Source of the DNA: an uncultured Propionivibrio sp.
GTDB taxonomy: Bacteria; Pseudomonadota; Gammaproteobacteria; Burkholderiales; Rhodocyclaceae
NCBI RefSeq assembly: GCF_963666255.1
Contig: NZ_OY762656.1
Span: 1,984,001-2,048,000, forward strand
DNA: 64,000 bases
Direction of reading: 5' to 3'
Shown here: piece after piece, positions 1 through 64,000 of the stretch
How positions within the stretch are numbered: position 1 is the first letter of the stretch
Layout of the letters: each line of letters starts with the position of its first letter
The notes under the pieces: generated by a model
What the model saw: the letters and a program-made list of their open reading frames with translations, nothing else
Database searches by the model: none
Told to the model about the DNA's origin: nothing
Position numbers and translations under genes: made by a program

Positions 1-1
1 C

Positions 2-664
2 ACCGAGGACGTACTGGTCGCCCTTTGCAATTCCGTAACGAAGGTGTTGTCGCTGGCGTCGCGCAGCGACATTCGATATTCGGCGATGGTCCAGCGCATC
101 AGCAAGACCTGCCTCAAGCCGGACATCGGCTGCTTCGTCCTTTTTGACGGCGGCTTTTCCGGTCTCGTCATCATCAATTTTTCCGCCCAGGCGGCGATGG
201 AGCTGTATGAAAAATACATGCTCAGCATGGGCATGGCGAAAGAAGATCTGGCGTTGTCCTTTACTTCCGACGAGGTCGGTAACGTGATGGGCGAGTTGAT
301 GAACCAGATCGTCGGCGACTTCACCGGCAAGATCGGCCGTGAATTGCAGACGCATATCACGCAGAACCAGCCGAAAATGCTGGCCATCAACAAGCAGGTC
401 ATGCTCAGCGTTGACGCCAACCTTGACCAGGCGGAAGCGCGCCGGGTCACCTTCTATACCGGCGGCAACAACATCTTCTACCTCGAACTGGCGATCGACA
501 AGACCGAGTTCATCAAGCTGCACGACTTCGATCCGCACGAAGTCCCCGATCCCGACGAACTGATCGCCCAGGCCGGAAACGGTACGCCGGCCGGTACAGC
601 GGCGCCGGTCAAGGATGCTGCCGGCTCCGATCAGGACGAACTGCTGCGCTCGCTGGGCATGTAA
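2..664 (+). CDS. DUF3334 family protein, 5' end cut by window edge
   Basis: The reading frame is open from base 2, so the gene begins before the window and the GTG at 44 is probably internal. The visible part is about 220 residues and reads like the DUF3334 family: a conserved N-terminal block (CLKPDIGCFVLFDGGFSGLV), then an alpha/beta region with a GELMNQIVGDFTGKIG helix. From family knowledge these proteins resemble CheX-like, CheC-type phosphatase folds, but no biochemical role is established. The acidic, low-complexity tail (residues after PDPDELIAQ) is typical of a flexible C-terminus. The gene ends 13 bp before the convergent dehydrogenase gene. Base composition is that of the GC-rich host chromosome. 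The family call is from sequence memory. Confidence 0.72.
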   Translation, partial: TEDVLVALCNSVTKVLSLASRSDIRYSAMVQRISKTCLKPDIGCFVLFDGGFSGLVIINFSAQAAMELYEKYMLSMGMAKEDLALSFTSDEVGNVMGELMNQIVGDFTGKIGRELQTHITQNQPKMLAINKQVMLSVDANLDQAEARRVTFYTGGNNIFYLELAIDKTEFIKLHDFDPHEVPDPDELIAQAGNGTPAGTAAPVKDAAGSDQDELLRSLGM

Positions 665-677
665 CCGGACCTGCCGA

Positions 678-1613
678 TCAGCCGCCGCGCGCCAGCCGGA
701 TCAGCCCGGCGACGTGCGCGGCGCTGGCGGCAAGCGCCGCGCTTTCCTCCGGCGAGAAAGCGTAGTTGAGAATGCGCTGGATGCCGGAACGGTCAACGAC
801 GCAGGGAACGCTGAGTACGACGTCATCAAGGCCGTAGTGTCCCCGCAGCAGCACCCCGGCCGGCAGTACCGAGCGTTCGTTGGCGACGATCGCGCGGATG
901 ATGCGGAACACGCTGGCGGCGATGCCGTGGTTGGTGTTGCCCTTGCGCTGGAAAATCTCGTAGCCGGCGGCGAGCACGCGTTCGCGCACGTCGGCCTTGT
1001 CGATCGGCGCGATGCCGTTGAGCTGGCAGTAACGGTCGACGTCGAGGCCGCAGACGTTGCACAGGCTCCAGGGAATGAAGGCCGTCGACCCGTGTTCGCC
1101 GAGGACGTAGCCGAAGATGTTCTTCGGATCGATGCCGACATGGTCGCTGAGGAGGCGCATGAAGCGCGCCGAGTCGATGATCGTGCCCGAGGAAAAGAGC
1201 CGTTCGGGCGGGAAGTTCGAGGCGTCGAGCGCGACACGCGTCATCACATCGACCGGGTTGGTGACGACAATGACGATGGCCTTGGGGGCGTACCGTTCGA
1301 CCTCGGCGATGATCGAGCGCATGACCCGGGCATTGATGCGGACGAGGTCGTCGCGCGTCTGATCTTTCTGCAACTGGGCGCCGGCGGTGATGACGACAAT
1401 GTCGCTGCCGGCGGCATCGGCGTAGTCGCCGGCGATCAGGGTCGGGTTCTTGGCGTAGGTGAAGGCGGTGGTGTGGGCGAAATCCCAGAGTTCGGCTTCG
1501 GCCTTGGCGCGGGCCTGATCGATGGCGACGATTTCGGAGACCTCGGCCATGTTGACGAGGAAACCGACGATTTCGGTGCCGACGGCGCCCATGCCGATGA
1601 CGGAAACTTTCAT
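678..1613 (-). CDS. Malate/L-lactate dehydrogenase family protein
   Basis: A 311-residue NAD-dependent 2-hydroxyacid dehydrogenase of the LDH/MDH family, which interconverts a 2-oxoacid and its L-2-hydroxyacid in the cytoplasm. An N-terminal Rossmann fold with GMGAVG (residues 8-13) is followed by an acidic residue at the end of beta-2 (VAID), which favours NAD over NADP. The DDLVRIN helix and the catalytic LGEHGS histidine motif are intact. The substrate loop reads GAQLQKDQTR. In an ungapped comparison the position that is Gln in lactate and Arg in malate dehydrogenases is Leu, so specificity cannot be read from the motif. Length is normal. It is the last gene of a leftward group and ends against the convergent DUF3334 gene. 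Confidence 0.9.
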   Translation of the reverse strand: MKVSVIGMGAVGTEIVGFLVNMAEVSEIVAIDQARAKAEAELWDFAHTTAFTYAKNPTLIAGDYADAAGSDIVVITAGAQLQKDQTRDDLVRINARVMRSIIAEVERYAPKAIVIVVTNPVDVMTRVALDASNFPPERLFSSGTIIDSARFMRLLSDHVGIDPKNIFGYVLGEHGSTAFIPWSLCNVCGLDVDRYCQLNGIAPIDKADVRERVLAAGYEIFQRKGNTNHGIAASVFRIIRAIVANERSVLPAGVLLRGHYGLDDVVLSVPCVVDRSGIQRILNYAFSPEESAALAASAAHVAGLIRLARGG

Positions 1614-1660
1614 GACAAATCCTTGTGTGCAGCGTGGCGGCGGAATGGTCCCGGCGGCGT

Positions 1661-2023
1661 TCAGCCGGTGTGGGTGACCTTGATGAACGTGTCGCGTTCC
1701 ATGTCACGCATCTCGACGGCGATCTGCAGCGTCAGTCCCGGCGGGGCGACGAAGTGCTTCTGCAGGACCGTCTGCAGGCGCTGCGACAGATCGCGCTTGA
1801 CCTCGGGCGAACGTCCGGCGAGCAACGCGAAGGTGACGTAGACGAAGCCGCGATCGCCCGGCTCCGTGCCGATGACAAAATCATCGACGCGGACGGCGCG
1901 GCTCTTGATGTCGATCTCGGTGAACTGGCCGGAATCGGCGGCGGCGCGGTTGCATTCGGCGAGCACGGCGGCGAGGTCGACGGCCGGCAGGTTGGCGGTG
2001 TATTCGAGGGTCAGGTTGGGCAT
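1661..2023 (-). CDS. 5-carboxymethyl-2-hydroxymuconate isomerase-like tautomerase
   Basis: A 120-residue protein beginning MPNLTLEYTANLP, the start expected for the CHMI branch of the tautomerase superfamily, where the proline exposed after Met removal (Pro-1) is the general base. The tail VEMRDMERDTFIKVTH matches the conserved end of that family. CHMI isomerises 5-carboxymethyl-2-hydroxymuconate in homoprotocatechuate breakdown. No other gene of that pathway is nearby, so the true substrate may be another enol/keto acid. It is on the same strand as the dehydrogenase, 47 bp upstream of it, so the two may be cotranscribed. Confidence 0.82.
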   Translation of the reverse strand: MPNLTLEYTANLPAVDLAAVLAECNRAAADSGQFTEIDIKSRAVRVDDFVIGTEPGDRGFVYVTFALLAGRSPEVKRDLSQRLQTVLQKHFVAPPGLTLQIAVEMRDMERDTFIKVTHTG

Positions 2024-2120
2024 GGCGGAATCTTTCCTAAGCCGTTCGGGTAAAGCGCCATTATCGCCGGGATGGCGGAATCAGCGCGTGAAATCGGTGG
2101 AACGTCGGTGGCGTGCACGA

Positions 2121-2831
2121 TCAGTCTGAGTTGGCGAGGTCGGCGTCAATGAACGCGCTTAACGCCGAACGAATATGCTCGACGCGTTCGGGTGTCTCGA
2201 TCGCCCAGCGGTGGATCGGGTGCGGGCAGTCTCGGAGCAGCAGGCTGTCGACACGGCGTGCCTGCCGGAACGAGCTTCGGTACATCGCGTCGACTTCCTT
2301 CGGGATGACCGCGTCGTGTTCGGCGGCGACGTAGAGGACGTTGCCGGTATAGGCGGCGCACAAGGCGCCGGCGTCGCTGTCGAGATAGGACTGCGGCCGG
2401 CGGATGGCGTCGGTGAAGCCGTGGCCGAAGCGCAGCGACCAGGCATCGCGGACATACGCGGCAGGGCAGAACAGGACGAGGTTGCGGGCGTTCGCCTGTT
2501 CGAGCAGCTTGAGCGCGCCGTAGCCGCCCATGCTCGTGCCGATGAGGAAATCGATCGGCAGTCCGAGGTGACGGAGGACGATCAACGCGTCGTCGCACCG
2601 GTCGGCGAGCGAGCACTCGCTCCGCTCGCCGGCACTGTCGCCCCAGCCCGAGCAGTCGAACGAGGCCCAGCCAATGCCGCGGTCGGTGAAGCAATCGGCC
2701 AGATAGTTGGTCGATGCGCGCGTCGACAGGCCACCGCCGTGCAGGGACAGGGCGATGCCGCGGCCGGCTCGCGTTGGCGGGATGAAGTCCAGCGCCAGGC
2801 GCTTGTCGCGGTAAGTGAGTATTTCCGTCAT
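2121..2831 (-). CDS. Alpha/beta hydrolase
   Basis: A 236-residue single-domain alpha/beta hydrolase. The oxyanion loop reads SLHGGG, the nucleophile elbow is GTSMGG (Ser nucleophile), the acid lies in AAEHDAVIP and the histidine in the DCPHPIHRW region, so a full catalytic triad is visible. I chose the ATG at 2831 because the longer frame would start inside the fumarase gene and run through its terminator hairpin at 2877-2906. The substrate cannot be told from sequence. The fold is used by esterases, lipases and C-C hydrolases. It follows fumarase on the same strand but is separated from it by that terminator, so it probably has its own promoter. Confidence 0.85.
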   Translation of the reverse strand: MTEILTYRDKRLALDFIPPTRAGRGIALSLHGGGLSTRASTNYLADCFTDRGIGWASFDCSGWGDSAGERSECSLADRCDDALIVLRHLGLPIDFLIGTSMGGYGALKLLEQANARNLVLFCPAAYVRDAWSLRFGHGFTDAIRRPQSYLDSDAGALCAAYTGNVLYVAAEHDAVIPKEVDAMYRSSFRQARRVDSLLLRDCPHPIHRWAIETPERVEHIRSALSAFIDADLANSD

Positions 2832-2876
2832 GGGAGCAAACCTGAGAGCGGAGGCCAGAGTGGACGTAAATGCAGG

Positions 2877-2906
2877 CGCAAAAAAACCGGCCCGCAGGCC
2901 GGTTTT
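2877..2906 (-). terminator. Rho-independent terminator after fumarase
   Basis: A perfect 10-bp stem, aaaaccggcc (2883-2892) with ggccggtttt (2897-2906), closes a CGCA loop. It is followed on the minus strand by a T run. It lies 11 bp past the fumarase stop codon. Confidence 0.9.
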
Positions 2907-2917
2907 GGCACGAGTGC

Positions 2918-4456
2918 TTAGTGCTTGTTGCCGAACAGCGTTTCGACCGGAAGGATGCCGATCTTCTTGCACCATTCGGCCGGGCCGGTGGTGTGGATCG
3001 CCGAACCGTTTGAATCGACGGCGACGGTGACCGGCATGTCCTGCAGGTCGAACTCGTAGATCGCTTCCATGCCGAGATCGGCGAAGCCGACAACCTTGGC
3101 GCCCTTGATCGCCTTGGCGACAAGGTAGGCGGCGCCGCCGACGGCCATTAGGTAGGCCGACTTGTTGTCCTTGATCGCCTCGATGGCGATCGATCCGCGC
3201 TCGGACTTGCCGACCATGGCGATGAGGCCGGTCTTTTCCAGCATCATGCGGGTGAACTTGTCCATGCGCGTTGCCGTCGTCGGGCCGGCCGGGCCGACCA
3301 CTTCGTCGCCGACCGGATCGACCGGGCCGACGTAGTAGATGACGCGGTTGGTGAAGTCGACGGGCAGCTTCTCGCCCTTGGCCAGCATGTCTTGCACGCG
3401 CTTGTGGGCGGCGTCGCGGCCGGTCAGCATCTTGCCGTTGAGCAGCAGCTTCTGGCCCGGCTTCCAGGCGGCGACCTGTTCCTTGGTCAGCGTGTTGAGG
3501 TCGACGCGCGTCGCTTCCTTGAGGTCCGGCGTCCAGGTGACGGCGGGCCAGTCCTCGAGCTTCGGCGGTTCGAGCTTGGCCGGGCCGTTGCCGTCGAGGT
3601 GGAAGTGGATGTGGCGGGTGGCCGCGCAGTTCGGGATCATTGCGATCGGCAGGTTGGCGGCGTGCGTCGGGTAGTCGACGACCTTGACATCGAGTACGGT
3701 GGTGAGGCCGCCGAGACCTTGCGCGCCGATGCCGAGGGCATTGATCTTCTCGTAGAGTTCAAGACGCAGTTGTTCGGCCTTGGTCGTGGCCCCCTTGGCC
3801 TTGAGTTCCTGGATGTTGCACGGCTCCATCAGCGCTTCCTTGGCCATCAGCATCGCTTTTTCGGGCGTGCCGCCGATGCCGATGCCGATGATGCCGGGCG
3901 GGCACCAGCCGGCGCCCATCTGCGGCACGGTCTTCAGCACCCAGTCGACGATGTCGTCGGACGGGTTGAGCATCGCGTACTTGGCCTTCGCTTCCGAGCC
4001 GCCGCCCTTGGCCGCGCAGATGACGTCGACATGGTCGCCGGGGACGATTTCATAGTGCACGATCGCCGGCGTGTTGTCCTTGGTGTTCTTGCGGGAACCG
4101 GCCGGGTCGGCGAGCACCGAGGCGCGCAGCGGGTTGGTCGGGTCGTTGTAGGCGCGCTTGACGCCTTCGTTGACCATCTCCTGCAGGCTCATCGTCGCGT
4201 CGGCCCATTGCACGTTCATGCCGACCTTGAGGAAAACCATGCCGATGCCGGTGTCCTGGCAGATCGGGCGGTGGCCTTCGGCCGACATGCGCGAATTGGT
4301 CAGGATCTGGGCGATGGCATCCTTGGCCGCCGGATTCTGCTCGCGGTCGTAGGCGTCGCCGAGGGCCTTGATGAAGTCGAGCGGGTGGTAGTAGCTGATG
4401 AACTGGAACGCATCGGCGATGCTCTGGATGAGGTCTTCCTGCTTGATCTGGGTCAT
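2918..4456 (-). CDS. fumA: Class I fumarate hydratase (iron-sulfur)
   Basis: A 512-residue fumarate hydratase of the oxygen-sensitive [4Fe-4S] class I type, which hydrates fumarate to L-malate in the TCA cycle. The N-terminal alpha domain contains RPICQDTGIG, CAAKGGGSEAK and the glycine-rich PPGIIGIGIGGTPEKA block. The C-terminal beta domain has GPAGPTTATRMDKF and ends in the AVDSNGSAIHTTGPAEW signature. The alpha and beta parts are fused, as in FumA/FumB, and the length is normal. The start ATG at 4456 is preceded by a modest purine stretch. It has its own terminator and is divergent from nhaA. The nearby malate/lactate dehydrogenase may act on its product, but that link is inference. Confidence 0.95.
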   Translation of the reverse strand: MTQIKQEDLIQSIADAFQFISYYHPLDFIKALGDAYDREQNPAAKDAIAQILTNSRMSAEGHRPICQDTGIGMVFLKVGMNVQWADATMSLQEMVNEGVKRAYNDPTNPLRASVLADPAGSRKNTKDNTPAIVHYEIVPGDHVDVICAAKGGGSEAKAKYAMLNPSDDIVDWVLKTVPQMGAGWCPPGIIGIGIGGTPEKAMLMAKEALMEPCNIQELKAKGATTKAEQLRLELYEKINALGIGAQGLGGLTTVLDVKVVDYPTHAANLPIAMIPNCAATRHIHFHLDGNGPAKLEPPKLEDWPAVTWTPDLKEATRVDLNTLTKEQVAAWKPGQKLLLNGKMLTGRDAAHKRVQDMLAKGEKLPVDFTNRVIYYVGPVDPVGDEVVGPAGPTTATRMDKFTRMMLEKTGLIAMVGKSERGSIAIEAIKDNKSAYLMAVGGAAYLVAKAIKGAKVVGFADLGMEAIYEFDLQDMPVTVAVDSNGSAIHTTGPAEWCKKIGILPVETLFGNKH

Positions 4457-4626
4457 TTCAGGTACTCGCTTTGGTTAATGGAAAAGATTGATGGAAACAA
4501 CGAAATCGTGTTGCCGTGCAGTCTGTCCTGCCCCGCAGAATGGCCAAGATTCTACATCAACGCCGGCCCTCTGCACCGTGCTTTCGGGCGATAATGGGAC
4601 GCTGACGACGGTGGCGGAGCAAACGG

Positions 4627-5775
4627 ATGGCGCGTATTTCCGGGGTGTTGACCGAGACTTTTCAGCGATTTATCGCGTCGGAGCGGGCCGGTGGCTATCT
4701 GTTGATCGCCGCGACGCTGATCGCGATCGCGCTCGCCAATTCGCCTGTCGGCCCGGCTTACCAGGCGGTCTGGCAGGGCAAGGTCCTCGGGCTCAGCGTC
4801 GAACACTGGATCAACGACGGGCTGATGGCGGTCTTTTTCCTGTTGGTCGGCCTTGAACTTGAACGTGAACTCTACGTCGGCGAGCTTTCCGAACTCGGCA
4901 AGGCCATGTTGCCTCTGGTCGCCGCGGTTGGCGGCATGCTGGCGCCGGCGCTGGCGCACTACGCGTTCAATGCCGGCACGTCGACGCAAGGCGGCTTCGG
5001 CATCCCGATGGCGACCGACATTGCCTTTGCGCTCGGCATCCTGTCGCTGCTCGGCAACCGGGTGCCGGCGGCGCTCAAGGTCTTCGTCGTCGCCTTTGCC
5101 GTCATCGACGATCTTGGCGCCATCCTCGTTATCGCCGTTTTTTACACGGCCGATCTGTCGCTGGCTTATCTGGCCGCTGCGCTGGCGCTGTGGGCGGCGC
5201 TGATCGTGCTCAACCGGCGGCGGGTGATGGCCCTGCCGGTCTATCTCGGCGGCGGTCTGCTGATGTGGTTCTGCCTGTTGCATTCGGGGGTGCATGCAAC
5301 GCTGGCCGGCGTCCTGCTCGCCTTCGCGATTCCCTTCCGGCATGTCCGGGCAGAATTGCCGTCGCCGTCGCATCGTCTCGAACATGCGCTGCACCGACCG
5401 GTCGCTTTCCTCGTCCTGCCGCTGTTCGCGCTGGCCAACACGGGGGTTGTCCTGACATCGGACTGGGCGTCCGGGCTGCTCTCGTCCAATTCGCTCGGCA
5501 TTGCCGCCGGTCTGTTGCTCGGCAAGCCGGTCGGTGTCCTGCTCGCTGCTTCGGCGGCGGTCGCGGCGGGTGCGTGCCGCCTGCCGGAAGCCGTCGGCTG
5601 GCGGCATCTCGTCGCCGCCGGTGTGCTCGGCGGCATCGGCTTCACGATGTCGATCTTCATCACCAATCTGGCTTTCGCCAACCAGCCGGCGATCATCAAT
5701 GCCGCCAAGATCGCCATCCTGGGGGCATCGTCGCTGGCGGGGACGCTCGGTTTTCTGCTGCTCCTGCGGCGCTAG
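4627..5775 (+). CDS. nhaA: Na+/H+ antiporter NhaA
   Basis: A 382-residue inner-membrane antiporter of about 12 helices that expels Na+ in exchange for protons. The diagnostic VIDDLGAIL motif with the paired Asp residues that bind the cation is present. Other family blocks are GVHATLAGV, LFALANTGV and GGIGFTMSIFI. The start ATG at 4627 is preceded by a GGAG-type ribosome site at about 4616. The length is that of the family. The gene stands alone, divergent from fumarase and 79 bp upstream of tRNA-Ser, and is the last core-chromosome protein gene before the island. Confidence 0.95.
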   Translation: MARISGVLTETFQRFIASERAGGYLLIAATLIAIALANSPVGPAYQAVWQGKVLGLSVEHWINDGLMAVFFLLVGLELERELYVGELSELGKAMLPLVAAVGGMLAPALAHYAFNAGTSTQGGFGIPMATDIAFALGILSLLGNRVPAALKVFVVAFAVIDDLGAILVIAVFYTADLSLAYLAAALALWAALIVLNRRRVMALPVYLGGGLLMWFCLLHSGVHATLAGVLLAFAIPFRHVRAELPSPSHRLEHALHRPVAFLVLPLFALANTGVVLTSDWASGLLSSNSLGIAAGLLLGKPVGVLLAASAAVAAGACRLPEAVGWRHLVAAGVLGGIGFTMSIFITNLAFANQPAIINAAKIAILGASSLAGTLGFLLLLRR

Positions 5776-5854
5776 GCCGATGCTTGCTGGCCGATTCTTT
5801 CGTGCAGACGAGCGTTTGGTGATCGGCAGCCATTCTGCTAGAATGCCGCCTCCC

Positions 5855-5945
5855 GGAGAGATGGATGAGTGGTTTAAGTCGCACGCCTGGAAAGCGTGTG
5901 TAGGGTAATACCCTACCGCGGGTTCGAATCCCGCTCTCTCCGCCA
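5855..5945 (+). tRNA. tRNA-Ser (anticodon GGA)
   Basis: A 91-nt class II tRNA with CCA encoded. The acceptor stem GGAGAGA pairs with TCTCTCC, followed by G and CCA. The anticodon loop CTGGAAA closes on the stem GCACGC/GCGTGT and carries GGA, reading UCC/UCU serine codons. A long variable arm (TAGGGTAATACCCTA region) and the T-loop GGTTCGAATCC are present. It is the attachment site of the island, and its 3' end is kept intact by attL. Confidence 0.97.
5932..5945 (+). repeat. attL core (tRNA-Ser 3' end)
   Basis: cgctctctccgcca, the last 14 bases of tRNA-Ser, is repeated exactly at 63667-63680. This is the usual product of tyrosine-integrase insertion into a tRNA 3' end. Confidence 0.88.
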
Positions 5946-5954
5946 TATAAAAAT

Positions 5955-5988
5955 AAAAAGCCCTTGTAAATCAAGGGCTTTTTATTTT
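5955..5988 (+). terminator. Terminator downstream of tRNA-Ser
   Basis: aaaaagcccttg (from 5955), loop taaat, caagggcttttt (to about 5983), then tattttg. This is a strong hairpin with a U tract directly after the tRNA. It lies on the island side of attL, so the island supplies it in the integrated state. Confidence 0.85.
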
Positions 5989-6448
5989 GTTTGGCTTGGC
6001 GGTATGCCATTCAGTGTGCCATCTGCTCTGTTCTTCGGTATTTGTCTGCAGAACAACTGAATGACATTGTTTCCTGCATTGTCCTCTCTGATCGACGTCG
6101 CTCGCACTGCAGAGGGGCTGGTTTCGTCGTAATGGTGCTTTTTTTCTATCCTATGGATGGCGCCATAACTTCGTATATGTTCCGTGAGCTTCTTTTCGTT
6201 GGTTTGCAGCGGAAGACAAGGGTTTCTTCTGCAAAAGGTCTGTGTATTCTATTTTGTTATGTATATTATAAATATATATAACACATTTATATATAGAGTA
6301 TATGTAGCCCGATAGCGTCAGCAAGGAATTGCTCGAAGGCATTACAACAGAGTTTCGTTACTCCGTTAAACCAATTCTGTCAGACCTGCTCCCAGACGAG
6401 TCTTTGTGAGACTGGAGCCATCCTTTCATTAACGAACAGGAGGGCACC
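5989..6448. other. Non-coding left end of the island
   Basis: No convincing gene is seen. The stretch begins with a pair of tgccat-type motifs (6001-6022) that match the right end. It turns AT-rich around 6240-6300, with runs of tata, and finishes with a good ribosome site (aggaggg, about 6440) for the following gene. The AT-rich block is the likely promoter region of the Gp2-like gene. Confidence 0.55.
6001..6022 (+). repeat. Putative arm-type integrase site, left copy
   Basis: A 22-bp stretch matches 63526-63547 at 20 of 22 positions and contains two tgccat boxes (ggtatgccat and gtgtgccat). Its place 55 bp inside attL, with the partner 120 bp inside attR, is what integrase or excisionase arm sites would look like in the circular form. 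Function is inferred. Confidence 0.55.
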
Positions 6449-7603
6449 ATGACCCACAGTAAACATGAGACCACGCCGATTGCCAGCGATTCTGTAGCAG
6501 AATCGCTTCCTCATTCCTCTACCGCTGATCCACGCCTACGGTACTTCTTCGAGAAGTACGAACAGACGAGGAAAAAGTATGGCATTGCCGAGAGCGATCA
6601 AGAGACTACCTTTCTGGCGATTGAGCGATTCGTCGCCGATGTCATAGCAGATCATCAGCCTGGAATCCAGATTCGAGAGGGCAGGCATGGCAAGTTGGAG
6701 TTCCTGCAATCACCGATCGCTAAACGATACTATCGATCGATGAACGAGTATCTCGCTCGATACCAACCAGGAGTCTTCTATAGCCCTCTGCTCGACTTGT
6801 TCTACGAGTCTTGCCGCGAATTAGGCATCTTGGCATATCGGTTCGATCCGCTGATGTCTATCGACCCATTTGTACTCATGTACGTCGATAAATTCAATCA
6901 ACTCCTTGAACGCATTCGAGAGAAGGGTAGCACTCGCGAGTTCAAGAAGAAATTGTCGAGCAATTTTGGTAAGCGGTTCGGAAAATTTCTGGGATTGGTT
7001 GAGTACGTTGATGCACTCTTTGACCGTGTGCGGTCACGGTTAATCGTGATCCGCTTGGAGTTGAAATACCACCCCGAAAAAGCAAAGGAGATGGTGCCTG
7101 GTCAAGCACAGAAAGACCTAAAGCACCTTTTTCGCAATATGCGCAGTAAGCCCAGTCTTTTCGATGATCGTGTTGGGTGCATCTGGAAGATGGAGTACGG
7201 AGACTATGGTGGGGAGCACTTCCATCTTTTCCTGTTCTTCACCAACGATCGGATGCAGAACGATTGCCACCGAGGCATGGCGATTGGCGAGTATTGGGAG
7301 CACGTCATTACCGGTGGTCGTGGTACTTACTTCAATTGCAATTCTCCAGAGAACAAGAACAAATTTGACGGATATGGATTGTTGGCAATCGGTCGTGTCG
7401 AATATTCCGATGATCGGAAGCGCTACAACCTACTGACTTTGCTCGCCTACGTCTGTAAGGAAGAGCAGGCTGTTAGGGTAAAGCCGAAGAAAACGTCACG
7501 GTCGAATGATCGAGGTGAAATGCCTGGTGAGAGTGCAGCGCGAAGGGGAAGGCCGAGATCCATTGATGTGCCGTACCGAGACTATCTGAAGTTGGTATCT
7601 TAG
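6449..7603 (+). CDS. Inovirus Gp2 / YagK-YfjJ-like HUH protein
   Basis: A 384-residue protein resembling the YagK/YfjJ C-terminal domain family, also annotated as inovirus-type Gp2. The key feature is GEHFHLFLFF near residue 260, an HxH (HUH-type) metal site, followed by LAYVCKEEQAVRV, which resembles the catalytic Tyr-x-x-Lys segment. HUH enzymes nick and join single-stranded DNA at replication origins. A basic tail rich in Lys and Arg (RVKPKKTSRSNDRG onward) may bind DNA. The start ATG at 6449 has an AGGAGGG site 8-10 bases upstream. It stands alone at the left end of the island. It is a common resident of proteobacterial islands, and whether it acts as an initiator here is inferred. Confidence 0.78.
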   Translation: MTHSKHETTPIASDSVAESLPHSSTADPRLRYFFEKYEQTRKKYGIAESDQETTFLAIERFVADVIADHQPGIQIREGRHGKLEFLQSPIAKRYYRSMNEYLARYQPGVFYSPLLDLFYESCRELGILAYRFDPLMSIDPFVLMYVDKFNQLLERIREKGSTREFKKKLSSNFGKRFGKFLGLVEYVDALFDRVRSRLIVIRLELKYHPEKAKEMVPGQAQKDLKHLFRNMRSKPSLFDDRVGCIWKMEYGDYGGEHFHLFLFFTNDRMQNDCHRGMAIGEYWEHVITGGRGTYFNCNSPENKNKFDGYGLLAIGRVEYSDDRKRYNLLTLLAYVCKEEQAVRVKPKKTSRSNDRGEMPGESAARRGRPRSIDVPYRDYLKLVS

Positions 7604-7923
7604 AACGCTAGGTGCCCCACTATTCGCACGATCGGTTTGCTCTGATACCTGTCGCAGCCTAAATTCAAACTGATCGGCCAGAGCCGCCATTGCCCTACCG
7701 CGCTCAATTGGGCGCCAATGTGCCGGTATCCTGTCGTTCAAACTATTGAGGGTTAGAACGACGGCTTCTCTACATAGCGAACGTGATCTCACAACTCGCT
7801 CAAAGCAGATATTGGTCACTTTGGGATGCAGAAATTCCGATGCCCCGCGGCGATAAGCGCTTCGCTCTTGGCTTGCCAGTTTTGAGTCGATCAAGCCGAG
7901 CACCTTGGCGCTTCAGCAAAGCC
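7604..7923. other. Non-coding gap between convergent genes
   Basis: This stretch lies between the stop codons of the Gp2-like gene and the convergent PD-(D/E)XK-like gene. Short frames cross it, but none has a recognisable product or ribosome site. No clear terminator hairpin was found. Confidence 0.4.
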
Positions 7924-8916
7924 TTACACCCAGAAAACAATGTCGCTCGGCCGGTAGTCGGCAGCTTTCTGGAGCGAGGGATCATTCCAGCTGACCGCAC
8001 GCAGCCCCTGTCGAATGCGATCTGGTACTGATCTTGTGTCGCTTATAGGGATGAAGACATTCGGAAGTGAATTTTCGTCACCAAAGTCAAGGGCATGTGC
8101 TCTATCTTGGAGCGGTTGGTCACCTGCGGCCCTGTAGAGGTAGGTTAGATGTCGTACCACTACAACCGCATCGACATGCGCAAACTGGACCGCCGCTCCT
8201 GTTTTGTCTTTTAGGTACGAGTTTTTCGTGAGGAGGCCACATTGTTCGTGCTTCAATACCGTGATCGGTTCGTAAATAAAGTCGTCCCACACGATAACGA
8301 GCACCGACGTCTCTGCCTGAACAGCCTTGAACTGGGCGAACTTCTTATCCGCATCAAGTAAGAAATCCTTGACCGGATTATCTCGTGGCAGAGTGAGTCC
8401 GCCATCGCCTACCAGTTCCCCCACTTTATCCATCGGTAGTGCACGGCCTGCGACTTGAAACGCGTTGGTTCGCCGGGTGCGAATGTGTTCCAGCAGTGAT
8501 GGAGTCTTCACCTCAAAGAGGAAACGTCTATCCGGCGTGACGACCCGAAGCTCCGGGCGTTTTCCGGCCACCGACACCGCCGGCTCATGCTGAAATGTGG
8601 TGCCCGCAGGCCAATCCAGCATCAGCAGTTTCCGTAGTACCAGTAGTTCCGCCAGTTTTTGCAGGAGTTGCTCGTAATGAGGCTCGTGCTTCTCCTTTCC
8701 GCATATTGCAGCGATGTCCTTGATGAACTCGAAGCCGAGACTTGGCAGCTTCCTCTCGCAGTCGGCACATGCGTCGACGATGCTGTGAGCCATAGCGTGG
8801 GGAGGTAGCATCGAGAAGTGATAAGAAAACCAATGCCATTCCTTCGCTCCCCCGATACTCAGCGCCGCTTCCTTAAGCAGCTTGGTCCAGGTTTTTTGAT
8901 CCAATTTTTCAGGCAA
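7924..8916 (-). CDS. Hypothetical protein with PD-(D/E)XK-like nuclease motif
   Basis: A 330-residue protein I do not recognise as a named family. Residues about 121-138 read PELRVVTPDRRFLFEVKT. An acidic residue (E122), then a beta strand ending in E135-V-K137, fits the PD-(D/E)XK nuclease pattern, with helix residues E87/E90 in front. Further on are VLVIVWDDFIYEP and VDAVVVVRHLTYLY, which look like core beta strands. There is no signal peptide or membrane segment. It stands alone, convergent with the Gp2-like gene and divergent from the large nuclease-like gene at 9337. A DNA-cleaving role is an inference from the motif. The fold is widespread in restriction and phage-defence proteins. Confidence 0.6.
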   Translation of the reverse strand: MPEKLDQKTWTKLLKEAALSIGGAKEWHWFSYHFSMLPPHAMAHSIVDACADCERKLPSLGFEFIKDIAAICGKEKHEPHYEQLLQKLAELLVLRKLLMLDWPAGTTFQHEPAVSVAGKRPELRVVTPDRRFLFEVKTPSLLEHIRTRRTNAFQVAGRALPMDKVGELVGDGGLTLPRDNPVKDFLLDADKKFAQFKAVQAETSVLVIVWDDFIYEPITVLKHEQCGLLTKNSYLKDKTGAAVQFAHVDAVVVVRHLTYLYRAAGDQPLQDRAHALDFGDENSLPNVFIPISDTRSVPDRIRQGLRAVSWNDPSLQKAADYRPSDIVFWV

Positions 8917-9336
8917 CGGAGACCCTCAATATCATGGTAAATTTTGACGACTAATATACTCTCGCCCCGTGGCAATCGCGGCCAGAAGGCTAGTGCTTCT
9001 GCTCGAACAGGGCAGTTTATGGCTGACTGGACATCCTGTGGGCAACACCGACTGTTTCCACCTGCCGAGAGCACAAATTTTGAGTTGGGCCGGGAAACGG
9101 TCACTCGGGATTCCCTGTCAAGATGCAGCGACAGCCGTCCGGAGAGCAGCGATACGGGTGAGGTCAGGCGCAACCGGACGGCGGCAAATAGAACCGAATA
9201 TCAACGCTAACCTAAATCTGACCCACCGTTATAAAGCGGCCGTACAATACCAATGGCACTTCTAGCCGCTTTCAGAGCGAGTCAGTGCGTTAGTTCACGC
9301 AACTTGAACTGCTGTTGGTGATAATGGATTGAGCGA
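8917..9336. other. Intergenic region between divergent genes
   Basis: A 420-bp region with no supported gene. It must hold promoters for the leftward gene at 8916 and the rightward gene at 9337. I could not assign definite boxes. Confidence 0.4.
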
Positions 9337-12300
9337 ATGAACACCGCCGCCTTAAAGGTCAAGACCGCTTCCGAGCCCATGGAACAATTGCCAAGCCCAC
9401 GCGAACTTATGCGGGCTCGTCATCCGGACCTGTTTTCAGACTCGGTCATCGAATCTCGTCCGGTCTTAGCTCGCCCGGTTTTCGATCACCATCTTGACAC
9501 GCTAACCGCGCGCAAGGAGGAATATCAGTTCGAGCACTTCTGCCGACTGATCGCCGAGAAGGAGATCTGCCCGAACCTTAGGATACAGACAGGTCCCACC
9601 GGTGGCGGCGACAGCAAGGTGGACTCGGAAACCTATCCAGTGGCGAAGGAAATCTCCGAACGGTGGTGGATCGGGGAAACGGAAGGTGGCTCGGAGCGCT
9701 GGGCATTCGCATTCAGCGCCAAGAAGAAATGGAAGCCAAAGCTGGAGGCAGATGTAGAAAGCGTACTCTCGACGAAACGCGACTACCAACGGATCTATTT
9801 CTTCACCAATCAGCTAGTCAGCGACAAGCTACGGGCGAACACCGAGGATGCACTGACCAAGATTGCCGGCATTCCGGTTCACATCATGGACAGGAATTGG
9901 CTCGCAGATCGCATCTACAGACACGGCCACCTAGAACTCGCTATATCGGTACTTCAAATTGAGGATGCATCTCATCAGGGCAGCCTGCGGCTTGGGCCTG
10001 AAGACACAAGGCGGAAGGCTGACCTAGAAGAACTTGACGCGCAGATTTCCGATCCAAGCCGCTACCAAGGCGCGCGGTATCAATTGGTCGAGGACTGTCT
10101 CAACGCAGCAAGACTCGCGCGAGGGCTAGAACGGCCGCGCGTAGAGATTGAGGGGCGCTTTGTAATGGCCAGTCGCATTGCGTCTGAGTTGGGAATTCCA
10201 AGCCAACTGCTGCGCGTTGCCTATCATCGCGCCTGGACGGCCCACTGGTGGTTCGAGGACTTCCATGACTTCCTTGTCCACTACGAAGAGGTCGAGCGAC
10301 ATGCAGCATGCTCTACCGAGGCCGGCGACCAAGAGCGACTGTTCAACCTGAACCAGCTTCTGGTAACACTTGAGCACCGGAATCTGGTGCCAGCAGATCG
10401 GAGCCGTGCCATTGAGCGACGTCGGGCGCTCGTTGCTCACTTGAAAACTTTGGCAGCAGAAGAAGCTAGGCCGAATAACGCATTGTTCGCGCGCATGCTG
10501 GGAATCTTCATCGAGCTGACCAACACAATGTACGACGAAGATTCTCAGGCGCCATCGGCGTTCTGGGCGGATTTGAAGGAGATCGCTGAAGCTTCCAGGC
10601 ACTTGGGACAGTTCCCCTTTGATTTGCTGTCCAATATGGTTCACGAAATGAGTCAGTTGTTCGACACCCCGGAGTTCGACAGCCTCTTTGAGCTTGTCGT
10701 AGATGTACAGCGACAGCGTTTGAGCGACGGCGAGGCTGGCGAATCCTTCAGGTTGCGTGGCCGGCAAAAGTTGAAGAATGAAAAGCCCTATGAGGCCATC
10801 CGTTGGCTAGGGCGAGCCGAAGAGCTCTTTGTCAAGGAGGAGTATCAACGCCAGCTGATACTCACGTTACTGGACAGCAGTTACGCGTACGAGAATACTG
10901 GCCTACTATGGGCGGCGCGCAATAAGCTCATCGTAGCGATCGAGAGTGCCTTCCGCATGTTCAAGGCAGAGGGGGAAATGCCGCGCATCGCGCATCATTG
11001 CTTGCGACGCTTGACCTGGATCGAAATGCAGCTAGGGCGAATTCCCCAGATACTCCAAGCGATTACTTGGACCCGGATCTGTGAGGGAATGCTGAAGTCA
11101 GCGGGGCAAGGCAAGGCCCAATCGGAACAAGAAACGATGCTGCTTCAGGCCGTACTCGGCATTCATTTGCTGAACGTCCCCTTCTCGCGGATTTCTGCGC
11201 TTGAGCTATTGCCGGACATCTTAGCGCGACTCGATCTCGAAATGCCGCGGCTTGCCGTCCTGTATGCGCTTGGCCATGACGAGCGAGTCAATAATGAGGG
11301 CTTCGCGGAGACACCCAAAACCCCGAAGGAGATGCTCGATTTCTTTGTGCACTGGCAGGATCAACCTGCCCGTGAAGATATTCCGAGCGAGCCATCGCTA
11401 GGAGAAGGAGCGCGCGCGATAGTCCGTTCGATCATCTTGGGGGCCGAATTCGTTATCGACTGCCCGAACGACTTTGCCTCGATCAGCGTTGCTGAGTCCT
11501 TACTTGGTGCCATGGAAGCGTTTATGGCTACTAGCGAAGAGGGGGATGTCTTCCCGCACGCGGAAAAGACGGTAATCCGTATGCGCAAATTGAAAGAGCA
11601 AGTCACTGGCCTATCGTTCGCCTGGATCGATAACGTGGCGGGGGTCCATGCTGAAATAGTTACCGGCGAGAGCGTTGACTTCCAAAGCAAGGAATCCCTG
11701 ACGCAGTTCACCGATTTTCTATGCGAAACCACGCTAACCGTTGCTGCACATCGGTTCATCATCCACGACCCCGAAGCATGGATGAAAAAGGTCGCCGGAG
11801 AAGAGCGCGGGCTGGCACGAGCTGCGATGCTCGGCAACGTTGTCGCTATTGGACGCAACCTGTTTGGTGATGACGCCAAGGTTCGGTTGTCAAAATGGAT
11901 AAGCGACAACGACAAGCACTACGACTGCCTACGTGACCAGCATTGGCGCCCAGACCACACTGTTGCCAAGTGCGTCGTTTCTCGGGAGCCTACTAGAATG
12001 GGAAGTGGCCCTCCACCAGAGGAATTGATGGACGCCTCCCAGCGCAAGCATACGCAGCGCAAGGTGTTTTCCCCCATCGATATTCCTGTCTGGGACAAAG
12101 CCCGCTGGGCGGGGACTTGCTACGGGTGGGACAGCCAGCACCCACCTTTCATGGGGCTGATGTTCAGAAACCTCGAAGCGGGAATAAAAATATTTACAGA
12201 CTGGCATGCTCGATGGGGCCGAGAGGAAGCCGAAGACGCTTTGCGCGTTACTATCGTGACGGGTATCTATAAAACCAATCCCCACCACTATGGCGTGATC

Positions 12301-12684
12301 GTTGGGCCAAATATTGATAGCATCGCGGCGGATCTAAAAAGCGGCGACACAATTGCCATGGTCTCGCGTATCAATCGCATGACGCCGGCAACGTCGGAAA
12401 ACCTGATGAATTTCTTGGAGGCATTCAACAAGTTCCATGCCTTCTTTCTGATGCCCGCTCAGCTGCCAAGCAACGGGAAAAACGCACCAGAGATCGAATT
12501 AAAGCTCGCTCTCCTCAAGCATCATTTGCACGTCCGCCCTGCTTGGCAAATCGGCGAAAACGACCATGACATCGTCGTCCTTGACGACGACGAAGACCCC
12601 TTTATCCCCGAGGGTGTGGAGGATGCACCAGTGATCAAGGCAATTGCTATACACCGCGCCAGAAAGAATGGGCGCTTGCGCTGA
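9337..12684 (+). CDS. Large protein: N-terminal nuclease-like domain plus helical repeats
   Basis: A 1115-residue protein not matching a named family I can recall. Residues about 60-135 resemble the PD-(D/E)XK fold seen at the N-terminus of several defence proteins: FEHF (E66), the glycine-rich GPTGGGDSKVD (86-96), then a strand WAFAFSAKKKW with K129/K130. The usual E/Q before x-K is Ser here. The middle (about 430-620) is rich in paired amphipathic helices (RLRGRQKLKNEKPYEAIRWL, LDSSYAYENTGLLWAARNKL), suggesting TPR-like repeats. The C-terminal third has no recognised domain, and I find no Walker A motif, so it is not an obvious STAND ATPase. It is monocistronic with a weak ribosome site. 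A defence or DNA-transaction role is inferred from the N-terminus and the neighbouring genes. Confidence 0.6.
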   Translation: MNTAALKVKTASEPMEQLPSPRELMRARHPDLFSDSVIESRPVLARPVFDHHLDTLTARKEEYQFEHFCRLIAEKEICPNLRIQTGPTGGGDSKVDSETYPVAKEISERWWIGETEGGSERWAFAFSAKKKWKPKLEADVESVLSTKRDYQRIYFFTNQLVSDKLRANTEDALTKIAGIPVHIMDRNWLADRIYRHGHLELAISVLQIEDASHQGSLRLGPEDTRRKADLEELDAQISDPSRYQGARYQLVEDCLNAARLARGLERPRVEIEGRFVMASRIASELGIPSQLLRVAYHRAWTAHWWFEDFHDFLVHYEEVERHAACSTEAGDQERLFNLNQLLVTLEHRNLVPADRSRAIERRRALVAHLKTLAAEEARPNNALFARMLGIFIELTNTMYDEDSQAPSAFWADLKEIAEASRHLGQFPFDLLSNMVHEMSQLFDTPEFDSLFELVVDVQRQRLSDGEAGESFRLRGRQKLKNEKPYEAIRWLGRAEELFVKEEYQRQLILTLLDSSYAYENTGLLWAARNKLIVAIESAFRMFKAEGEMPRIAHHCLRRLTWIEMQLGRIPQILQAITWTRICEGMLKSAGQGKAQSEQETMLLQAVLGIHLLNVPFSRISALELLPDILARLDLEMPRLAVLYALGHDERVNNEGFAETPKTPKEMLDFFVHWQDQPAREDIPSEPSLGEGARAIVRSIILGAEFVIDCPNDFASISVAESLLGAMEAFMATSEEGDVFPHAEKTVIRMRKLKEQVTGLSFAWIDNVAGVHAEIVTGESVDFQSKESLTQFTDFLCETTLTVAAHRFIIHDPEAWMKKVAGEERGLARAAMLGNVVAIGRNLFGDDAKVRLSKWISDNDKHYDCLRDQHWRPDHTVAKCVVSREPTRMGSGPPPEELMDASQRKHTQRKVFSPIDIPVWDKARWAGTCYGWDSQHPPFMGLMFRNLEAGIKIFTDWHARWGREEAEDALRVTIVTGIYKTNPHHYGVIVGPNIDSIAADLKSGDTIAMVSRINRMTPATSENLMNFLEAFNKFHAFFLMPAQLPSNGKNAPEIELKLALLKHHLHVRPAWQIGENDHDIVVLDDDEDPFIPEGVEDAPVIKAIAIHRARKNGRLR

Positions 12685-12922
12685 CCATCTGCTTTCCCAG
12701 TCGACGAAACTCCGCTTAAATTCGGAGTTCGCCAGCCTCAGATTAACAACGTTACGTTCGGCGCGATTGTTCGCTTAGGGCAGGTATCCTGCACGTAACT
12801 GCCTGATAACCCGTGACTGGCCAATGACAAGCGGTGGTAGCAGCGTGTATGAATCAACGTTGTCGGATCGGAACCATCATGATTTAATGATGATGACATC
12901 ATGCGCAATAGGATCTGCTCTT

Positions 12923-14287
12923 ATGACTATTTCCCGCGAACGTCTCGCCGACCTGCTGGTTGAACCTCGGGAAGACCTGGATTGCGAAGTCAAGAATTGG
13001 CTTGATCTTCGAGCCTCGAACGATGACAAAGCAACGTTTGCCAAGGCAGTTCTCGCCCTCGCTAACCACGGCGGTGGATTTATCGCCCTCGGTCTAGTTG
13101 AAACGGATGCTGGCATAGTGGAAGCTGAGGATCGGCCCGTGACACTCGACGGCTACAACCAGGATCTAGTCAATGGTATCGTCCAAAACTACTGTGATCC
13201 GCCGTTTCATTGCGCGGTACACATCGTTGCAAACCCAGTCGGCGCAGTTTTTCCTATCGTGATCGTTCCTGGCGGGCATCGAGTGCCAATTCGAGCACGT
13301 CGAGCAGGGCCCAATGGAAATACGGTTCAGAACAATGCGATTTACATTCGCAAGCCGGGTCCCCGCAGCGAAACGCCTCAAAGCGCGCAGGACTGGGATG
13401 ATCTCTTAGGCCGGTGCCTTCGCAATAGACGCGACGAGATGTTCGATCAGATCAGAGACTTGATCACCGGTGCTGTTCCTCAGGCAGCACCACCGCCGGA
13501 ACCTGTTCGGCTCGACGAATGGATAAGGTCTGCAAGGGGCCGCTGGAGGGAACTCATCGACCCGCTTCCTGCCGGAGTTGGGCCACGTCTACCCCACGGA
13601 CGCTACTGCATCGCCTATGAAATCGTCGGCGAGCGCAGGCAGATTGCACCCGCTCAACTTCCCGGTGTGTTAAGAGCGAGCGTTGTCCGACACACGGGGT
13701 GGCCGCCATTCTGGTATCCGACGCGAGCCGGGATCGAGCCTTACCCAGTCGACGGAGCGGTCGAATGTTGGTTGGGAGGTGACAATCAAACCCCACCCGC
13801 AGATCGCGATCCTGCGCACTCTGATTTCTGGCGCATTCATCCAGATGGATTGGCCTTCCTCATTCGAGGCTATCAAGAGGACGGTCAAGACGCGCAGCGC
13901 CCTGGACTCGCACGAGTTCCAGCAGGCTCTATCTTCGACATTACCCTGCCAGTCTGGAGGATTGGTGAAGCTCTTCTACACGCAAGGAGTATTGGGAGTA
14001 ACCTCTTCGAAGGTCCAACAACGGTCAGATTCATTGTTACGTATGAGGGGCTAGCCGGTCGATCGTTGGTGAGCATGGACAACCGCCGCATCGTATGGGA
14101 AAACAGGGTTGCTCGCCAAGACTCGATAACTTTGAACACACACATTGACGCGCAGGCGATTGAGCCGAACTTGCCGGAGATTGTTCATCCGCTTCTATCG
14201 CCGCTCTATGCGCTTTTCGATTTCGTTGAACTACCGATGGAGTTGGTTGTGGAGGAACTGGCACGCATGAGGGGGGGCAATTTCTGA
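12923..14287 (+). CDS. AlbA_2 / Schlafen-like domain protein
   Basis: A protein of about 454 residues. The block EVKNWLDLRASNDDKATFAKAV followed by LANHGGGFIALGL is the AlbA_2 (Schlafen-type) signature, a fold linked to nucleotide or nucleic-acid binding and present in many regulatory and defence proteins. After this domain (about residues 10-150) there is a Pro-rich linker (PQAAPPPEP). The remaining 290 residues form a region without a recognised domain. An upstream in-frame ATG at 12824 would add 33 low-complexity residues. The ATG at 12923 sits just before the conserved domain and is preferred. It is on the same strand as the large gene before it, with a gap of about 240 bp. Function beyond the domain is unknown. 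Confidence 0.68.
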   Translation: MTISRERLADLLVEPREDLDCEVKNWLDLRASNDDKATFAKAVLALANHGGGFIALGLVETDAGIVEAEDRPVTLDGYNQDLVNGIVQNYCDPPFHCAVHIVANPVGAVFPIVIVPGGHRVPIRARRAGPNGNTVQNNAIYIRKPGPRSETPQSAQDWDDLLGRCLRNRRDEMFDQIRDLITGAVPQAAPPPEPVRLDEWIRSARGRWRELIDPLPAGVGPRLPHGRYCIAYEIVGERRQIAPAQLPGVLRASVVRHTGWPPFWYPTRAGIEPYPVDGAVECWLGGDNQTPPADRDPAHSDFWRIHPDGLAFLIRGYQEDGQDAQRPGLARVPAGSIFDITLPVWRIGEALLHARSIGSNLFEGPTTVRFIVTYEGLAGRSLVSMDNRRIVWENRVARQDSITLNTHIDAQAIEPNLPEIVHPLLSPLYALFDFVELPMELVVEELARMRGGNF

Positions 14288-14451
14288 GAGTCCCCTCGCG
14301 TGCTTATAGGAGAGGCCGCTTTGATTTCGAAAGCGGCCGCCAGCGCTTGGTCTGTTCATTGTCCCAGGCCGATGAGCGGAGTTCGGTCAACTCCGACCGT
14401 CAGAACGGCTGACGTCCTTTCAAAAGGGCATCCAAAATTCGCGCATATTCC

Positions 14452-16071
14452 TTAGCGGGACGGAAGGAAATAGAAGTCACCAGTGAGCGATGAAGATTCC
14501 CAAGGAGTCTGAGCATCGCCACTTTTTTTCACGACATTCATGCGTACGCGCTTGAATACGTCTTCGATCTTTATTCCTGGGACATCCCTCGCCGTCAAAA
14601 GCTCTTGAGTGTAAAGGCCGTTTCGCCCATCGCCATCGGCAGCAACTCTGCCGGGAGCCGTTGCGTAGGCGATCAGCGTGCCTGTCGGCGCGTTAATTTG
14701 TGCCAACCCCTGCCCACCGCCCCTGAACCTCCGTTCGAACGGGTTGTTGCGACAAGCGTCAAGAATAACCATGGAAAGCCGGGCGTTGCCCAACTTGTCG
14801 AGAAGCTGATCGACATCGATAGCCTCGCTACTGACCGCGCTTTCGGTTCGAATCTCGGCATCGACTGGAATCAGGTAGTTGCGTCCTTTTACCTGCATTC
14901 CGTGCCCCGCATAATAAACAAGGACCTCGCTGCCTCGAGGGATCGCATCCCCAAACGTTGTCAGCGTACGCAACATATCCCTGAGGCCAACATTTGTTCT
15001 TAGGATGACTTCGAATCCGAGTCTTTTCAGCTTCGCAGCAATGTCAGTAGCATCGTTGCTCGGATTCTTGAGTGCAGCGACGCCTGGGTAGGCGGCATTG
15101 CCAATAACCAGTGCAACCCTTCGATCCGATTTTGCTATATCAAGCGCCGGCGCGCTCGGGACCGGAATGGATGCGGACGAACTGGTCTTCGACAACGACG
15201 CCGTCGGCTCGACCGCCTGGAGTGCCACCAGGCTTAAGGCGCCACCGTGAATCCAACCAACCGCCTCCCCTTCCTTCGCTACCTGCAACCATCCATTCGG
15301 CAGGCGGCCAATCAGATTGACAAGGCTTTCCATAGGTAATTTGCCGACACTCCTTGCCTTGGCATCGGGTCTGGTGCGGATAATCGCCTCCGATTCAGCG
15401 ACCCGTGCCGATGCAGTGATTTTTTCGATATCGCGTAGCAGGACGACCGTACTGAGCTGACTTTGCCGTTCCACGGAGACAAACCGCACTGTGTCGTCGC
15501 TTCTCAGAAAACCACGATACGCGCTACGCACACTGGACAGGAAGGTCGCCGGAAGGCTTTTCTCCAGATTCTCTACGCAGCCGCTGGTCGTCCAGCACCA
15601 CTCGACAGTTCCCCGCGCTTTGATTGGCAACGACCTTTCAAACAGTTCGCCAGTTGGTGATTGGAGTCGAAATGTCGCGACATACGACACGACGGTCTCC
15701 ATATTTCTGGGGTTCATGTCGTACGAGAGGTGTTCTACCGAAACCTGAATATTGAACGATGTCTCGTTCTGCGAACCCTTCGGATCGGCTTTCGAGATCC
15801 CTTCAACGGTCGTTGCACGCAGATCTCGTTCGGCCTCGGATCGAATGTTGACTGAAACGGAAGGAACCCCTGGACCAGTAAATTCGATCAACGGCTGAAT
15901 TAAAGTGCCGGCCAATGTCAGATGCAGTGCTTCACCGGCGCCATTGGAAACTGGATTGTCGCTACGCTCATCGGCGACCATAGGCCGAGAATCGGCCGGG
16001 GCTTCTGCAAGCGCTGATATCGTAAATACTACAAAACAAAGCGCAACAGCACGATGGATAGCAGAGTTCAT
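14452..16071 (-). CDS. Secreted caspase-like (C14) peptidase with SH3 domain
   Basis: A 539-residue protein with an N-terminal signal peptide (AVALCFVVFTISALAEA). A middle bacterial SH3-type domain (about 230-285, EAIIRTRPDAKARSVGKL to GWIHGGAL) is followed by a C-terminal metacaspase/caspase domain that begins DRRVALVIGNAAY. The catalytic dyad is visible as YYAGHG (His) and ILDACRNNPF (Cys). It is expected to act in the periplasm or on the envelope, with the SH3 domain possibly binding peptidoglycan. Bacterial C14 peptidases cleave after basic residues, and some serve in cell-death or defence circuits. A cytosolic defence role does not fit well with the signal peptide. It is transcribed alone, convergent with the AlbA_2 gene. 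Confidence 0.85.
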   Translation of the reverse strand: MNSAIHRAVALCFVVFTISALAEAPADSRPMVADERSDNPVSNGAGEALHLTLAGTLIQPLIEFTGPGVPSVSVNIRSEAERDLRATTVEGISKADPKGSQNETSFNIQVSVEHLSYDMNPRNMETVVSYVATFRLQSPTGELFERSLPIKARGTVEWCWTTSGCVENLEKSLPATFLSSVRSAYRGFLRSDDTVRFVSVERQSQLSTVVLLRDIEKITASARVAESEAIIRTRPDAKARSVGKLPMESLVNLIGRLPNGWLQVAKEGEAVGWIHGGALSLVALQAVEPTASLSKTSSSASIPVPSAPALDIAKSDRRVALVIGNAAYPGVAALKNPSNDATDIAAKLKRLGFEVILRTNVGLRDMLRTLTTFGDAIPRGSEVLVYYAGHGMQVKGRNYLIPVDAEIRTESAVSSEAIDVDQLLDKLGNARLSMVILDACRNNPFERRFRGGGQGLAQINAPTGTLIAYATAPGRVAADGDGRNGLYTQELLTARDVPGIKIEDVFKRVRMNVVKKSGDAQTPWESSSLTGDFYFLPSR

Positions 16072-16248
16072 TGAACTTCCGTCAGGTATTCGTACTTTAC
16101 GATTCTAGCTTGGATCAAATTGCGTTGATTGAATTTAATCCCAGCCGGCAACCGTTATCGACAAGTGGAGAGAGGCTGCCTTGCAAATGCTCTGAAAACA
16201 ACTGCTTGGGATATCTTAAGTCGCCATATCACTGTAGAATTTTGCGTC

Positions 16249-16560
16249 ATGATCCGATCTGAACTCGCCGCGCTGCTGGCTAAGCGCTTTCCGATGCTGA
16301 CCGCCAAAGATGCGGAAGCGTCCGTCACGGAAATTATCAACAGTCTAATTCACGCCCTCGCGCAGGGGGATCGGGTGGAAGTCCGGGGATTCGGGAGCTT
16401 TGCGCTGAACTACCGTCCACCTCGGAACGGACGGAACCCCAAGACTGGTGTCAAGGTAGCGGTTCCCGCCAAATGGGTCCCTCATTTCAAAGCCGGCAAG
16501 GAAACGCGGGAACGGATCGACGCGACGACGGTGCCTGAGACCATTAAGAAGGTGGCTTAG
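16249..16560 (+). CDS. ihfB: Integration host factor beta-type protein
   Basis: A 103-residue DNABII protein. The sequence follows the IHF-beta pattern: RFPMLTAKDAEASV, GDRVEVRGFGSFALNYRPPRNGRNPKTG (the DNA-intercalating arm with its Pro) and VPHFKAGKETRERID. The ATG at 16249 is taken because the extra 40 residues of the longer frame do not fit the family. No good ribosome site is visible. IHF bends DNA at recombination, replication and promoter sites. A copy inside an island is probably an accessory paralogue of the host gene, which might serve the island's integrase. It sits between two leftward genes. Confidence 0.88.
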   Translation: MIRSELAALLAKRFPMLTAKDAEASVTEIINSLIHALAQGDRVEVRGFGSFALNYRPPRNGRNPKTGVKVAVPAKWVPHFKAGKETRERIDATTVPETIKKVA

Positions 16561-16573
16561 CTGATCCCTGGAT

Positions 16574-16603
16574 AAAAAAATCCCGCGCCAGTGTGGCACG
16601 GGA
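16574..16603 (-). terminator. Minus-strand terminator between ihfB-like gene and LysR gene
   Basis: Arms tcccgcgcca (16581-16590) and tggcacggga (16594-16603) pair with one mismatch. On the minus strand they are followed by seven Ts. On the plus strand there is no T run, so it stops leftward transcripts, most likely from the LysR gene, 445 bp away. Confidence 0.7.
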
Positions 16604-17048
16604 CATAAATCTCATCATTGCGATGAGTCAGGGAGGGTCAAACATTGTCAGCGGGGGACGCTGAAGCAACACTTGCAGAATACGGTGTTGCGAACGGTCT
16701 GTCTGTTCTCAATTTGCCGATGTTTAGTGACAGAGTGTACGGACGGTCAATCGGCCTTGGCCGACCTTGGGCATCTGCCCTGAGTCGGGCGGCAACGCGC
16801 TGCTTAACTGCCGTTAAACCTCTAATGGTGTTCAATGGCGGCTATCCGTGATTAAAATATCCGAAGCCTATTTTCTGGGCCGCGTTTCAAATGACAGCGA
16901 GTCGTTGATGGTCGTTCGTCACATTTACTGCGGCAGTTGAAGCGGTGATTTGGCCATTGCTGGCGTTAGATTGCCACGCCGTTTCGGTCGAGAATACGGC
17001 ACCTAGCCGCATTCAAAGGCCGTAATCGCACGGGTGGCAACCTTCCAT
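16604..17048. other. Non-coding stretch before the LysR gene end
   Basis: No supported gene. Short frames here have no recognisable content. It contains no clear repeat or inverted-repeat pair that would mark an insertion sequence. Confidence 0.4.
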
Positions 17049-17963
17049 TCATGCATCCGCAGCTAGCATTGAAACCGCAATCTCTCTAGCGATTTCGAGA
17101 ACCGCACGGCACGATGCGGATGGTTGCCTCGATTCTGGAACGCCTAATACGATTGATCGTATGATTTCCGGAGCAACAATTTTAGATGCCTGTAGTTTGC
17201 CGGCGAGGAGATCATCGCGTACGGCGTGAGCGCCAAGAATGGCATAAAGACGGCCGTCGGCCACAAGATGTTTCTGGATTGGGATCGAATCACATTCCAA
17301 AGCCACGCGGATGCTGATCTTCTTTTTTCGGGCCATGTGTTCTAGCAGTTCACGGGATACGTTTGGCGAGCTCGGAAATACAAGAGGAAGACCATCCAGT
17401 TGGCTAAATTTCACGGAAGAATTTTGCGTGAGCACGTCACCAACCGGTCCCACCAAGCATGAGACGAGTGCACCAATTGGAATATCCCCCCGGTGTTCCT
17501 TTTTGTAATTCCGTACGACAAACCCGAAATCCAGGGCGTCCGCCTCTAACCATTGCGATATCTGGCGTCCGGGGCCATCGACAATGCGAAGATGGATGTG
17601 AGGATATAACTCGTTGACCCGTTGATAGAGAAGGCGCGAGAAGTCGTGACTGATCGATGCAAGCACCCCTACGCGCACTGTTCCGGACAATACTCTGGCG
17701 GAGAATCTGGCATCACGGCTTAATTGTTCTCCAGCCTCAAGCCATTCAACCGCGCGCGGATAGATGCGAAGACCCGCTTCGTTAAGCCGAACGCCTCGCC
17801 CCGTCCGGTCGAACAAACGCCCCCCACAGATACGCTCAATCGTTGCCAACTGACGACTGACGACGGATTGGGCAACATCTCTTGCGGTCGCCACCCGAGT
17901 GATACTGCCATGTTCGGCAATCTGAACAAACAGCCGCCACAAATCAACATCCATTGAGCCCAT
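17049..17963 (-). CDS. LysR-family regulator of the sulfatase locus
   Basis: A 304-residue LysR-type regulator. Residues about 5-65 form the winged helix-turn-helix (LFVQIAEHGSITRVATARDVAQSVVSRQLATIE). The remainder is the periplasmic-binding-like effector domain (VRVGVLASISHDFSRLL, then DFGFVVRN). A second Met three residues in is an alternative start. It is divergent from the transporter gene at 18138 with 174 bp between them, the usual arrangement for a LysR protein that controls its neighbour. The sulfatase, DUF202 pair and maturase follow that transporter, so this is probably their regulator. The inducer is unknown. Confidence 0.88.
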   Translation of the reverse strand: MGSMDVDLWRLFVQIAEHGSITRVATARDVAQSVVSRQLATIERICGGRLFDRTGRGVRLNEAGLRIYPRAVEWLEAGEQLSRDARFSARVLSGTVRVGVLASISHDFSRLLYQRVNELYPHIHLRIVDGPGRQISQWLEADALDFGFVVRNYKKEHRGDIPIGALVSCLVGPVGDVLTQNSSVKFSQLDGLPLVFPSSPNVSRELLEHMARKKKISIRVALECDSIPIQKHLVADGRLYAILGAHAVRDDLLAGKLQASKIVAPEIIRSIVLGVPESRQPSASCRAVLEIAREIAVSMLAADA

Positions 17964-18137
17964 CGTTGACTTTCATGCTATATCTGTAATGACTATCTTA
18001 CCCCTACGACGATAGCTCTTGCCTGGATATATTGCACTCATTGGTAATCGAGCCGGTTCTTCATGGCGAGATCAATAAGAAACGAAGTGACAAATTCAGT
18101 GGTGCATGGACCAACAGGGCGAAAAGGGTGAAGACAA
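17964..18137. promoter_or_regulatory. Divergent promoter region, LysR / transporter
   Basis: This 174-bp gap contains both promoters and, by analogy with other LysR systems, the regulator's binding site. An AT-rich stretch around 17975-18040 fits this. No exact T-N11-A box is claimed. A ribosome site (aaaagggtgaag) precedes the transporter start. Confidence 0.45.
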
Positions 18138-19427
18138 ATGAAACCAACGTACGTTAAGGGTTTGAGATGGTGGATCATCGGGCTGGTGATGCTTGGTGTG
18201 GTACTCAACTATCTGGATAGAAGCGCTTTGGGCGTCGCGATGCCCACCTTAAGCAAAGAGCTGAATATTTCAACAAAGGAGTACTCCTATATCGTCGCGG
18301 CGTTTCAGGGGGCGTATATGGTGATGCAGCCCCTGGCCGGTCATTTGCTGGATATCTTGGGAAGCCGGCTCGGCTACGCGGTTTTTGCGGTGGTATGGTC
18401 GATTGCCTGCATATTGCATGGATTGGCTACCGGCTGGCTTTCGATGGGGATTTACCGCGTGTTGCTCGGCTTGTCTGAATCCGCGGTGATTCCCGCCTCG
18501 ATGAAAGTCGTCGCCGAGTGGTTCCCGGATAAAGAGAAATCGGTTGCGACGGGGTGGTTCAACTCGGGCACTTCCATCGGAGCGATGATTGCGCCGCCGA
18601 TGGTTGTCTGGTGCATCCTCACCTTCTCATGGCAAGTCGCTTTTGTGATCACCGGGGGCCTGGGGCTTATTTGGGTGGGGGTTTGGCTCTTCGCTTACAA
18701 GGATACGAAAGCGCACCCTCGCCTTGATCCTGCAGAACTGGAATACATTACGAGCGGCCAGGCCTCCGACCGTAACAAGGCCGACAAGACAAAGACGCCA
18801 TGGCGGGCGCTGCTAAGCAACCGCAACCTGTGGGCCCTCATGACTTCGCGCTTCCTGGTTGCACCGGCATGGGCGACATTCACGTTCTGGATTCCAATCT
18901 ATCTGTCGACGGTGCGAGGAATGAGTCTCAAAGAGATTGCATTGTTTGCCTGGATGCCTTTCCTGGCGGCCGATTTAGGCAGCATTGTCGGTGGCTATCT
19001 CTGCCCGTTTTTCATGAACAAATGTAAGGTCTCTCTTATCACCTCACGCAAGTTGGTCGTACTGATTGGCTCGTTGCTCATGTTCGGTCCGGCGTGCATT
19101 GGTCTTGCGGCAGATAAATACACTGCGGTGGTTTTGTTTTGCATCGGCGGTTTTGCCCACCAGGCACTCTCCGGTGCGCTGATTACGCTGGCTTCCGATG
19201 TCTTTCCAAAAAGCGATGTCGCCACCGCAAGCGGGTGGACCGGCTCGGCTGCATGGCTGGGGCAAGCCTTGTTTTCTCTGGTTATTGGCGCTGCTGTGGG
19301 GAAAATCGGGTACGACCCCTTGTTCGTTTGCCTCGCATTCTTCGATGTGCTGGCATCGATCATTTTGTGGAAGATGATCCCGTCGACACAAAGTGCCAAT
19401 AGTGTGCTGGCTCACCAAGCTAACTAG
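18138..19427 (+). CDS. MFS transporter, ACS (anion:cation symporter) type
   Basis: A 429-residue major facilitator with about 12 membrane helices. The start WWIIGLVMLGVVLNYLDRSALGVAMP is typical of the anion:cation symporter subfamily (hexuronate, glucarate, phthalate carriers). YRVLLGLSESAVIPASMKVVAEWFP is the matching helix 4 region. A cytoplasmic loop (AYKDTKAHPRLDPAELEYI) separates the two halves, as in ExuT-like proteins. It is the first gene of the sulfatase unit, so uptake of a sulfated or anionic organic substrate is plausible but inferred. Confidence 0.9.
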   Translation: MKPTYVKGLRWWIIGLVMLGVVLNYLDRSALGVAMPTLSKELNISTKEYSYIVAAFQGAYMVMQPLAGHLLDILGSRLGYAVFAVVWSIACILHGLATGWLSMGIYRVLLGLSESAVIPASMKVVAEWFPDKEKSVATGWFNSGTSIGAMIAPPMVVWCILTFSWQVAFVITGGLGLIWVGVWLFAYKDTKAHPRLDPAELEYITSGQASDRNKADKTKTPWRALLSNRNLWALMTSRFLVAPAWATFTFWIPIYLSTVRGMSLKEIALFAWMPFLAADLGSIVGGYLCPFFMNKCKVSLITSRKLVVLIGSLLMFGPACIGLAADKYTAVVLFCIGGFAHQALSGALITLASDVFPKSDVATASGWTGSAAWLGQALFSLVIGAAVGKIGYDPLFVCLAFFDVLASIILWKMIPSTQSANSVLAHQAN

Positions 19428-19504
19428 CAAAAATACTTCTTCCCCATACGGGAAGATTTCCATAAGGAAGTCTTCCCAATCACGGACTTTCAGGTATCTG
19501 GATC

Positions 19505-20953
19505 ATGACACGGCCAAACGTATTACTTATCACAGCGGATCACTGGGCAGCATCAATGATGGGATGTGCCGGCCACAGTGCGCTAATGACGCCAACGATC
19601 GACCATCTGGCGCGCACCGGCATTCGTTATACGAATTGTTTTAGCACTTGTCCGGTTTGCATTCCTGCCAGACGATCGCTGATGACCGGAACGTTTCCGC
19701 GTACCCACGGGGATCGTGTTTATACCGACGCGCTTCCATTCCCAAGAGTTAAAACGTTGGCCCAGTCTTTCCGTGACGCAGGATATCAAGCTTATGCGGT
19801 GGGAAAGCTTCACGTGTATCCGCAGCGAGATCGTATCGGCTTTGATGACGTGATCTTGTCAGAGGAGGCTCGTTACAACTTTGGCGTAACCGATGATTAT
19901 GAGATATGGCTCGGCGAAAACGGCTATCTCGGCAAGGAATATACGCACGGCATGTCAAATAATCAGTATTACACGCGTCCATGGCACCTTTCGGAAGAGG
20001 CGCACCAGACATCGTGGGCAACGTCTCAGATGATAAGAACGATCAAGCGAAAGGATCCCACAAAACCGGCATTTTTCTATGCCTCGTACGTCCATCCTCA
20101 CCCACCGTTAGTGCCGCTGCAGGCGTATTGGGATATGTATGAAGACGTTCCTATACCAGATTCTCCCAAAGGGAATTGGTGCGATGAAGATCATGATGTG
20201 CTGAGCAGGCTAAAGAGTCACAGTGCGCCGTACAGTCCAGTGGATATTGCGAGGGCCAAGAGAGCTTTTTTTGCGCTATGCACTCACATTGACCATCAGA
20301 TACGTCTGTTAATTGGAACGCTGCGCGAGGAAGGCTTGTTGGAGAACACGATCATTGCGTTTTCCTCGGACCACGGAGATTGCCTGTTTGACCACGGAAT
20401 AGTCGCCAAGCGAAACTTCTACCGCAACTCTACAAATGTTCCTCTCATTCTTTCCGGGCGACCTCTGGGCACCACAGATATTACCGACAGTCGAATCGCT
20501 TGCCTGGAAGACATTATGCCGACCTTGCTTTCGGCGTGCGGCATAACCGTTCCGTCGACGGTGGAAGGTTGCGATCTCGTCAACGGAGACAAACGAGAGA
20601 TGCTGTTTGGCGAGGTCGGTAATGGCGCTGCCGCTACTCGGATGGTGACCGATGGGCGGCATAAGATGATCTATTATCCTTACGGAAACCTTGTCCAAGT
20701 ATTCGATATGTTGAATGATCCGGACGAGACCCGGAATCTATACCCCTCATCAGAACCGAACGCGGATATTGATCGGTTGACTCAATTCTTGATCTCGAAC
20801 CTTTACGGCGGCGATGAGAGGTGGGTGGATAACGGGCGACTGCTCGGTGTGCCCCGCGGCACTTATTCGGAACCGGCGATAGATTACGGGCTATATAACC
20901 AGCGCGGAGGTCATTGGCCCATTCCGCCTGCTGGGGCCGCGACATTTGTTTGA
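19505..20953 (+). CDS. Sulfatase, Cys-type
   Basis: A 482-residue sulfatase of the alkaline-phosphatase superfamily, which hydrolyses a sulfate (or related) ester. The formylglycine signature is C52-I-P-A-R56, followed by RSLMTG. Cys, not Ser, is the residue to be oxidised. Metal-binding residues are visible in LLITADHW near the N-terminus and in FSSDHGDCLFDHG about residue 290. There is no signal peptide, so it should act in the cytoplasm on an imported substrate. The locus also encodes a radical-SAM maturase that can make the formylglycine. Length and motifs resemble choline-sulfatase or YidJ-like enzymes. The substrate is not determined. Confidence 0.9.
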   Translation: MTRPNVLLITADHWAASMMGCAGHSALMTPTIDHLARTGIRYTNCFSTCPVCIPARRSLMTGTFPRTHGDRVYTDALPFPRVKTLAQSFRDAGYQAYAVGKLHVYPQRDRIGFDDVILSEEARYNFGVTDDYEIWLGENGYLGKEYTHGMSNNQYYTRPWHLSEEAHQTSWATSQMIRTIKRKDPTKPAFFYASYVHPHPPLVPLQAYWDMYEDVPIPDSPKGNWCDEDHDVLSRLKSHSAPYSPVDIARAKRAFFALCTHIDHQIRLLIGTLREEGLLENTIIAFSSDHGDCLFDHGIVAKRNFYRNSTNVPLILSGRPLGTTDITDSRIACLEDIMPTLLSACGITVPSTVEGCDLVNGDKREMLFGEVGNGAAATRMVTDGRHKMIYYPYGNLVQVFDMLNDPDETRNLYPSSEPNADIDRLTQFLISNLYGGDERWVDNGRLLGVPRGTYSEPAIDYGLYNQRGGHWPIPPAGAATFV

Positions 20954-21244
20954 TCTGCGTATCTCGGAAGAACATGGCAGTCGCAAGGGAATATCCTGTG
21001 CGCCCTTGTGATTGCCAACTCCCCGGGCTGCTGATAGGTGAAAAATTGCCGATGAAGCGCGGGCCGACACGCCCGCTTGCCGCCAACCGTTGTCGTGAAT
21101 GGGCTGTTTTCAGTGCGATTGATATATGCAAAGGCTGTCCATTGGCAACATCGTGCGCCGCAGGGAAGCTCGTATCGACGGTATCGGGCATGCTGATAAC
21201 GACAAGAGCATGTTGAACTACTCTGTTTTGACTGACAGTATCTT

Positions 21245-21589
21245 ATGAATTTACGCGATATCGGTGAGGCGCCCGACTACCGCTTCACGTTGGCAAATGA
21301 ACGAACTTTTCTGGCTTGGATCAGAACCGCACTGGGCTTTTTGGCCGCGGGGGTCGGGCTTGAGCAAGTGTTGCCCAATCTGACTAACCATGCGGTATGG
21401 GAAGCGCTCTCGCTGTTCCTGTATTTCATTTCCGTTACGCTGGCGGCCTATGGCTATTGGCGTTGGCGGTGCAACGAAGAGGCGATGCGCTTGAATCAAG
21501 ACTTGGCCTATACCAGCGCACAGAAGCTGATTGTGCTCGCGATACTCGTTATTGTCGTCACGGTGACCTGGTGTCTGTTCAGTGCTTGA
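21245..21589 (+). CDS. yidH: YidH-like DUF202 membrane protein
   Basis: A 114-residue inner-membrane protein with three predicted helices. The N-terminal block GEAPDYRFTLANERTFLAWI and RTALGFLAAGVGLEQ is close to E. coli YidH from memory. The DUF202 family has no established activity. It overlaps the next gene by 8 bp. Its place between a sulfatase and a sulfatase maturase matches the order of the E. coli yidJ-H-G-F region, which suggests a link to sulfatase function. A gap of about 290 bp separates it from the sulfatase, so it could also have its own promoter. Confidence 0.88.
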   Translation: MNLRDIGEAPDYRFTLANERTFLAWIRTALGFLAAGVGLEQVLPNLTNHAVWEALSLFLYFISVTLAAYGYWRWRCNEEAMRLNQDLAYTSAQKLIVLAILVIVVTVTWCLFSA

Positions 21590-21947
21590 TAAAAACCAGA
21601 AGCGACGGGCGGACGACCGCGGTCTCCAACCAGAAAGAACATCCTTGGCATGGTTCCGGACCCTGTTGGCATTTTGCGCCTTGGCGGCAATTTCGTTAAA
21701 AGCACATCACGGCCAGGTCGGCTGCGGGCTTGGCCTATTTGCGGCCGTATCATGCGTGGTCGTTGCTGTTCTCTACCTGACTGCGCGCCAACGCAGTCGG
21801 TATGACACGGAACTTGACGGTAGCGAGATCTCGGCATCGGTCCGGCCAAAGGCAATTGTCTGTCTGATGGCGTTGATTTTGATCGCACTGAGCGCATTTC
21901 CTCTTGCCTCTCGTCTGATCGCGAGGCTTGCAGAGGCTGTCTTCTGA
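21582..21947 (+). CDS. yidG: YidG-like DUF202 membrane protein
   Basis: A 121-residue DUF202 protein starting at a GTG that overlaps the end of yidH. The motif GLQPERTSLAWFRTLLAF is the YidG version of the family signature. Three hydrophobic segments are seen (around 28-45, 50-70 and 95-115). Translational coupling with yidH suggests that the two proteins act together in the inner membrane. The role is unknown, and only context ties it to the sulfatase. Confidence 0.86.
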   Translation: MLDKNQKRRADDRGLQPERTSLAWFRTLLAFCALAAISLKAHHGQVGCGLGLFAAVSCVVVAVLYLTARQRSRYDTELDGSEISASVRPKAIVCLMALILIALSAFPLASRLIARLAEAVF

Positions 21948-21969
21948 ATATTCCTGGAGTCATCGAAAA

Positions 21970-23283
21970 GTGGATTTTCCGCTACAGCCTTTCGAAGTCA
22001 TGGCAAAACCAATTGGACCATGCTGCAACCTTGCGTGCGCCTACTGCTATTACCTGGAGAAAGAGCGACTGTACCCGCGGACCAGGAAATTCTCCATGTC
22101 GACCGAAGTGCTCGAGACATTCGTTCGCGACTACATCACCTCCCAAGTCAATATGGGGCGCTCGGAGATTGGTTTCAACTGGCAAGGGGGGGAGCCGACG
22201 ATCCTCGGGGTCGACTATTTCCGGTGCGTGGTCGAACTCCAGAAGCGGTACACGCCGACCGGGATCACGATTCACAACGCCATCCAGACAAACGGCACGC
22301 TCCTTGATGAGGAATGGGCTGCCTTCCTGAAGGACCACGATTTCCTTGTAGGTCTCAGCGTGGATGGTCCGCCGTCGCTCCACGACCCTTATCGTGTTGA
22401 CCTAAAACGTCGGTCGACGCACGCGAAAGTCATGGAGGCGATCGCGTTGCTGCAACGATTCGAGGTCGAATTCAATACGCTTACCGTCGTTCACCGTCTC
22501 AACGCGAAATCACCGCGCGCCGTCTACCGCTTCTTGAAAGATACGGGCTCGCGCTATATGCAATTCGTTCCTGTCGTCGAACGTCTTTCTCCGGACGGCG
22601 GCCTCGTCGGCGCGCCGCAAATCGATAGCGACGGTTCTGCTTATCCGGTGGCACCGTGGAGCGTTTTGCCGGGAAATTACGGCGATTTTTTGTGCGGCCT
22701 GTTCGATGAATGGATCAAGGAAGATGTTGGCAATGTCTTCGTTCAGTTCTTTGATGTTCAACTTGGCCTGTGGATGGGGGCTCCGGCGAGTCTGTGCTGG
22801 TACACCGAGACCTGTGGCGGCGGGGTCGCCCTGGAGCACAACGGAGATCTCTACGCCTGCGATCACTATGTTTATCCAGAATACCGATTGGGAAACCTCC
22901 TGGAAACGCCCCTTGGCGTACTGGCCAACCAGGACGTGCAGAAAAAATTCGGACAAGACAAATCCAGCCAACTCTCACGTCAGTGCATTGAATGCGCCTA
23001 CCGTTTCGCGTGTAATGGTGGTTGCCCAAAACATCGTTTTCTGAAGACGAAAGAGGGCGAGTCGCTGAACTATTACTGCCAATCGCTTCGGCAATTTTTC
23101 GATCATGCTGGGCCCCGTTTGGAGACTATGGCCAATCTGGTCAGATCGGGGAGGCCTGCATCCGACATCATGCAGCTATTACATGGGAATACTGTCAAAC
23201 GCCCGGAAAAACCCGGCCGAAACGATCCCTGTCCCTGCGGAAGCGGCAAAAAGTATAAGTTCTGTCACGGAAACCCCCGTTAA
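21970..23283 (+). CDS. Anaerobic-type sulfatase maturase (radical SAM)
   Basis: A 437-residue radical SAM enzyme that would oxidise the sulfatase Cys (C52 of the gene at 19505) to formylglycine. I take GTG 21970, with GGAG ten bases upstream, because family members begin PFxVMAKPIGP. The SAM cluster is C19-x3-C23-x2-C26 (CNLACAYC). The SPASM region has the Cys-rich blocks LYACDHYVYPEYRLGN and CIECAYRFACNGGCPKHRF for two auxiliary clusters. The C-terminus adds a SEC-C zinc motif (NDPCPCGSGKKYKFCHG), seen in a subset of the family. A degenerate second copy of its SPASM region lies at 28822-29120. Confidence 0.93.
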   Translation: MDFPLQPFEVMAKPIGPCCNLACAYCYYLEKERLYPRTRKFSMSTEVLETFVRDYITSQVNMGRSEIGFNWQGGEPTILGVDYFRCVVELQKRYTPTGITIHNAIQTNGTLLDEEWAAFLKDHDFLVGLSVDGPPSLHDPYRVDLKRRSTHAKVMEAIALLQRFEVEFNTLTVVHRLNAKSPRAVYRFLKDTGSRYMQFVPVVERLSPDGGLVGAPQIDSDGSAYPVAPWSVLPGNYGDFLCGLFDEWIKEDVGNVFVQFFDVQLGLWMGAPASLCWYTETCGGGVALEHNGDLYACDHYVYPEYRLGNLLETPLGVLANQDVQKKFGQDKSSQLSRQCIECAYRFACNGGCPKHRFLKTKEGESLNYYCQSLRQFFDHAGPRLETMANLVRSGRPASDIMQLLHGNTVKRPEKPGRNDPCPCGSGKKYKFCHGNPR

Positions 23284-23435
23284 ATATCAACGGGAATCCT
23301 GCAGGCTGAAGAACAAAGCCACAGCCTTCATCAAAATGGAGGAAGCGACGCATGCCTTGAATATCCGTCGTGCTGTTCTAAGATATCTGTGTTGCAGTTA
23401 ATTTTGCATTTTGCATCATTAGGGATGAGCCCATT

Positions 23436-23619
23436 ATGAAGTCGATACTGTTATGTATCTGCCTTGCCGCCATGATTGCTCCCGCCTTTTCGCTCGCCAG
23501 TAGTACAGCCCGCCGCTAAGCCAGCACCACCGGCGCAGAAAGCCGTTGGACTGCCTCTGAACCCGACGCAAAACAACCCGGTCAAAGTAATGCTTAAACC
23601 GCTTTCCTCGGTGCTTTAG
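23436..23619 (+). pseudogene. Small secreted-peptide gene with an apparent frameshift
   Basis: ATG 23436 opens a signal-peptide-like sequence, MKSILLCICLAAMIAPAFSL, which stops at 23519 after 27 residues. One base later, in the next frame, a Pro/Ala-rich sequence continues (QPAAKPAPPAQKAVGLPLN) and ends with TAG at 23617-23619, just before a terminator. An extra base around 23500 would explain this. The intact product would be about 60 residues. A weak gaggga-like site precedes the ATG. The family is not recognised. A genuine 27-residue peptide is the alternative. Confidence 0.45.
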
Positions 23620-23628
23620 CGACCGACT

Positions 23629-23663
23629 CTGAGGGCGGCATTGCCGCCCTCAGCTTTCTTTTG
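23629..23663 (+). terminator. Rho-independent terminator
   Basis: ctgagggcggca (23629-23640) pairs with tgccgccctcag (23642-23653), followed by ctttctttt. It follows the small peptide frame and is the likely end of the sulfatase transcript. Confidence 0.88.
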
Positions 23664-23791
23664 ATGACTGTCTTTGATTTTGGTGGCTTGCCGCGTTTCC
23701 AAAGGAAAACTTCCGCATTTGCTTTCCGCGGATAAGTTGCGTGGCGTTTATCAAGGCGGGGGGGGTACTGGCTCGGGCGGCAATGTGCCGG

Positions 23792-24697
23792 TTAAAAATC
23801 GCTTGCGTCTTCAGTTTCGCCGATCAGGCTATCGAATGACTGTGCTATTCTGACCAGAGCCGACGTGACAGGTGTTAACGTTGAGTTCGCTCTGGTTATG
23901 CACACCACATGTCTGCGAAGGCCGAGACTGTCCAGAGCGACTCGCGTTAGATGCAGTTGCTGGATTTCGGAATCCGGAATGCGGTCAGGCAAAATGCAAA
24001 CTCCGAGCTTACAAGCAACCAATCGCAACATTGTGTCGACGGTCTCGACTTCCGCTACGACGTTTTTCGCCAAGCCGGCTCTGATAAGCATCTGCCGCAA
24101 CGCATAGGTCTCCGGGAACGTAACCAAGGGCGTAGAAGACAGGTCGAGCTGTGGTCCGCGGTCTAGTCTTGTATCCTCGTGCGCGAACAAGCACATCTGT
24201 TCTTCGAACAGGCGGTAAATCTGTAGCCCATCGGCAGTGACGGCAACATCATAAACAAAGCCAATATCCGCCTTTCCTGTTCGCACCATGTCCACGACAT
24301 CGGGGGAGCTTCGCCCGGCGATGAAGCAATTGGCACGTGGATACGTCTGCGAAAAATGCCTTATCAGCTGTGGCAAAAAGTAATGACTGAGAGTGTGGAC
24401 GGTGGCAATTCGAACTTGGCCTGCAATTTCATTGCACTCAGAGCGAAGCGCGTTCACCGTCTCGTCGATCGAACCAAATGCCCGCTGTACGGTTTCGTAA
24501 AGCGTCTTTCCGGCGCGTGTCAGCACAACCCCTCTCCCTGTTCGCATGAACAGAGACTGCTGCAGGTACTCTTCGAGTTTAGATAATTGCCGGCTCAAAG
24601 CGGGCTGCGATAATCCAAGCTGGTCAGCAGCTCCGGAAAAGGACCCCGCTTCAGAAATCGCCACAAAGTATCTGAGCTGCTGATCGAGTTGTGTCAT
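23792..24697 (-). CDS. LysR-family regulator
   Basis: A LysR-type regulator of about 301 residues when started at ATG 24697 (MTQLDQQLRYFVAISEAGSF). The longer frame up to 24919 adds 74 residues not seen in the family. The helix-turn-helix is FSGAADQLGLSQPALSRQLSKLEE. The effector domain runs from VRIATVHTLSHYF. It is on the same strand as, and about 460 bp downstream of, the HCCA-isomerase-like gene, so it may regulate the RidA-to-isomerase operon. A divergent target gene is lacking, which is less usual for this family. The ribosome site is weak at either start. Confidence 0.85.
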   Translation of the reverse strand: MTQLDQQLRYFVAISEAGSFSGAADQLGLSQPALSRQLSKLEEYLQQSLFMRTGRGVVLTRAGKTLYETVQRAFGSIDETVNALRSECNEIAGQVRIATVHTLSHYFLPQLIRHFSQTYPRANCFIAGRSSPDVVDMVRTGKADIGFVYDVAVTADGLQIYRLFEEQMCLFAHEDTRLDRGPQLDLSSTPLVTFPETYALRQMLIRAGLAKNVVAEVETVDTMLRLVACKLGVCILPDRIPDSEIQQLHLTRVALDSLGLRRHVVCITRANSTLTPVTSALVRIAQSFDSLIGETEDASDF

Positions 24698-25161
24698 TTC
24701 AAGTAAGCGCTTGCGCGAAACGTCGCGCATTACCGTTGCAAAGCTGGCACAGACTGGAAGCAGTCGGAACGTTTCGAGTGACAAATCTCCGACCGCCGAG
24801 CCATCCAGAGATGGCGCTAGTTTAGGTGGTTTCTGCAGTCGTTGCATCCTCTTCTCTGCGGTGCGTTTGTCGTGTGCGGGCCAGAAAATCCCCGTGGCCG
24901 GCATGCCTGCGCCAGCCAAGGGTATTGATCAAGGGTGGAAAGCCTGAGAATGTAATTCGCATCGTGTCCTGTTCGTTCGGCCGATACATCGATGGCAGGA
25001 TGGGGGCTGTTCTCGGCCGGGGAGTGAGTGAGGCGTTCGCATTGCCATCGAATTCACGACCGGAGGAATGACGTACCAATGTGACCGGGGCCTGATCACC
25101 CCTCGGTAGAGAAGTGAGCAGGCCCCGGGAGGCTGGATTGTCAGTAAGACACCAAACCGTT
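24698..25161. other. Non-coding region with a large hairpin
   Basis: This lies between the isomerase and LysR genes on the minus strand. It contains the hairpin at 25085-25128 and otherwise nothing recognised. It should hold the promoter of the LysR gene. Confidence 0.45.
25085..25128 (-). terminator. Hairpin after the HCCA-isomerase-like gene
   Basis: A 10-bp perfect stem, ccggggcctg (25085-25094) with caggccccgg (25119-25128), has an inner tcac/gtga pair. It starts 34 bp after the stop of the minus-strand operon. There is no U tract, so termination may be weak or protein-assisted. Confidence 0.5.
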
Positions 25162-25761
25162 TTAGAGCTTCACTAGCGCTCGGTCCACCCACTCCAGCCG
25201 ATCCTGGCCCCAGAAATGCTCGTTCCCCACAAAATAAGCCGGAGACCCGAAGACTCCACGTGAGATCGCCTCCTCGGTATTCAGATCCAGCGTTTTAGCC
25301 ATGGCCGAATCCTTGGCCAAGCTCGACAAACGCTCTCCATCCAGCCCACCTTTGTTCGCGATGTCGATCAAAACGGACTGATCGGATATGTCGAGATCCA
25401 AGCACCACTCTGCTGCCAAGATGTCTTTAATCAACTCGTGCGGGTCGTGACCTTCGGCGATTGCTGCCAGTACCAAGCATGAAGCAGCATCATCGTTCGG
25501 CGTCAGGTATTTTGGCCGAGGTTTCACCGGGATGCCCAGATACTCACACCAGCGCTTGAGCTCAACGACGCGATAGTCCTGCCGTTCCTTTGCCCTTTGG
25601 CCCAGTGGAATTCCACCAGTCCTAGAATAAACTTCGAGCAGTCTCACCGGCTTGTAGATTATCTTCGCATCATGCCTCTTCGCGATCTCAAGCAGTCTGT
25701 CGGAGCCCAAGTACGCCCAATCGGAATTGATCCAAAAGTAGTAGTCGATCACCTTCCTCAT
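25162..25761 (-). CDS. 2-hydroxychromene-2-carboxylate isomerase-like DsbA-family protein
   Basis: A 199-residue thioredoxin/DsbA-fold protein of the kappa-GST group. It starts VIDYYFWINSDWAYLGSDRLLEIA, where family members have Ser or Cys followed by YLG near residue 13. The end, GVFGSPAYFVGNEHFWGQDRLEWVDR, is the highly conserved cis-Pro and active-site C-terminus. These enzymes isomerise aromatic ring-cleavage products, using glutathione, or act on related compounds. It is the last gene of a four-gene leftward unit, 12 bp after the transporter. The true substrate is unknown. An aromatic or hydroxy-acid compound is likely from the family. Confidence 0.86.
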   Translation of the reverse strand: MRKVIDYYFWINSDWAYLGSDRLLEIAKRHDAKIIYKPVRLLEVYSRTGGIPLGQRAKERQDYRVVELKRWCEYLGIPVKPRPKYLTPNDDAASCLVLAAIAEGHDPHELIKDILAAEWCLDLDISDQSVLIDIANKGGLDGERLSSLAKDSAMAKTLDLNTEEAISRGVFGSPAYFVGNEHFWGQDRLEWVDRALVKL

Positions 25762-25773
25762 GTTCGCATACGC

Positions 25774-27090
25774 CTAATCGTGGATCTTGTTGCGCATAGT
25801 GACCGAGCAGAGGAACGCCACAACCCCTAGACCGATTAGATACCAGGACAGGTAGTTCGTAGCACCGCCGTTTGCAGCAAGCAGCGCCGTAGCGACGATA
25901 GGTGCAAGACCGCCACCAATGGCACCGGAGACTTGAACAGCAAGCGATATTCCGCTGTACCGTACTTCAGCCGGGTATTGCGCTGCGAACATGGTCGATT
26001 GTGGACCGTACATAATCGAATAGATCAAGCTGAGCGCCGGGATGATGGCGAGCCAAATCGACAGTTCAGTCTTCTGCTGGAGCAACTGGAAGAACGGGAA
26101 AGCGAAGCCGATCAGACAGACCGTTCCAATCGCGTAAAGCCATTTTTGTCCGACGCGGTCACCCAGATGACCAAAGAACGGGATCGTGAAAATGATTGTC
26201 GCCGCGCCGAAAACGATAGCATTGAGGATCATCGGCTTCGGGATCCCCAAAGTGTTTGCCGCATACGAAAGCGTGAACGTGACGACCGTATAGAACCACG
26301 TCACTTCCGCGATGCGAGCGCCGATAACCCGCAGCGTCGCCCCAGGATGGCTCTTGATGACCTCCAGTGCCGGCACCTTGACTTCCCGCCCTTCCGACTT
26401 GAACTTCTCAAAGGCAGGAGATTCCGCGATCCGTACGCGGATATACCAACCCAACAACAACAAGATCGCGCTGGCCAAGAAGGGAACGCGCCATCCCCAT
26501 GAGAACAGATCGCTTTCGGGAAGCTTTGACACCCAGGCCATTGCGAGTGAAGAAAGGACCAAACCGAAGCCGACGCCCGCCTGCGGAAGAGCGCCAAACA
26601 GCCCCTTCTTGCCTTCTGGCGCGTGTTCGATGGACATCAGAACAGCTCCGCCCCACTCGCCGCCGATCGAAATGCCCTGGATCAGTCTCAAAGTCACGAG
26701 AGTTAGTGGCGCCCACAGCCCAATCTGATCATAGGTGGGAACAAGTCCAATCAACGTGGTTGGAATACCCATGAGGAATAACGTGATCATCAGCATCGAT
26801 TTTCGACCGACGCGATCCCCAAAGTGGCCAAAAAGCAATCCACCAAACGGCCTAGCAAAAAATCCGACGGCGTAGGTGCCAAAGGCGGCCAAGGTCCCGA
26901 GCAGAGGATCGAGGTTGGGGAAAAACAGTTTGTTGAAGACCAAAGCCGCTGCGGTTCCATAAAGGAAAAAGTCGTACCACTCGATGGTCGTGCCCATGAG
27001 GCTTGCCAGGCCGACGGTCACGTAGTGAGCGGCCCCTCGACGTTTTGCCTCTGTACGTAATGAGATCTCTCCCGCTTTAACGCTCGACAT
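25774..27090 (-). CDS. MFS transporter, MHS (metabolite:H+ symporter) type
   Basis: A 438-residue permease with 12 predicted helices. The N-terminal GTTIEWYDFFLYGTAAALVF and LLFGHFGDRVGRKSMLM motifs are diagnostic of the MHS branch, which imports citrate, ketoglutarate, shikimate and aromatic acids. RLIQGISIGGEWGGAVL is the conserved helix 4 segment. It is expected in the inner membrane as a proton symporter for the substrate of this operon. It is preceded by the MBL-like gene (gap about 155 bp) and followed at once by the isomerase. Confidence 0.92.
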   Translation of the reverse strand: MSSVKAGEISLRTEAKRRGAAHYVTVGLASLMGTTIEWYDFFLYGTAAALVFNKLFFPNLDPLLGTLAAFGTYAVGFFARPFGGLLFGHFGDRVGRKSMLMITLFLMGIPTTLIGLVPTYDQIGLWAPLTLVTLRLIQGISIGGEWGGAVLMSIEHAPEGKKGLFGALPQAGVGFGLVLSSLAMAWVSKLPESDLFSWGWRVPFLASAILLLLGWYIRVRIAESPAFEKFKSEGREVKVPALEVIKSHPGATLRVIGARIAEVTWFYTVVTFTLSYAANTLGIPKPMILNAIVFGAATIIFTIPFFGHLGDRVGQKWLYAIGTVCLIGFAFPFFQLLQQKTELSIWLAIIPALSLIYSIMYGPQSTMFAAQYPAEVRYSGISLAVQVSGAIGGGLAPIVATALLAANGGATNYLSWYLIGLGVVAFLCSVTMRNKIHD

Positions 27091-27245
27091 GTTGTTCCCT
27101 CCAGTTATGAATTTCTAAAACGATTGCACCGTTCAGTAGTGAAGCCATCCTCGCGAATGACCTAACAGGGCCTATTCCCTCGCCGCTTCGTCGGTTATCT
27201 GAGGCAGCCGACGAATTGCTTGGGCGGCGACAATTGCGACCCTTG

Positions 27246-28085
27246 TTACTGGAACAGCGTGGGCGTTTCGATCGGATTGACGTTCAGCTCAAATCCGGGC
27301 TCCGCCACGAACACCTGAATGCTCGGGAAACGGCTCGTGATCGCTCGCACGAAGTCGGCAGGCGGCTCAGACTTCGCGCCCATCATTCGGAAAAGCATTT
27401 CATGCGGAGGGTACAGAACGACGACCTTGGGCTTCAGGGCAGCTACGCCACGGGCGAGGTCCTCCATGAAATTGAGCTGCATGCCGCCGAGCAGGATGTC
27501 GGTCTTGAATCGCCGGCCGAGATCAGTGATCTCCTCGTCCGTCATGCCGTAATTGAAGCCCTCGTTGTAATTGAGGACTGTGAGTCCGCTGGGCAGCTTG
27601 ATGTGGAAGCCGGTAAACGGGGCGTAGAACGGCGCATTGGTGAGGCTGCTCCAAGCCCATGCCAGCTGAGTCGTGCTTCCCTTGAGCAATTGCTTGGTAA
27701 TGGAAGTCACCAGATTGATGTCTCGGTGCTTCCAGGGGAACGCCGTAATTTCGAAGCCGGGAAATTTCGCGGCTTCAAACTTCGCGGGGTCGAGGGCCTT
27801 TACCTTTTCCGGGTACAGCTTGCGTCGCTTCATCAGGAACTTGCACGCCGTCGGGGACGAAACAACGGTCGCTCCCGAAGTACGGGCGACCACGGGCACA
27901 TCCAGAATGTGCTCCTCATGACCGTGCGTCACACAGATGTAGTCGGCACGGCTAAAGTCTTCCAGATGGAACCACTCGGCACCGCAATACGGCCTGAAGA
28001 AAGGATCGAACAACAGGCGGCCCTCGTCGGTGTCCAGACTCAGGGACGACCATCCGTAGTAATTCAGTTTCAGTTTTGCTGTCAT
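27246..28085 (-). CDS. Metallo-beta-lactamase-fold hydrolase
   Basis: A protein of about 279 residues from ATG 28085, which has a GAGG site at suitable distance. An ATG four codons upstream is also possible. It has an MBL-fold metal site, ICVTHGHEEHILD, with Glu replacing the usual Asp of HxHxDH. Later histidines (WKHRDIN and YPPHEM) may complete it. The layout resembles UlaG/RomA-type hydrolases that act on lactones or phosphoesters. It is tightly linked to the RidA gene upstream. An intermediate-opening role in the catabolic unit is an inference. Confidence 0.78.
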   Translation of the reverse strand: MTAKLKLNYYGWSSLSLDTDEGRLLFDPFFRPYCGAEWFHLEDFSRADYICVTHGHEEHILDVPVVARTSGATVVSSPTACKFLMKRRKLYPEKVKALDPAKFEAAKFPGFEITAFPWKHRDINLVTSITKQLLKGSTTQLAWAWSSLTNAPFYAPFTGFHIKLPSGLTVLNYNEGFNYGMTDEEITDLGRRFKTDILLGGMQLNFMEDLARGVAALKPKVVVLYPPHEMLFRMMGAKSEPPADFVRAITSRFPSIQVFVAEPGFELNVNPIETPTLFQ

Positions 28086-28103
28086 TTGCTTAAACATCCT
28101 CGG

Positions 28104-28565
28104 TTAGTTATCGATTTCAAATACCGCTTCAACCTCTACGGCCGCGTTGGCGGGTAAGCTAGCAACACCAATAGCGGCCCGGGCGTGCTTACCTTTTTCG
28201 CCCAGAACCTTCACAAGGAGGTCGGAGGCGCCGTTAATCACGTTCGGAATCGCTGCGAATCCAGCAGCGCAATTGACGAATCCTTTTACGCAGATGGCTT
28301 GGGTAACGCGATTCCAGTCTCCGTTTACCGCTTCTCTGAGCTGACCCAAAACGCCCAACATGCAAAGCTGGGCAGCCGAATTCGCGTCCTCCGGAGATAC
28401 GGCGGCTCCGACTTGCCCGACGTACTTCGGCGCTCCGTCTTGCATCGGGAGTTGCCCAGATATGAACACTTGGTTTCCGCTGGTCTTAAAGCCGACGTAA
28501 CTACCGACCGGGCGGGAAGGAGGCGGGAGCTGCAGACCAAGCTCCCTCAGGACGTTTTCAACCAT
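28104..28565 (-). CDS. RidA (YjgF) family protein
   Basis: A 153-residue RidA-family protein. Family features include SGNQVFISGQLPMQDG, the PEDANSAAQLCMLGVL helix and the tail ARAAIGVASLPANAAVEVEAVFEI. RidA enzymes deaminate reactive enamine or imine intermediates. This one is of the longer type found in catabolic operons. It is the first gene of the leftward unit RidA, MBL-hydrolase, MHS transporter and isomerase, with the hydrolase gene 6-18 bp downstream. A conserved Arg before AAIGV is in place. The substrate is unknown. Confidence 0.9.
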   Translation of the reverse strand: MVENVLRELGLQLPPPSRPVGSYVGFKTSGNQVFISGQLPMQDGAPKYVGQVGAAVSPEDANSAAQLCMLGVLGQLREAVNGDWNRVTQAICVKGFVNCAAGFAAIPNVINGASDLLVKVLGEKGKHARAAIGVASLPANAAVEVEAVFEIDN

Positions 28566-28821
28566 TCAAGCTATCTCCTAATGCTGTTGCTAATCCGAAG
28601 TCGGACGCTGTGTTGAGTTATAGAGGGAAATCGCCAGAGCTGGGGCTAGGCAAAACTCTCTGATGTCTCATGTGCTTGCGTCGTCTCAGTACGAGACTTT
28701 TACGTTTCGCGCATTATTCTGGAGCCAGCGAGGGTGTGCTATAGACCGTGGGGAATAGCAGTTATGCGCGCATTCAAGGCAAGAGCTTCTGCCTCGGAAC
28801 CCCTGAGAAGATTGAGTGCTT

Positions 28822-29120
28822 GCCCTGGAGCACAATGGCGATCTCTACGCCTGCGACCACTCTGTCTATCCCGAATACCGATTAGGGAACCTTCTGGAGA
28901 CGCTGGTCGGCGTGCTCGCCAACCAACAAGCTCCGAAAGATTTTGGACAAGACAAATCCCGAAGCCTCCCGCGTCAGTGCGTCGCGTGCACCTGTCGTTT
29001 CGCGTGCAACGGCGGCTGTCCCAAGCATCGCTTTTTGAAGACAGCGACGGGCGAACCGCTAAACTATTACTGTCAATCGCTTCAGCATTTCTTCGAACGA
29101 ACATGCTGGGCCCCGTCTAG
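28822..29120 (+). pseudogene. Remnant of a sulfatase maturase (SPASM region)
   Basis: About 300 bp closely match the gene at 21970 (its 22828-23120 part): ALEHNGDLYACDHSVYPEYR, then QCVACTCRFACNGGCPKHRF and GEPLNYYCQSLQHFFE. The radical SAM half and the SEC-C end are missing. Homology stops at about 29120 and the frame runs into unrelated sequence. There is no start or ribosome site. It is a truncated duplicate, separated from the full gene by the RidA/HCCA operon, so that operon may have been inserted between two maturase copies, or one copy was partly lost in a rearrangement. Confidence 0.82.
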
Positions 29121-29154
29121 CGACGATGGCTACACGTCTAGCGACAGATTGATA

Positions 29155-30660
29155 TCAACGTGCTTGGCAGATCATTTCCCTTACGGCAAACAGTGCTTCG
29201 GCGACGTGCCGGACACCGATCTCGATTGTCTCGGGCTCAAGCAATGCATACCCCATGACCAAACCCGCCAACTGCCGTTTTTCCCACGATGGTCTACAAG
29301 GGTTAAATAGTGAGCTAATCGGATAAACGCGGACACCGCGTTGCAGTGCTGCTTCGACGAGCAACTGCTCCACGTTTGCCGGCAGGGATCGAAACCAAAC
29401 CACCAAATGTAATCCACTAGCAGCACCCTGTACCTCGACCTGACCACCTAAATGCATATCCAGTGCTTTGACCAAAGCGTTCTGACGAGCTTGCTGAAGC
29501 CGCCGAATACGCCGGACATGCCTATTATAGCCTCCGGTCTCCAGTAATAGCGCCAAGGCTCGTTGCACTCCCGTCGCAGTATGTCGGTCAGTCAACCGTT
29601 TGGCTGCGGCGAAGATCTTTATCAGCGGTTTGGGCAGAACCAAATAGCCCAGGCGGAGCTGCGGAGAAAGCGTCTTTGAGAAAGTGCCGATGTGGATCAC
29701 GCATCCTCTGGCATCTAGCGATTGAAGCGTTTCTTCGGGGCGAACTGCATAGCGGTACTCACTATCGTAGTCGTCCTCAATGATCCACACCTTGCGTAAT
29801 GCCGCCCAGTCCAATAATTGCCGTCGTCGAGCGATGGGCAAAAATGATCCTAAAGGAAACTGGTGGGTAGGCGTAACGTAGGCCAGTCGTACGGTCCCCA
29901 GCCCGTCTAATTGATCTGTTACGAGGCCATGGTTATCAACGTCTACGCACTGCAGAGCAGCACCATAAGCCTCAAACACATGGTGCGCCATGCGATAACC
30001 CGGATTCTCGACGACTACGACGTCTCCAGGATCAGTGAGCAATCGGGCGCACAAATCCAGAGCTTGTTGCGAGCCATTGACGATCATGAGTTGGTCGATT
30101 GAACAGACCAGCCCTCGCGTTAGGCTCAAATGCGCTTGTAACTCGCGGCGAAGATCCGGATTGCCTAGGGGGTCTTCATATTCCAAGCGCCTGCCACGTT
30201 GACGTTCCACGGCGCGTACGGCCTTCATCCAGTTTAAGGAAGGGAAGTCGCTACCTGCTAAGGGTCCGTAAACGAAATCGATTTCTCCAGTTCGCGCCGG
30301 GCTCCAATCCGCAAGAGCCATGGTTGAGATACGCTCGCCAATTGCGGAAAGCCCAAGCATAAAAGAGGCCGCTGCCTGCTCATTGATGGGGTTTGAAAGC
30401 TTGGTGACGAGCGTTGCAGGAGCGGCCCCCGTAACTACCCGACTGGCAGCTCCCGGGAATGTCTCGATGAAACCATCTGCTGCCAGTTGCTCGTACACCA
30501 GCGACACAGTGGCACGTGACAGACCACGTTCCACAGCCAGAGCTCGTGTTGACGGCACCACAGCACCGGCGACGTAAGTGCCGTCTGCGATCCGGGACCG
30601 AAATTCCTCGTAAAGCCGGCGGCTCAGGCCTGTTTTGCTTCCTTTCTCCAAATGCATCAC
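29155..30660 (-). CDS. MocR/PdxR-type regulator (GntR-aminotransferase fusion)
   Basis: A 501-residue regulator. An N-terminal GntR winged helix (residues about 10-75, RLYEEFRSRIADGTYVAGAV, STRALAVERGLSRATVSLVY) is joined to a class I aminotransferase-like domain. The PLP lysine is in IHIGTFSKTLSPQLRLGY. Other PLP-fold blocks are MIVNGSQQALDLCARLL and WIIEDDYDSEYRY. Such proteins respond to PLP, GABA, amino acids or related amines. It is divergent from the PaiB-like gene with 114 bp between them and probably regulates it and the LysE gene behind it. Overall length is normal. Confidence 0.92.
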   Translation of the reverse strand: MMHLEKGSKTGLSRRLYEEFRSRIADGTYVAGAVVPSTRALAVERGLSRATVSLVYEQLAADGFIETFPGAASRVVTGAAPATLVTKLSNPINEQAAASFMLGLSAIGERISTMALADWSPARTGEIDFVYGPLAGSDFPSLNWMKAVRAVERQRGRRLEYEDPLGNPDLRRELQAHLSLTRGLVCSIDQLMIVNGSQQALDLCARLLTDPGDVVVVENPGYRMAHHVFEAYGAALQCVDVDNHGLVTDQLDGLGTVRLAYVTPTHQFPLGSFLPIARRRQLLDWAALRKVWIIEDDYDSEYRYAVRPEETLQSLDARGCVIHIGTFSKTLSPQLRLGYLVLPKPLIKIFAAAKRLTDRHTATGVQRALALLLETGGYNRHVRRIRRLQQARQNALVKALDMHLGGQVEVQGAASGLHLVVWFRSLPANVEQLLVEAALQRGVRVYPISSLFNPCRPSWEKRQLAGLVMGYALLEPETIEIGVRHVAEALFAVREMICQAR

Positions 30661-30774
30661 CCCAAACTGGTCTGGTGTTTTTTAAATAAACTGGCTATTG
30701 GCTAATGGCCAGTAATCTAGCACAGTGAGACCTACGCTGGAGATGTCTGCCAGACACTTACGAAAGGATGCCTC

Positions 30775-31407
30775 ATGTACCTCCCTCAGATATTCGCAGA
30801 ACCACGGATTGAAGAATTCCATCGCATCATCCGCGAGAACTCATTAGGCATGCTAGTGACGAACACAGCCAATGGTCTCGAAGCCAATCATCTCCCGTTT
30901 CTTTTGGATGAAAGACCAGAACGGGCCGATGTTCTTATTGCCCATGTTGCCCGTGCAAATCCGATCTGGTGTGAGGTCCACGACGGCGATCCCGTCCTCG
31001 TTGTCTTCCGTGGTGTTGATGGCTATATCTCGCCAAATTGGTATCCCGGCAAACAAGAAACACATCGACGGGTGCCGACCTGGAACTACGAGGTGGTTCA
31101 CGCCCACGGCACAATCCATATCCACGACGATGAGAAATTCGTCCGCGGTGTTGTCGGTCGCCTGACTCGCCAGCATGAGGCGGATCAGCCCACGCCCTGG
31201 AAAATGAGCGACGCACCACGAGATTTCATGACCGAAGAACTGAGCCATATCATCGGTATTGAAATCCGTCTGAGTTGTTTGCAGGGCAAGCGCAAGCTAA
31301 ATCAGCACCATAACGCACAGGACCGTGAGGGCGCTATCCGGGGACTGGAAGTGTGCGGTAACTACGGCTTGGCACAGGCTATGAAGGATTCGACACAAAC
31401 TTCATGA
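30775..31407 (+). CDS. PaiB-like FMN-binding protein
   Basis: A 210-residue protein of the FMN-binding negative transcriptional regulator (PaiB/DUF2470-like split-barrel) family. It starts MYLPQIFAEPRIEEFHRIIR, with VRHP-type residues replaced by NTANGLEANHLPF. YISPNWYPGKQETHRRVPTW is the family hallmark. GAAAGGA precedes the ATG by 7-8 bases. These proteins are thought to bind FMN and act on polyamine or amine stress. The direct activity is unclear. It is cotranscribed with the LysE-type exporter 40 bp on. Confidence 0.88.
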   Translation: MYLPQIFAEPRIEEFHRIIRENSLGMLVTNTANGLEANHLPFLLDERPERADVLIAHVARANPIWCEVHDGDPVLVVFRGVDGYISPNWYPGKQETHRRVPTWNYEVVHAHGTIHIHDDEKFVRGVVGRLTRQHEADQPTPWKMSDAPRDFMTEELSHIIGIEIRLSCLQGKRKLNQHHNAQDREGAIRGLEVCGNYGLAQAMKDSTQTS

Positions 31408-31447
31408 CTAGATACAAACTCCACTGCTTCAAAGAATCGTAGATCCG

Positions 31448-32065
31448 ATGACGTTCCTCACCTTCCTATTCGCCGCTGCGATTCTGGCAATTACCCCTGG
31501 CCCTGGCATTGCCTATGTCGTTGCTCGTACCGTAGCAGGAGGTCGACGTGAAGGTTTTGCGTCTTGCCTGGGGACAGGGTTCGGCGGCCTCGTTCATGTA
31601 TTTGCTACCGCACTCGGTTTGTCCTTAGTTCTCGCAAACTCAGCTTGGGCATTCAACCTTATCAAATACATCGGTGCTGCCTATCTCATATTTATGGGAG
31701 TGCGTATCCTCAAACGTCGCAAACACAGTGAAATCGCGCCTGCTGCTAGCGCTCAAGGAACTTGGCGAGCTTTCACGGAGGGAGCATTAGTTGAGGCATT
31801 TAACGTCAAGACAGCTCTATTTTTCGTGGCTTTTCTTCCGCAGTTTATTGTCCCCAGCGCCGTATTGGTGCCGCAACTGGTTCTGCTCGGATGCGTCTGC
31901 GTGCTGCTCAACACGCTCGCAGACGTGATCGCTGTATTCGGAGCGGTTCACCTGTTGAAATCGAGCGCAACTCAGGCCGGTCGGGCAAAAATGCTGAACC
32001 GCATATCGGGGGCAACGATGATCGTACTCGGTGTGTTTCTTTCTACAGCACGACGCGGAATGTAG
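31448..32065 (+). CDS. LysE/RhtB-family amino-acid exporter
   Basis: A 205-residue inner-membrane exporter with six hydrophobic segments. The start FLTFLFAAAILAITPGPGIAYVVARTVAGGRREG is the LysE/RhtB signature, and LIKYIGAAYLIFMGVRILKRR ends helix 3. FNVKTALFFVAFLPQFI is the conserved central loop. It would export an amino acid or amine. It is the second gene of the PaiB-like unit. The MocR regulator divergent to it may sense the exported compound or a relative. The specificity is not readable. Confidence 0.9.
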   Translation: MTFLTFLFAAAILAITPGPGIAYVVARTVAGGRREGFASCLGTGFGGLVHVFATALGLSLVLANSAWAFNLIKYIGAAYLIFMGVRILKRRKHSEIAPAASAQGTWRAFTEGALVEAFNVKTALFFVAFLPQFIVPSAVLVPQLVLLGCVCVLLNTLADVIAVFGAVHLLKSSATQAGRAKMLNRISGATMIVLGVFLSTARRGM

Positions 32066-32120
32066 GCAGAAATTGATGTTAAACTGAAAGCCCTGCAGTC
32101 GGACTAGACCGCAGGAAGTA

Positions 32121-32176
32121 GTAGAGACGACTCTGCTTCTTTGTTTTCGTCGGGGACGGCCCCATCGTTATGGGGA
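32121..32176 (+). promoter_or_regulatory. Guanidine-II riboswitch (mini-ykkC) with anti-SD hairpin
   Basis: Two small hairpins with the ACGR loops of the guanidine-II class are visible: AGAG-ACGA-CTCT (32123-32134) and GGGG-ACGG-CCCC (32152-32163), with a linker of 17 bases. The CCCCAT at 32160-32165 can instead pair with ATGGGG at 32170-32175, which is the ribosome site of gdx. Ligand binding would hold the second hairpin and free GGGGA. The downstream gene encodes a guanidinium exporter, the known target of this class. Confidence 0.9.
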
Positions 32177-32181
32177 ACCTG

Positions 32182-32508
32182 ATGAAACACTGGATAATTC
32201 TATGCGTGGCCGGGCTTTTTGAGGTTGTTTGGGCCATTGGCCTGAAACACACGGACGGTTTTTCGCGGCTTTGGCCATCCCTAGGAACGGGATTGGCTTT
32301 CATTCTCAGCATCGGCCTGCTCAGTTGGTCTATGCAATATGTACCGGCAGGCACCGCTTACGCCGTGTGGGTTGGCGTTGGTGTCGTCGGAACGGCTGTT
32401 GTTGGTATGGTGTTGTTGGGCGAAGTCGTCTCACTTGCCAAACTGATAAGCCTTAGCCTAATAGTATTTGGCATCGTGGGGCTGAAACTTTCGTCGGTCA
32501 ACATATGA
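32182..32508 (+). CDS. gdx: Guanidinium exporter Gdx (SugE), SMR family
   Basis: A 108-residue small multidrug-resistance protein with four membrane helices. [28 protein letters not shown] contains the essential Glu in helix 1 and the GLK-T-GF motif of the SugE/Gdx branch. These are proton-coupled guanidinium exporters. ATG 32182 is chosen since GGGGA lies 5-6 bases before it and that site is masked by the riboswitch. The upstream ATG at 32170 is inside the masking hairpin. The gene is about 110 bp after the LysE gene but has its own regulatory leader. Length is normal. Confidence 0.93.
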
Positions 32509-33045
32509 CCTGTAGGCGCAATATCATCGACCGGGCGTATCCGATTTTTTGTGTAAACGGGGTTTTGGTTAAAGCTGAGGGATACGCTCCTCGAACTGGA
32601 TGGCAAATCGATTCAGAGCGGCTTTTCGATCACGGATCGGCATGGCCATTTCTGGCTGATGTTGCGAAGACATGGCGTCAATTATCGATCTTCAAGACAA
32701 AAATCTCGTCACCAAGATCGAAGCCTCCGAAATGATCCACGGATTCATTCAACCCGGAACAGTCGGAGGCGCTTCGGCTAATAGAGGGCTTATCCGTTGC
32801 TATGCGCGAGAATGCCAACGGCCGAAATCGGCGCTACTTCGTCCTTTTCGGCAAGTTATTGCCAACGTCCGCAGTGGCCGATGACTTGCCCGTGATCAGT
32901 CGTTGCGAGCGGCCGCTTCACTCAGAGTTCGGCCGTAGCACTTCTGATACATAAGCGGGTGGATTAGGGGCGGATGTGAGTTTACTTGATGGTATGGCCG
33001 ACAGCGCTTAGCCGTACTCTGTAACAAAAAATATACCGATCTGAT
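32509..33045. other. Non-coding region after gdx
   Basis: A short frame of 76 codons overlaps the gdx stop at 32505-32735 but has no recognisable content. No other gene is supported. The region ends in the strong palindrome 33046-33083. Confidence 0.4.
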
Positions 33046-33083
33046 ATGGATACGCAGGCGAGAAATCTCGCCTGCGTATCCAT
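33046..33083. repeat. Perfect 17-bp inverted repeat
   Basis: atggatacgcaggcgag (33046-33062) and ctcgcctgcgtatccat (33067-33083) flank the loop aaat. It sits 2 bp beyond the stop of the leftward gene at 33086 and probably ends its transcript. There is no immediate U run on the minus strand, and on the plus strand only gttt follows. Confidence 0.8.
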
Positions 33084-33085
33084 GT

Positions 33086-34000
33086 TTAGTTATTCGGAAT
33101 ATTGGTTGAGGTGTGCTCTGCCTTCTCGGCCAGCTTGGCTGCCAACCCCGTCGTTGTGGATGTTGGACTCCCATCATCGACGGAGTCGTGCCCTATCGCC
33201 GAGAAAAACTCTTCGACAATATCGGGAGTCTCGTCCTCACTATCCTCGAATGCACCATTGGCAAGCGCCGACCGTGCGGCGGCTTCCAATGCCCGAATAT
33301 CCACGCCGGAGTCGTTGTGCTGCGCGGCTGTGATTCCAGCCTGAACCACCGCTTCTTTCAGCGTCATTCCGTCACGTAGGCATAAATCGACGTAGTAGAC
33401 CGGCGCTCGATGCGATTGGGTCGTCGATTTACCCCGCAACTTTAATTGCAACGGCAGATAGCGCGTTGCGCCGCCGCTGACGGCCTCGAAAAACTCCAGT
33501 CGGGCTGTCAAGGTCCGGATCGAATTAAAGCCCGTCGTCCGGAAGATGAAACACCCCAGTTCGTCCTCCTGACCTTCGACCTGAACATTCAAACGACCGT
33601 AGGGCTTGCACCCTCCCTTTTTGCCCATCTCGCACCCGCCCGGAGACGGGCAGGCGTATTCCTTCATCCCTTCGGAGGTCACTCCCTTGGCGGTTTCCCC
33701 GTTTCCGACACACAGCGGGCGCCCCGTTGTTTTGTCGAACAGGCTGTATTCCGCGCGGAGATTCAGATCGCTGGCGTTAAACAGCAGCGTGACGGGAATG
33801 GCACGGAGCTTTTCCGTAGCGGATGCTTCGAGCAATTTCTGATGCAGCGGATGCAAGAGCCAACCGTCTTTGGTTTGCACCTGCGTTGTAAGGGTAAAGC
33901 AGTCATCCTTTTCCGGCAGACGTTTGCCGTTACGTTCAACCACCTTGCCAATCGAAATGCGTCCGATCACTGGCGGTGTGATAGCGAGACCTTTAATCAT
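33086..34000 (-). CDS. Phage/ICE hydrolase or metal-binding protein
   Basis: A 304-residue protein found beside YqaJ and DUF932 genes on integrative elements, usually named 'hydrolase or metal-binding protein' and sometimes compared with recombination directionality factors. The start ATG 34000 has GGAG at a good distance. A Cys cluster CPSPGGCEMGKKGGC (about residues 117-131) is a likely zinc site, and the following KPYGRLNVQVEGQEDELG block is conserved. The tail is acidic and disordered. It lies downstream of the YqaJ gene with a leader hairpin between them. A role in single-strand recombination of the element is inferred from the neighbours. Confidence 0.72.
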   Translation of the reverse strand: MIKGLAITPPVIGRISIGKVVERNGKRLPEKDDCFTLTTQVQTKDGWLLHPLHQKLLEASATEKLRAIPVTLLFNASDLNLRAEYSLFDKTTGRPLCVGNGETAKGVTSEGMKEYACPSPGGCEMGKKGGCKPYGRLNVQVEGQEDELGCFIFRTTGFNSIRTLTARLEFFEAVSGGATRYLPLQLKLRGKSTTQSHRAPVYYVDLCLRDGMTLKEAVVQAGITAAQHNDSGVDIRALEAAARSALANGAFEDSEDETPDIVEEFFSAIGHDSVDDGSPTSTTTGLAAKLAEKAEHTSTNIPNN

Positions 34001-34018
34001 GATGAACTCCTGAAATAG

Positions 34019-34055
34019 AAAAAGCCGCTGTCCGGATTCGCTCCAGACAACGGCT
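34019..34055 (-). terminator. Terminator-like hairpin in the leader of the metal-binding gene
   Basis: agccgctgtc (34023-34032) pairs with gacaacggct (34046-34055), nine of ten. Five Ts follow on the minus strand. It lies just 19 bp before the ATG at 34000, so it may be a terminator of the YqaJ gene and also an attenuator of the next. Confidence 0.7.
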
Positions 34056-34167
34056 TGTGGTGCCATGGGGAATGGCTATGTGGAAACGGGGGGTCGATTG
34101 CTCAAGGCAGACGAGCGCCCCCGAAATTGACGTACGCTGAGGCCGATAGCCTCGGCCTTGCGCATGC

Positions 34168-35196
34168 TTACAGGATGAGAAATCGCCGGCTGCCCGTGCG
34201 CGTTAATGGGTACTGCGCCAACAATTCCGGCTGGTCTTTCAACAGCCGGGCGACATCCAGCCCCAAACCATCCTTCGACTTCTTCCAGCTGACGGACCCC
34301 GTCTCAAATAACGCGCGACTGCACTCGCCCATGGCTGCCTGGAGTTGCTGTTTGAGTTTTGATTCCAATGTCTGACGATCCGCAATGAGTTGACGCACTG
34401 CCACAAGATCTGAAAACGCCGCCGACAGGATGGTGTCCTCGCGGAAATCCATTTCGACACCGTTGTCCTCTGGATACAGGCAGCGCAACGCCAGATCGGC
34501 CGATTCCGATCCATCCGCATCCGGTGGCGTATCGCTTTCCACCAACTGCCAGAATTTCCGCTCCAGTTCGATCAGATTCCGGATCAAGCGCTCATCACGT
34601 TCAATACGGTGAATTTCCAGATGCTGGCCGCCAATCAAGACAGCAACATCGGCTGCCTGCTTTCCAGTGACGGCCAATTGATGATGTACCTGGGCCTGCA
34701 CATATTCCGGCACGCCGTCTTTCCACAAACGGGCGCCATTGATCCCGGCGGTCTTGCACTCCAGGATCTGGACATCGGACGCCCCCATGACCTCCCGGTC
34801 AATGTTGGCGAGCATCCATGCCTTATCCGGATCGGGATGCTGAAGCACGGCATTGATCTTGCGAACCCGGTTGCCGGTTCGTTTCGTGTAATGCGCCGCC
34901 ACAATCGGTTCAAGGAAATTGCCCCAGTAGGTCGGGCTTTCCTCGTCATGCGGATCAATCTTCGGCAGCGCTTGATCGCGGCCGGTTTTCTCCATCCAGA
35001 GTTCAAGCTTGGATTTGTAGGGATTCAGGCCGACTGCTGCGGCGGCATCGGAGCTACCGATACCCCGCTTGCGCACTTCCAGCCATTCTTCTCGGGGAAG
35101 GTCGTGGGTTTTGATCAGGCGTAGCGCTGGGCGAGCGCGCACCGGTGATAGGGGGATACCCCCTGGTTGAGAATACGACGGACTCGTCGGCTGCAT
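34168..35196 (-). CDS. YqaJ-family viral recombinase (exonuclease)
   Basis: A 342-residue exonuclease related to lambda Exo. The core is HDLPREEWLEVRKRGIGSSD followed by AAAAVGLNPYKSKLELWMEKTG. The PD-(D/E)XK residues appear as the Glu of GNFLEPIVA and the ILECKTAG strand (Glu and Lys). ATG 35196 has AAAGGA upstream, and the longer frame to 35274 is not conserved. YqaJ enzymes resect double-stranded DNA for recombination, together with a single-strand annealing protein. Here the partner could be the DUF932 gene upstream or the metal-binding protein, though neither is proven. The C-terminal helices are normal. Confidence 0.87.
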   Translation of the reverse strand: MQPTSPSYSQPGGIPLSPVRARPALRLIKTHDLPREEWLEVRKRGIGSSDAAAAVGLNPYKSKLELWMEKTGRDQALPKIDPHDEESPTYWGNFLEPIVAAHYTKRTGNRVRKINAVLQHPDPDKAWMLANIDREVMGASDVQILECKTAGINGARLWKDGVPEYVQAQVHHQLAVTGKQAADVAVLIGGQHLEIHRIERDERLIRNLIELERKFWQLVESDTPPDADGSESADLALRCLYPEDNGVEMDFREDTILSAAFSDLVAVRQLIADRQTLESKLKQQLQAAMGECSRALFETGSVSWKKSKDGLGLDVARLLKDQPELLAQYPLTRTGSRRFLIL

Positions 35197-35222
35197 GGAT
35201 TTTCCTTTCGGGAGGCAAATAG

Positions 35223-35258
35223 AAAACGCCCCGCGCGATCCGAAGATCGGGCAGGGCG
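35223..35258 (-). terminator. Terminator-like hairpin before the YqaJ gene
   Basis: cgccc (35227-35231) with gggcg (35254-35258) encloses an inner stem cgatc/gatcg. TTTTC follows on the minus strand. The YqaJ ATG is 27 bp further on. Confidence 0.6.
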
Positions 35259-35362
35259 CACATGAGAGCGACAACAGATTGGATGTTTACGCGGGCAGCG
35301 GACTATCTGTGGAGGCGATGTGTTTCGTAAAAGAGGGATTCAGGCCGACAGAACCGTACAGG

Positions 35363-36091
35363 CTATCGCGCGACGTTTATCGGGAAGTACCACCCCTTAT
35401 CCGTTTTGATCAAACGGAAATTGTCGTGATAAGACTTCTCCTTGATACTGCCAAATGCGTCGGTATCTCGTCCGATCAATCCATCCAGCATCGGAATCAG
35501 GCTGGTTGAGATTTTGCACTGACGAAAGTAAGTCTCAGACAACTCCTTTTTTAACTTCGCCTCAGCGCCAATGATAATGTTGTGCTCCTCCAGTAACGTT
35601 TTTCCAGAGGCGTTAAGTTGCGTCCATACTTCATCTAATTTTTGCATCTTGGCAAGAGCTTCTGCGTATTGGGGCGAGTCTCGATCACGCATGGAATCGA
35701 GTATCACGGACTGCTTACTGCGTTCGGAATACACCTGCTTGAAATCTTCATTGATTTGCCTTTCTTTCGCCTTATAAGCATCTTTTTGAGGGGCAAACTC
35801 CTCCCATTTCTTCCTGCTGTCCGAAGAAGGGGTTGAGCGCAGCAAGTATTCGACGCTCACGAGATAATTTCCGTCAGGCTGTTGAACGCCATTGATCTTC
35901 TTGAAATCGTGAACCGAGATCAGATCACAGTTCTTGAAGAGCATTTCAAGTTGCTTCTTCGCATCCGACTCCGCGGGCGTTGCTGAAACGCCGCAGCCAA
36001 CCATCATTAAGGTGGCCAATAACGGCACCACCGCCTGCTGAATAGCCCCCCATTTTTTGGTGGTAGCAGGCAATTGACTCTGTGTGTTCAT
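35363..36091 (-). CDS. Hypothetical lipoprotein
   Basis: A 242-residue protein with a signal sequence and lipobox (LLATLMMVGCG, Cys at about residue 33), so it is probably lipid-anchored. The mature part is highly charged and helical (SRKKWEEFAPQKDAYKAKERQINEDFKQ), with a predicted coiled-coil character. The C-terminus, YHDNFRLIKTDKGWYFPIN, resembles the end of DUF4878-type or NTF2-like lipoproteins. The family is not identified. It lies between YqaJ and the XRE gene, leftward, with the palindrome 36200-36219 in its upstream region. It could be a surface-exclusion or lysogenic-conversion-type cargo protein, which is speculative. Confidence 0.66.
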   Translation of the reverse strand: MNTQSQLPATTKKWGAIQQAVVPLLATLMMVGCGVSATPAESDAKKQLEMLFKNCDLISVHDFKKINGVQQPDGNYLVSVEYLLRSTPSSDSRKKWEEFAPQKDAYKAKERQINEDFKQVYSERSKQSVILDSMRDRDSPQYAEALAKMQKLDEVWTQLNASGKTLLEEHNIIIGAEAKLKKELSETYFRQCKISTSLIPMLDGLIGRDTDAFGSIKEKSYHDNFRLIKTDKGWYFPINVAR

Positions 36092-36199
36092 TCCGGTTTT
36101 CCTTCAGTGAAAAGTGCTTGATCGAACAAGGCGCCAAGGCGGCTTGTCGTTCTGGATAACGTCTCGATGAATGGGCGTGTTCTTCATGTCACAGGGCGC

Positions 36200-36219
36200 T
36201 ACGGCCCAAATGGGCCGTA
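36200..36219. promoter_or_regulatory. Palindrome in divergent promoter, candidate XRE operator
   Basis: tacggccca-aa-tgggccgta is a 9-bp perfect inverted repeat between the leftward lipoprotein gene and the rightward XRE gene. Short palindromes here are typical sites of small XRE repressors. Confidence 0.55.
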
Positions 36220-36262
36220 AATGCCGTGGTCGTCAATGCATCATAGCGTGATGATTTGCGGC

Positions 36263-36508
36263 ATGACAAGGGTCTCCGCAAAACAAGACAAGGATCACGA
36301 TCTGGTTCGGCTAGGCCAGTCAGTTCGCGCAAAACGCCTTGCTTTAGCTATGTCGCAAGAAGCGTTGGCGGATAGCGCGGAAATTGACCGGTCTCACATG
36401 GGCAAGATTGAGCGAGGGGAACGGAACGTCACAATTCTGAATATCGTTCGAATTGCCCGTGCAATTGGATGCAAACCTTCCGAATTGCTGGTTGACGCAG
36501 GCTTGTAG
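36263..36508 (+). CDS. XRE-family transcriptional regulator
   Basis: An 81-residue Cro/C1-type helix-turn-helix protein, RLGQSVRAKRLALAMSQEALADSAEIDRSHMGKIERGERNVT, followed by the recognition-domain end GCKPSELLVDAGL. I use ATG 36263. The earlier in-frame ATG at 36221 directly abuts the palindrome that is probably its operator. It has no ligand domain. It is the only rightward gene among the leftward DUF932, YqaJ and metal-binding genes and may repress them. Such regulators commonly guard DUF932/YqaJ modules on mobile elements. Confidence 0.86.
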   Translation: MTRVSAKQDKDHDLVRLGQSVRAKRLALAMSQEALADSAEIDRSHMGKIERGERNVTILNIVRIARAIGCKPSELLVDAGL

Positions 36509-36547
36509 CCACATCGTCCGTATTCCCTCGGTATTTTCGGCAGTTTT

Positions 36548-37513
36548 TCAGGCTGCCAAGGCCAATGCGGTATCCAGGGCGCGCTGTTTCAAGGTAGCCC
36601 CCTGCCCGAACCAGGCAGAATCCATCCGATGCTCGACACTGCGCGAGCGACGTTCGTGATCCACGTATTCGGTGACAGCATTGAGAAGGCCCCAAGCGGT
36701 ATTTCGAGCCGAATCGAGTTCGGAACCCCGTCCCTGTCCGTCATATAGGTTTTGCACCTTCTTCAGCGCTCGCTCATTGACGAGGCCTGCGCTGTCTGAG
36801 GCGGAAGAGGCATCGCACAGCACTCGCAGGAAATAATTCATAGCTTCATGAGTCTTGACCTTGCGTTCAGCCAAGGTCCGCATCCGGTACATGAACCCGT
36901 CCCATTGCGACACGGCAATGCCGAGTTGTTGCTTGACCGCTTGGGGATCAAAGCGTGTGCTGTGGGGCACCCTGATGGCCTGGCTGGCGCCGTTCAGAGC
37001 GATTGTCAGCGTGTTATGGCAGACCACTCGGATCGTCGTTGGAGTTGCAGTCGTCGCCAGCGTGCCATCGCAGGAGGTGGCCAAGAGCAGGTAGCCATTG
37101 ACCGTGTCATTGCCCTTAACGGCAGTGGTCTGCCCCGTCTTAGCCAGCGCCCAGAACTTTTTGCCGCCTTTCAGCACGCCGGCCGTTTCCAGTTCAAAGC
37201 CCGAGATCTCGGAAAGATCCCGGTAGAACTCCAGGACCTCACGCGGCTGTACGACCTGGTAGCGTTGGGAGACGACCGAAAGCGCTGTCTTCGTGTCGGA
37301 CCGATAGAGCACTTTCTGTTCGGGAAACGAGTGGATTGTGCCGAGGGTGCCGATCGTATCGGTCATAAAGCGCACTGGCGTTTCTTCGATCTGCCAATCC
37401 ATGCCGGCTTCCTTTTGCCAGATTTCGAGCGGTTGTTTGGGCGGTAATTGATGACCGAGACCGTGCCAGGGGACGGCGTCGACATACGCCATTTGTTGAA
37501 CGAGGTGAGCCAT
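36548..37513 (-). CDS. DUF932 phage/plasmid-like protein
   Basis: A 321-residue DUF932 protein (phage/plasmid-like, TIGR03299 type), recognised by MAYVDAVPWHGLGHQLPPKQ and, later, GYLLLATSCDGTLATTATPTTIRVVCHNTLTIAL. ATG 37513 has AAGGA upstream, and the 12 extra residues of the longer frame are not part of the family. DUF932 proteins accompany YqaJ exonuclease and are proposed single-strand annealing or recombination helpers. This is suggested by context, not shown. The C-terminal end is normal and lies 40 bp from the convergent XRE gene. Confidence 0.88.
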   Translation of the reverse strand: MAHLVQQMAYVDAVPWHGLGHQLPPKQPLEIWQKEAGMDWQIEETPVRFMTDTIGTLGTIHSFPEQKVLYRSDTKTALSVVSQRYQVVQPREVLEFYRDLSEISGFELETAGVLKGGKKFWALAKTGQTTAVKGNDTVNGYLLLATSCDGTLATTATPTTIRVVCHNTLTIALNGASQAIRVPHSTRFDPQAVKQQLGIAVSQWDGFMYRMRTLAERKVKTHEAMNYFLRVLCDASSASDSAGLVNERALKKVQNLYDGQGRGSELDSARNTAWGLLNAVTEYVDHERRSRSVEHRMDSAWFGQGATLKQRALDTALALAA

Positions 37514-37624
37514 GGAAATTCCTTTCGTGAGAGGGATGACGAAACGCAAGGCGTGACGAGGCAGCCGAGAACCGCCGGCAGGTGCTATGTAAGGGAAGGA
37601 AGAAGGAAACCGCGGCGGGAATGC

Positions 37625-37647
37625 AAAAACTGCGCTAGGTCACGCAG
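37625..37647 (-). terminator. Short terminator after the glycine-zipper gene
   Basis: ctgcg (37630-37634) and cgcag (37643-37647) form the stem. Five Ts follow on the minus strand. It begins 10 bp after the stop at 37657. Confidence 0.6.
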
Positions 37648-37656
37648 CAATCCGTA

Positions 37657-38082
37657 TCAGCGCGGGGTTTCGCGTGGTGGCGCCACACCTGGAATAACAT
37701 CGTTTGCAGCCGGGGTGGTTTCCGTCTCTTGCCGATCGAAGGCGAGTGGTGTGCGGAAGTGGTGATCGCAAGCAAGGCAATGGTAATTGTCGAACAGTCG
37801 TTCATCGATGACATGACCGAGTTGAGCGCCGGTCAATGCGCCGGTGATTCCGCCGACCATGCCGCCGACAAGTGCGCCGATCCACTTGCCAACGCGGGAA
37901 CCGGTTGGGCCGGCAATACAGCCGATGGATCCACCGACAATCGAGCCGATTTCAGCGCCGTTTCTCGCGCTGGCGATGCCGCTGGCTGTTCCACCAAGAA
38001 AACCGACAGTGGCGGCGGCTTTCTTGGCGTAATCCTTGGTTTCAATCTGGGCTGAGAGGCAGTTAGGACAATTCATAGGCAT
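37657..38082 (-). CDS. Zinc-ribbon / glycine-zipper small protein
   Basis: A 141-residue protein of two visible parts. CPNC near the N-terminus and CLAC about residue 104 could make one split zinc ribbon. Between them lies a glycine-zipper stretch (GFLGGTASGIASARNGAEIG, then IVGGSIGCIAGPTGS and IGALVGGMVGGITGALTGAQ), like membrane-associating Gly-zipper domains. The tail is Pro/Thr-rich. A second Met two residues in is an alternative start. GGAG lies about 10 bases upstream. It follows the SspH-like gene on the same strand, about 340 bp on and after a hairpin. Such proteins are frequent on integrative elements and have no known role. Confidence 0.7.
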   Translation of the reverse strand: MPMNCPNCLSAQIETKDYAKKAAATVGFLGGTASGIASARNGAEIGSIVGGSIGCIAGPTGSRVGKWIGALVGGMVGGITGALTGAQLGHVIDERLFDNYHCLACDHHFRTPLAFDRQETETTPAANDVIPGVAPPRETPR

Positions 38083-38420
38083 GACAAACTCCTTGGCAGT
38101 GTGAAAGTGCTAGAGGTCAGTATTGGTCGGGCATAAGAGCAAAAACGCCCACGACCGTCGGAGAAACGGTGTGGGCGATGAGGAGATATTCCGAAATCAG
38201 GAATCGACTTGTTAGAGACAGCTCTCTATGAGAGTCTCAGGTAAAGCGATATGTGATCAAAATAATTTGGAAACGAACTCTTACTTAACCCCCTCAGCTC
38301 TATTACCGGGGGGCCTCAGACGAGCCCCCTCTGGAAAGTCGCCGCAGCCAAAAGCGGCATATCTTGATCCAACGATTCAACAAGACTCGGGCTTTGAAAA
38401 CACCTGTTCGGTGCCCCTAT
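38083..38420. other. Non-coding gap after the defence operon
   Basis: This region holds the terminator-like hairpin at 38141-38177, followed by the leader of the glycine-zipper gene. The 240 bp between the hairpin and the SspH-like stop contain nothing recognised. Confidence 0.5.
38141..38177 (-). terminator. Terminator-like hairpin after the defence operon
   Basis: cgcccac (38146-38152) with gtgggcg (38171-38177), inner stem accgt/acggt, then five Ts on the minus strand. It is about 245 bp past the SspH-like stop and 59 bp before the ATG of the next gene. Confidence 0.75.
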
Positions 38421-41400
38421 TCAGGAGCGCGCGTGGAGCATTTTCCCTATTAGGGTATCCACAAATCCGATTTCAACGAATGGGACTTGGGCATAGATCA
38501 TCTCTCTGTTTCCTTCAAGCTTCGCCAGTAAATGACCTCTGCCAAGGAGACGTTCTGCACCTTTCTCACCAAGAGCGATTTCGGACGTCCCTTCAGAGTC
38601 GACGCGAAGAATCAGTCGATTACCCAAATTCGAGCGCAGCTGCATTGGCATAACGTAAGCATCCGGTCGCTGGGCAGCGAAAATCAGATAGATGCCCGCA
38701 GCTCTAGCCTTCACACCAAGCCGCTGAACTATTGCGGACACCGCCCCCTTGTACTCTTCCGTAAGCATCCATTCGGCAAATTCATCGTGAATGAGCCAGA
38801 TGACAGGCAGGCGTTCTCTTAGGGGGGCCTCAGCATTGTAGGCAGCTAGATTAGATACTCGCTTTTCCTTGAAGCGAGCGTAGCGGAGGTCCATTTCTGC
38901 TACGAGTTCTTCGAGTCTTTGGGTTGCCATGATCTGATCATCGACGATGCCGCCATCAATATGTGGCAGCCGATCGAATGCGAAATAGTCAACGCCTTGT
39001 TTTGGATCGATCAGGACTATCCTCGCCTGTTCTGGCGTGTTGGTCGCGGCAATCCCCAAAATGATATTTTGCATCAGGACGGATTTGCCGCTGCCGGTGC
39101 TGCCTGCGATCAGGGTGTGTGGCGCATGGTCTTTCCCAGGTGAGAGGAATAGAGGAGCCCCCGAGTTTTCTTGTGCCGCAATCAATAGCTCCTGATTACC
39201 CCAACCACTTGAGGTCGGCGACCAATCGGCCCAGAGGGAGCGAATATCGATAGTCTGGCGTTTGGGGCGCTCCACTGAGATCGTGACGGCACCGGGTTCT
39301 GGGCGGACCGATATAACGTTTAGCCCATAGGTCGTCAAGAGCTCTGACCTTTTCTTCAAGACTTGCTCGACGGTCAGGTTGGCGTTGCCGGCAAACTTTA
39401 GCAGCGCAGAATTGGGCGTAAGAGCCGAGCCGACCAATTTAGCCTGTAGTTGTAGCTGCTGCAGGGCGCTACGCGTCGAAAAAGCTGTTTGCTGGAGCCA
39501 CCCATCTTCTTCGGGCGCAATGGGCGCTGAGTGAAGGGCCGACGCAATCAAATCACCGATCTTAGAATAGGCCCAATGAGCTTGTGTCTGAGCACGCGAA
39601 GAATCGACTGGCAAAGGCACACTCTCTCCGGAGACCGGCTGAGGGGCCAGATCCTCAATGCTCGGTTCGTTCGGCATCTCTGCGGGCGCGTCCAGAAGCG
39701 GCTCAAGAACTGGCAGTGTGGGCAGGGACGTTGGTCTTTGGACAGGCATGCGATAAGCATTACGGAGAGGTGCGATACCGGAGCCAGGGGTTCTCCAAAT
39801 TGGCTCAAAGTCCATATGGAAGAAGTCCATTTCGCGCCGGACGTCGGCGGTGCTCTGATCATGCCAGTATGCCATCAAGAGCTGTTTGAGGGCCTTGCGA
39901 CCGATGATTTCCTGATAGGCATAACGAACATCGGCAATTTCAGTAGCGATTGTCGGGTCGTCGGCATCGGAGGAGGTCGGGACAAAAACGTGAGAGAGGC
40001 CTTTGAGGTGGACCTTGCAGCGCCCTTCGCGCATGGCGCGGCGCCATTCTCCAAGATCGATGCCTCTTGCAGCGGGGATGCGAATGCCGTCAAGCATAAG
40101 ATCAGCCAGTCGAGCTAGCCAGGATTGGCGGTCGAGCCGCTCCGGGTCGCCGAAAATTGCGTCTTCAAGGCGCTCGAGCGTATCGCGCAGCTGTTTTTGC
40201 GATTCTTTGCGCTTGGCAGCCAGACTCTCGATTTCCACATATTTCGCTTCGCTGACAGCAAGGGTGATCATCAGTGTGCCGTCTTCAGCTACTTGGGGGC
40301 AGATCGCGAGTAAGTCGGCGATCTGTTGTTCGCGCTGGCCAAGCCATGACGCGTAGTCATCAAGAAAGTACCAGCCGATTAGTTGGTCGGTACCTAGGTC
40401 GTCTCGTAACATGCGGCGACTCAGCACGATGCCCATCAATTCGCTTGCGCTCTGGCCACATGTGGCCGCGCGCAGCACGATGTCACCCGATACATCATTA
40501 GCCTCGTCGATCAGGCGATCGGCCAGTGTTCGTATCTCCGAATCGGTCAGCGGTAGTTGCAGCGCCCTGAGACGGCTCATAATCATCGAGCGCAAAAGCG
40601 TCATCGGTGCGCGTGAAGAGATGATTAGATTACGTCCCTGGGTTGAAATCTGCTTGTAGCGTATGACCCGGACTTGATGATTCATTAGCTGACGCCGATC
40701 GAGAAGCTCGTCGAAATTGACGACCCAATTGCCTAGGTCGTGGGTCTCCTCGAAGATGCGTTTAGTCCGGCCGTCGGCGAAATCGAGTTGGCGTACGGGC
40801 AAGAGGCGTTTTGATGTCGATTCATCTCGGTCACCTTTGAAAATGCTCGCGACGGCGGAGATATAAGCCCAGCCTTCAGCGCTTTGTACCGGGCAGCATA
40901 GGAAGACCGCTGATTTAAGGTCGTCTCGGGCAGCCGCCCGGCGGCGTGACCAGCGTGATGGCAACAGTTTGCGAATGTCGGCTGGTTCGCCTTGTTCGAG
41001 ATACCATTCGAGTTGCGCATGACGCGATATGACATCTTGCGAAAAAACGATGTCGTATGGATGGCCGTCTTTGGGGTTAGGCGGCGGCGCTTGGTCGGCA
41101 ATCACCGAAATTCGCAGGCGTGCCATGAAGTCTTGGGAGGCTTCACTTGCGCTATAGGCGTCTGCCGTAGCTTCGGAGCTCAGGATCGAGCAATAGATAT
41201 TACGAAGCTTCTGGCTTTCGATGTGGCGCAGCAGAACTTGGCATCGAACGTCGTCCTCGTCGTCCTGTATGTCGCCGATCTTCGCCACGACCGCCTGAGG
41301 CAGTCGTGCGGAATCGCAATTGAACAGTACGACTGACATGTTTGACCGTTCGTGCGGTTGCAGAGCGATATAGCGCTTGACGAGGTCATGGACGCAGGAG

Positions 41401-43691
41401 CTGCCCTCAGCAGGGCTTTCATTTGTGTCGTTCTCACTTCTGGGGTCTGCGATGGGGGGTTCATGCAGGCTGTAGTCGGCGACCACGTCGCTTGCTGTGA
41501 GAAATTGCGGGCCATCATTCGTCCAGATCGCCACAATCTCAGGGTAAAGCACGTGCTCAAAATCCTGAGCGATATCCCGAAAGAATAGCTTGGGGTCCCC
41601 CTCCGCCTCTATGCTGGCGAGAACCTGACTAACGAGGTCTATTGCGAGCTGATATTTTCGCCATATGGCGGCCAGACGCATCGGATGCCAGGGGGCGACG
41701 ACGGCCGCCGGCCTGCCACCGTCGATTGGCGCGACACCAATCATGAGCAGTGGTTTGAGCAGCTTGTTGCGATTGCGATCACCTTTGGCCAGTGTTAGGA
41801 CGGTTTCGAGCAGAGCGGCGTAAGCCGTCGTCTGATTGAGTATGGAGTCAGCGCCGCCCCCTTTTTTGGGGAAGTCGACAACTGCGAGCTTGTAGGCACT
41901 TTCAAATGTTGCAAAAGCTTCACCCAACGTCTTAGCATCTTGAGCGGAGAGATAGGCTTGATCAACGCACTCTCTGAGATTCTTGCGCCAAAATACGTCG
42001 AGATTCCGGTCAGGTTTAGCTGCAGGGACGAATGAGCCACGATCACGGTCAAAAGCCGGCATGAACGTTTTTACGTTGGCCAAATCGATCGATTTGTCGG
42101 CGGTAAATTCGCGCTGCGTGCGGCAGGCCGGGAAGGGGTTCTGGGTCAATCGACCCCAGTCGTCGACCAGTTGGCTTGCTACGCATGAGGGGTTATAGCG
42201 CCAGATCAGTTGCGTCGAGTGCTTTTGAATGCTGTCCTCGTCAGTCGTTGTCTCCAATTCGACGACGAATTTGAGTTGCAGTGCCGGCTTGGCAGTGGAT
42301 GTGTTGAGCTTATTCTTGGCCCTGTCGCCCTTTTTCCAGTCGGAGACAAGCTGGTCGAATTCGAAAAGATCGCCGACGTCCCAATCGATTTTCCCGCTGA
42401 ACAGGCGACGCAGGCCGGCATAGCGGTGCGCGAAATAGAGACCGGCTTCATAGTTGAGAGATCTCAGGTCTCTCTTTGTTGCGGATTCGCATTTGATTTT
42501 TAGCTTGCGCTGATTGCCCGGCGGCATGCGATTATAAAGCGGCTCCATAACCGCGCAAATGCCGGCGATGAAGTCGGTTGTCTCGATAGGGCGGCCATAT
42601 ACAAAGCGATCCCAAGCAGACTTCAGCTTCTTGTCGTCTTTTATTTCGCTGCGGTGGGCTTCATAAAAATCAGTGTCTTCATCGATTTTTTCTGACCGCT
42701 TGGACAGAAGCTTGAGATATTCCCGCTCTTCATCCTCAAGTTTATCTTCTTCCAGTTCACTGAAGTATTCAAGGGTGTTCTTGCCGAGGTTGAATTTATC
42801 GCGCTGCAGGCCATCGAAGATCGGCTTAATTTGCTCCCAATCTTGTTCGGCTAAAGCTTCGGCCTGGGCATTCCAGCCGCTGGGTGCCCTAATAAAGGCT
42901 TCGATCGTGGGGTGGCAGACATTCGGGATCTGATGCGCAACCTTTTCGAACGCGTTGCGCAAGTCTTCTTCGCTGAGTAGGAGCTGGCTTGAGGTCTGCT
43001 TGAGGAGCAGCCCAGATCGTCTCTTGTGAGCATTATTGAATTGCTGCCTCCATGCCGATGCATGACCGCGCTGCCGCTCTTTGAGGCTTCCGAAGCAGGC
43101 TGGGTCGTTTGGCAGGCGTAGTGCTGGCATTGCTGCACCCAGCGCATCGATGATGGGGCGGCCCGTATCCTCGTTTTCTCGGCGGGTGCGCAAGATATAG
43201 ACGGCAAAGCGGTCGATCGAGACGATTCGAAGATCGCGGAGCCCGGTCAGAGCTTTTTCCCACCATCTTTGCTGCTCCTGGGCGATAGGCAGGCCTGTTG
43301 ATGCCTCTCGAACCCAAAGGTCAATGCGCTCCAATAGCTCAGGTGGGCCAAGCTTTGCAATTTCACGAATCGAGGCGTCTTCACCATGTTCATGTTCAGC
43401 AAGTAGATAGGCTGCCTTCGGACAATCGGCGTTCCGATAGAAGGTAGCGTTTTCGGTCGTCAGAGTTTCATCAGGTAGACCTTGGTCGCTTACAAGCGAG
43501 ATCGGCAGCTTGATGTCGATACGCTCTTTGAGATACGGATCCGCGAGTACGGCGCGTGCGACTGCTGCGACCTGTTCGGCGCTAAGATTGAGCACATACC
43601 GCGCAGTCGACTGCGCCGCGCCCGTATCGGTCTGAAGTTCTTCGCGGAGATAGGCGGCGGCGACTGCGCCGACGAGCGAGGCCACGTTCAT
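38421..43691 (-). CDS. sspH: SspH/DptH-like restriction protein with FtsK-type motor
   Basis: A 1756-residue protein. The last 230 residues form a FtsK/HerA-like motor: Walker A GSTGSGKS (1530-1537), then VLIDPKQGVDYFAFDRLPHI, Walker B IWLIHDEF (about 1632-1639) and IFAAQRPD as sensor. The N-terminal 1500 residues are not assignable by motif. This size, ATPase position and place as last gene of a phosphorothioate cluster match DptH/SspH, the large component of the FGH restriction modules. It starts in a 4-bp overlap (ATGA) with the SspG-like gene. In this system it would translocate on or damage unmodified phage DNA. The activity is inferred from the described Dpt and Ssp systems. Confidence 0.72.
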   Translation of the reverse strand: MNVASLVGAVAAAYLREELQTDTGAAQSTARYVLNLSAEQVAAVARAVLADPYLKERIDIKLPISLVSDQGLPDETLTTENATFYRNADCPKAAYLLAEHEHGEDASIREIAKLGPPELLERIDLWVREASTGLPIAQEQQRWWEKALTGLRDLRIVSIDRFAVYILRTRRENEDTGRPIIDALGAAMPALRLPNDPACFGSLKERQRGHASAWRQQFNNAHKRRSGLLLKQTSSQLLLSEEDLRNAFEKVAHQIPNVCHPTIEAFIRAPSGWNAQAEALAEQDWEQIKPIFDGLQRDKFNLGKNTLEYFSELEEDKLEDEEREYLKLLSKRSEKIDEDTDFYEAHRSEIKDDKKLKSAWDRFVYGRPIETTDFIAGICAVMEPLYNRMPPGNQRKLKIKCESATKRDLRSLNYEAGLYFAHRYAGLRRLFSGKIDWDVGDLFEFDQLVSDWKKGDRAKNKLNTSTAKPALQLKFVVELETTTDEDSIQKHSTQLIWRYNPSCVASQLVDDWGRLTQNPFPACRTQREFTADKSIDLANVKTFMPAFDRDRGSFVPAAKPDRNLDVFWRKNLRECVDQAYLSAQDAKTLGEAFATFESAYKLAVVDFPKKGGGADSILNQTTAYAALLETVLTLAKGDRNRNKLLKPLLMIGVAPIDGGRPAAVVAPWHPMRLAAIWRKYQLAIDLVSQVLASIEAEGDPKLFFRDIAQDFEHVLYPEIVAIWTNDGPQFLTASDVVADYSLHEPPIADPRSENDTNESPAEGSSCVHDLVKRYIALQPHERSNMSVVLFNCDSARLPQAVVAKIGDIQDDEDDVRCQVLLRHIESQKLRNIYCSILSSEATADAYSASEASQDFMARLRISVIADQAPPPNPKDGHPYDIVFSQDVISRHAQLEWYLEQGEPADIRKLLPSRWSRRRAAARDDLKSAVFLCCPVQSAEGWAYISAVASIFKGDRDESTSKRLLPVRQLDFADGRTKRIFEETHDLGNWVVNFDELLDRRQLMNHQVRVIRYKQISTQGRNLIISSRAPMTLLRSMIMSRLRALQLPLTDSEIRTLADRLIDEANDVSGDIVLRAATCGQSASELMGIVLSRRMLRDDLGTDQLIGWYFLDDYASWLGQREQQIADLLAICPQVAEDGTLMITLAVSEAKYVEIESLAAKRKESQKQLRDTLERLEDAIFGDPERLDRQSWLARLADLMLDGIRIPAARGIDLGEWRRAMREGRCKVHLKGLSHVFVPTSSDADDPTIATEIADVRYAYQEIIGRKALKQLLMAYWHDQSTADVRREMDFFHMDFEPIWRTPGSGIAPLRNAYRMPVQRPTSLPTLPVLEPLLDAPAEMPNEPSIEDLAPQPVSGESVPLPVDSSRAQTQAHWAYSKIGDLIASALHSAPIAPEEDGWLQQTAFSTRSALQQLQLQAKLVGSALTPNSALLKFAGNANLTVEQVLKKRSELLTTYGLNVISVRPEPGAVTISVERPKRQTIDIRSLWADWSPTSSGWGNQELLIAAQENSGAPLFLSPGKDHAPHTLIAGSTGSGKSVLMQNIILGIAATNTPEQARIVLIDPKQGVDYFAFDRLPHIDGGIVDDQIMATQRLEELVAEMDLRYARFKEKRVSNLAAYNAEAPLRERLPVIWLIHDEFAEWMLTEEYKGAVSAIVQRLGVKARAAGIYLIFAAQRPDAYVMPMQLRSNLGNRLILRVDSEGTSEIALGEKGAERLLGRGHLLAKLEGNREMIYAQVPFVEIGFVDTLIGKMLHARS

Positions 43692-45214
43692 AGTGCAGAT
43701 CTCCGCAAGGGATTTTCGACATAAGCACAGGCATCGGATAGCCGCCGTAGCATGCCGATAGTCTTGAGGCGATTTTCGAGCCGCGAGGCATTGGCTTGAA
43801 ACGCTCGCTTGTCGAAATCTTCGGTGGTAATGGTGAGCTGCCCCTCCTGCTCTCCAAAGACGAAGCCGTATCGGTCGTAGAGGCGGCCAAGGAATTGGCC
43901 GTAGTCCATGCGTACCGGAACGTTGGCTAGGATTAGTGCCTTGAGGAGTTCATCGGTTGGTGCGTAGCGCAGCCGATTGGTGCCGCGACGCGAGACCAGT
44001 CCTGCGCCTCGTCCAAGGCTGCTGTGGACGTTGGCCGTATGCTGACGATGGCGCCGCTGCGCTGTGTAACGCAAATTTTCGAGGAGAGCGTCAGGGTCGA
44101 CTGGACCGGTGTAGTCCTCACCGGGCCAACGTACTTTTTCTCGCATGATTTCACGGCATGCCGTAAATCCGGACTGCTCTGCCGCCGCAGCAACCCATTC
44201 CGGCGAATTTCCGATACTTTGCACATAGGCATCGACTGCCGAAAGCGACAGTTGGTTGTTCGCGATGTAATTGCCTGCCGAAAGTTCACGAACCAGTGTT
44301 TTCTTGGGCGCGACAACTTCACAAATGAAGTGGGGTTTGGGCTTGTCACAGATGTGGGCGGCGACCTGTAGCTGATAAAGGGTGATATGAAGTGCTCCAA
44401 GGATCGTCAGGTATGGATAGGCGTCGAATCTTGGCAGTTGGAGTTCGAGAACGGCTAGCCAATCTTGGGCCAGCACCTCAAAGGCGGGATGCTTGGCGTA
44501 AGGTAGGTAGCTGCCGCTTCGCGTATGCCGCTCCTCGGAAACTTCCGGCTGAAGGAGTTCAGTAAGGCGATCACAGGGATCATGCCGCTCGAACAGATGT
44601 GCAAAATTTCGCGCGAGCTCAGGAGCAGCGTTTGATCGCGCGAGCATCTGATAAAGCAGATCGCCGTTGCGCGTGAAATTGATGTATTCGCGGCTGCCCT
44701 CAGTGTTGAGGTCTTCATAAATCGCATGGCGTCCAAACGGAAATACGAAACGAGAGCTCCATCTCTTATTCATGCTGCTTTCGATCGTCGCAGAGCGTAG
44801 CATTTCGATAACTTTGACGAGCTGTTCGAAGTTCTCAAATCTGTTCTTGAGATAAGAAAAATCTCGTTGTGTAACCATCTTGGCGTTGCTCTGCATCCAC
44901 TCAAGCCAATTAGCCCATCCGGTTTCGTTATCGGGATAGAGCTCGGCGAGTTCCAGCAGCTTGTCGTTGTTGAACAAGAGATTGCGCAGATAGGGCCTTT
45001 GTGCCGGCCGGAAGCTGAAAGGGAATTGTGTCGCGTTTGCCGCAAATAACTGCCCGGTTGCATGAGAGGCTTCTGCGACCGAGAGAAATTCTAGGAATAG
45101 GAGCCATGGGTCCTGCTCCCACAGTCTGTGGCCCCAGATTTGTTCGTCAAGCCACAAATCATTGTCATTATGATAGCTCGCCGGCGGAGGTGGAAGCGGG
45201 ACCATTTCAGTCAT
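43688..45214 (-). CDS. sspG: SspG/DptG-like component
   Basis: A 508-residue protein without a recognisable catalytic motif. Aromatic-rich N-terminal sequence (NDNDLWLDEQIWGHRLWEQDPWLLFLEFL) and an Arg-rich segment (YTAQRRHRQHTANVHSSLGRGAG, about residue 385) are the main features. Its identity rests on position: it overlaps both the SspF-like gene (8 bp) and the SspH-like gene (4 bp), so all three are translated together. G components of DptFGH/SspFGH are the small middle subunits. A scaffold role within a ternary restriction complex is assumed. Confidence 0.62.
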   Translation of the reverse strand: MTEMVPLPPPPASYHNDNDLWLDEQIWGHRLWEQDPWLLFLEFLSVAEASHATGQLFAANATQFPFSFRPAQRPYLRNLLFNNDKLLELAELYPDNETGWANWLEWMQSNAKMVTQRDFSYLKNRFENFEQLVKVIEMLRSATIESSMNKRWSSRFVFPFGRHAIYEDLNTEGSREYINFTRNGDLLYQMLARSNAAPELARNFAHLFERHDPCDRLTELLQPEVSEERHTRSGSYLPYAKHPAFEVLAQDWLAVLELQLPRFDAYPYLTILGALHITLYQLQVAAHICDKPKPHFICEVVAPKKTLVRELSAGNYIANNQLSLSAVDAYVQSIGNSPEWVAAAAEQSGFTACREIMREKVRWPGEDYTGPVDPDALLENLRYTAQRRHRQHTANVHSSLGRGAGLVSRRGTNRLRYAPTDELLKALILANVPVRMDYGQFLGRLYDRYGFVFGEQEGQLTITTEDFDKRAFQANASRLENRLKTIGMLRRLSDACAYVENPLRRSAL

Positions 45215-47054
45215 TTGAGATCTCTACGATTTGGTCGATGGCATTTCCAGTGCTATCCAGGGCAAGGAGCCGGAATATCAGACCATCGTCGTCATCCTGC
45301 GTATGACGGTTGATCGCCGCAGCCGATAGAAGAGCGCTCTTGAATGCCAACAGATCCTCATAGCATTCACGGGAAAAATTGCCAGGTAGCGCGCCATCGC
45401 TCACACGCATTAGGAATTCGTAGCGCGTGAGATTGAGGGCCAACGATCTCATTTGTCCGTTGGGCAGCGTTACGATGAGATGCGGAAAGTCGCGGTGCAG
45501 GGATATTTCGACTCGCTCCACACGCCCGAGGGAGCTGATGGCGACTTTGTCTTCGAGCAGTTGACTGATCTTGGCGCCGGAGTGCGACAGACTGGTCGCT
45601 AGCAGCAGCTCGCTTTTTGTCGTGGTAAGGAGTCCAGTGAAGATTCGGTTGAGCCCATTTACGAGCTTGCTGACTGTTTGACGCGACACACGCCTACCGT
45701 CGTTTAATGGTTGTACGATATCGCGCAGATATTCGCCTGCACTATTAAATACCGTCAAGCACCAAAGTTTCAGTTCCTCTGCGTAGGCATCTGGAATCTT
45801 GAAAAATAACCCGCGCCTTTGGTCAACAAGCATGTCAAGGAAGGGGTGCCGATCATCGTTCTGCGCCTCTGGCATCTCGATATAACTGCGTTGCTCGCCG
45901 CGATATCGTTCGGTTGCTCCGTAGAAGTCATCAGCTTCGACCAAGTCATGGAAATACTGGCTGACGCTCTCGTCTTCCGCACCGAAAATTAGGATGTTGT
46001 CGATTCGGTTCGTGGTCTCGAAGCCAATGCCGAATCGACAGAGATAGTCGAAGATCTCCTGCGCATCGCGTTTTGCGCTCTTCAGATTGGTTCCAAAGAG
46101 ATTGGCGAAGAGACTCGCCTTATGGGTTTCTCCAGCAGCAATGATCTTGGCCGCGTCAGATGCAGACATGAGACCGTCTTTGGCTGAGGGATGACCAAGG
46201 ATGGCGTTGGCAAGCAGTAGAAGGACGCGCCGGATCGGCGAGTGGAGCTCGTTGAAGTCCAGAAGTTGGAATAACGCTACTAGCCGGGTACGCACAAGCG
46301 GGTCGCGCAAAAGCTCAAAATTGCGCCGGATCGGGCATCTTGGACCGAAGAATCCGTTCGGTTGTGCGGCGGCATAGCAACTCTGCCAACCCTCGTGGTC
46401 AAGGAGTGCGTCTAGGCAGAGTGCCAATACCGTCGCACTGGAGACGGCGCTGAGATTAAAGAAATGCAAGCGGTCGGTCGGCTCTGGGTCTTCGTCATTC
46501 ATGAGCCGAGCTTCGAATAGCGCCAAGGCACGGTGCGCGGCGCCATGTGGGCCGAGCTTCCGCCAGTTTTCGACGAGAGGCCCGTCATTGGCAGCAACTA
46601 GGAATAGATTGGACGAGGGCTCGAATAATGCGGAGCTTAGTTCTTGCAGAAGCTCGGCTTTTGAACCGTCCGGATCGTTCTTGCAGAACGGTGTTAAGTC
46701 GCGAATGAGATGGAGCGTGTAAGTGTGACCATTGATGGTCACAGGCAGCTTGAAATAGGATGTATTGTCGGCCCACGCGTCTGGTGAGCCTCCCAACGCC
46801 TCCCACACTTGGTAGCAGAGGTGGCTTTTGCCGTCACCGGCTGTACCAGTGAGTATGACCACGCCACCGTGGCCTTCTTTGCGGTCAGTGAAGGAGGCGA
46901 GTACGTCATGGCTAAGCGGATGCTCGAAGGCGATGGGGGCGACATTGAGCCTCTTCGACCATCGTCGAATCTCTTCGTCATACATGTTCGCGTTGCGCGC
47001 GAGAGGACCATATTGCCTGACGAAGCTGATCCATTTTTCGGCGTCGACTGTCAT
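45207..47054 (-). CDS. sspF: SspF/DptF-like ATPase
   Basis: A protein of 615 residues from ATG 47054. The longer frame to 47198 lacks conservation. A P-loop NTPase starts VVILTGTAGDGKSHLCYQ (Walker A about 70-77), with VNF-type strands after it (LHLIRDLTPF, NLFLVAANDG). This resembles DptF, the ATP-binding first component of the FGH module, and is more STAND/KAP-like than AAA. The middle and C-terminal helical regions are unassigned. It starts 155 bp after the REC-protein stop, the widest gap on this side, so translation of sspFGH may be less tightly coupled to the regulators. Confidence 0.68.
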   Translation of the reverse strand: MTVDAEKWISFVRQYGPLARNANMYDEEIRRWSKRLNVAPIAFEHPLSHDVLASFTDRKEGHGGVVILTGTAGDGKSHLCYQVWEALGGSPDAWADNTSYFKLPVTINGHTYTLHLIRDLTPFCKNDPDGSKAELLQELSSALFEPSSNLFLVAANDGPLVENWRKLGPHGAAHRALALFEARLMNDEDPEPTDRLHFFNLSAVSSATVLALCLDALLDHEGWQSCYAAAQPNGFFGPRCPIRRNFELLRDPLVRTRLVALFQLLDFNELHSPIRRVLLLLANAILGHPSAKDGLMSASDAAKIIAAGETHKASLFANLFGTNLKSAKRDAQEIFDYLCRFGIGFETTNRIDNILIFGAEDESVSQYFHDLVEADDFYGATERYRGEQRSYIEMPEAQNDDRHPFLDMLVDQRRGLFFKIPDAYAEELKLWCLTVFNSAGEYLRDIVQPLNDGRRVSRQTVSKLVNGLNRIFTGLLTTTKSELLLATSLSHSGAKISQLLEDKVAISSLGRVERVEISLHRDFPHLIVTLPNGQMRSLALNLTRYEFLMRVSDGALPGNFSRECYEDLLAFKSALLSAAAINRHTQDDDDGLIFRLLALDSTGNAIDQIVEISND

Positions 47055-47209
47055 TACCGCTTCTCCAACGGCATTAAAGTAGATATTCGGAGATGCTTGC
47101 ACTCCTGCTTGAACTCCGCGAGCGCCGAAAACGACGCATTTCTGATACGTGGGGCAGTGTTGAGCTAGAAACCGGAAATGGCGTCTTGTGTGCCCCAATA
47201 AGGTTTCTA

Positions 47210-49174
47210 CTACAGCTGTTCATATGGTGTTAACAGAAGTACGATCATGGCGTCCGTCAGATCCTTCGGTATGGTCTTGTCGAAGACGCAATGAATGGCG
47301 GCTGACGGCTTTTTTAGGCTTGCCTTTTTCCATGGCTGCCCTAGACTAGCGGCCTTATTCTGACCGACCTCAAAACCCACGCGTTGCATTGTCCCAGCCG
47401 CCAAATGCTGCTTCAGTAAATTGGCTTGGCTAGAAGCTTGGCTGTCGGGCACATGCAGCTTGTCCAGTTTGCCCGCGAGCCATTCACTGAAGTCCGATGT
47501 AAGGTTCAAGGTCGTCGTCGTTGGAGGTTTCTTCTTGGATGGAGCGCTGCCATCGGTTGCGTCTGGCTTAGGCATATGGCGTCCCTGCACAAGAATCACA
47601 GACGCCCATGGCTCCTTTGTGGCATCCAATTCTTTCTGGAAGCTATCTTTGCCGATCAGAATAAGCTTTGCTCGATAAGCAGTAACAGACGGTGGTGCAA
47701 CGGGCTGACCAATTCGCCCTACGCGTTGAGTTAAATCCTCTTGACGTGCAAGAGCCGCAACGGGCTTTAATCTAGCCAGTCGTTTGACGCCACCTCTGCG
47801 CTGTGACAGTTCCGCCAAATCCGGTGTCGTAGGGTTTACGAAATCCCAACTCGCAAGGTAGTACCTTTTCTCCTCGCCAAAGGTCATTCCGACCAAGTCA
47901 ATCGACCCATACGCCGTTCGATAGAACGCAAGCGCGACATCGCTGATCTCTTGCGGAATACAACGTAAGCATAACACCGCAGTCTTCTGACTGGAGTTGG
48001 GTCTTGCAAGGTCACAGCTTTGATCGACTACAAGAAGGAACTCTCTCGGTGTTCCGTCACCATTCAATCTCGCAAAGAGATCTCCTAGCTGGACTGGCGA
48101 ACTCTTTGTTTCTGGAAGGCCATCGGTAATGTCCATGCGCATCACCGAGCGCACATGCATCTCGGCCAGCCTGCTGCTAGGGGGGACTGCCCCTGGAAAT
48201 GCTCTATGGCCGATCAAGTTCGGAAGCCGCGCGCCTAAAGCGCGTACCCCAGCGTCCTCGAGCAATCCACTCGCTAGCGACTCAGAGACTAACCATGACA
48301 GGTAATCAGGAAGCCGAGCTTCCTCTACGGCAAGCTCTGCTTCATGAAGCAGAGCGATTTCGGAAGGCTCAATCTTCGACAGGTTTTGCCGCAGGGTTGT
48401 CGCCGCGCGAATCGCACCAAGCCAGAACTCGTCGAGCATATGCGCCCAGGACTGCTTGCCATGGTAACCCTCAAGCATGCGCTCTAACTTTGGTGCTATC
48501 TGAGGGATGATTTGGCTCTTCTCGACGAAACAAAAGAAGTCCGCTCGAAGACCGGTGCGCTCCTTAAACGCAACTTGTTGATCTACTGCCCCCGGCCTCG
48601 ACGACATCAGAACAACCAGTGGGTACTGTTTGAGGGAACCTTTCTGTCTCGCGCCAATGATCAGATGAGCAAGCTCTGCCGCGCGCTCAAGGGACCGGTC
48701 AGAGTTCATTTCACCTTTTAGATAGAAGTCTAGGAAAATGAGCTGGCACCCGGTGACATCCAGTGTTGTAGGGTCAAATTTCGGTGCTCGGATAACGCGC
48801 CATTTCTGCGAGACCAAGAAGTCCTCAAGCCCTGCGAGATCCTCTCGCTTCTTGTTTATGTCTTCGGCATATTCCCGAAAAAGAGTGTCGACTAACCAGG
48901 ACCAAGCCTGTCTCTCTCGTAAAGCCCACAGCCGGCTTACAATGGTTTCGTCTTGGAGAAGTTCATCAAGGTGCTGTGGAATCGAAGGGTCAAGCACATC
49001 GCGGCGAAACTCTTTCTTCACTTGCAACAGCCGCTTCGGGAAATCAAGCAGAATGTCGCGAAAGCGAGATACTGCGTCCCCATCAATATCTGCAGGATCA
49101 GCGGCGGCATATGCATCGTCGATCACTACCACCCGTTTTAACGGTTTGGTCAGCGTTGCTTCAAGAGCCTCCAT
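47210..49174 (-). CDS. REC-domain protein, response-regulator-like
   Basis: A 654-residue protein. The N-terminus RVVVIDDAY carries the acidic pair (D19-D20), GCQLIFLDFYL the phosphoacceptor Asp (D149), VVLMSS the Ser/Thr (191-192) and FCFVEKSQ the Lys (219). All the residues of a receiver domain are therefore present, but about 95 extra residues lie between strands 1 and 3. The C-terminal 400 residues (after LERMLEGYHG) form no DNA-binding motif I know. One part, REFLLVVDQSCDLARP, resembles a small beta domain. It overlaps the kinase gene by 14 bp. It likely receives the phosphate of the kinase at 49161 and passes a signal to the defence module. REC proteins of this unusual type have been listed among predicted conflict systems. 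Confidence 0.72.
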   Translation of the reverse strand: MEALEATLTKPLKRVVVIDDAYAAADPADIDGDAVSRFRDILLDFPKRLLQVKKEFRRDVLDPSIPQHLDELLQDETIVSRLWALRERQAWSWLVDTLFREYAEDINKKREDLAGLEDFLVSQKWRVIRAPKFDPTTLDVTGCQLIFLDFYLKGEMNSDRSLERAAELAHLIIGARQKGSLKQYPLVVLMSSRPGAVDQQVAFKERTGLRADFFCFVEKSQIIPQIAPKLERMLEGYHGKQSWAHMLDEFWLGAIRAATTLRQNLSKIEPSEIALLHEAELAVEEARLPDYLSWLVSESLASGLLEDAGVRALGARLPNLIGHRAFPGAVPPSSRLAEMHVRSVMRMDITDGLPETKSSPVQLGDLFARLNGDGTPREFLLVVDQSCDLARPNSSQKTAVLCLRCIPQEISDVALAFYRTAYGSIDLVGMTFGEEKRYYLASWDFVNPTTPDLAELSQRRGGVKRLARLKPVAALARQEDLTQRVGRIGQPVAPPSVTAYRAKLILIGKDSFQKELDATKEPWASVILVQGRHMPKPDATDGSAPSKKKPPTTTTLNLTSDFSEWLAGKLDKLHVPDSQASSQANLLKQHLAAGTMQRVGFEVGQNKAASLGQPWKKASLKKPSAAIHCVFDKTIPKDLTDAMIVLLLTPYEQL

Positions 49175-51545
49175 CCCGTGCTCCTCCGTATGTCATGACG
49201 AATCCATGGTGGACCCGGTCTTCATCGGCTTCCGCGAGTGAGATTTCCATTGCATTACCTTCTGCAAGCTTCTTCGCGATATACAAACCCATCCCGCGAC
49301 CCTCGCCAGAAGGCTTGGTCGTGAAGAATGCATTGAATACTTCGTCGCCACGATCTTCCGGAATGCCAGGGCCGTTGTCCAGAACTGTAAGTATGTTGCC
49401 GGCCCTGTCGATGCTGAAACTGATGACTGGATCGAATTTCGTTGTTGCCGCAAGCAACTTGAGCCAATAAACTGAGTTGGAAATGAAATTTTCTACGATC
49501 TGCAGAAACTGCCCGCGGACGGCTTTGATCAACACGGGGGCCTTGCCTAGACCGGTTAGGTCGACTCGGATTTCATGACGCCCAAATTGGGGGGCGTGCA
49601 TTTCCACGACTTCCTGCAGCGTCTGAACTAAGTCAAACGATTCTTTTCTTTGACGTCCCGGCGTTGACAACGGATCCAGGATACGGATTCGCCTCTCGAG
49701 AGTGCTCAGTTGATCTCGTAAATTCCGAAGCTGTCGATTCTCGGTGGCGTTGCTCGATTTGTAGGTCTGAAGCAACTTCAACGCGTTTGCGGATAGGCGA
49801 GCTAGTTCATGGAAGATAAATTCTGTCATTAAGCCGACGCCTGCAAGATGGACGTATTTGTCGATGTCCTCTTCATAGGCTCGCACGGCGATCTTAGAGC
49901 GTTCCCAGGCTTCGGACATGTCTGTCATACGAGCGAGCAGTGTATTGATCGCCGCAATATCCTCAGGAGCTTTGACTTTGGTCCTCAAGTGCTGAACCTG
50001 CTTCAGCGCCTGCTTTTGGGCCTCCTCCAGGCGCTTCTCCAGCTTTGGAAACTCTTTGGCCGCTGATTCGTCCTGGGCCCCCTCGACAGCGTTCAGGTAG
50101 CTCTTGAACTCGACCACTAAGATGTGGCGCAATAACGCTATAAGCGCAGCTTTCTCTTCGGTGTCACGCAAACCTTCCCGGTTGGTCTGATCCTGCAAAT
50201 GTGGATTGCCACGGCTAGAAATGCGAACTGCTCCGACCAATTGCTTCCGATTCATTTTGTAGCCCTGTGTGGCCAACGCAATGCCGTCTAGATCGAGCCA
50301 GTCGTCGCGTGGTTCCGCGTACGGATATACGCGGTAATGATCACGATAAAGTAGTAACCCTCCGCCCCAATGCGTTAACCACTGCAGAGCTGCTTCGTAG
50401 CCATCAGGTTTATCTAGGCGAAGCTTCTGCCGGTTAAACCAATGTGCTTCCATCTCAAATGGACCAAGACTTACAAGACCCTGGATCAGAGTGCCTGGTG
50501 GTCGGAAGACCTCGCCCGTCTTTGGACGCTTACCCTTCAAAGTAAGCGCGCTGAGGAGATGTATCCCCTCAAGGCTGAAGTTCTTGCTCTGCCCATAGGA
50601 CTTATACGTCACGTCGCCCGATAGCACTGGTTGGCCGTCAGCGTCGAGCGAAAAACTTGCGGAGCATCGGGCATGTGCATATGCGAGTTGACGTGTCTGA
50701 AACGATGGGATGTCGACTGACTGCCCATTAAAGTAAAGTCGTACATTTGGGCGGCTGAATGTCGTAAGGAGTGGATCCACCAACTTTGCAAAATCAGTCT
50801 TTGCAAGAGATTCCATCTTTTCGATTGACCACTCGCTCGTCAAGTTAGACATGCGGATGATCGTGCCGTGGTCCGACGCTTTATTTTTCTTCGGCCCCAC
50901 ATTGGGAGCAGCAGGGAACTCGTCGAGGTTTAGATGCGGATTACGCTTAATCGCAGACCAGTCGATCTTAAGTTCAGACTGCGCTTTATCGCCATTTTTG
51001 GAGGTTAAGACGTGAAGCTGATCTCCGAGGCGTACAGCAGAGAGTCGGCCGATACCTTTTTCTCCGAGCACATTATCGGCGCTACCGCGCAGTCGGTCGT
51101 CCAAGCGGTGGGTGGTCCCGATCGTGAGATAGACGCCACCGAGGTCCTCGAACGACATGCCGCCACCGTCGTCAACGATTTCGATCCAATTCGATCGAAT
51201 GTAGGCAGCATCTAGTGCCTGAACGTAGCTGGTATCCGATGGTGACAATGCAATTTCGAGGAAGGAGTCACGGTCAACTTGAGCAGCTGTGGGCTCCATG
51301 CCGGCTTCAAGCATTTGCCGAACCGTGTCTCGGGAGAGTCGCTCCTTCTTCTGGGCTGATCGCTCAAGTCTTTGGCGAATACTGAAGTATTCACTTCGCG
51401 GTAGTGTGACGTGAACGTGTACCTCGATGCGGGAGGCCCGAGCATCTAGCGAGTTCTTTACCAACTCATAGATCGCGATCTGGTCAGAGCTGATCAACTC
51501 CGCCCCGAGTTCAAGAAGGACGCGTGCTTTGACTGTTATTCCCAT
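49161..51545 (-). CDS. Histidine kinase with two GHKL ATPase domains
   Basis: A 794-residue protein from ATG 51545. The N-terminal 300 residues are an HSP90/MutL-like GHKL ATPase: IYELVKNSLDA (N31, D34), IVDDGGGMSFEDL, LGEKGIGRLSAVRLGDQ. A coiled coil follows (LEKRLEEAQKQALKQV). Then LMTEFIFHELARL holds a candidate phosphoacceptor His (H579). The final 150 residues are a histidine-kinase catalytic domain: ENFISNSVYWLK, LDNGPGIP, FFTTKPSGEGRGMGLYIAK. It has no membrane segment, so it should sense a cytosolic signal. The gene lies downstream of sspD with a 112-bp gap holding three 8-bp repeats. Such dual-GHKL kinases pair with REC proteins in defence islands. Confidence 0.82.
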   Translation of the reverse strand: MGITVKARVLLELGAELISSDQIAIYELVKNSLDARASRIEVHVHVTLPRSEYFSIRQRLERSAQKKERLSRDTVRQMLEAGMEPTAAQVDRDSFLEIALSPSDTSYVQALDAAYIRSNWIEIVDDGGGMSFEDLGGVYLTIGTTHRLDDRLRGSADNVLGEKGIGRLSAVRLGDQLHVLTSKNGDKAQSELKIDWSAIKRNPHLNLDEFPAAPNVGPKKNKASDHGTIIRMSNLTSEWSIEKMESLAKTDFAKLVDPLLTTFSRPNVRLYFNGQSVDIPSFQTRQLAYAHARCSASFSLDADGQPVLSGDVTYKSYGQSKNFSLEGIHLLSALTLKGKRPKTGEVFRPPGTLIQGLVSLGPFEMEAHWFNRQKLRLDKPDGYEAALQWLTHWGGGLLLYRDHYRVYPYAEPRDDWLDLDGIALATQGYKMNRKQLVGAVRISSRGNPHLQDQTNREGLRDTEEKAALIALLRHILVVEFKSYLNAVEGAQDESAAKEFPKLEKRLEEAQKQALKQVQHLRTKVKAPEDIAAINTLLARMTDMSEAWERSKIAVRAYEEDIDKYVHLAGVGLMTEFIFHELARLSANALKLLQTYKSSNATENRQLRNLRDQLSTLERRIRILDPLSTPGRQRKESFDLVQTLQEVVEMHAPQFGRHEIRVDLTGLGKAPVLIKAVRGQFLQIVENFISNSVYWLKLLAATTKFDPVISFSIDRAGNILTVLDNGPGIPEDRGDEVFNAFFTTKPSGEGRGMGLYIAKKLAEGNAMEISLAEADEDRVHHGFVMTYGGARDGGS

Positions 51546-51573
51546 AGGCAGCAACCTATTGGCACAAAAATTG

Positions 51574-51597
51574 GACAGCAAGACAGCAAGACAGTAA
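51574..51597 (-). repeat. Three tandem 8-bp repeats before the kinase gene
   Basis: gacagcaa, gacagcaa and gacagtaa follow one another at 51574-51597, 29 bp upstream of the kinase start and next to a six-T run on the minus strand. They may be a binding site or, less likely, slipped-strand repeats. Confidence 0.6.
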
Positions 51598-51657
51598 AAA
51601 ACGCGGAGATCGGGGGCCCTTCGGAGTAGGGCACGGCAACCCTATGCCAAGCTGCAG

Positions 51658-52485
51658 TCACAGCTGACATACGAGGCATCCTTGATCGTCATCGTCCTCC
51701 GGTATCTCAGCAGAACCTGCCTGCGCGAACACCTCCATTAGCGTCACGTTCTCACGCCGCAATGCCTTGCGCTCAATGCGGATCACGTGTTCACGCTTGA
51801 TCTCCTCCATGCGTTCAGGCCGTTCCAGTTCTGCCAGACTTTCTCCTTGGCTCCACGTAAAGAAGTTGCCGGTTTTCTCATATGGTTTCTCGTAAGCCTT
51901 AGCTTTTTCGTAAAGATCCGGATGCGTTTCCTTAAGGCGAACCCACTCGATTTTCTGTTGGTAGAAGCAGAAGTAGCAGCCCGATCGGGTACGACCCCAA
52001 CGCGTATACGGTGGCATGCCTACGCCGGAGGTTCGCAGGATCTCTTCAATGTCGCGAAGAACCAAACCGTCCTCGCGAAACGGATATACCGCTTTGATAT
52101 TTGGTTTGTGGCTGATATAGCCGCTGCGGTCTTCGTCGGCACGTAGCCCCACATAATTCACGACCTCGTCGTTGCCGCAGTGTTGTTCAAAAGGCTTGAG
52201 CTTCAAGGCTCGCGTACACCAACGGCGGTGGTTGGACGGAATCATGCCACCATACATCTCATACCAATGGTCGAACCCGACATCCGCATTGAGATGCGTT
52301 ACTTCTTTGCCGAGGTAGTTTGAGATGCGCTGTAGATACTCATAGGTTTCAGGGAGCTCCTTGCGTGTATCGCTGAAGATGTATTCCATCTCCGGAACAC
52401 GATCGCGCAAGTATATGGCCAGCGCAGCACTGTCCTTTCCGCCGGACAAGCTGAGAATATGCCTAACTCGCTTCTCGCTTGCCAT
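51658..52485 (-). CDS. sspD: SspD-like PAPS-reductase-family sulfurtransferase
   Basis: A 275-residue protein of the PAPS reductase/ATP-pyrophosphatase family. The PP-loop is SGGKDS (14-19), and IFSDTRKELPETYEYL is the adjacent helix. Cys residues in RRWCTRALK, GCYFCFYQQK and the C-terminal GCLVCQL could bind a Fe-S cluster or carry sulfur. In SspABCD systems SspD activates the DNA backbone and supplies sulfur for single-strand phosphorothioation. GGAGAAG precedes the ATG. The start overlaps the SspC-like gene by 23 bp. Length agrees with SspD and is about half of DndC, which favours Ssp over Dnd. Confidence 0.82.
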   Translation of the reverse strand: MASEKRVRHILSLSGGKDSAALAIYLRDRVPEMEYIFSDTRKELPETYEYLQRISNYLGKEVTHLNADVGFDHWYEMYGGMIPSNHRRWCTRALKLKPFEQHCGNDEVVNYVGLRADEDRSGYISHKPNIKAVYPFREDGLVLRDIEEILRTSGVGMPPYTRWGRTRSGCYFCFYQQKIEWVRLKETHPDLYEKAKAYEKPYEKTGNFFTWSQGESLAELERPERMEEIKREHVIRIERKALRRENVTLMEVFAQAGSAEIPEDDDDQGCLVCQL

Positions 52486-55400
52486 GGTGCTTCTCCTCTG
52501 TGGAAATCGTAGGTGCGTGCATTACCTGAAGATCCTGCAGCGCTTGAGCTAGGGCTGCAGCGGCGACTTGCGGGTCGGCGTCGGACTCTCGTGTGAGCAG
52601 ATCCAATACACTGCGTGCAAGGCTGGAGGACTGTTCAGTCGTGGCGACCAGCAGCGTGGCCTCCTGTCCGCCAGCGCTGGTGAGAGTCAAACTCAAGAAG
52701 CGCTCGGCCGTACGTGGCGCGTCCTTACGCTGCATCACTAGACGCAGCCAGCGACGATAATGACCAGAAATTTCCGTCACTGCCTGTGCAAAGCGGTCGA
52801 TAGTCTCGTCCGTCCAGGCGTCCAGAGGGCGCTGAACGAGTAGGCTTGCTACGGAATCGAGCCACTTCTCATCCGTCAGCGTTAAGTCCGTGCAACGAAG
52901 GATAAAGCTCTTGAGTCGGGCGTCTGCTAATCCAGCAGCTGCGCTCGAACATTCGGCCTGCAATTGGCTTCGAATCTTGCTAAGTGATCCAGACATTTCG
53001 AATGCCTGCCCCAACTCAGCAATGACGGTGTCTTGTAGCTTGCGTTGGCTCATTCCTAGATCCGTCAGCGCTGCGCCCAACCATTCCTGGAAAAGGGGAG
53101 TCCCCTTGCTCTGTGTGTGCGCTTTCGGTAGTGTTGAAGTGAGCAACAGGATCGGGTCCTGCGCCTTGCGCAAGGCCGAGCGAACCAGTGCAGCATCCTT
53201 GCTGACTCGTCTTGTCTGCTGCGTAAAGTCCGACAGTCTTGCGAACCAGTGGTATAGCGCACGGGCCAGTTCCAGATAGGTTTTGTCACCGCTGGGCGCC
53301 GCCCCGAGGGAGGCTAGCACAGCGCCGAGGTCGCGCATCAAATTGCGGCCTCGCTGCACCTGCGGAACTTCGTGCAAAGTGAATGTATGCGGATTCCGAT
53401 GCATGCGTTGAAGGTGCTCGCTGGATAGTTCCAGCACCAGTGTGCCGCGCTCGAAAACTGCGCAGCGACTGCGATGGATCATCAGATAAAGCGTGACCCA
53501 TACACTGGCCGGACCATTGCGCACTCCAAACGGAGGAGCGGCCAGAGCCTGAAGAACTTGCTCGAATGTGGGGGCATTTTCTCTTGCCAGAACGAGCGAA
53601 ATTTCCGCCCAGAGTGCGGAGATATCGACATGGGCCTCTGGTTTGGGTGCGACTAGTTTCCAGCCGTCGCTGCTAGCTTGCCATATGCCGGTGTCGCGTA
53701 ATAGAGTGGCATGGATTAGTCGTTCGGGCGGGTACTCGTTATCGCCAAAGAGAGGAGCTTCACCTGCACATGCCAACAGAGCGTCAAATAGCCGCTGACG
53801 TGCCAGAACGATAGCGGAAGCGGGGCGATTCTTGTTGATCAGTTCATTGATGATACGCGGCGCACGATGGAAGACCTTCTCGAACATCCAAGAAGCCACC
53901 TGACCAACGTTCATCGATTTGCTGTTCGGAATGATCTTCCCTTGGTACCAATACTCTGGACCAGTCTGTCCCGGGCTAGATGCTAATGCGGAGAGCACAA
54001 GCGCATCGACATCCTCTTTAGCTTGGAGGAGGCGGCTCTCAACGTACTGACTGGTCCAGGGGTCGAGTCGCTTGGAAGCCACTTCGCGTTGTACCGTCAG
54101 CCAAATTGCCAACTCTGCGAGCGCCGCCCTTCCTTGGGCAGACAACGACAGGCAGCAATACACACTGCGCAGATCGTCCGCGTTGCGTACGCGGTCCAAC
54201 GTCAGTAGTTCTTCCCGGGAATTCGTCGTTGTTAGAATCAGTCGAAGCCAGCCGTCGGGTTGCCCATCCGAATCATTCTGGTTGGTGCCTGCATGGGGCC
54301 AAGCTGTGATCGTTCCAACATCAATAGCCAATGTACGGATCGTTCCTCGGCGGTCATAGTGCTTGTTGGCCACAACCAATCGATTTCCAAGTGCGTGCGA
54401 GGCCCCTCGCACAATAAGCTCGTCATCGCTGGTCTGCGCTGCATGCTCATAGAGCGCTTCGATGTTAACGGCGTCTGATACGGCGAAACCGTATTCGGAG
54501 TGGTTGTGCCGACAAATCAACAGGCCTTGGCCTACAAGGCGGTCCAGTAGCTCCTGTGTCTCGGTGACTCTGAGGTTGCCTAGCGCAAATGCGACCAGCT
54601 CCGGAGTAATGCGTAGAGTGAGAGGCGCCTGTACTAACTCCAGCACGGCAATGGTCTTGAGTGCCAACAAGGCATCTGCGTCTTTCGCTTGCCTTTCAAT
54701 GTTCACCAGCGCAAATGCCCAACGACGTTCTGCAGCGAGATCGCGAAAGCGTAGTCCATTTCCCGATGCTAGATAGTCGAACATCTGGGGAAGGCGATAC
54801 CAGGGATATCCCTCTACGGAGGTGACCTGCGCGAAATCCCGAAGCCCCGCCGGCTCGTTGCTGTTGAGGAAAGCATGGAATGAGCGCTCGCTTTGACCAT
54901 AGCGCTTGGAGATAATGGCCAGAGAAGCTAACGCCAGGGGGTGGAGGGGGTAGAGTTTTTCGGGATGTTGAAACAGCCGGCGGTCAGCAGGCGTTGGCGC
55001 TCGAAGGATAGATTGCTCCAGTGCTGTTTGGAATACAGACCGTGCGGCTTCCAGAAGTTCGGGAGCTCGGTGTAGCAGCGGCTTGGCGCCCAGTGCATGA
55101 GTAGCGAAGTGCACGTAACGCTCGACGGGCTCGTCGAACGGGATCTCTTCGAAGCGAGACGCGACCTTGTGCCACTCTTCTCCAAGAGTGCGACCAATGC
55201 CCGCGGCGTAACTCGCGAAGTGCTGATGCTGAAGGACGACCATTACGAGAGAGTCATCTCCTTGCCGACATGCTTCTTCAGCCAGTTGCTGAAGTGCGAT
55301 CAGGTCCCCCGCTTCAGGGTGCATTGCGGCGTGCTCGACGAATTTCCCCACTTCATCAACCAGGAGCAACGTGCCAGAGAATCCTTGGGTACGAGCGACT

Positions 55401-55921
55401 AGCGCGAAATCGTGCATCAATTCCCCGGCAACCGCGTTGATGGGGCGCCCCTTGTAGAAGCCTGGCTCACTTAGATGACGTTGCAAGGTGCTGACTCCCT
55501 TGCATTGGCGCCAGCCTTCCAGAGCGCGATGGATTTCCGCTTCCAGTGCTAAGCCGATGGACAGCCGTGCCCCCACGATTGCGAGCGTGAAACGTCTGGA
55601 GCTCGTGAATAGCTCAGCGACAGCCGCAGAGGCCTTTCGCAGCATTTCCGAGGTCGCAGGATGCGCGTCATTACCGGCGAGCAACTGGGCAAGCACAATG
55701 CCCAGCGCAGACTTGCCGCTTCCATAAGGGCCAACCAATTTCCAGGCACGCTGCGACCGACATTCCGTAAGCGCCGTACCAATCTGCTTGAGTGCATGGA
55801 CAGCATTAGGCGTCGGTAGGTAGCTGGCGAGTGCCGTATCGTCATGGAGATCACGGCTTAGAGAGATGGAGCGGGTGTGGCGTCCGTTCAGCTCTAGTCC
55901 ATCGATGATTCGTTTAAGCAT
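52463..55921 (-). CDS. sspC: SspC-like P-loop ATPase
   Basis: A 1152-residue ATPase from ATG 55921, which has AGGAGG nine bases upstream and overlaps the SspB-like stop by 8 bp. Walker A is GPYGSGKS (64-71). Walker B is LLLVDEVGKFVEH (about 182-194), followed by LQQLAEEACRQGDDSLVMVV. The long C-terminal part is helical and has no named domain. Position between DUF4007 and SspD fits SspC, the ATPase partner of the phosphorothioation complex. Its length is large and also recalls BrxC/PglY ATPases of BREX systems, so SspC homology should be checked. The protein may power DNA opening or choose the target site. Confidence 0.75.
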   Translation of the reverse strand: MLKRIIDGLELNGRHTRSISLSRDLHDDTALASYLPTPNAVHALKQIGTALTECRSQRAWKLVGPYGSGKSALGIVLAQLLAGNDAHPATSEMLRKASAAVAELFTSSRRFTLAIVGARLSIGLALEAEIHRALEGWRQCKGVSTLQRHLSEPGFYKGRPINAVAGELMHDFALVARTQGFSGTLLLVDEVGKFVEHAAMHPEAGDLIALQQLAEEACRQGDDSLVMVVLQHQHFASYAAGIGRTLGEEWHKVASRFEEIPFDEPVERYVHFATHALGAKPLLHRAPELLEAARSVFQTALEQSILRAPTPADRRLFQHPEKLYPLHPLALASLAIISKRYGQSERSFHAFLNSNEPAGLRDFAQVTSVEGYPWYRLPQMFDYLASGNGLRFRDLAAERRWAFALVNIERQAKDADALLALKTIAVLELVQAPLTLRITPELVAFALGNLRVTETQELLDRLVGQGLLICRHNHSEYGFAVSDAVNIEALYEHAAQTSDDELIVRGASHALGNRLVVANKHYDRRGTIRTLAIDVGTITAWPHAGTNQNDSDGQPDGWLRLILTTTNSREELLTLDRVRNADDLRSVYCCLSLSAQGRAALAELAIWLTVQREVASKRLDPWTSQYVESRLLQAKEDVDALVLSALASSPGQTGPEYWYQGKIIPNSKSMNVGQVASWMFEKVFHRAPRIINELINKNRPASAIVLARQRLFDALLACAGEAPLFGDNEYPPERLIHATLLRDTGIWQASSDGWKLVAPKPEAHVDISALWAEISLVLARENAPTFEQVLQALAAPPFGVRNGPASVWVTLYLMIHRSRCAVFERGTLVLELSSEHLQRMHRNPHTFTLHEVPQVQRGRNLMRDLGAVLASLGAAPSGDKTYLELARALYHWFARLSDFTQQTRRVSKDAALVRSALRKAQDPILLLTSTLPKAHTQSKGTPLFQEWLGAALTDLGMSQRKLQDTVIAELGQAFEMSGSLSKIRSQLQAECSSAAAGLADARLKSFILRCTDLTLTDEKWLDSVASLLVQRPLDAWTDETIDRFAQAVTEISGHYRRWLRLVMQRKDAPRTAERFLSLTLTSAGGQEATLLVATTEQSSSLARSVLDLLTRESDADPQVAAAALAQALQDLQVMHAPTISTEEKHHGKREAS

Positions 55922-56819
55922 GGATGGGAGCCTCCTCTTGTGTCTCCAGTAGGTAGTACGGATCGATGCGGTTGCGCTGGAGTACAACGCTTTGTGTGTC
56001 GGAGGTGTCAACAAAACGTAGGGCGTCGCGTAAGGGGCCTTGCGCCAAATTCTCTACGAAAGCGCGCAACTGAAATTCATCCAGCCGGAAGACGGCTCCG
56101 GGGCTTCCCGCCCCCTTGAGCAAACGATGAAAATCAACAGATGACAAGCCTTTCTCGCACGAAGCCACGAACTCTATCAACGCGATAGCAAACACGCGTT
56201 GGCTCAAACCGATCGGCGTGCGAAGACCGGTGTTAAAGACGATACGTCCATCCTCTTCCTTGGCTGCGCGTAGCAATGCAAGGTCCTGCAGCGGGCACCA
56301 GGAAGTATCGTCGCCGTTGCGCTCGGCTTGGTAGTAGCTTTGGAGAAAAATGGCGGCGTGCTGCTCCAGCGTGCTAGTGGCAAGCGGCCTAGCCGAAACC
56401 GCTGCACGTTGAGCCAGTGCGGTGATTAGCCGCTGGCGGTCGAAGCGTACAAGTCGCCCCTCACCGAAGACCTCCGACCAGGCTGCCAGTGCTGCACGTG
56501 TGCAGAGGCGCCAATGCAACAACCATAATGACTCTAGAGACTCTAGATGCTGGTCCCATCCGCGCTTGGGGTCGAGCAGCTTGCGGCCGACGGGGCCTGG
56601 TTGGTGACCATGCCCAGTCGTGGGCACAAGAACACCCGTAGCTTCGCACCAGAATTGCAGTGACTTCAGCATGTTGCGGCCGATACCTAGCGTGTGCATC
56701 GCCCGCTCTTCATCCTTCAAGAGATCAGGGGTTACGGAAACAGCTTGGTAGGCCTTTGGCAGCCAGCCGTATCGGCATACGAAGGACTCATGTCCGGAAA
56801 AACGATCAGCGATTGTCAT
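55914..56819 (-). CDS. sspB: SspB-like DUF4007 protein
   Basis: A 301-residue DUF4007 protein. The N-terminal motif FSGHESFVCRYGWLPKAYQAV is the family signature. SspB of the SspABCD systems is, as I recall, a DUF4007-type nicking endonuclease that makes the break for sulfur incorporation. No classical nuclease motif is visible, and the conserved H of SGHESF may matter. ATG 56819 lies six residues before the signature; the ribosome site there is poor, so an upstream start (for example 56885) is possible. It is the first gene of the defence operon and overlaps sspC, so expression is coupled. Confidence 0.75.
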   Translation of the reverse strand: MTIADRFSGHESFVCRYGWLPKAYQAVSVTPDLLKDEERAMHTLGIGRNMLKSLQFWCEATGVLVPTTGHGHQPGPVGRKLLDPKRGWDQHLESLESLWLLHWRLCTRAALAAWSEVFGEGRLVRFDRQRLITALAQRAAVSARPLATSTLEQHAAIFLQSYYQAERNGDDTSWCPLQDLALLRAAKEEDGRIVFNTGLRTPIGLSQRVFAIALIEFVASCEKGLSSVDFHRLLKGAGSPGAVFRLDEFQLRAFVENLAQGPLRDALRFVDTSDTQSVVLQRNRIDPYYLLETQEEAPIHA

Positions 56820-57617
56820 TAAATATTGTTCTAATTCGTTGTTGCGGGAAGTTTCAGTGTTCCAGTTTGACTGGTATATGGCCATGGCAATGGCTTGGCA
56901 ACAACGCGGCGATGCGAATCTACCAAATGACCATGCGGAATCCATGGATTGCGAACTAAGGCTTCGGCAAGGGCAACTTTCCCCATTGTCCGTACTAATT
57001 TTTCAAGAATGAACTTCATAAAGGGCACACAGCAGTAAGACGCGTGTTGAACAGGATCAATAGTACCCTAAGTGTGTCTTTATCCGACACCCTCACCATC
57101 CAGTCCAGACCGTTTTCAGGTGCCCCCAGGTTACGTGAAATCATGCCACTCAAAGAAGCGCAGCGAGCACCCCATTTAGGAATGACTTCCCAATCGTGGA
57201 ATTTCTTACCCATTGCTGCCCGCACTCAGATCGAGACTCTCGTCGATGTCATGTCGGGTTAGATGGGTGTGGCTATCATCAATACTTGGTCGGGTAATCC
57301 GTCTGGTTTCATCCAAGGTGAATAAATTCAATTCTGAATTTAATTGGATTTTGTCTAGATAAGATGATTGGGAAGTCGGCGGGTATGTTTCTAGAGAATG
57401 TAAATAATACAAATAAAAAAATACTTCTATCTTATTGTATGGAAGAGGGTGGTGATATCAGATGTTTGAAATGTTTCTATTAACGGAGAGAATAAAGTAC
57501 GCGCGCACTTTACCTTTCTCGTTTAATTAATTTTAATCGACTGTTTCTACTCTCTTTTTATTTGTGTATTGAATAAATTGTTCCTGATGGTTAATCATTA
57601 AAAGAGAGATGGCTAAA
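56820..57617. other. Divergent non-coding region, AT-rich on its right half
   Basis: This region holds the start of the leftward defence operon and of the rightward relaxase gene. No gene is supported. From about 57300 to 57617 it is clearly AT-rich and has short palindromes such as aaagt-acgcgcgc-acttt (from about 57496). This fits an origin of transfer or replication beside a MobA/MobL gene, which is suggestive only. Confidence 0.5.
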
Positions 57618-58358
57618 ATGGCAAGTTTTCATTTGAGCGTTAAAAACGGTAGAAAGGGAACTGCAGCAAATCATGCGGCGTACATTGCCAGACAAGGCAA
57701 GCATGGCACTGCAGACAAGAAGGCCGACTTACGACTGGTCAGTCATGGAAATCTTCCAGAGTGGGCAGAAGGAGATCCCTTTGTTCTCTGGAGAGCCGCA
57801 GACAAGTACGAGCGCGCCAATGGCGCTGCGTATCGTGAATATGAGCTTGCGCTGCCAGGCGAATTGAGTCTGGAGAAAAATACAGAACTTGCTCGTGCAT
57901 TCATTGAAAAACATGTGGGAAATAAGCCGTACCAATTGGCAATTCATGCCCCCATAGCGGCCTTCGGGAAAATTCCTCAACCACATATGCACCTGATGAT
58001 CTGTGACAGAAAACCAGACGGCATTTTTAGGCTACCAGAGCAATTTTTCAGTCGCCACAATCCCAATCATCCGGAAATTGGTGGCTGCAAAAAAGATAGC
58101 GGAGGGAAAAGCAAGCAAGAAATGCGGGAGCAGTTGGCATTTGTCCGTGAGGATTGGGCTCGGATGCAAAATTCTGTTTTGGCACAGAACGGACACTCAG
58201 CACGAGTCGATCATCGGAGTCACCGAGACAGAGGAATTGACCACCCCCCTGAAATCCACTTGGGACGTTTTGCTATCAATAAAATGACCGATGAAGAGAA
58301 GATGCAATTTCAAGAAAGACGAAATGGCAAAGCAGCGCACCAAGTAAATGAAACTTGA
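57618..58358 (+). CDS. mobL: MobA/MobL-family relaxase, short form
   Basis: A 246-residue MobA/MobL relaxase domain without the usual C-terminal extension. ATG 57618 is favoured: AGAGAG lies 9 bases before it, while the ATG at 57609 abuts that site. The N-terminal SFHLSVKNGRKGTAANHAAYIAR holds the catalytic Tyr, and PQPHMHLMICDRK is the HxH metal motif. It would nick the island's oriT for mobilisation in trans. No coupling protein or T4SS is near, so mobilisation would need a helper element. The C-terminal end is rich in charged residues. Loss of the primase/helicase half may be ancient. Confidence 0.82.
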   Translation: MASFHLSVKNGRKGTAANHAAYIARQGKHGTADKKADLRLVSHGNLPEWAEGDPFVLWRAADKYERANGAAYREYELALPGELSLEKNTELARAFIEKHVGNKPYQLAIHAPIAAFGKIPQPHMHLMICDRKPDGIFRLPEQFFSRHNPNHPEIGGCKKDSGGKSKQEMREQLAFVREDWARMQNSVLAQNGHSARVDHRSHRDRGIDHPPEIHLGRFAINKMTDEEKMQFQERRNGKAAHQVNET

Positions 58359-58944
58359 CGTTCGACATCACTCAGCTGGGCTTCCATGTGGCAGTTGAAA
58401 GGTCAGGTAGGCAAACCCGCGATCACATCACATGCTCCTCGCTTGGAGGAAAACAGCGCACAGGGAAGCTCGGACTGGTAGGTTGCTGACGTTCATTGCT
58501 ACTTGGATGTTGGATATCGATAGAAGATTCTCAAGTCAATCAACTCACTCACCGATTTCCGAATAGCGTGAAGGGAAAGCTTTTGGCCCCCTGCCGTTAA
58601 GTAGTAAAAAACTTGCTCGAGTTGGATCAGTCGGCGACGATTTTGATGGCTACCATGCTGTTATTAATACATATTGTCCTTATCGCGTCGTGCCGTTTGG
58701 TTGGTAGCGCTGATTGATCTGATCCCTTCTTGGTGTCGCGTTGATATGTCTTGGCGAGTGCAGCCGGATCGCTTAGCACACGTCAAGCGCATTCGCGCCA
58801 CCGGCAGGGGATTCCGCGCAAAACAGTTGTCACGCCGGCGATTGAGCGCCAAGCCGGCGCCAAGAAAACAGTAGGTCGAGAATCGGTTACGGTGCTTTCT
58901 GAGACCGCTGCACTCGCATGTGGCTCGAACATAAGGAAGTAGAA
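58359..58944. other. Non-coding gap before the RepA-like gene
   Basis: No supported gene in about 590 bp. Short frames occur on both strands but lack homology or ribosome sites. It probably holds the promoter of the RepA-like gene. Confidence 0.4.
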
Positions 58945-60054
58945 ATGAACCCCCAATCGATTTACGAACCGCGACGCCATGTGGTAATTGAATGCGCCGA
59001 CCAAACTCAAATGCGACCACTGGATGTGGTGTTGCCGAATTTTCTTTTTCGTCGCAAGGTGACTGTATTGGGCGGGCCCCCGGCAAGCGGAAAAGGTGCC
59101 ATCGAAGCTGCAATCGCGGCTCGGACTTCCCGAGGTGGAAGTCACCCTTCCTGGCCAGATCCAACGCCATCATCTCAAGGCAAGGTGCTCTTCTTTAGCG
59201 GTAACGAGGACGATCCTGAAGATACCTTGAAACCACGTCTGATGGCTCAAGGCGCCGATATGCGGAATATCTATTTTTTTAAGGGAATGAGGCAGTATGG
59301 CAATCGTGTCGATGCCCATTTTTGTGAGCGGGATGTCGAAGCCCTCGAGTCATGGATGGGTAAGGTGGGTAGCGGCTTCGATTTATTTGTGGTTGATCCG
59401 ATTGTTCAGGCCGTTGATGGCGACTCGACCAGTCAAGCAAAGGTTTTGCGAGCACTGGATAATCTGGCAGAGGTTTCCGCGAGACTTAATGTAGCCATCT
59501 TGGGCGGGCATCATGTCGTCAAATCAGCTAAGGGGCGCGATCCCCTCGGTCGTGTCGCCGGACCGCTTGCCTATGGAGGGAAGCCTCGTGCCGTTTGGGT
59601 AACAGCCCATAATACCAATAGGCGCACCGGTGAAGATGACTTTGTCCTGGTAAATGCAAAAGCCAGTCTAACTGCTAACGCGGGGGGGTGGAGTTACCGG
59701 ATCGATAGTGCCACTGTTGCAGATGAGTACGGACCGTTGGCAACATCGGTTGTTCGCTGGGGGCAACGTTACGAAGGACGAGCGTCTGATATCTTGCAAC
59801 AAATCGAGCGTGCGCCAAAAAAAGAAGCTGACGCGCTCGAAAAGGCCATACGCTTCCTTGAAAAGTTGTTGCAAGACGGCCCAGTTGCATATCCAGAGAT
59901 TCAACGATCAGCTATGGAGAGTGGCATATCTGGAGGGACGCTCGTGCGAGCAAAGAAGGAGCGCGGGATTACGCATAAGAAGCAGTCAGGGAGCAAACAC
60001 GGTGCGTATTATTGGTCCCTGCCTGAGCATTGTGATCGCCAACTGGCGGCATAG
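58945..60054 (+). CDS. RepA-like AAA ATPase (replicative helicase family)
   Basis: A 369-residue RecA-fold ATPase of the RepA/RSF1010 helicase type. ATG 58945 has AAGGAAG upstream. Walker A is GGPPASGKG, and the Walker B region is FDLFVVDPIVQ, preceded by KVLFFSGNEDDPEDTLKPRL. GPLAYGGKPRAVWVTAHN is typical of this family. The C-terminal 90 residues are a winged-helix-like segment (AIRFLEKLLQDGPVAYPEIQ). Such proteins are common on islands with AlpA regulators and relaxases and may serve an excised replicative state. The overlap with plasmid replication is inferred. Confidence 0.82.
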   Translation: MNPQSIYEPRRHVVIECADQTQMRPLDVVLPNFLFRRKVTVLGGPPASGKGAIEAAIAARTSRGGSHPSWPDPTPSSQGKVLFFSGNEDDPEDTLKPRLMAQGADMRNIYFFKGMRQYGNRVDAHFCERDVEALESWMGKVGSGFDLFVVDPIVQAVDGDSTSQAKVLRALDNLAEVSARLNVAILGGHHVVKSAKGRDPLGRVAGPLAYGGKPRAVWVTAHNTNRRTGEDDFVLVNAKASLTANAGGWSYRIDSATVADEYGPLATSVVRWGQRYEGRASDILQQIERAPKKEADALEKAIRFLEKLLQDGPVAYPEIQRSAMESGISGGTLVRAKKERGITHKKQSGSKHGAYYWSLPEHCDRQLAA

Positions 60055-60135
60055 CTTGACGTGATTTATGCGGCTTCAACTGGAAAATGGTGAGGCGGAA
60101 TTTCGCCTCACCTCCTCGTCATTCAACGACGTGCT

Positions 60136-61080
60136 TTAGTTCGATGTGTTGAACGTGCCGGCGCCATGCGTTGAACGCCATCGTCTCACACGATCATTCA
60201 GCATGTTTTGATCGAGCGGGATCTTATTCCCGCGCGCGTCTTCCCATCGAATGCTGTCCCCATCATTGACAACAACGCACGAATTCTGGGTCCCCGCGCG
60301 ACCAATTAGAATAGCCATTACTTGAGTCGGCGTAAGTGCGGGAGATTCGGTAAGAATTTCGTGAATTTCCGCACCGACCTTGTCGAAACGCCGCTTCACT
60401 TCGATAGCCGGGGGCCTCGTTGAAGCATCAAGGTCAGGACTGATTATCGAGTGCTGCTTACTGCCCATGCATGGCGTTTCGCATTTTTCCTGAAACGACT
60501 CAGTGGAAGAGTCAGACTTGTCGGGTTCGTTAGCTTTCAGCACCCAAGATTGTTTTGCATTCTGAGTGCCACTGGTATCGCTAGCGCTCGACTTGGTGAC
60601 TATTGCGTCATCTGTCCCCGGATTGGAGTAATCGATGATGCACAGCTTGATTTTTTCAAAGGCGCAAAAGCTGGCAAGATCATCGGGAAACAGGTATGAC
60701 AATTTTGTCCACCACTTCCACTTACGGAAATCAGGGACTTCGAGTGCTCTGATCTCGGGCGGATCTAGTACCTCCGAACGGTCTTTTCTCCATGCCTGAA
60801 GTTGCAAACCCGCTATCTGCTTTGAAAGCTGTCTGCATAGGTTTGCCATGCAACATTCGCGACGAAGGACTATCTCCTCACACTTCGGCGTCACCGGATC
60901 AAACCTTCTCCTGTAAGCGTTGTAGGTGTCGCATCGACCACAATAATCGTTGCGCTCGCAAGGGTGTTGGGCAACTGCAATCAAGTTAACAATGCCATCA
61001 ACACTATACATTTCGAGTTCAGGTACGCTGATTGCTAATCGATAAGACGGCCGAAGTATCTGGGGTGTGGGGGAGCTCAT
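60136..61080 (-). CDS. Hypothetical Cys-rich protein, cotranscribed with AlpA-like gene
   Basis: A 314-residue protein, unrecognised. The N-terminal third carries a possible zinc-binding Cys series: CERNDYCGRCDTY, then PKCEEIVLRRECCMANLC. The middle is low-complexity Ser/Asp-rich, and the C-terminus has a helical part (GAEIHEILTESPALTPTQV), followed by AILIGRAGTQNS and RWEDARGNKIPLDQNMLNDRVRRW, which may be a small helix-turn-helix. It overlaps the AlpA-like gene by 4 bp (ATGA), so it is translated with it. A DNA-binding role for island maintenance is possible. The function is unknown. Confidence 0.6.
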   Translation of the reverse strand: MSSPTPQILRPSYRLAISVPELEMYSVDGIVNLIAVAQHPCERNDYCGRCDTYNAYRRRFDPVTPKCEEIVLRRECCMANLCRQLSKQIAGLQLQAWRKDRSEVLDPPEIRALEVPDFRKWKWWTKLSYLFPDDLASFCAFEKIKLCIIDYSNPGTDDAIVTKSSASDTSGTQNAKQSWVLKANEPDKSDSSTESFQEKCETPCMGSKQHSIISPDLDASTRPPAIEVKRRFDKVGAEIHEILTESPALTPTQVMAILIGRAGTQNSCVVVNDGDSIRWEDARGNKIPLDQNMLNDRVRRWRSTHGAGTFNTSN

Positions 61081-61649
61081 TTTGAACCTCCTGTAACCTC
61101 TGCGGACGTCGATGTTCCCGGCGTGGATTTTTCGCTTATCGCTGTTAAGGGCTCGGCTTTTCGGCGTCGCCGCGTGTTGTGAGTATCCTTTGAGCAGTTG
61201 CCCTCTACGCTAGGTCGGACGTTGGCTTGATTGTAAATCCAACGTAGTACTTGCGAGAGCAACCAGCCTACAGCGCCGCGTTTGCCGTTAGCGGCAAGCG
61301 AGAATGGGCGGGGGAAGGTCGGGTCGTAGTATTTGTTGTCATCTGACTCGTTGAGTCGAAGGTAGACAGATGATGAAGACAAGCCCGTGACGTGTGTTAC
61401 TTCCGGTAGTCGAATGACGCGATCTACGAAAACGGAGGTGTTTGGTTCGACCGTGTTTGCTTCGGTATGGTATGAATTGCTTTCATGCGCTAGTAGATTT
61501 CCTTTCAAGAGGGTTGGCGAGTTTGGAGGCTGAGAGTCTGCTGGCGCCCTCTTTGACATCATTCCGTTCAGTATTTGTTGTTTGCCCGTCGCTATAAGCG
61601 ATGAGCTCGGGGGCAATGCGGGTGCTGTTGTTTTGGATGCAAATGACAT
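61077..61649 (-). CDS. AlpA-like regulator
   Basis: A 190-residue protein from ATG 61649, which has GAGGT at a good distance. The longer frame to 61892 has no conservation. Residues about 75-140 read RVIRLPEVTHVTGLSSSSVYLRLN and, later, YDPTFPRPFSLAANGKRGAVGWLLSQV. This is the AlpA excisionase-type helix-turn-helix. The N-terminal 70 residues and the basic tail (HNTRRRRKAEP) are unusual extensions. AlpA proteins control integrase genes and excision of P4-type islands. It lies 578 bp downstream of the integrase on the same strand. Confidence 0.8.
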   Translation of the reverse strand: MSFASKTTAPALPPSSSLIATGKQQILNGMMSKRAPADSQPPNSPTLLKGNLLAHESNSYHTEANTVEPNTSVFVDRVIRLPEVTHVTGLSSSSVYLRLNESDDNKYYDPTFPRPFSLAANGKRGAVGWLLSQVLRWIYNQANVRPSVEGNCSKDTHNTRRRRKAEPLTAISEKSTPGTSTSAEVTGGSK

Positions 61650-62227
61650 TTCAATTACCTCAATAGGCAAAGCGAATCGTCCGTCACTGCATATGAATAT
61701 TTGAGGGGGCGTTGTGTAGCAGTGACGGAAACCTCGCAAAGCCCCAAAATTCTGCAAATACTTGGCAAGCGGGGTGTTTAAGACCCGGCCAAGCAAGATC
61801 GTGAGACGCAACAAAACCAGCCGTTGCCTAACGACCCTAATGGGGGGTACATAGCCTCTTTGAGGGTATGTCCCAATAAATGACCAAAGCATTGCAGACG
61901 GATCTGCAAGCAGATGTCACATGCGAGGCGTTGATTCCGCCTCGAGGCCGCTATTTTGGCCTCTAATATGGCACCGCCGGGTGCCTAGCATGCATCCGTA
62001 ACGCGTTGCCGCTACGGATGTCACCAGGTGTTTATCTGCGCCCGCTGCCTTGCGCAGTAACTGCCTGATACGCTCCATTGCCCCGAAGGCAAGTTTCTTC
62101 ACCGCATATTTTTTGATGCGGCCATCACCGCGACTGCAGCGTCGGATGACGAGGAATGAAATTTATTTAAGCAAAAATTTGAGAATTGTGCAACCAGTCG
62201 TTAAGTAATTTTTTAGGGGGTTTCTGG
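61650..62227. other. Non-coding region between integrase and AlpA-like gene
   Basis: About 580 bp without a supported gene. It carries the hairpin array at 61902-62121 and, near 62200, an AT-rich end after the integrase stop. It must hold the promoter of the AlpA-like gene. Confidence 0.5.
61902..62121. repeat. Array of seven short hairpins
   Basis: Successive inverted repeats have perfect arms: atctgc/gcagat (61902-61915), cgaggcg/cgcctcg (61924-61944), gaggcc/ggcctc (61944-61963), ggcacc/ggtgcc (61970-61985), catccgta/tacggatg (61993-62020), ttgcc/ggcaa (62078-62092) and ccgcat/atgcgg (62102-62121). The arms differ in sequence, so this is not a simple repeat. Confidence 0.7.
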
Positions 62228-63511
62228 TTATTTTTGGCGTTTGTTTTGAGCCGTTTGAAGGGCGCGTGCTTCTCTCAGAATTGCGTCGACAGCAGTCTCG
62301 CTCTTATAGTTGTTGTCATTGCTCAAGCAGTGTTCTGCCCATTTCTCCATCATCGGCCGGCGCTGTTCAAGCAAATCTGTCCGGTGATAAGCCGCTTCGA
62401 CCTTGTTTGCAATGGTGTGTGCCAGAGCGCGTTCTGCTAGGTCTCGCGGGAAACTACTCTCGCTGCACCAGTCGCGGAAAGAGCTGCGGAATCCATGAGC
62501 GGTTGCAATGCGTTCTGGGGTGTCGCTTGGTGCCTTGATTCGCCGTAGGAATTGCGTGAGTGCCATGTCGGAAAACATGACCTTATCGCGAGGTGTCGGA
62601 AATACAAACTCTTCGTGCAGTCCTGTTTGCTGCTTGATGATCTGGATGGCTCTTTTGGTTAATGGGATGCGATGAGGTTGTTTTGCTTTCATCCGTTCTC
62701 CGGGGATCGTCCAGATGCCGTCATTCAAATTGATTTCCCGCCAGCGCATCCCGCGAATTTCGCCAGAGCGTGCAGCCGTTAGAATCAGCAATTCCAACAT
62801 TGGTCGAATTAGATCGCCCTGGGAGTTGTTGTGCAGGTGTTTGACGATGAATTCCGGGATGTCGCGCCATGGCATGGCTGGTTGGTGTTGCTGGCGTAAT
62901 GCCTTGCTGGGTTGTTGAGGTAGTAGGTGGTCGACAACATCCACGGGGTTTGAATTGCAATGTCCGTGTGCCCAACCCCAGGCCATGATGGCGTGAAGGC
63001 GCTGTCTTAAGCGGCTTGCTGTCTCGGCTTTGGATATCCAGATTGGGCGTAATACGTCGGCTATATGGCGTGGTTGAATCTGATCTAGAGGAAGTGAGCC
63101 GATGATCGGAATCGCGTATTCGGCAACCGTGTTGATCCACTGCTGAGCGTGCTTCTTGTTTTTCCATCCGGGAGATAGTTCGGTATGAACAACATGAGCT
63201 GCGGTCTTGAAGTCAGGGAGTGCTGGTGTGTTGGCGGATGCTTTTTTTTCCTCAAGAGGGTCTTTCCCAGTGGCAAGCTGCGTGCGCATGGCAGTGCCGA
63301 TTTTTCCGGCTTCGGCAATGCTGATTTCAGGATAGGAGCCTAATCCAGCGTTCCTGCGTTTGCCCGTGACGGGGCTGATGTAGCGCAGGACCCACTTGCC
63401 ATGCCCTTTCGTTTTTGCTGGGATCAGAATCAGACCAACGACGCCTCCGTGGGGGAGTTGTCCGTCGTCTGGCTTGATATTCCGGGCCTTTGTGTCGGTA
63501 AGCACTGCCAT
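62228..63511 (-). CDS. P4-type tyrosine integrase
   Basis: A 427-residue tyrosine recombinase. An N-terminal DUF4102-like arm-binding domain (TDTKARNIKPDDGQLPHGG, KWVLRYISPVTGKRRNAGLG) precedes the core. Catalytic residues are R248 (TAARSGEIRG), H339 and R342 (AHGFRSSF), H365 (ALAHT) and the nucleophile Y375 (AAYHRTD). It inserts the island into the tRNA-Ser 3' end. Its start codon lies within an ATGGCATAC/GTATGCCAT inverted repeat that also acts as a putative arm site, so it is probably autoregulated. It is at the attR end, transcribed inward. It looks intact and of the usual length. Confidence 0.95.
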   Translation of the reverse strand: MAVLTDTKARNIKPDDGQLPHGGVVGLILIPAKTKGHGKWVLRYISPVTGKRRNAGLGSYPEISIAEAGKIGTAMRTQLATGKDPLEEKKASANTPALPDFKTAAHVVHTELSPGWKNKKHAQQWINTVAEYAIPIIGSLPLDQIQPRHIADVLRPIWISKAETASRLRQRLHAIMAWGWAHGHCNSNPVDVVDHLLPQQPSKALRQQHQPAMPWRDIPEFIVKHLHNNSQGDLIRPMLELLILTAARSGEIRGMRWREINLNDGIWTIPGERMKAKQPHRIPLTKRAIQIIKQQTGLHEEFVFPTPRDKVMFSDMALTQFLRRIKAPSDTPERIATAHGFRSSFRDWCSESSFPRDLAERALAHTIANKVEAAYHRTDLLEQRRPMMEKWAEHCLSNDNNYKSETAVDAILREARALQTAQNKRQK

Positions 63512-63525
63512 GGCATACTCCTATT

Positions 63526-63547
63526 GGTATGCCATTTAGTATGCCAT
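63526..63547 (+). repeat. Putative arm-type integrase site, right copy
   Basis: This is the partner of 6001-6022 (20 of 22 positions). With ATGGCATAC at 63510-63518 it gives three copies of the 9-bp box gtatgccat within 40 bp, directly upstream of the integrase start. Confidence 0.6.
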
Positions 63548-63666
63548 ACATTTCTGGCTGTCGTTGTGCCTCTTTGCACTCTATTGGGGTTATAGGTGAG
63601 TAAAAACAAGGATGTATATTTTTGTTTTGTGAGTGATTGGTGTGCATTGGGTTGTGTTTTGGCAGT

Positions 63667-63680
63667 CGCTCTCTCCGCCA
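63667..63680 (+). repeat. attR core
   Basis: This is an exact copy of the 14-bp tRNA-Ser end cgctctctccgcca. The bases before it (gcagt) differ from the tRNA, so the tRNA is not rebuilt here. Confidence 0.88.
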
Positions 63681-63694
63681 GAACCCTTTGAACG

Positions 63695-63717
63695 ACGGCC
63701 CCTTGTGGGCCGTTTTT
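63695..63717 (+). terminator. Terminator behind attR
   Basis: acggccc (63695-63701) pairs with gggccgt (63707-63713), followed by five Ts. It is probably the original terminator of tRNA-Ser before the island came in. Confidence 0.75.
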
Positions 63718-63766
63718 CATTTCCACCCATCAGCTGACCCATCATTTTCGATGGGATGTAGTGATA

Positions 63767-64000
63767 TCAGCTGAGATCAGTAATCTTGGTTCTGGATGCA
63801 GTCCAATGGCTGCAGACCTTTTTGATTTCGGCGTTCCAACACTCTCGGGCGTCTGTTACATCTCGCCCAAGTTTGGCTGCTAGCTTAATAAATCCGCTTG
63901 TACTGATCATTCGTCGATCCTTGCGGATTACGACAGCGCTAAGCATGCCGCGCCCCGCCGCATCTTCCTCTTCCGACAGTTCTGTAAGTACTGCGAACAA
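63767..64000 (-). CDS. Hypothetical protein, 5' end outside the window
   Basis: A frame of at least 77 codons is open to the window edge, so the gene continues beyond base 64000. The sequence has GMLSAVVIRKDRRMISTSGF and IKLAAKLGRDVTDARECWN. This recalls a small protein family found in accessory regions (short GMLSA-V and GF-LA-LGR pattern), but I cannot name it. A typical gene of that type would encode about 100-130 residues. It lies outside attR and is not very GC-rich. It could belong to a second mobile segment following the island. Confidence 0.5.
   Translation of the reverse strand: MFAVLTELSEEEDAAGRGMLSAVVIRKDRRMISTSGFIKLAAKLGRDVTDARECWNAEIKKVCSHWTASRTKITDLS

Follow-up and report, generated by a model that had tools for sequence, protein, structure and literature searches.

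In this study, the window refers to the whole stretch of DNA that was analysed, 64,000 nucleotides in length, and the features discussed below are collected in the table. The first-pass annotation had described eight leftward genes at 38421-56819, and all eight open reading frames indeed lie on the minus strand, with the likely ATG of SspB located exactly at the outer boundary. It had also been claimed that most of these genes overlap by 4-23 bp, which holds for five of the seven junctions: SspB/SspC by 8 bp, SspC/SspD by 23 bp, kinase/receiver by 14 bp, SspF/SspG by 8 bp and SspG/SspH by 4 bp. At the remaining two junctions there are gaps: SspD and the kinase, with its likely start at 51545, lie 112 bp apart, and 155 bp separate the receiver from SspF, which has its likely start at 47054. 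Therefore, the layout is better described as three tight cassettes (BCD, kinase-receiver and FGH) than as one unbroken overlap, with the kinase-receiver pair placed between the SspBCD and SspFGH modules. The proposal of one coordinated unit is favoured by layout only, with gaps at two of the seven junctions. A sigma-70 scan found fewer promoter-like sites than shuffled sequences (5 versus a mean of 11.2), so no promoter is claimed for either gap.

Table. Features of the window, with positions counted from its first letter.
Feature	Position	Strand	Basis
Probable left attachment repeat CCGCTCTCTCCGCCA, 3' end of tRNA-Ser	5931..5945	+	Repeat search
SspH, 1756 aa, C-terminal FtsK/HerA-like ATPase	38421..43691	-	PADLOC SspH 2190 bits; Pfam FtsK_SpoIIIE; Walker A at 1530
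SspG	43688..45214	-	PADLOC SspG 632 bits; MAD7 weakly similar
SspF, P-loop ATPase, Walker A GTAGDGKS	45207..47054	-	PADLOC SspF 679 bits; likely ATG 47054
Receiver protein	47210..49174	-	Alignment and residues; structure model
Double-GHKL histidine kinase	49161..51545	-	Pfam HATPase_c_3 and HATPase_c; residues; AlphaFold2 model; Foldseek
SspD, PAPS-reductase-like	51658..52485	-	PADLOC SspD 393 bits; Pfam PAPS_reduct
SspC, large ATPase, Walker A GPYGSGKS	52463..55921	-	PADLOC SspC 1604 bits; likely-start prediction
SspB	55914..56819	-	PADLOC SspB 368 bits; Pfam DUF4007 200 bits; likely start ATG 56819
Tyrosine integrase of the island	62228..63511	-	Pfam Phage_integrase, Phage_int_M, Arm-DNA-bind_3

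The assignment of the first three genes to SspBCD and of the last three to SspFGH was borne out by the profile searches, since the corresponding PADLOC models gave the top matches, by wide margins for all six proteins, at the scores listed in the table. SspB, with its DUF4007 domain, the SspC ATPase and the PAPS-reductase-like SspD occur together. SspB proteins have nicking activity. The SspB/DUF4007 family is described in the available text of PMC12839542 as a triple winged-helix DNA-binding family. The SGGKDS nucleotide loop is present in the window SspD, and its cysteines 89, 169, 172, 269 and 272 (numbered without the first Met) are invariant in 26 aligned sequences. Near this module lie SspF with its Walker A motif, SspG, and SspH with its C-terminal FtsK-like part. 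No match to SspA of at least 40 bits was detected in the window, and an over-cut-off match to IscS is located elsewhere in the same genome. Judged from its sequence, the operon is a single-strand phosphorothioation (Ssp) system composed of SspBCD and SspFGH, the Ssp part of which belongs to an already known system, SspBCD-SspFGH (mBio 2021). Secondary PADLOC matches of SspC and SspD to BrxC and BrxP would fit a locus of BREX type 4 or Dnd instead. However, SspC scored 1604 bits with the SspC model against 267 with the best BrxC model, PglZ (PF08665) was absent from the genome at E 0.001, and DndC gave no match there at the same threshold with the one model used (PADLOC PDLC02662). Given the far higher Ssp scores and these two absences, BREX type 4 and Dnd were dropped, an identity of that kind being hardly credible. 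The profile search that had been proposed as a check thus favours Ssp, whose models outscore those of BREX for both SspC and SspD. The operon lies on an island at a tRNA-Ser gene that also encodes an integrase. The final 15 bp of this gene are repeated 3,968 bases beyond the end of the window (right copy, contig positions 2051968-2051982 of the same genome), and the mobile island suggested earlier is confirmed by this repeat together with the integrase at 62228-63511.

The kinase-receiver pair is the most interesting part of the operon, and it had been named in the first-pass annotation and left uninterpreted. The GHKL kinase was correctly recognised, as HATPase_c_3 and HATPase_c are both found by Pfam within one 806-aa open reading frame. 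It can be observed that a MORC/Hsp90-like ATPase occupies the N-terminal sensor position, followed by long helices, the phospho-acceptor H579 (numbering counted from ATG 51545) and a catalytic ATP-binding domain. Residues H579, N686, N690, D723, G725, G727 and G753 are conserved in 81/81 sequences (window and 80 loci) and G751 in 80/81, while the N-terminal E27, N31, D34, D125, G127 and G129 are likewise present in all 81. Profile matches to sensor kinases cover residues 523-783, and those to Hsp90-type N-domains fall within residues 72-192. For the AlphaFold2 model, MORC2 with DNA ranked first among the PDB matches in Foldseek, at E 2e-10 and with a TM-score of 0.53 on the target length but 0.33 on the query length; TRAP1 and HK853 came next. 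The MORC/paraMORC arrangement of an N-terminal GHKL ATPase and a putative S5-like domain is recognised here through HATPase_c_3 and the MORC2 match. The N-terminal domain also resembles the GHKL part of the BbrUII/HgiDII restriction enzymes (E 4e-20, 71.9 bits, far below the family cut-off of 550), and the kinase reached 15.8 bits with HEF_HK (PF19191), under the Pfam curated cut-off of 24.1.

Regarding the partner, the label of a receiver (REC) protein is borne out by its conserved residues, although searches of Pfam, PADLOC, NCBIfam, PHROGs and PDB sequences gave nothing for this protein. Its N-terminal receiver domain carries a long insert and is followed by middle helices and then by a C-terminal domain in which GD...CDL...R.G motifs occur; the model of the protein has a mean pLDDT of 83.3. 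D20 and K219 are present in 80/80 sequences (window and 79 relatives), and D19, D149 and S191 in 79/80; the receiver of locus L078 lacks D19 and D149 in the frame used. The pair therefore carries the residues laid out for two-component proteins in PMC8011034, as available, namely the phospho-accepting His with N, G1 and G2 boxes in the kinase and the DD, D, S/T and K positions in the receiver, with single exceptions among 79-80 relatives. Ten of ten receiver members scanned gave no Pfam match to Response_reg_2 (PF19192) at E 0.1, and two single-member Pfam matches at E 0.05-0.08 among these ten were disregarded. For the C-terminal domain, which spans approximately residues 330-654, Foldseek found nothing in the PDB at E 0.001, and what lay above that threshold were weak resemblances to receiver domains, among them 5kbx_B with a TM-score of 0.54 on the target length; BFVD likewise gave no fold match, and a PDB sequence profile search gave 0 matches at E 5. 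Its CD...RLR...RxG region aligns with four partners of remoter double-GHKL kinases located outside Ssp loci (hhalign 91%, E 1e-6), and it represents a new domain. The output of the receiver is a guess, because this domain is without a known fold match; a role in DNA binding is conceivable.

The linkage of the pair to Ssp genes was analysed in the best 80 of 444 GTDB kinase relatives, picked by kinase similarity alone. The receiver follows the kinase in 79 of these 80, and Ssp genes lie within about 10 kb in 77, the three loci with no Ssp gene in the stretch being L019, L062 and L078. The median gap between the pair and the nearest Ssp frame is 34 nt, and it is at most 300 nt in 61/76 (stop-to-stop frames). 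The pair is located after SspBCD in 42/80 loci and between SspC and SspD, on one strand, in 9/80. In Methylorubrum extorquens (L005), it accompanies SspABCD, and the 22-kb stretch contains no FGH. Of 61 Ssp-positive plasmid records, 16 carry the pair. The kinase was matched there at 29% identity and 75% coverage or more, and in every one of the 16 records so matched SspD lies no further than 12.2 kb away, as determined by comparing positions by hand. Among 19 other Ssp-positive genomes, only one has the pair near SspD (0/10 in a phylum sample and 1/9 in a class sample), and a whole-genome search of the same 19 with the receiver profile again gave 1/19. A kinase count in 398 Pseudomonadota genomes, for which two candidates per genome were scored, was not used as a negative. 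Since most Ssp-positive genomes lack the pair, it is not needed for Ssp function; on present sequence comparisons, some Ssp systems carry it as an optional module, which is distributed over at least nine phyla.

Distance correlations, with host relatedness uncontrolled, reached rho 0.79 for kinase-receiver, 0.51 for kinase-SspC, 0.30 for kinase-SspD and -0.16 for kinase-SspH. The kinase and the receiver are inherited together, and the nearest relatives of the kinase are strongly linked to Ssp. A kinase tree was built from 72 rows picked by similarity, which comprised the window together with 60 genome loci out of the 80, 6 rows from plasmids and 5 from outside Ssp. A branch of this tree separates the 67 Ssp-labelled rows from the five outgroup rows, most of which are long; L062 and L078 are labelled Ssp although their stretches contain no Ssp gene. 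A single origin of the Ssp-linked kinases is suggested by this topology, and it is suggestive only. In searches of open-access literature, no paper was found that describes the pair as a general Ssp module.

Taken together, the reading preferred here, to which a probability of roughly 0.55 is assigned, is that of an Ssp defence with an optional MORC-type kinase/receiver module, in which a DNA-sensing phosphorelay would gate phosphorothioate defence post-translationally. According to the literature, SspBCD would place phosphorothioate on host DNA, a cysteine desulfurase of the host (IscS, for example) possibly replacing SspA, and SspFGH would restrict phage DNA. The N-terminal GHKL clamp of the kinase most likely shuts on DNA in an ATP-dependent manner and may then read its state, whether unmarked, nicked or being translocated. 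In response, the kinase would autophosphorylate at H579 and pass the phosphoryl group to D149 of the receiver. The C-terminal domain of the receiver may then gate modification or restriction through protein contact and not transcription. The DNA sensing, phosphotransfer and post-translational output of the pair are all inferred from these features.

An ordinary two-component transcription switch for the ssp genes would account for the canonical residues of both proteins, and control of SspE expression was proposed for Acinetobacter in the 2020 human-microbiome phosphorothioate paper (PMC7464106, as available). Such a switch is nevertheless unlikely. Neither Pfam (10/10 members) nor Foldseek, which gave weak matches of receiver type, recognises a DNA-binding output domain in the receiver; a GHKL clamp takes the place of a ligand domain as sensor; and the pair is embedded in the ssp run, at some loci even separating SspC from SspD. 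It is similarly doubtful that the pair is the effector itself, a phosphorothioate-dependent restriction or abortive module forming the missing partner of orphan SspBCD, which would act beside FGH in the window. This explanation draws on the 57/80 loci at which SspBCD genes lack FGH in the examined stretch; 41 of these have complete 9.5-kb flanks, and at 28 of the 41 single-sequence searches detected none of SspE, PbeA/PbeC, the three-gene cassette and the 813-aa family. However, a diverged SspE can escape single-sequence seeds, and effectors may sit beyond 9.5 kb. BLAST with single queries likewise left 2,211 of 2,678 sspBCD without FGH or E (available text of PMC8092258), and the BbrUII/HgiDII resemblance of the kinase points the same way, but the receiver has no nuclease fold match, and pair and FGH occur together in the window and in 17/80 loci that also carry BCD genes. 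A related and still tentative suggestion, rated barely higher, is that the pair is the phosphorothioate-reading partner missing from many "orphan" SspBCD. In such a phosphorelay immune module, the clamp kinase would inspect DNA for its sulfur mark, and the receiver, once phosphorylated, would act as, or switch on, an effector, providing a second layer beside FGH in the window. It is very improbable that the pair has nothing to do with Ssp and is a separate defence or regulatory cassette merely sharing islands with it. Its absence from 18 of the 19 other Ssp-positive genomes, the gaps flanking it on both sides and the loose tracking of BCD and FGH distances by kinase distances would be expected of such a cassette; against this stand the Ssp linkage of the kinase loci and of every kinase-positive plasmid record, while SspD occurs in 11/398 genomes, so that chance proximity is estimated to give far less than one case.

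A conserved pair whose nearest relatives almost always lie beside Ssp offers a genetic handle on orphan sspBCD and on the cutting decision of Ssp systems, of which no account is known to us. If the gating phosphorelay exists, DNA-sensing histidine kinases with a MORC clamp sensor would couple a phosphorelay to a mark on the DNA backbone, and their range would extend past methylation systems.

Compared with known systems, the window has SspB, C, D, F, G and H divided between two modules as in SspABCD-SspFGH of Vibrio anguillarum FF-93, whose available description (PMC8092258) names no kinase/receiver pair as a part; the window gave no local SspA match, and IscS is encoded in the genome. Weak similarity connects SspG with MAD7 (E 2e-10) and SspH with MAD8 (E 3e-21) of MADS, and beyond that, nothing recognisable as MADS was found in the eight proteins of the operon. 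Kinase genes adjoin SspE in 211 Acinetobacter strains (PMC7464106), and a baumannii Ssp system without a nuclease has a histidine kinase nearby (PMC12421847). This kinase is probably the pair seen beside SspDCB in L010. The available parts of both reports mention it briefly and for a single genus, taking it for a presumed regulator of expression or for a possible new variant of Ssp; sensor type, partner conservation and spread are absent from these accounts. The Shedu protein VcSduA (PMC12137116, as available) resembles the window kinase in its GHKL clamp-type ATPase, proposed to control an antiphage effector; in VcSduA a nuclease domain is fused to the clamp, whereas in the window kinase it is a kinase core, and no nuclease is recognised. 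Similar kinase-receiver pairs are known beside methylation systems (PMC8011034), and the terms phosphorothioate and DUF4007 are absent from its main text as available. Unlike these HEF_HK/Response_reg_2 pairs, the window pair has a kinase below the cut-off, a receiver with no Response_reg_2 match, and phosphorothioate genes as neighbours. In common with those carrying a paraMORC domain, it has HATPase_c_3 at the sensor position, phospho-acceptor and HATPase_c domains, an adjacent receiver protein and a tie to a DNA modification system.

The span 38421-56819 is filled by eight leftward ORFs, as given by the ORF listing of the window. High PADLOC scores assign SspB, SspC, SspD, SspF, SspG and SspH, in agreement with Pfam (DUF4007, PAPS_reduct, FtsK_SpoIIIE), and SspC, SspF and SspH each contain one Walker A match. 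The first-pass annotation, which proposed an eight-gene SspBCD (modification) plus SspFGH (restriction) defence operon on a mobile island, was therefore correct in its Ssp identification. That identification is itself mostly ordinary; the variant feature is added by two genes without an Ssp match that separate SspD from SspF, a double-GHKL histidine kinase and a receiver protein (the pair), which that annotation overlooked. With likely starts, three tight cassettes are formed, B-C-D, kinase-receiver and F-G-H, with gaps of 112 and 155 bp between them. The 654-aa receiver protein has no family match in the profile libraries searched. SspG and SspH weakly resemble MAD7 and MAD8, respectively, of the methylation-associated MADS system, a sequence resemblance hinting at a restriction module common to sulfur and methyl marks.

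GC content drops from 0.63-0.65 in the window's opening 6 kb to 0.49-0.57 over all the rest of it, the shift coinciding with a tRNA-Ser gene. The final 15 bases of this gene are repeated on the same contig at C2:2051968, 3,968 bases beyond the window end, and GC is back up to 0.65 less than 2 kb from the repeat; the island would span ~62 kb. The MobA/MobL-like protein, whose sole PADLOC match is DpdH (196 bits), and the AAA_25 ATPase lie upstream of sspB, which suggests plasmid-like mobilisation genes on the island. The two large adjacent ORFs have neither Pfam nor PADLOC match.

Features of the operon and of the island (window coordinates unless stated)
Feature	Position	Strand	Remark
Two large adjacent ORFs, 1115 and 487 aa	9337-14287	+	on island
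Caspase-domain protein with SH3_3	14452-16071	-	on island
Guanidine-II riboswitch	32119-32163	+	on island
SspG, SspH	38421-45214	-	
Receiver protein	47210-49174	-	
Kinase, 806-aa ORF, 794 aa from likely ATG	49161-51545	-	two GHKL ATPase domains (Pfam)
MobA/MobL-like protein and AAA_25 ATPase	57609-60054	+	
AlpA-like regulator and integrase	61077-63511		
Second integrase	just beyond window end		
AAA ATPase, NsnB/AriA/OLD kind	2096-3784 of L106 (near island right end)	+	just outside window

GTDB genome contigs were scanned by kinase alignment alone, and the best 80 of at least 444 relatives were kept; neighbours were called at ≥40 bits with profiles built on the window locus and on plasmid loci. 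Among these best 80, which are partly non-independent (in L013, L016 and L020, for example, the gene coordinates coincide along a large part of the stretch), the receiver follows the kinase in 79, the stretch of L060 stopping just past the kinase, and Ssp genes lie within the stretch in 77 (17 BCD + FGH, 57 BCD only, 3 FGH only). Those without Ssp genes in the stretch are L019, L062 and L078, L062 having PbeA/PbeC-like genes. The order B-C-D-kinase-receiver on a single strand is found in 42/80 loci; the pair lies between SspC and SspD in 9/80 and is convergent with SspD in 11/80. For the 76 loci with receiver and Ssp genes, the gap between pair and Ssp, measured on stop-to-stop frames, has a median of 34 nt, is ≤300 nt in 61 and reaches a maximum of 6.9 kb. 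In a second sample of 16 plasmid records (kinase match ≥29% identity, ≥75% coverage), which includes apparent near copies (two A. tumefaciens, four A. baumannii), SspD lies ≤12.2 kb from the kinase in all 16 by comparison of positions by hand. The next two plasmid kinase records, at 22-24% identity, are absent among the 60 SspD records listed. Ssp genes are present in all nine of these regions that were inspected (L002-L010), and none were found in two more distant plasmid relatives (L011, L012) and three genome relatives (L103-L105). On a Rhizorhabdus plasmid (L007 6933-9653), an IS5 transposase interrupts SspF and the adjoining pair is still open.

SspD was found in 11/398 Pseudomonadota genomes, with the pair in 0/10 besides the genome of the window (16-20 kb round SspD), and in 10/369 genomes of a class-level sample, with the pair near SspD in 1/9 (L116), again besides the genome of the window. 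Because the distance to SspD is 10-12 kb for 6/16 plasmid pairs, the 19 genomes were searched whole with the receiver profile, again giving the pair in 1/19; among plasmids, it occurs in 16/61 SspD records. By these counts, the pair is an optional addition that only some Ssp systems carry.

In the 41 BCD-only loci for which both 9.5-kb flanks are complete, single-sequence queries, which diverged relatives may escape, detected PbeA/PbeC-like genes in 4, SspE-like genes in 2, part of a three-gene cassette in 1 and an 813-aa family in 6, with none of these four in 28. PbeA- and PbeC-like genes lie ≤10 kb from the pair in L062, L063, L069, L082 and L083 (PADLOC check of one PbeA copy, L063, and one PbeC copy, L062), a closeness by which Pbe modules may also serve Ssp marks. 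The three-gene set (~560, 595 and 310 aa) recurs beside SspBCD in L095, L096, L097, L099, L100 and L118, being called from ORF lengths alone in L095, L096, L099 and L100, and also in L055, which matches 2/3. Its L097 proteins show PADLOC similarity to PbeA and mREase_IV, to MzaB and to ZacB/DrmC; L095 has SspE besides. The set is possibly another restriction partner of SspBCD. The large family (813 aa in L040) occurs near SspBCD-kinase-receiver in L039, L040, L050, L068, L086 and L089, and also in L051 and L087; its L040 and L050 members have neither Pfam nor PADLOC match.

Pairwise protein distances correlate at 0.79 for kinase-receiver, at 0.78, 0.71 and 0.65 for SspB-SspC, SspC-SspD and SspB-SspD, and at 0.91, 0.83 and 0.79 for SspF-SspG, SspF-SspH and SspG-SspH, all FGH values being drawn from 7-20 loci that include near copies. 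The kinase gives 0.48 with SspB, 0.51 with SspC, 0.30 with SspD, 0.39 with SspF, 0.25 with SspG and -0.16 with SspH, and the receiver 0.42 with SspC and -0.19 with SspH. Stronger correlations within than between cassettes argue that the pair is a module of its own, nearer to the modification genes than to SspH. BCD and FGH are less cleanly separated (SspD-SspF 0.75, SspD-SspG 0.76, SspC-SspF 0.65, SspB-SspH 0.37). In a quick tree, kinase rows from at least nine phyla, several via metagenome-assembled genomes, lie on one side of a branch against five non-Ssp relatives, the rows having been chosen by similarity and the outgroup rows being mostly long.

With an AlphaFold2 model of the kinase built from 61 aligned sequences (mean pLDDT 82.6), Foldseek returned MORC2 with DNA as the top match, at E 2e-10 and with a TM-score of 0.53 normalised to the target and 0.33 normalised to the query; TRAP1 and HK853 came next. 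In a PDB-sequence profile search, residues 523-783 matched sensor kinases, and Hsp90-type N-domains matched within residues 72-192. Across the window and 80 related loci, N-terminal E27, N31, D34, D125, G127 and G129 and kinase-core H579, N686, N690, D723, G725, G727 and G753 are kept in 81/81, and G751 in 80/81. Fold matches and conserved residues together point to a MORC-like clamp, at the usual sensor position of kinases, joined to a complete transmitter. Among the receivers of the window and of 79 related loci, D20 and K219 are kept in 80/80 and D19, D149 and S191 in 79/80, the exceptions being L078, whose frame as used has neither D19 nor D149, and L041, with Thr instead of S191. Such residues form the acidic pocket of receivers and supply their phospho-acceptor, switch residue and Lys. 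The same roles are given for the related receiver family in PMC8011034. The receiver model places ~107 mainly helical residues between the first two strands of the receiver part. In the C-terminal half, G364, C387, D388, R487 and G489 are kept in 77-79/80, misses including stretches that end at a contig end, and no fold or sequence match was obtained with Foldseek against PDB and BFVD or with a PDB sequence profile search. Four proteins that accompany more distant double-GHKL kinases away from Ssp loci share the CD...RLR...RxG region of this half; judged from this recurrence, it is probably an output domain common to such pairs.

With a clamp-like domain as its sensor, the kinase would more likely read DNA than a small molecule. 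DNA looping by paraMORCs has been proposed for methylation systems (PMC2292703), and nucleotide sensing by the clamp appears as speculation in PMC8011034. According to PMC8092258, SspBCD marks DNA and the coupled SspFGH restricts phage. In the simplest scheme, the kinase clamp would close and the kinase would autophosphorylate; phosphotransfer to the receiver would follow, and the receiver would gate modification or restriction through contact. We infer this clamp-kinase-receiver gating of Ssp with moderate confidence. Control of transcription by the pair is a less likely reading, and so, to a similar degree, is an effector role of the pair itself.

SspBCD-FGH is a known system (PMC8092258), and paraMORC-type kinase and receiver pairs beside methylation systems are known as well (PMC8011034). 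The main text of the latter contains no phosphorothioate term, and that of a 2024 reappraisal of the phosphorothioate machinery contains none of the terms histidine kinase, MORC, receiver, two-component, GHKL or HATPase. A histidine kinase near an A. baumannii Ssp system has been interpreted as perhaps pointing to a new Ssp variant (PMC12421847). As far as the open-access literature was searched, the architecture of the pair where it accompanies Ssp genes, its strong linkage to Ssp across phyla, the joint inheritance of its two genes, and a receiver whose output domain matches no known family are new.
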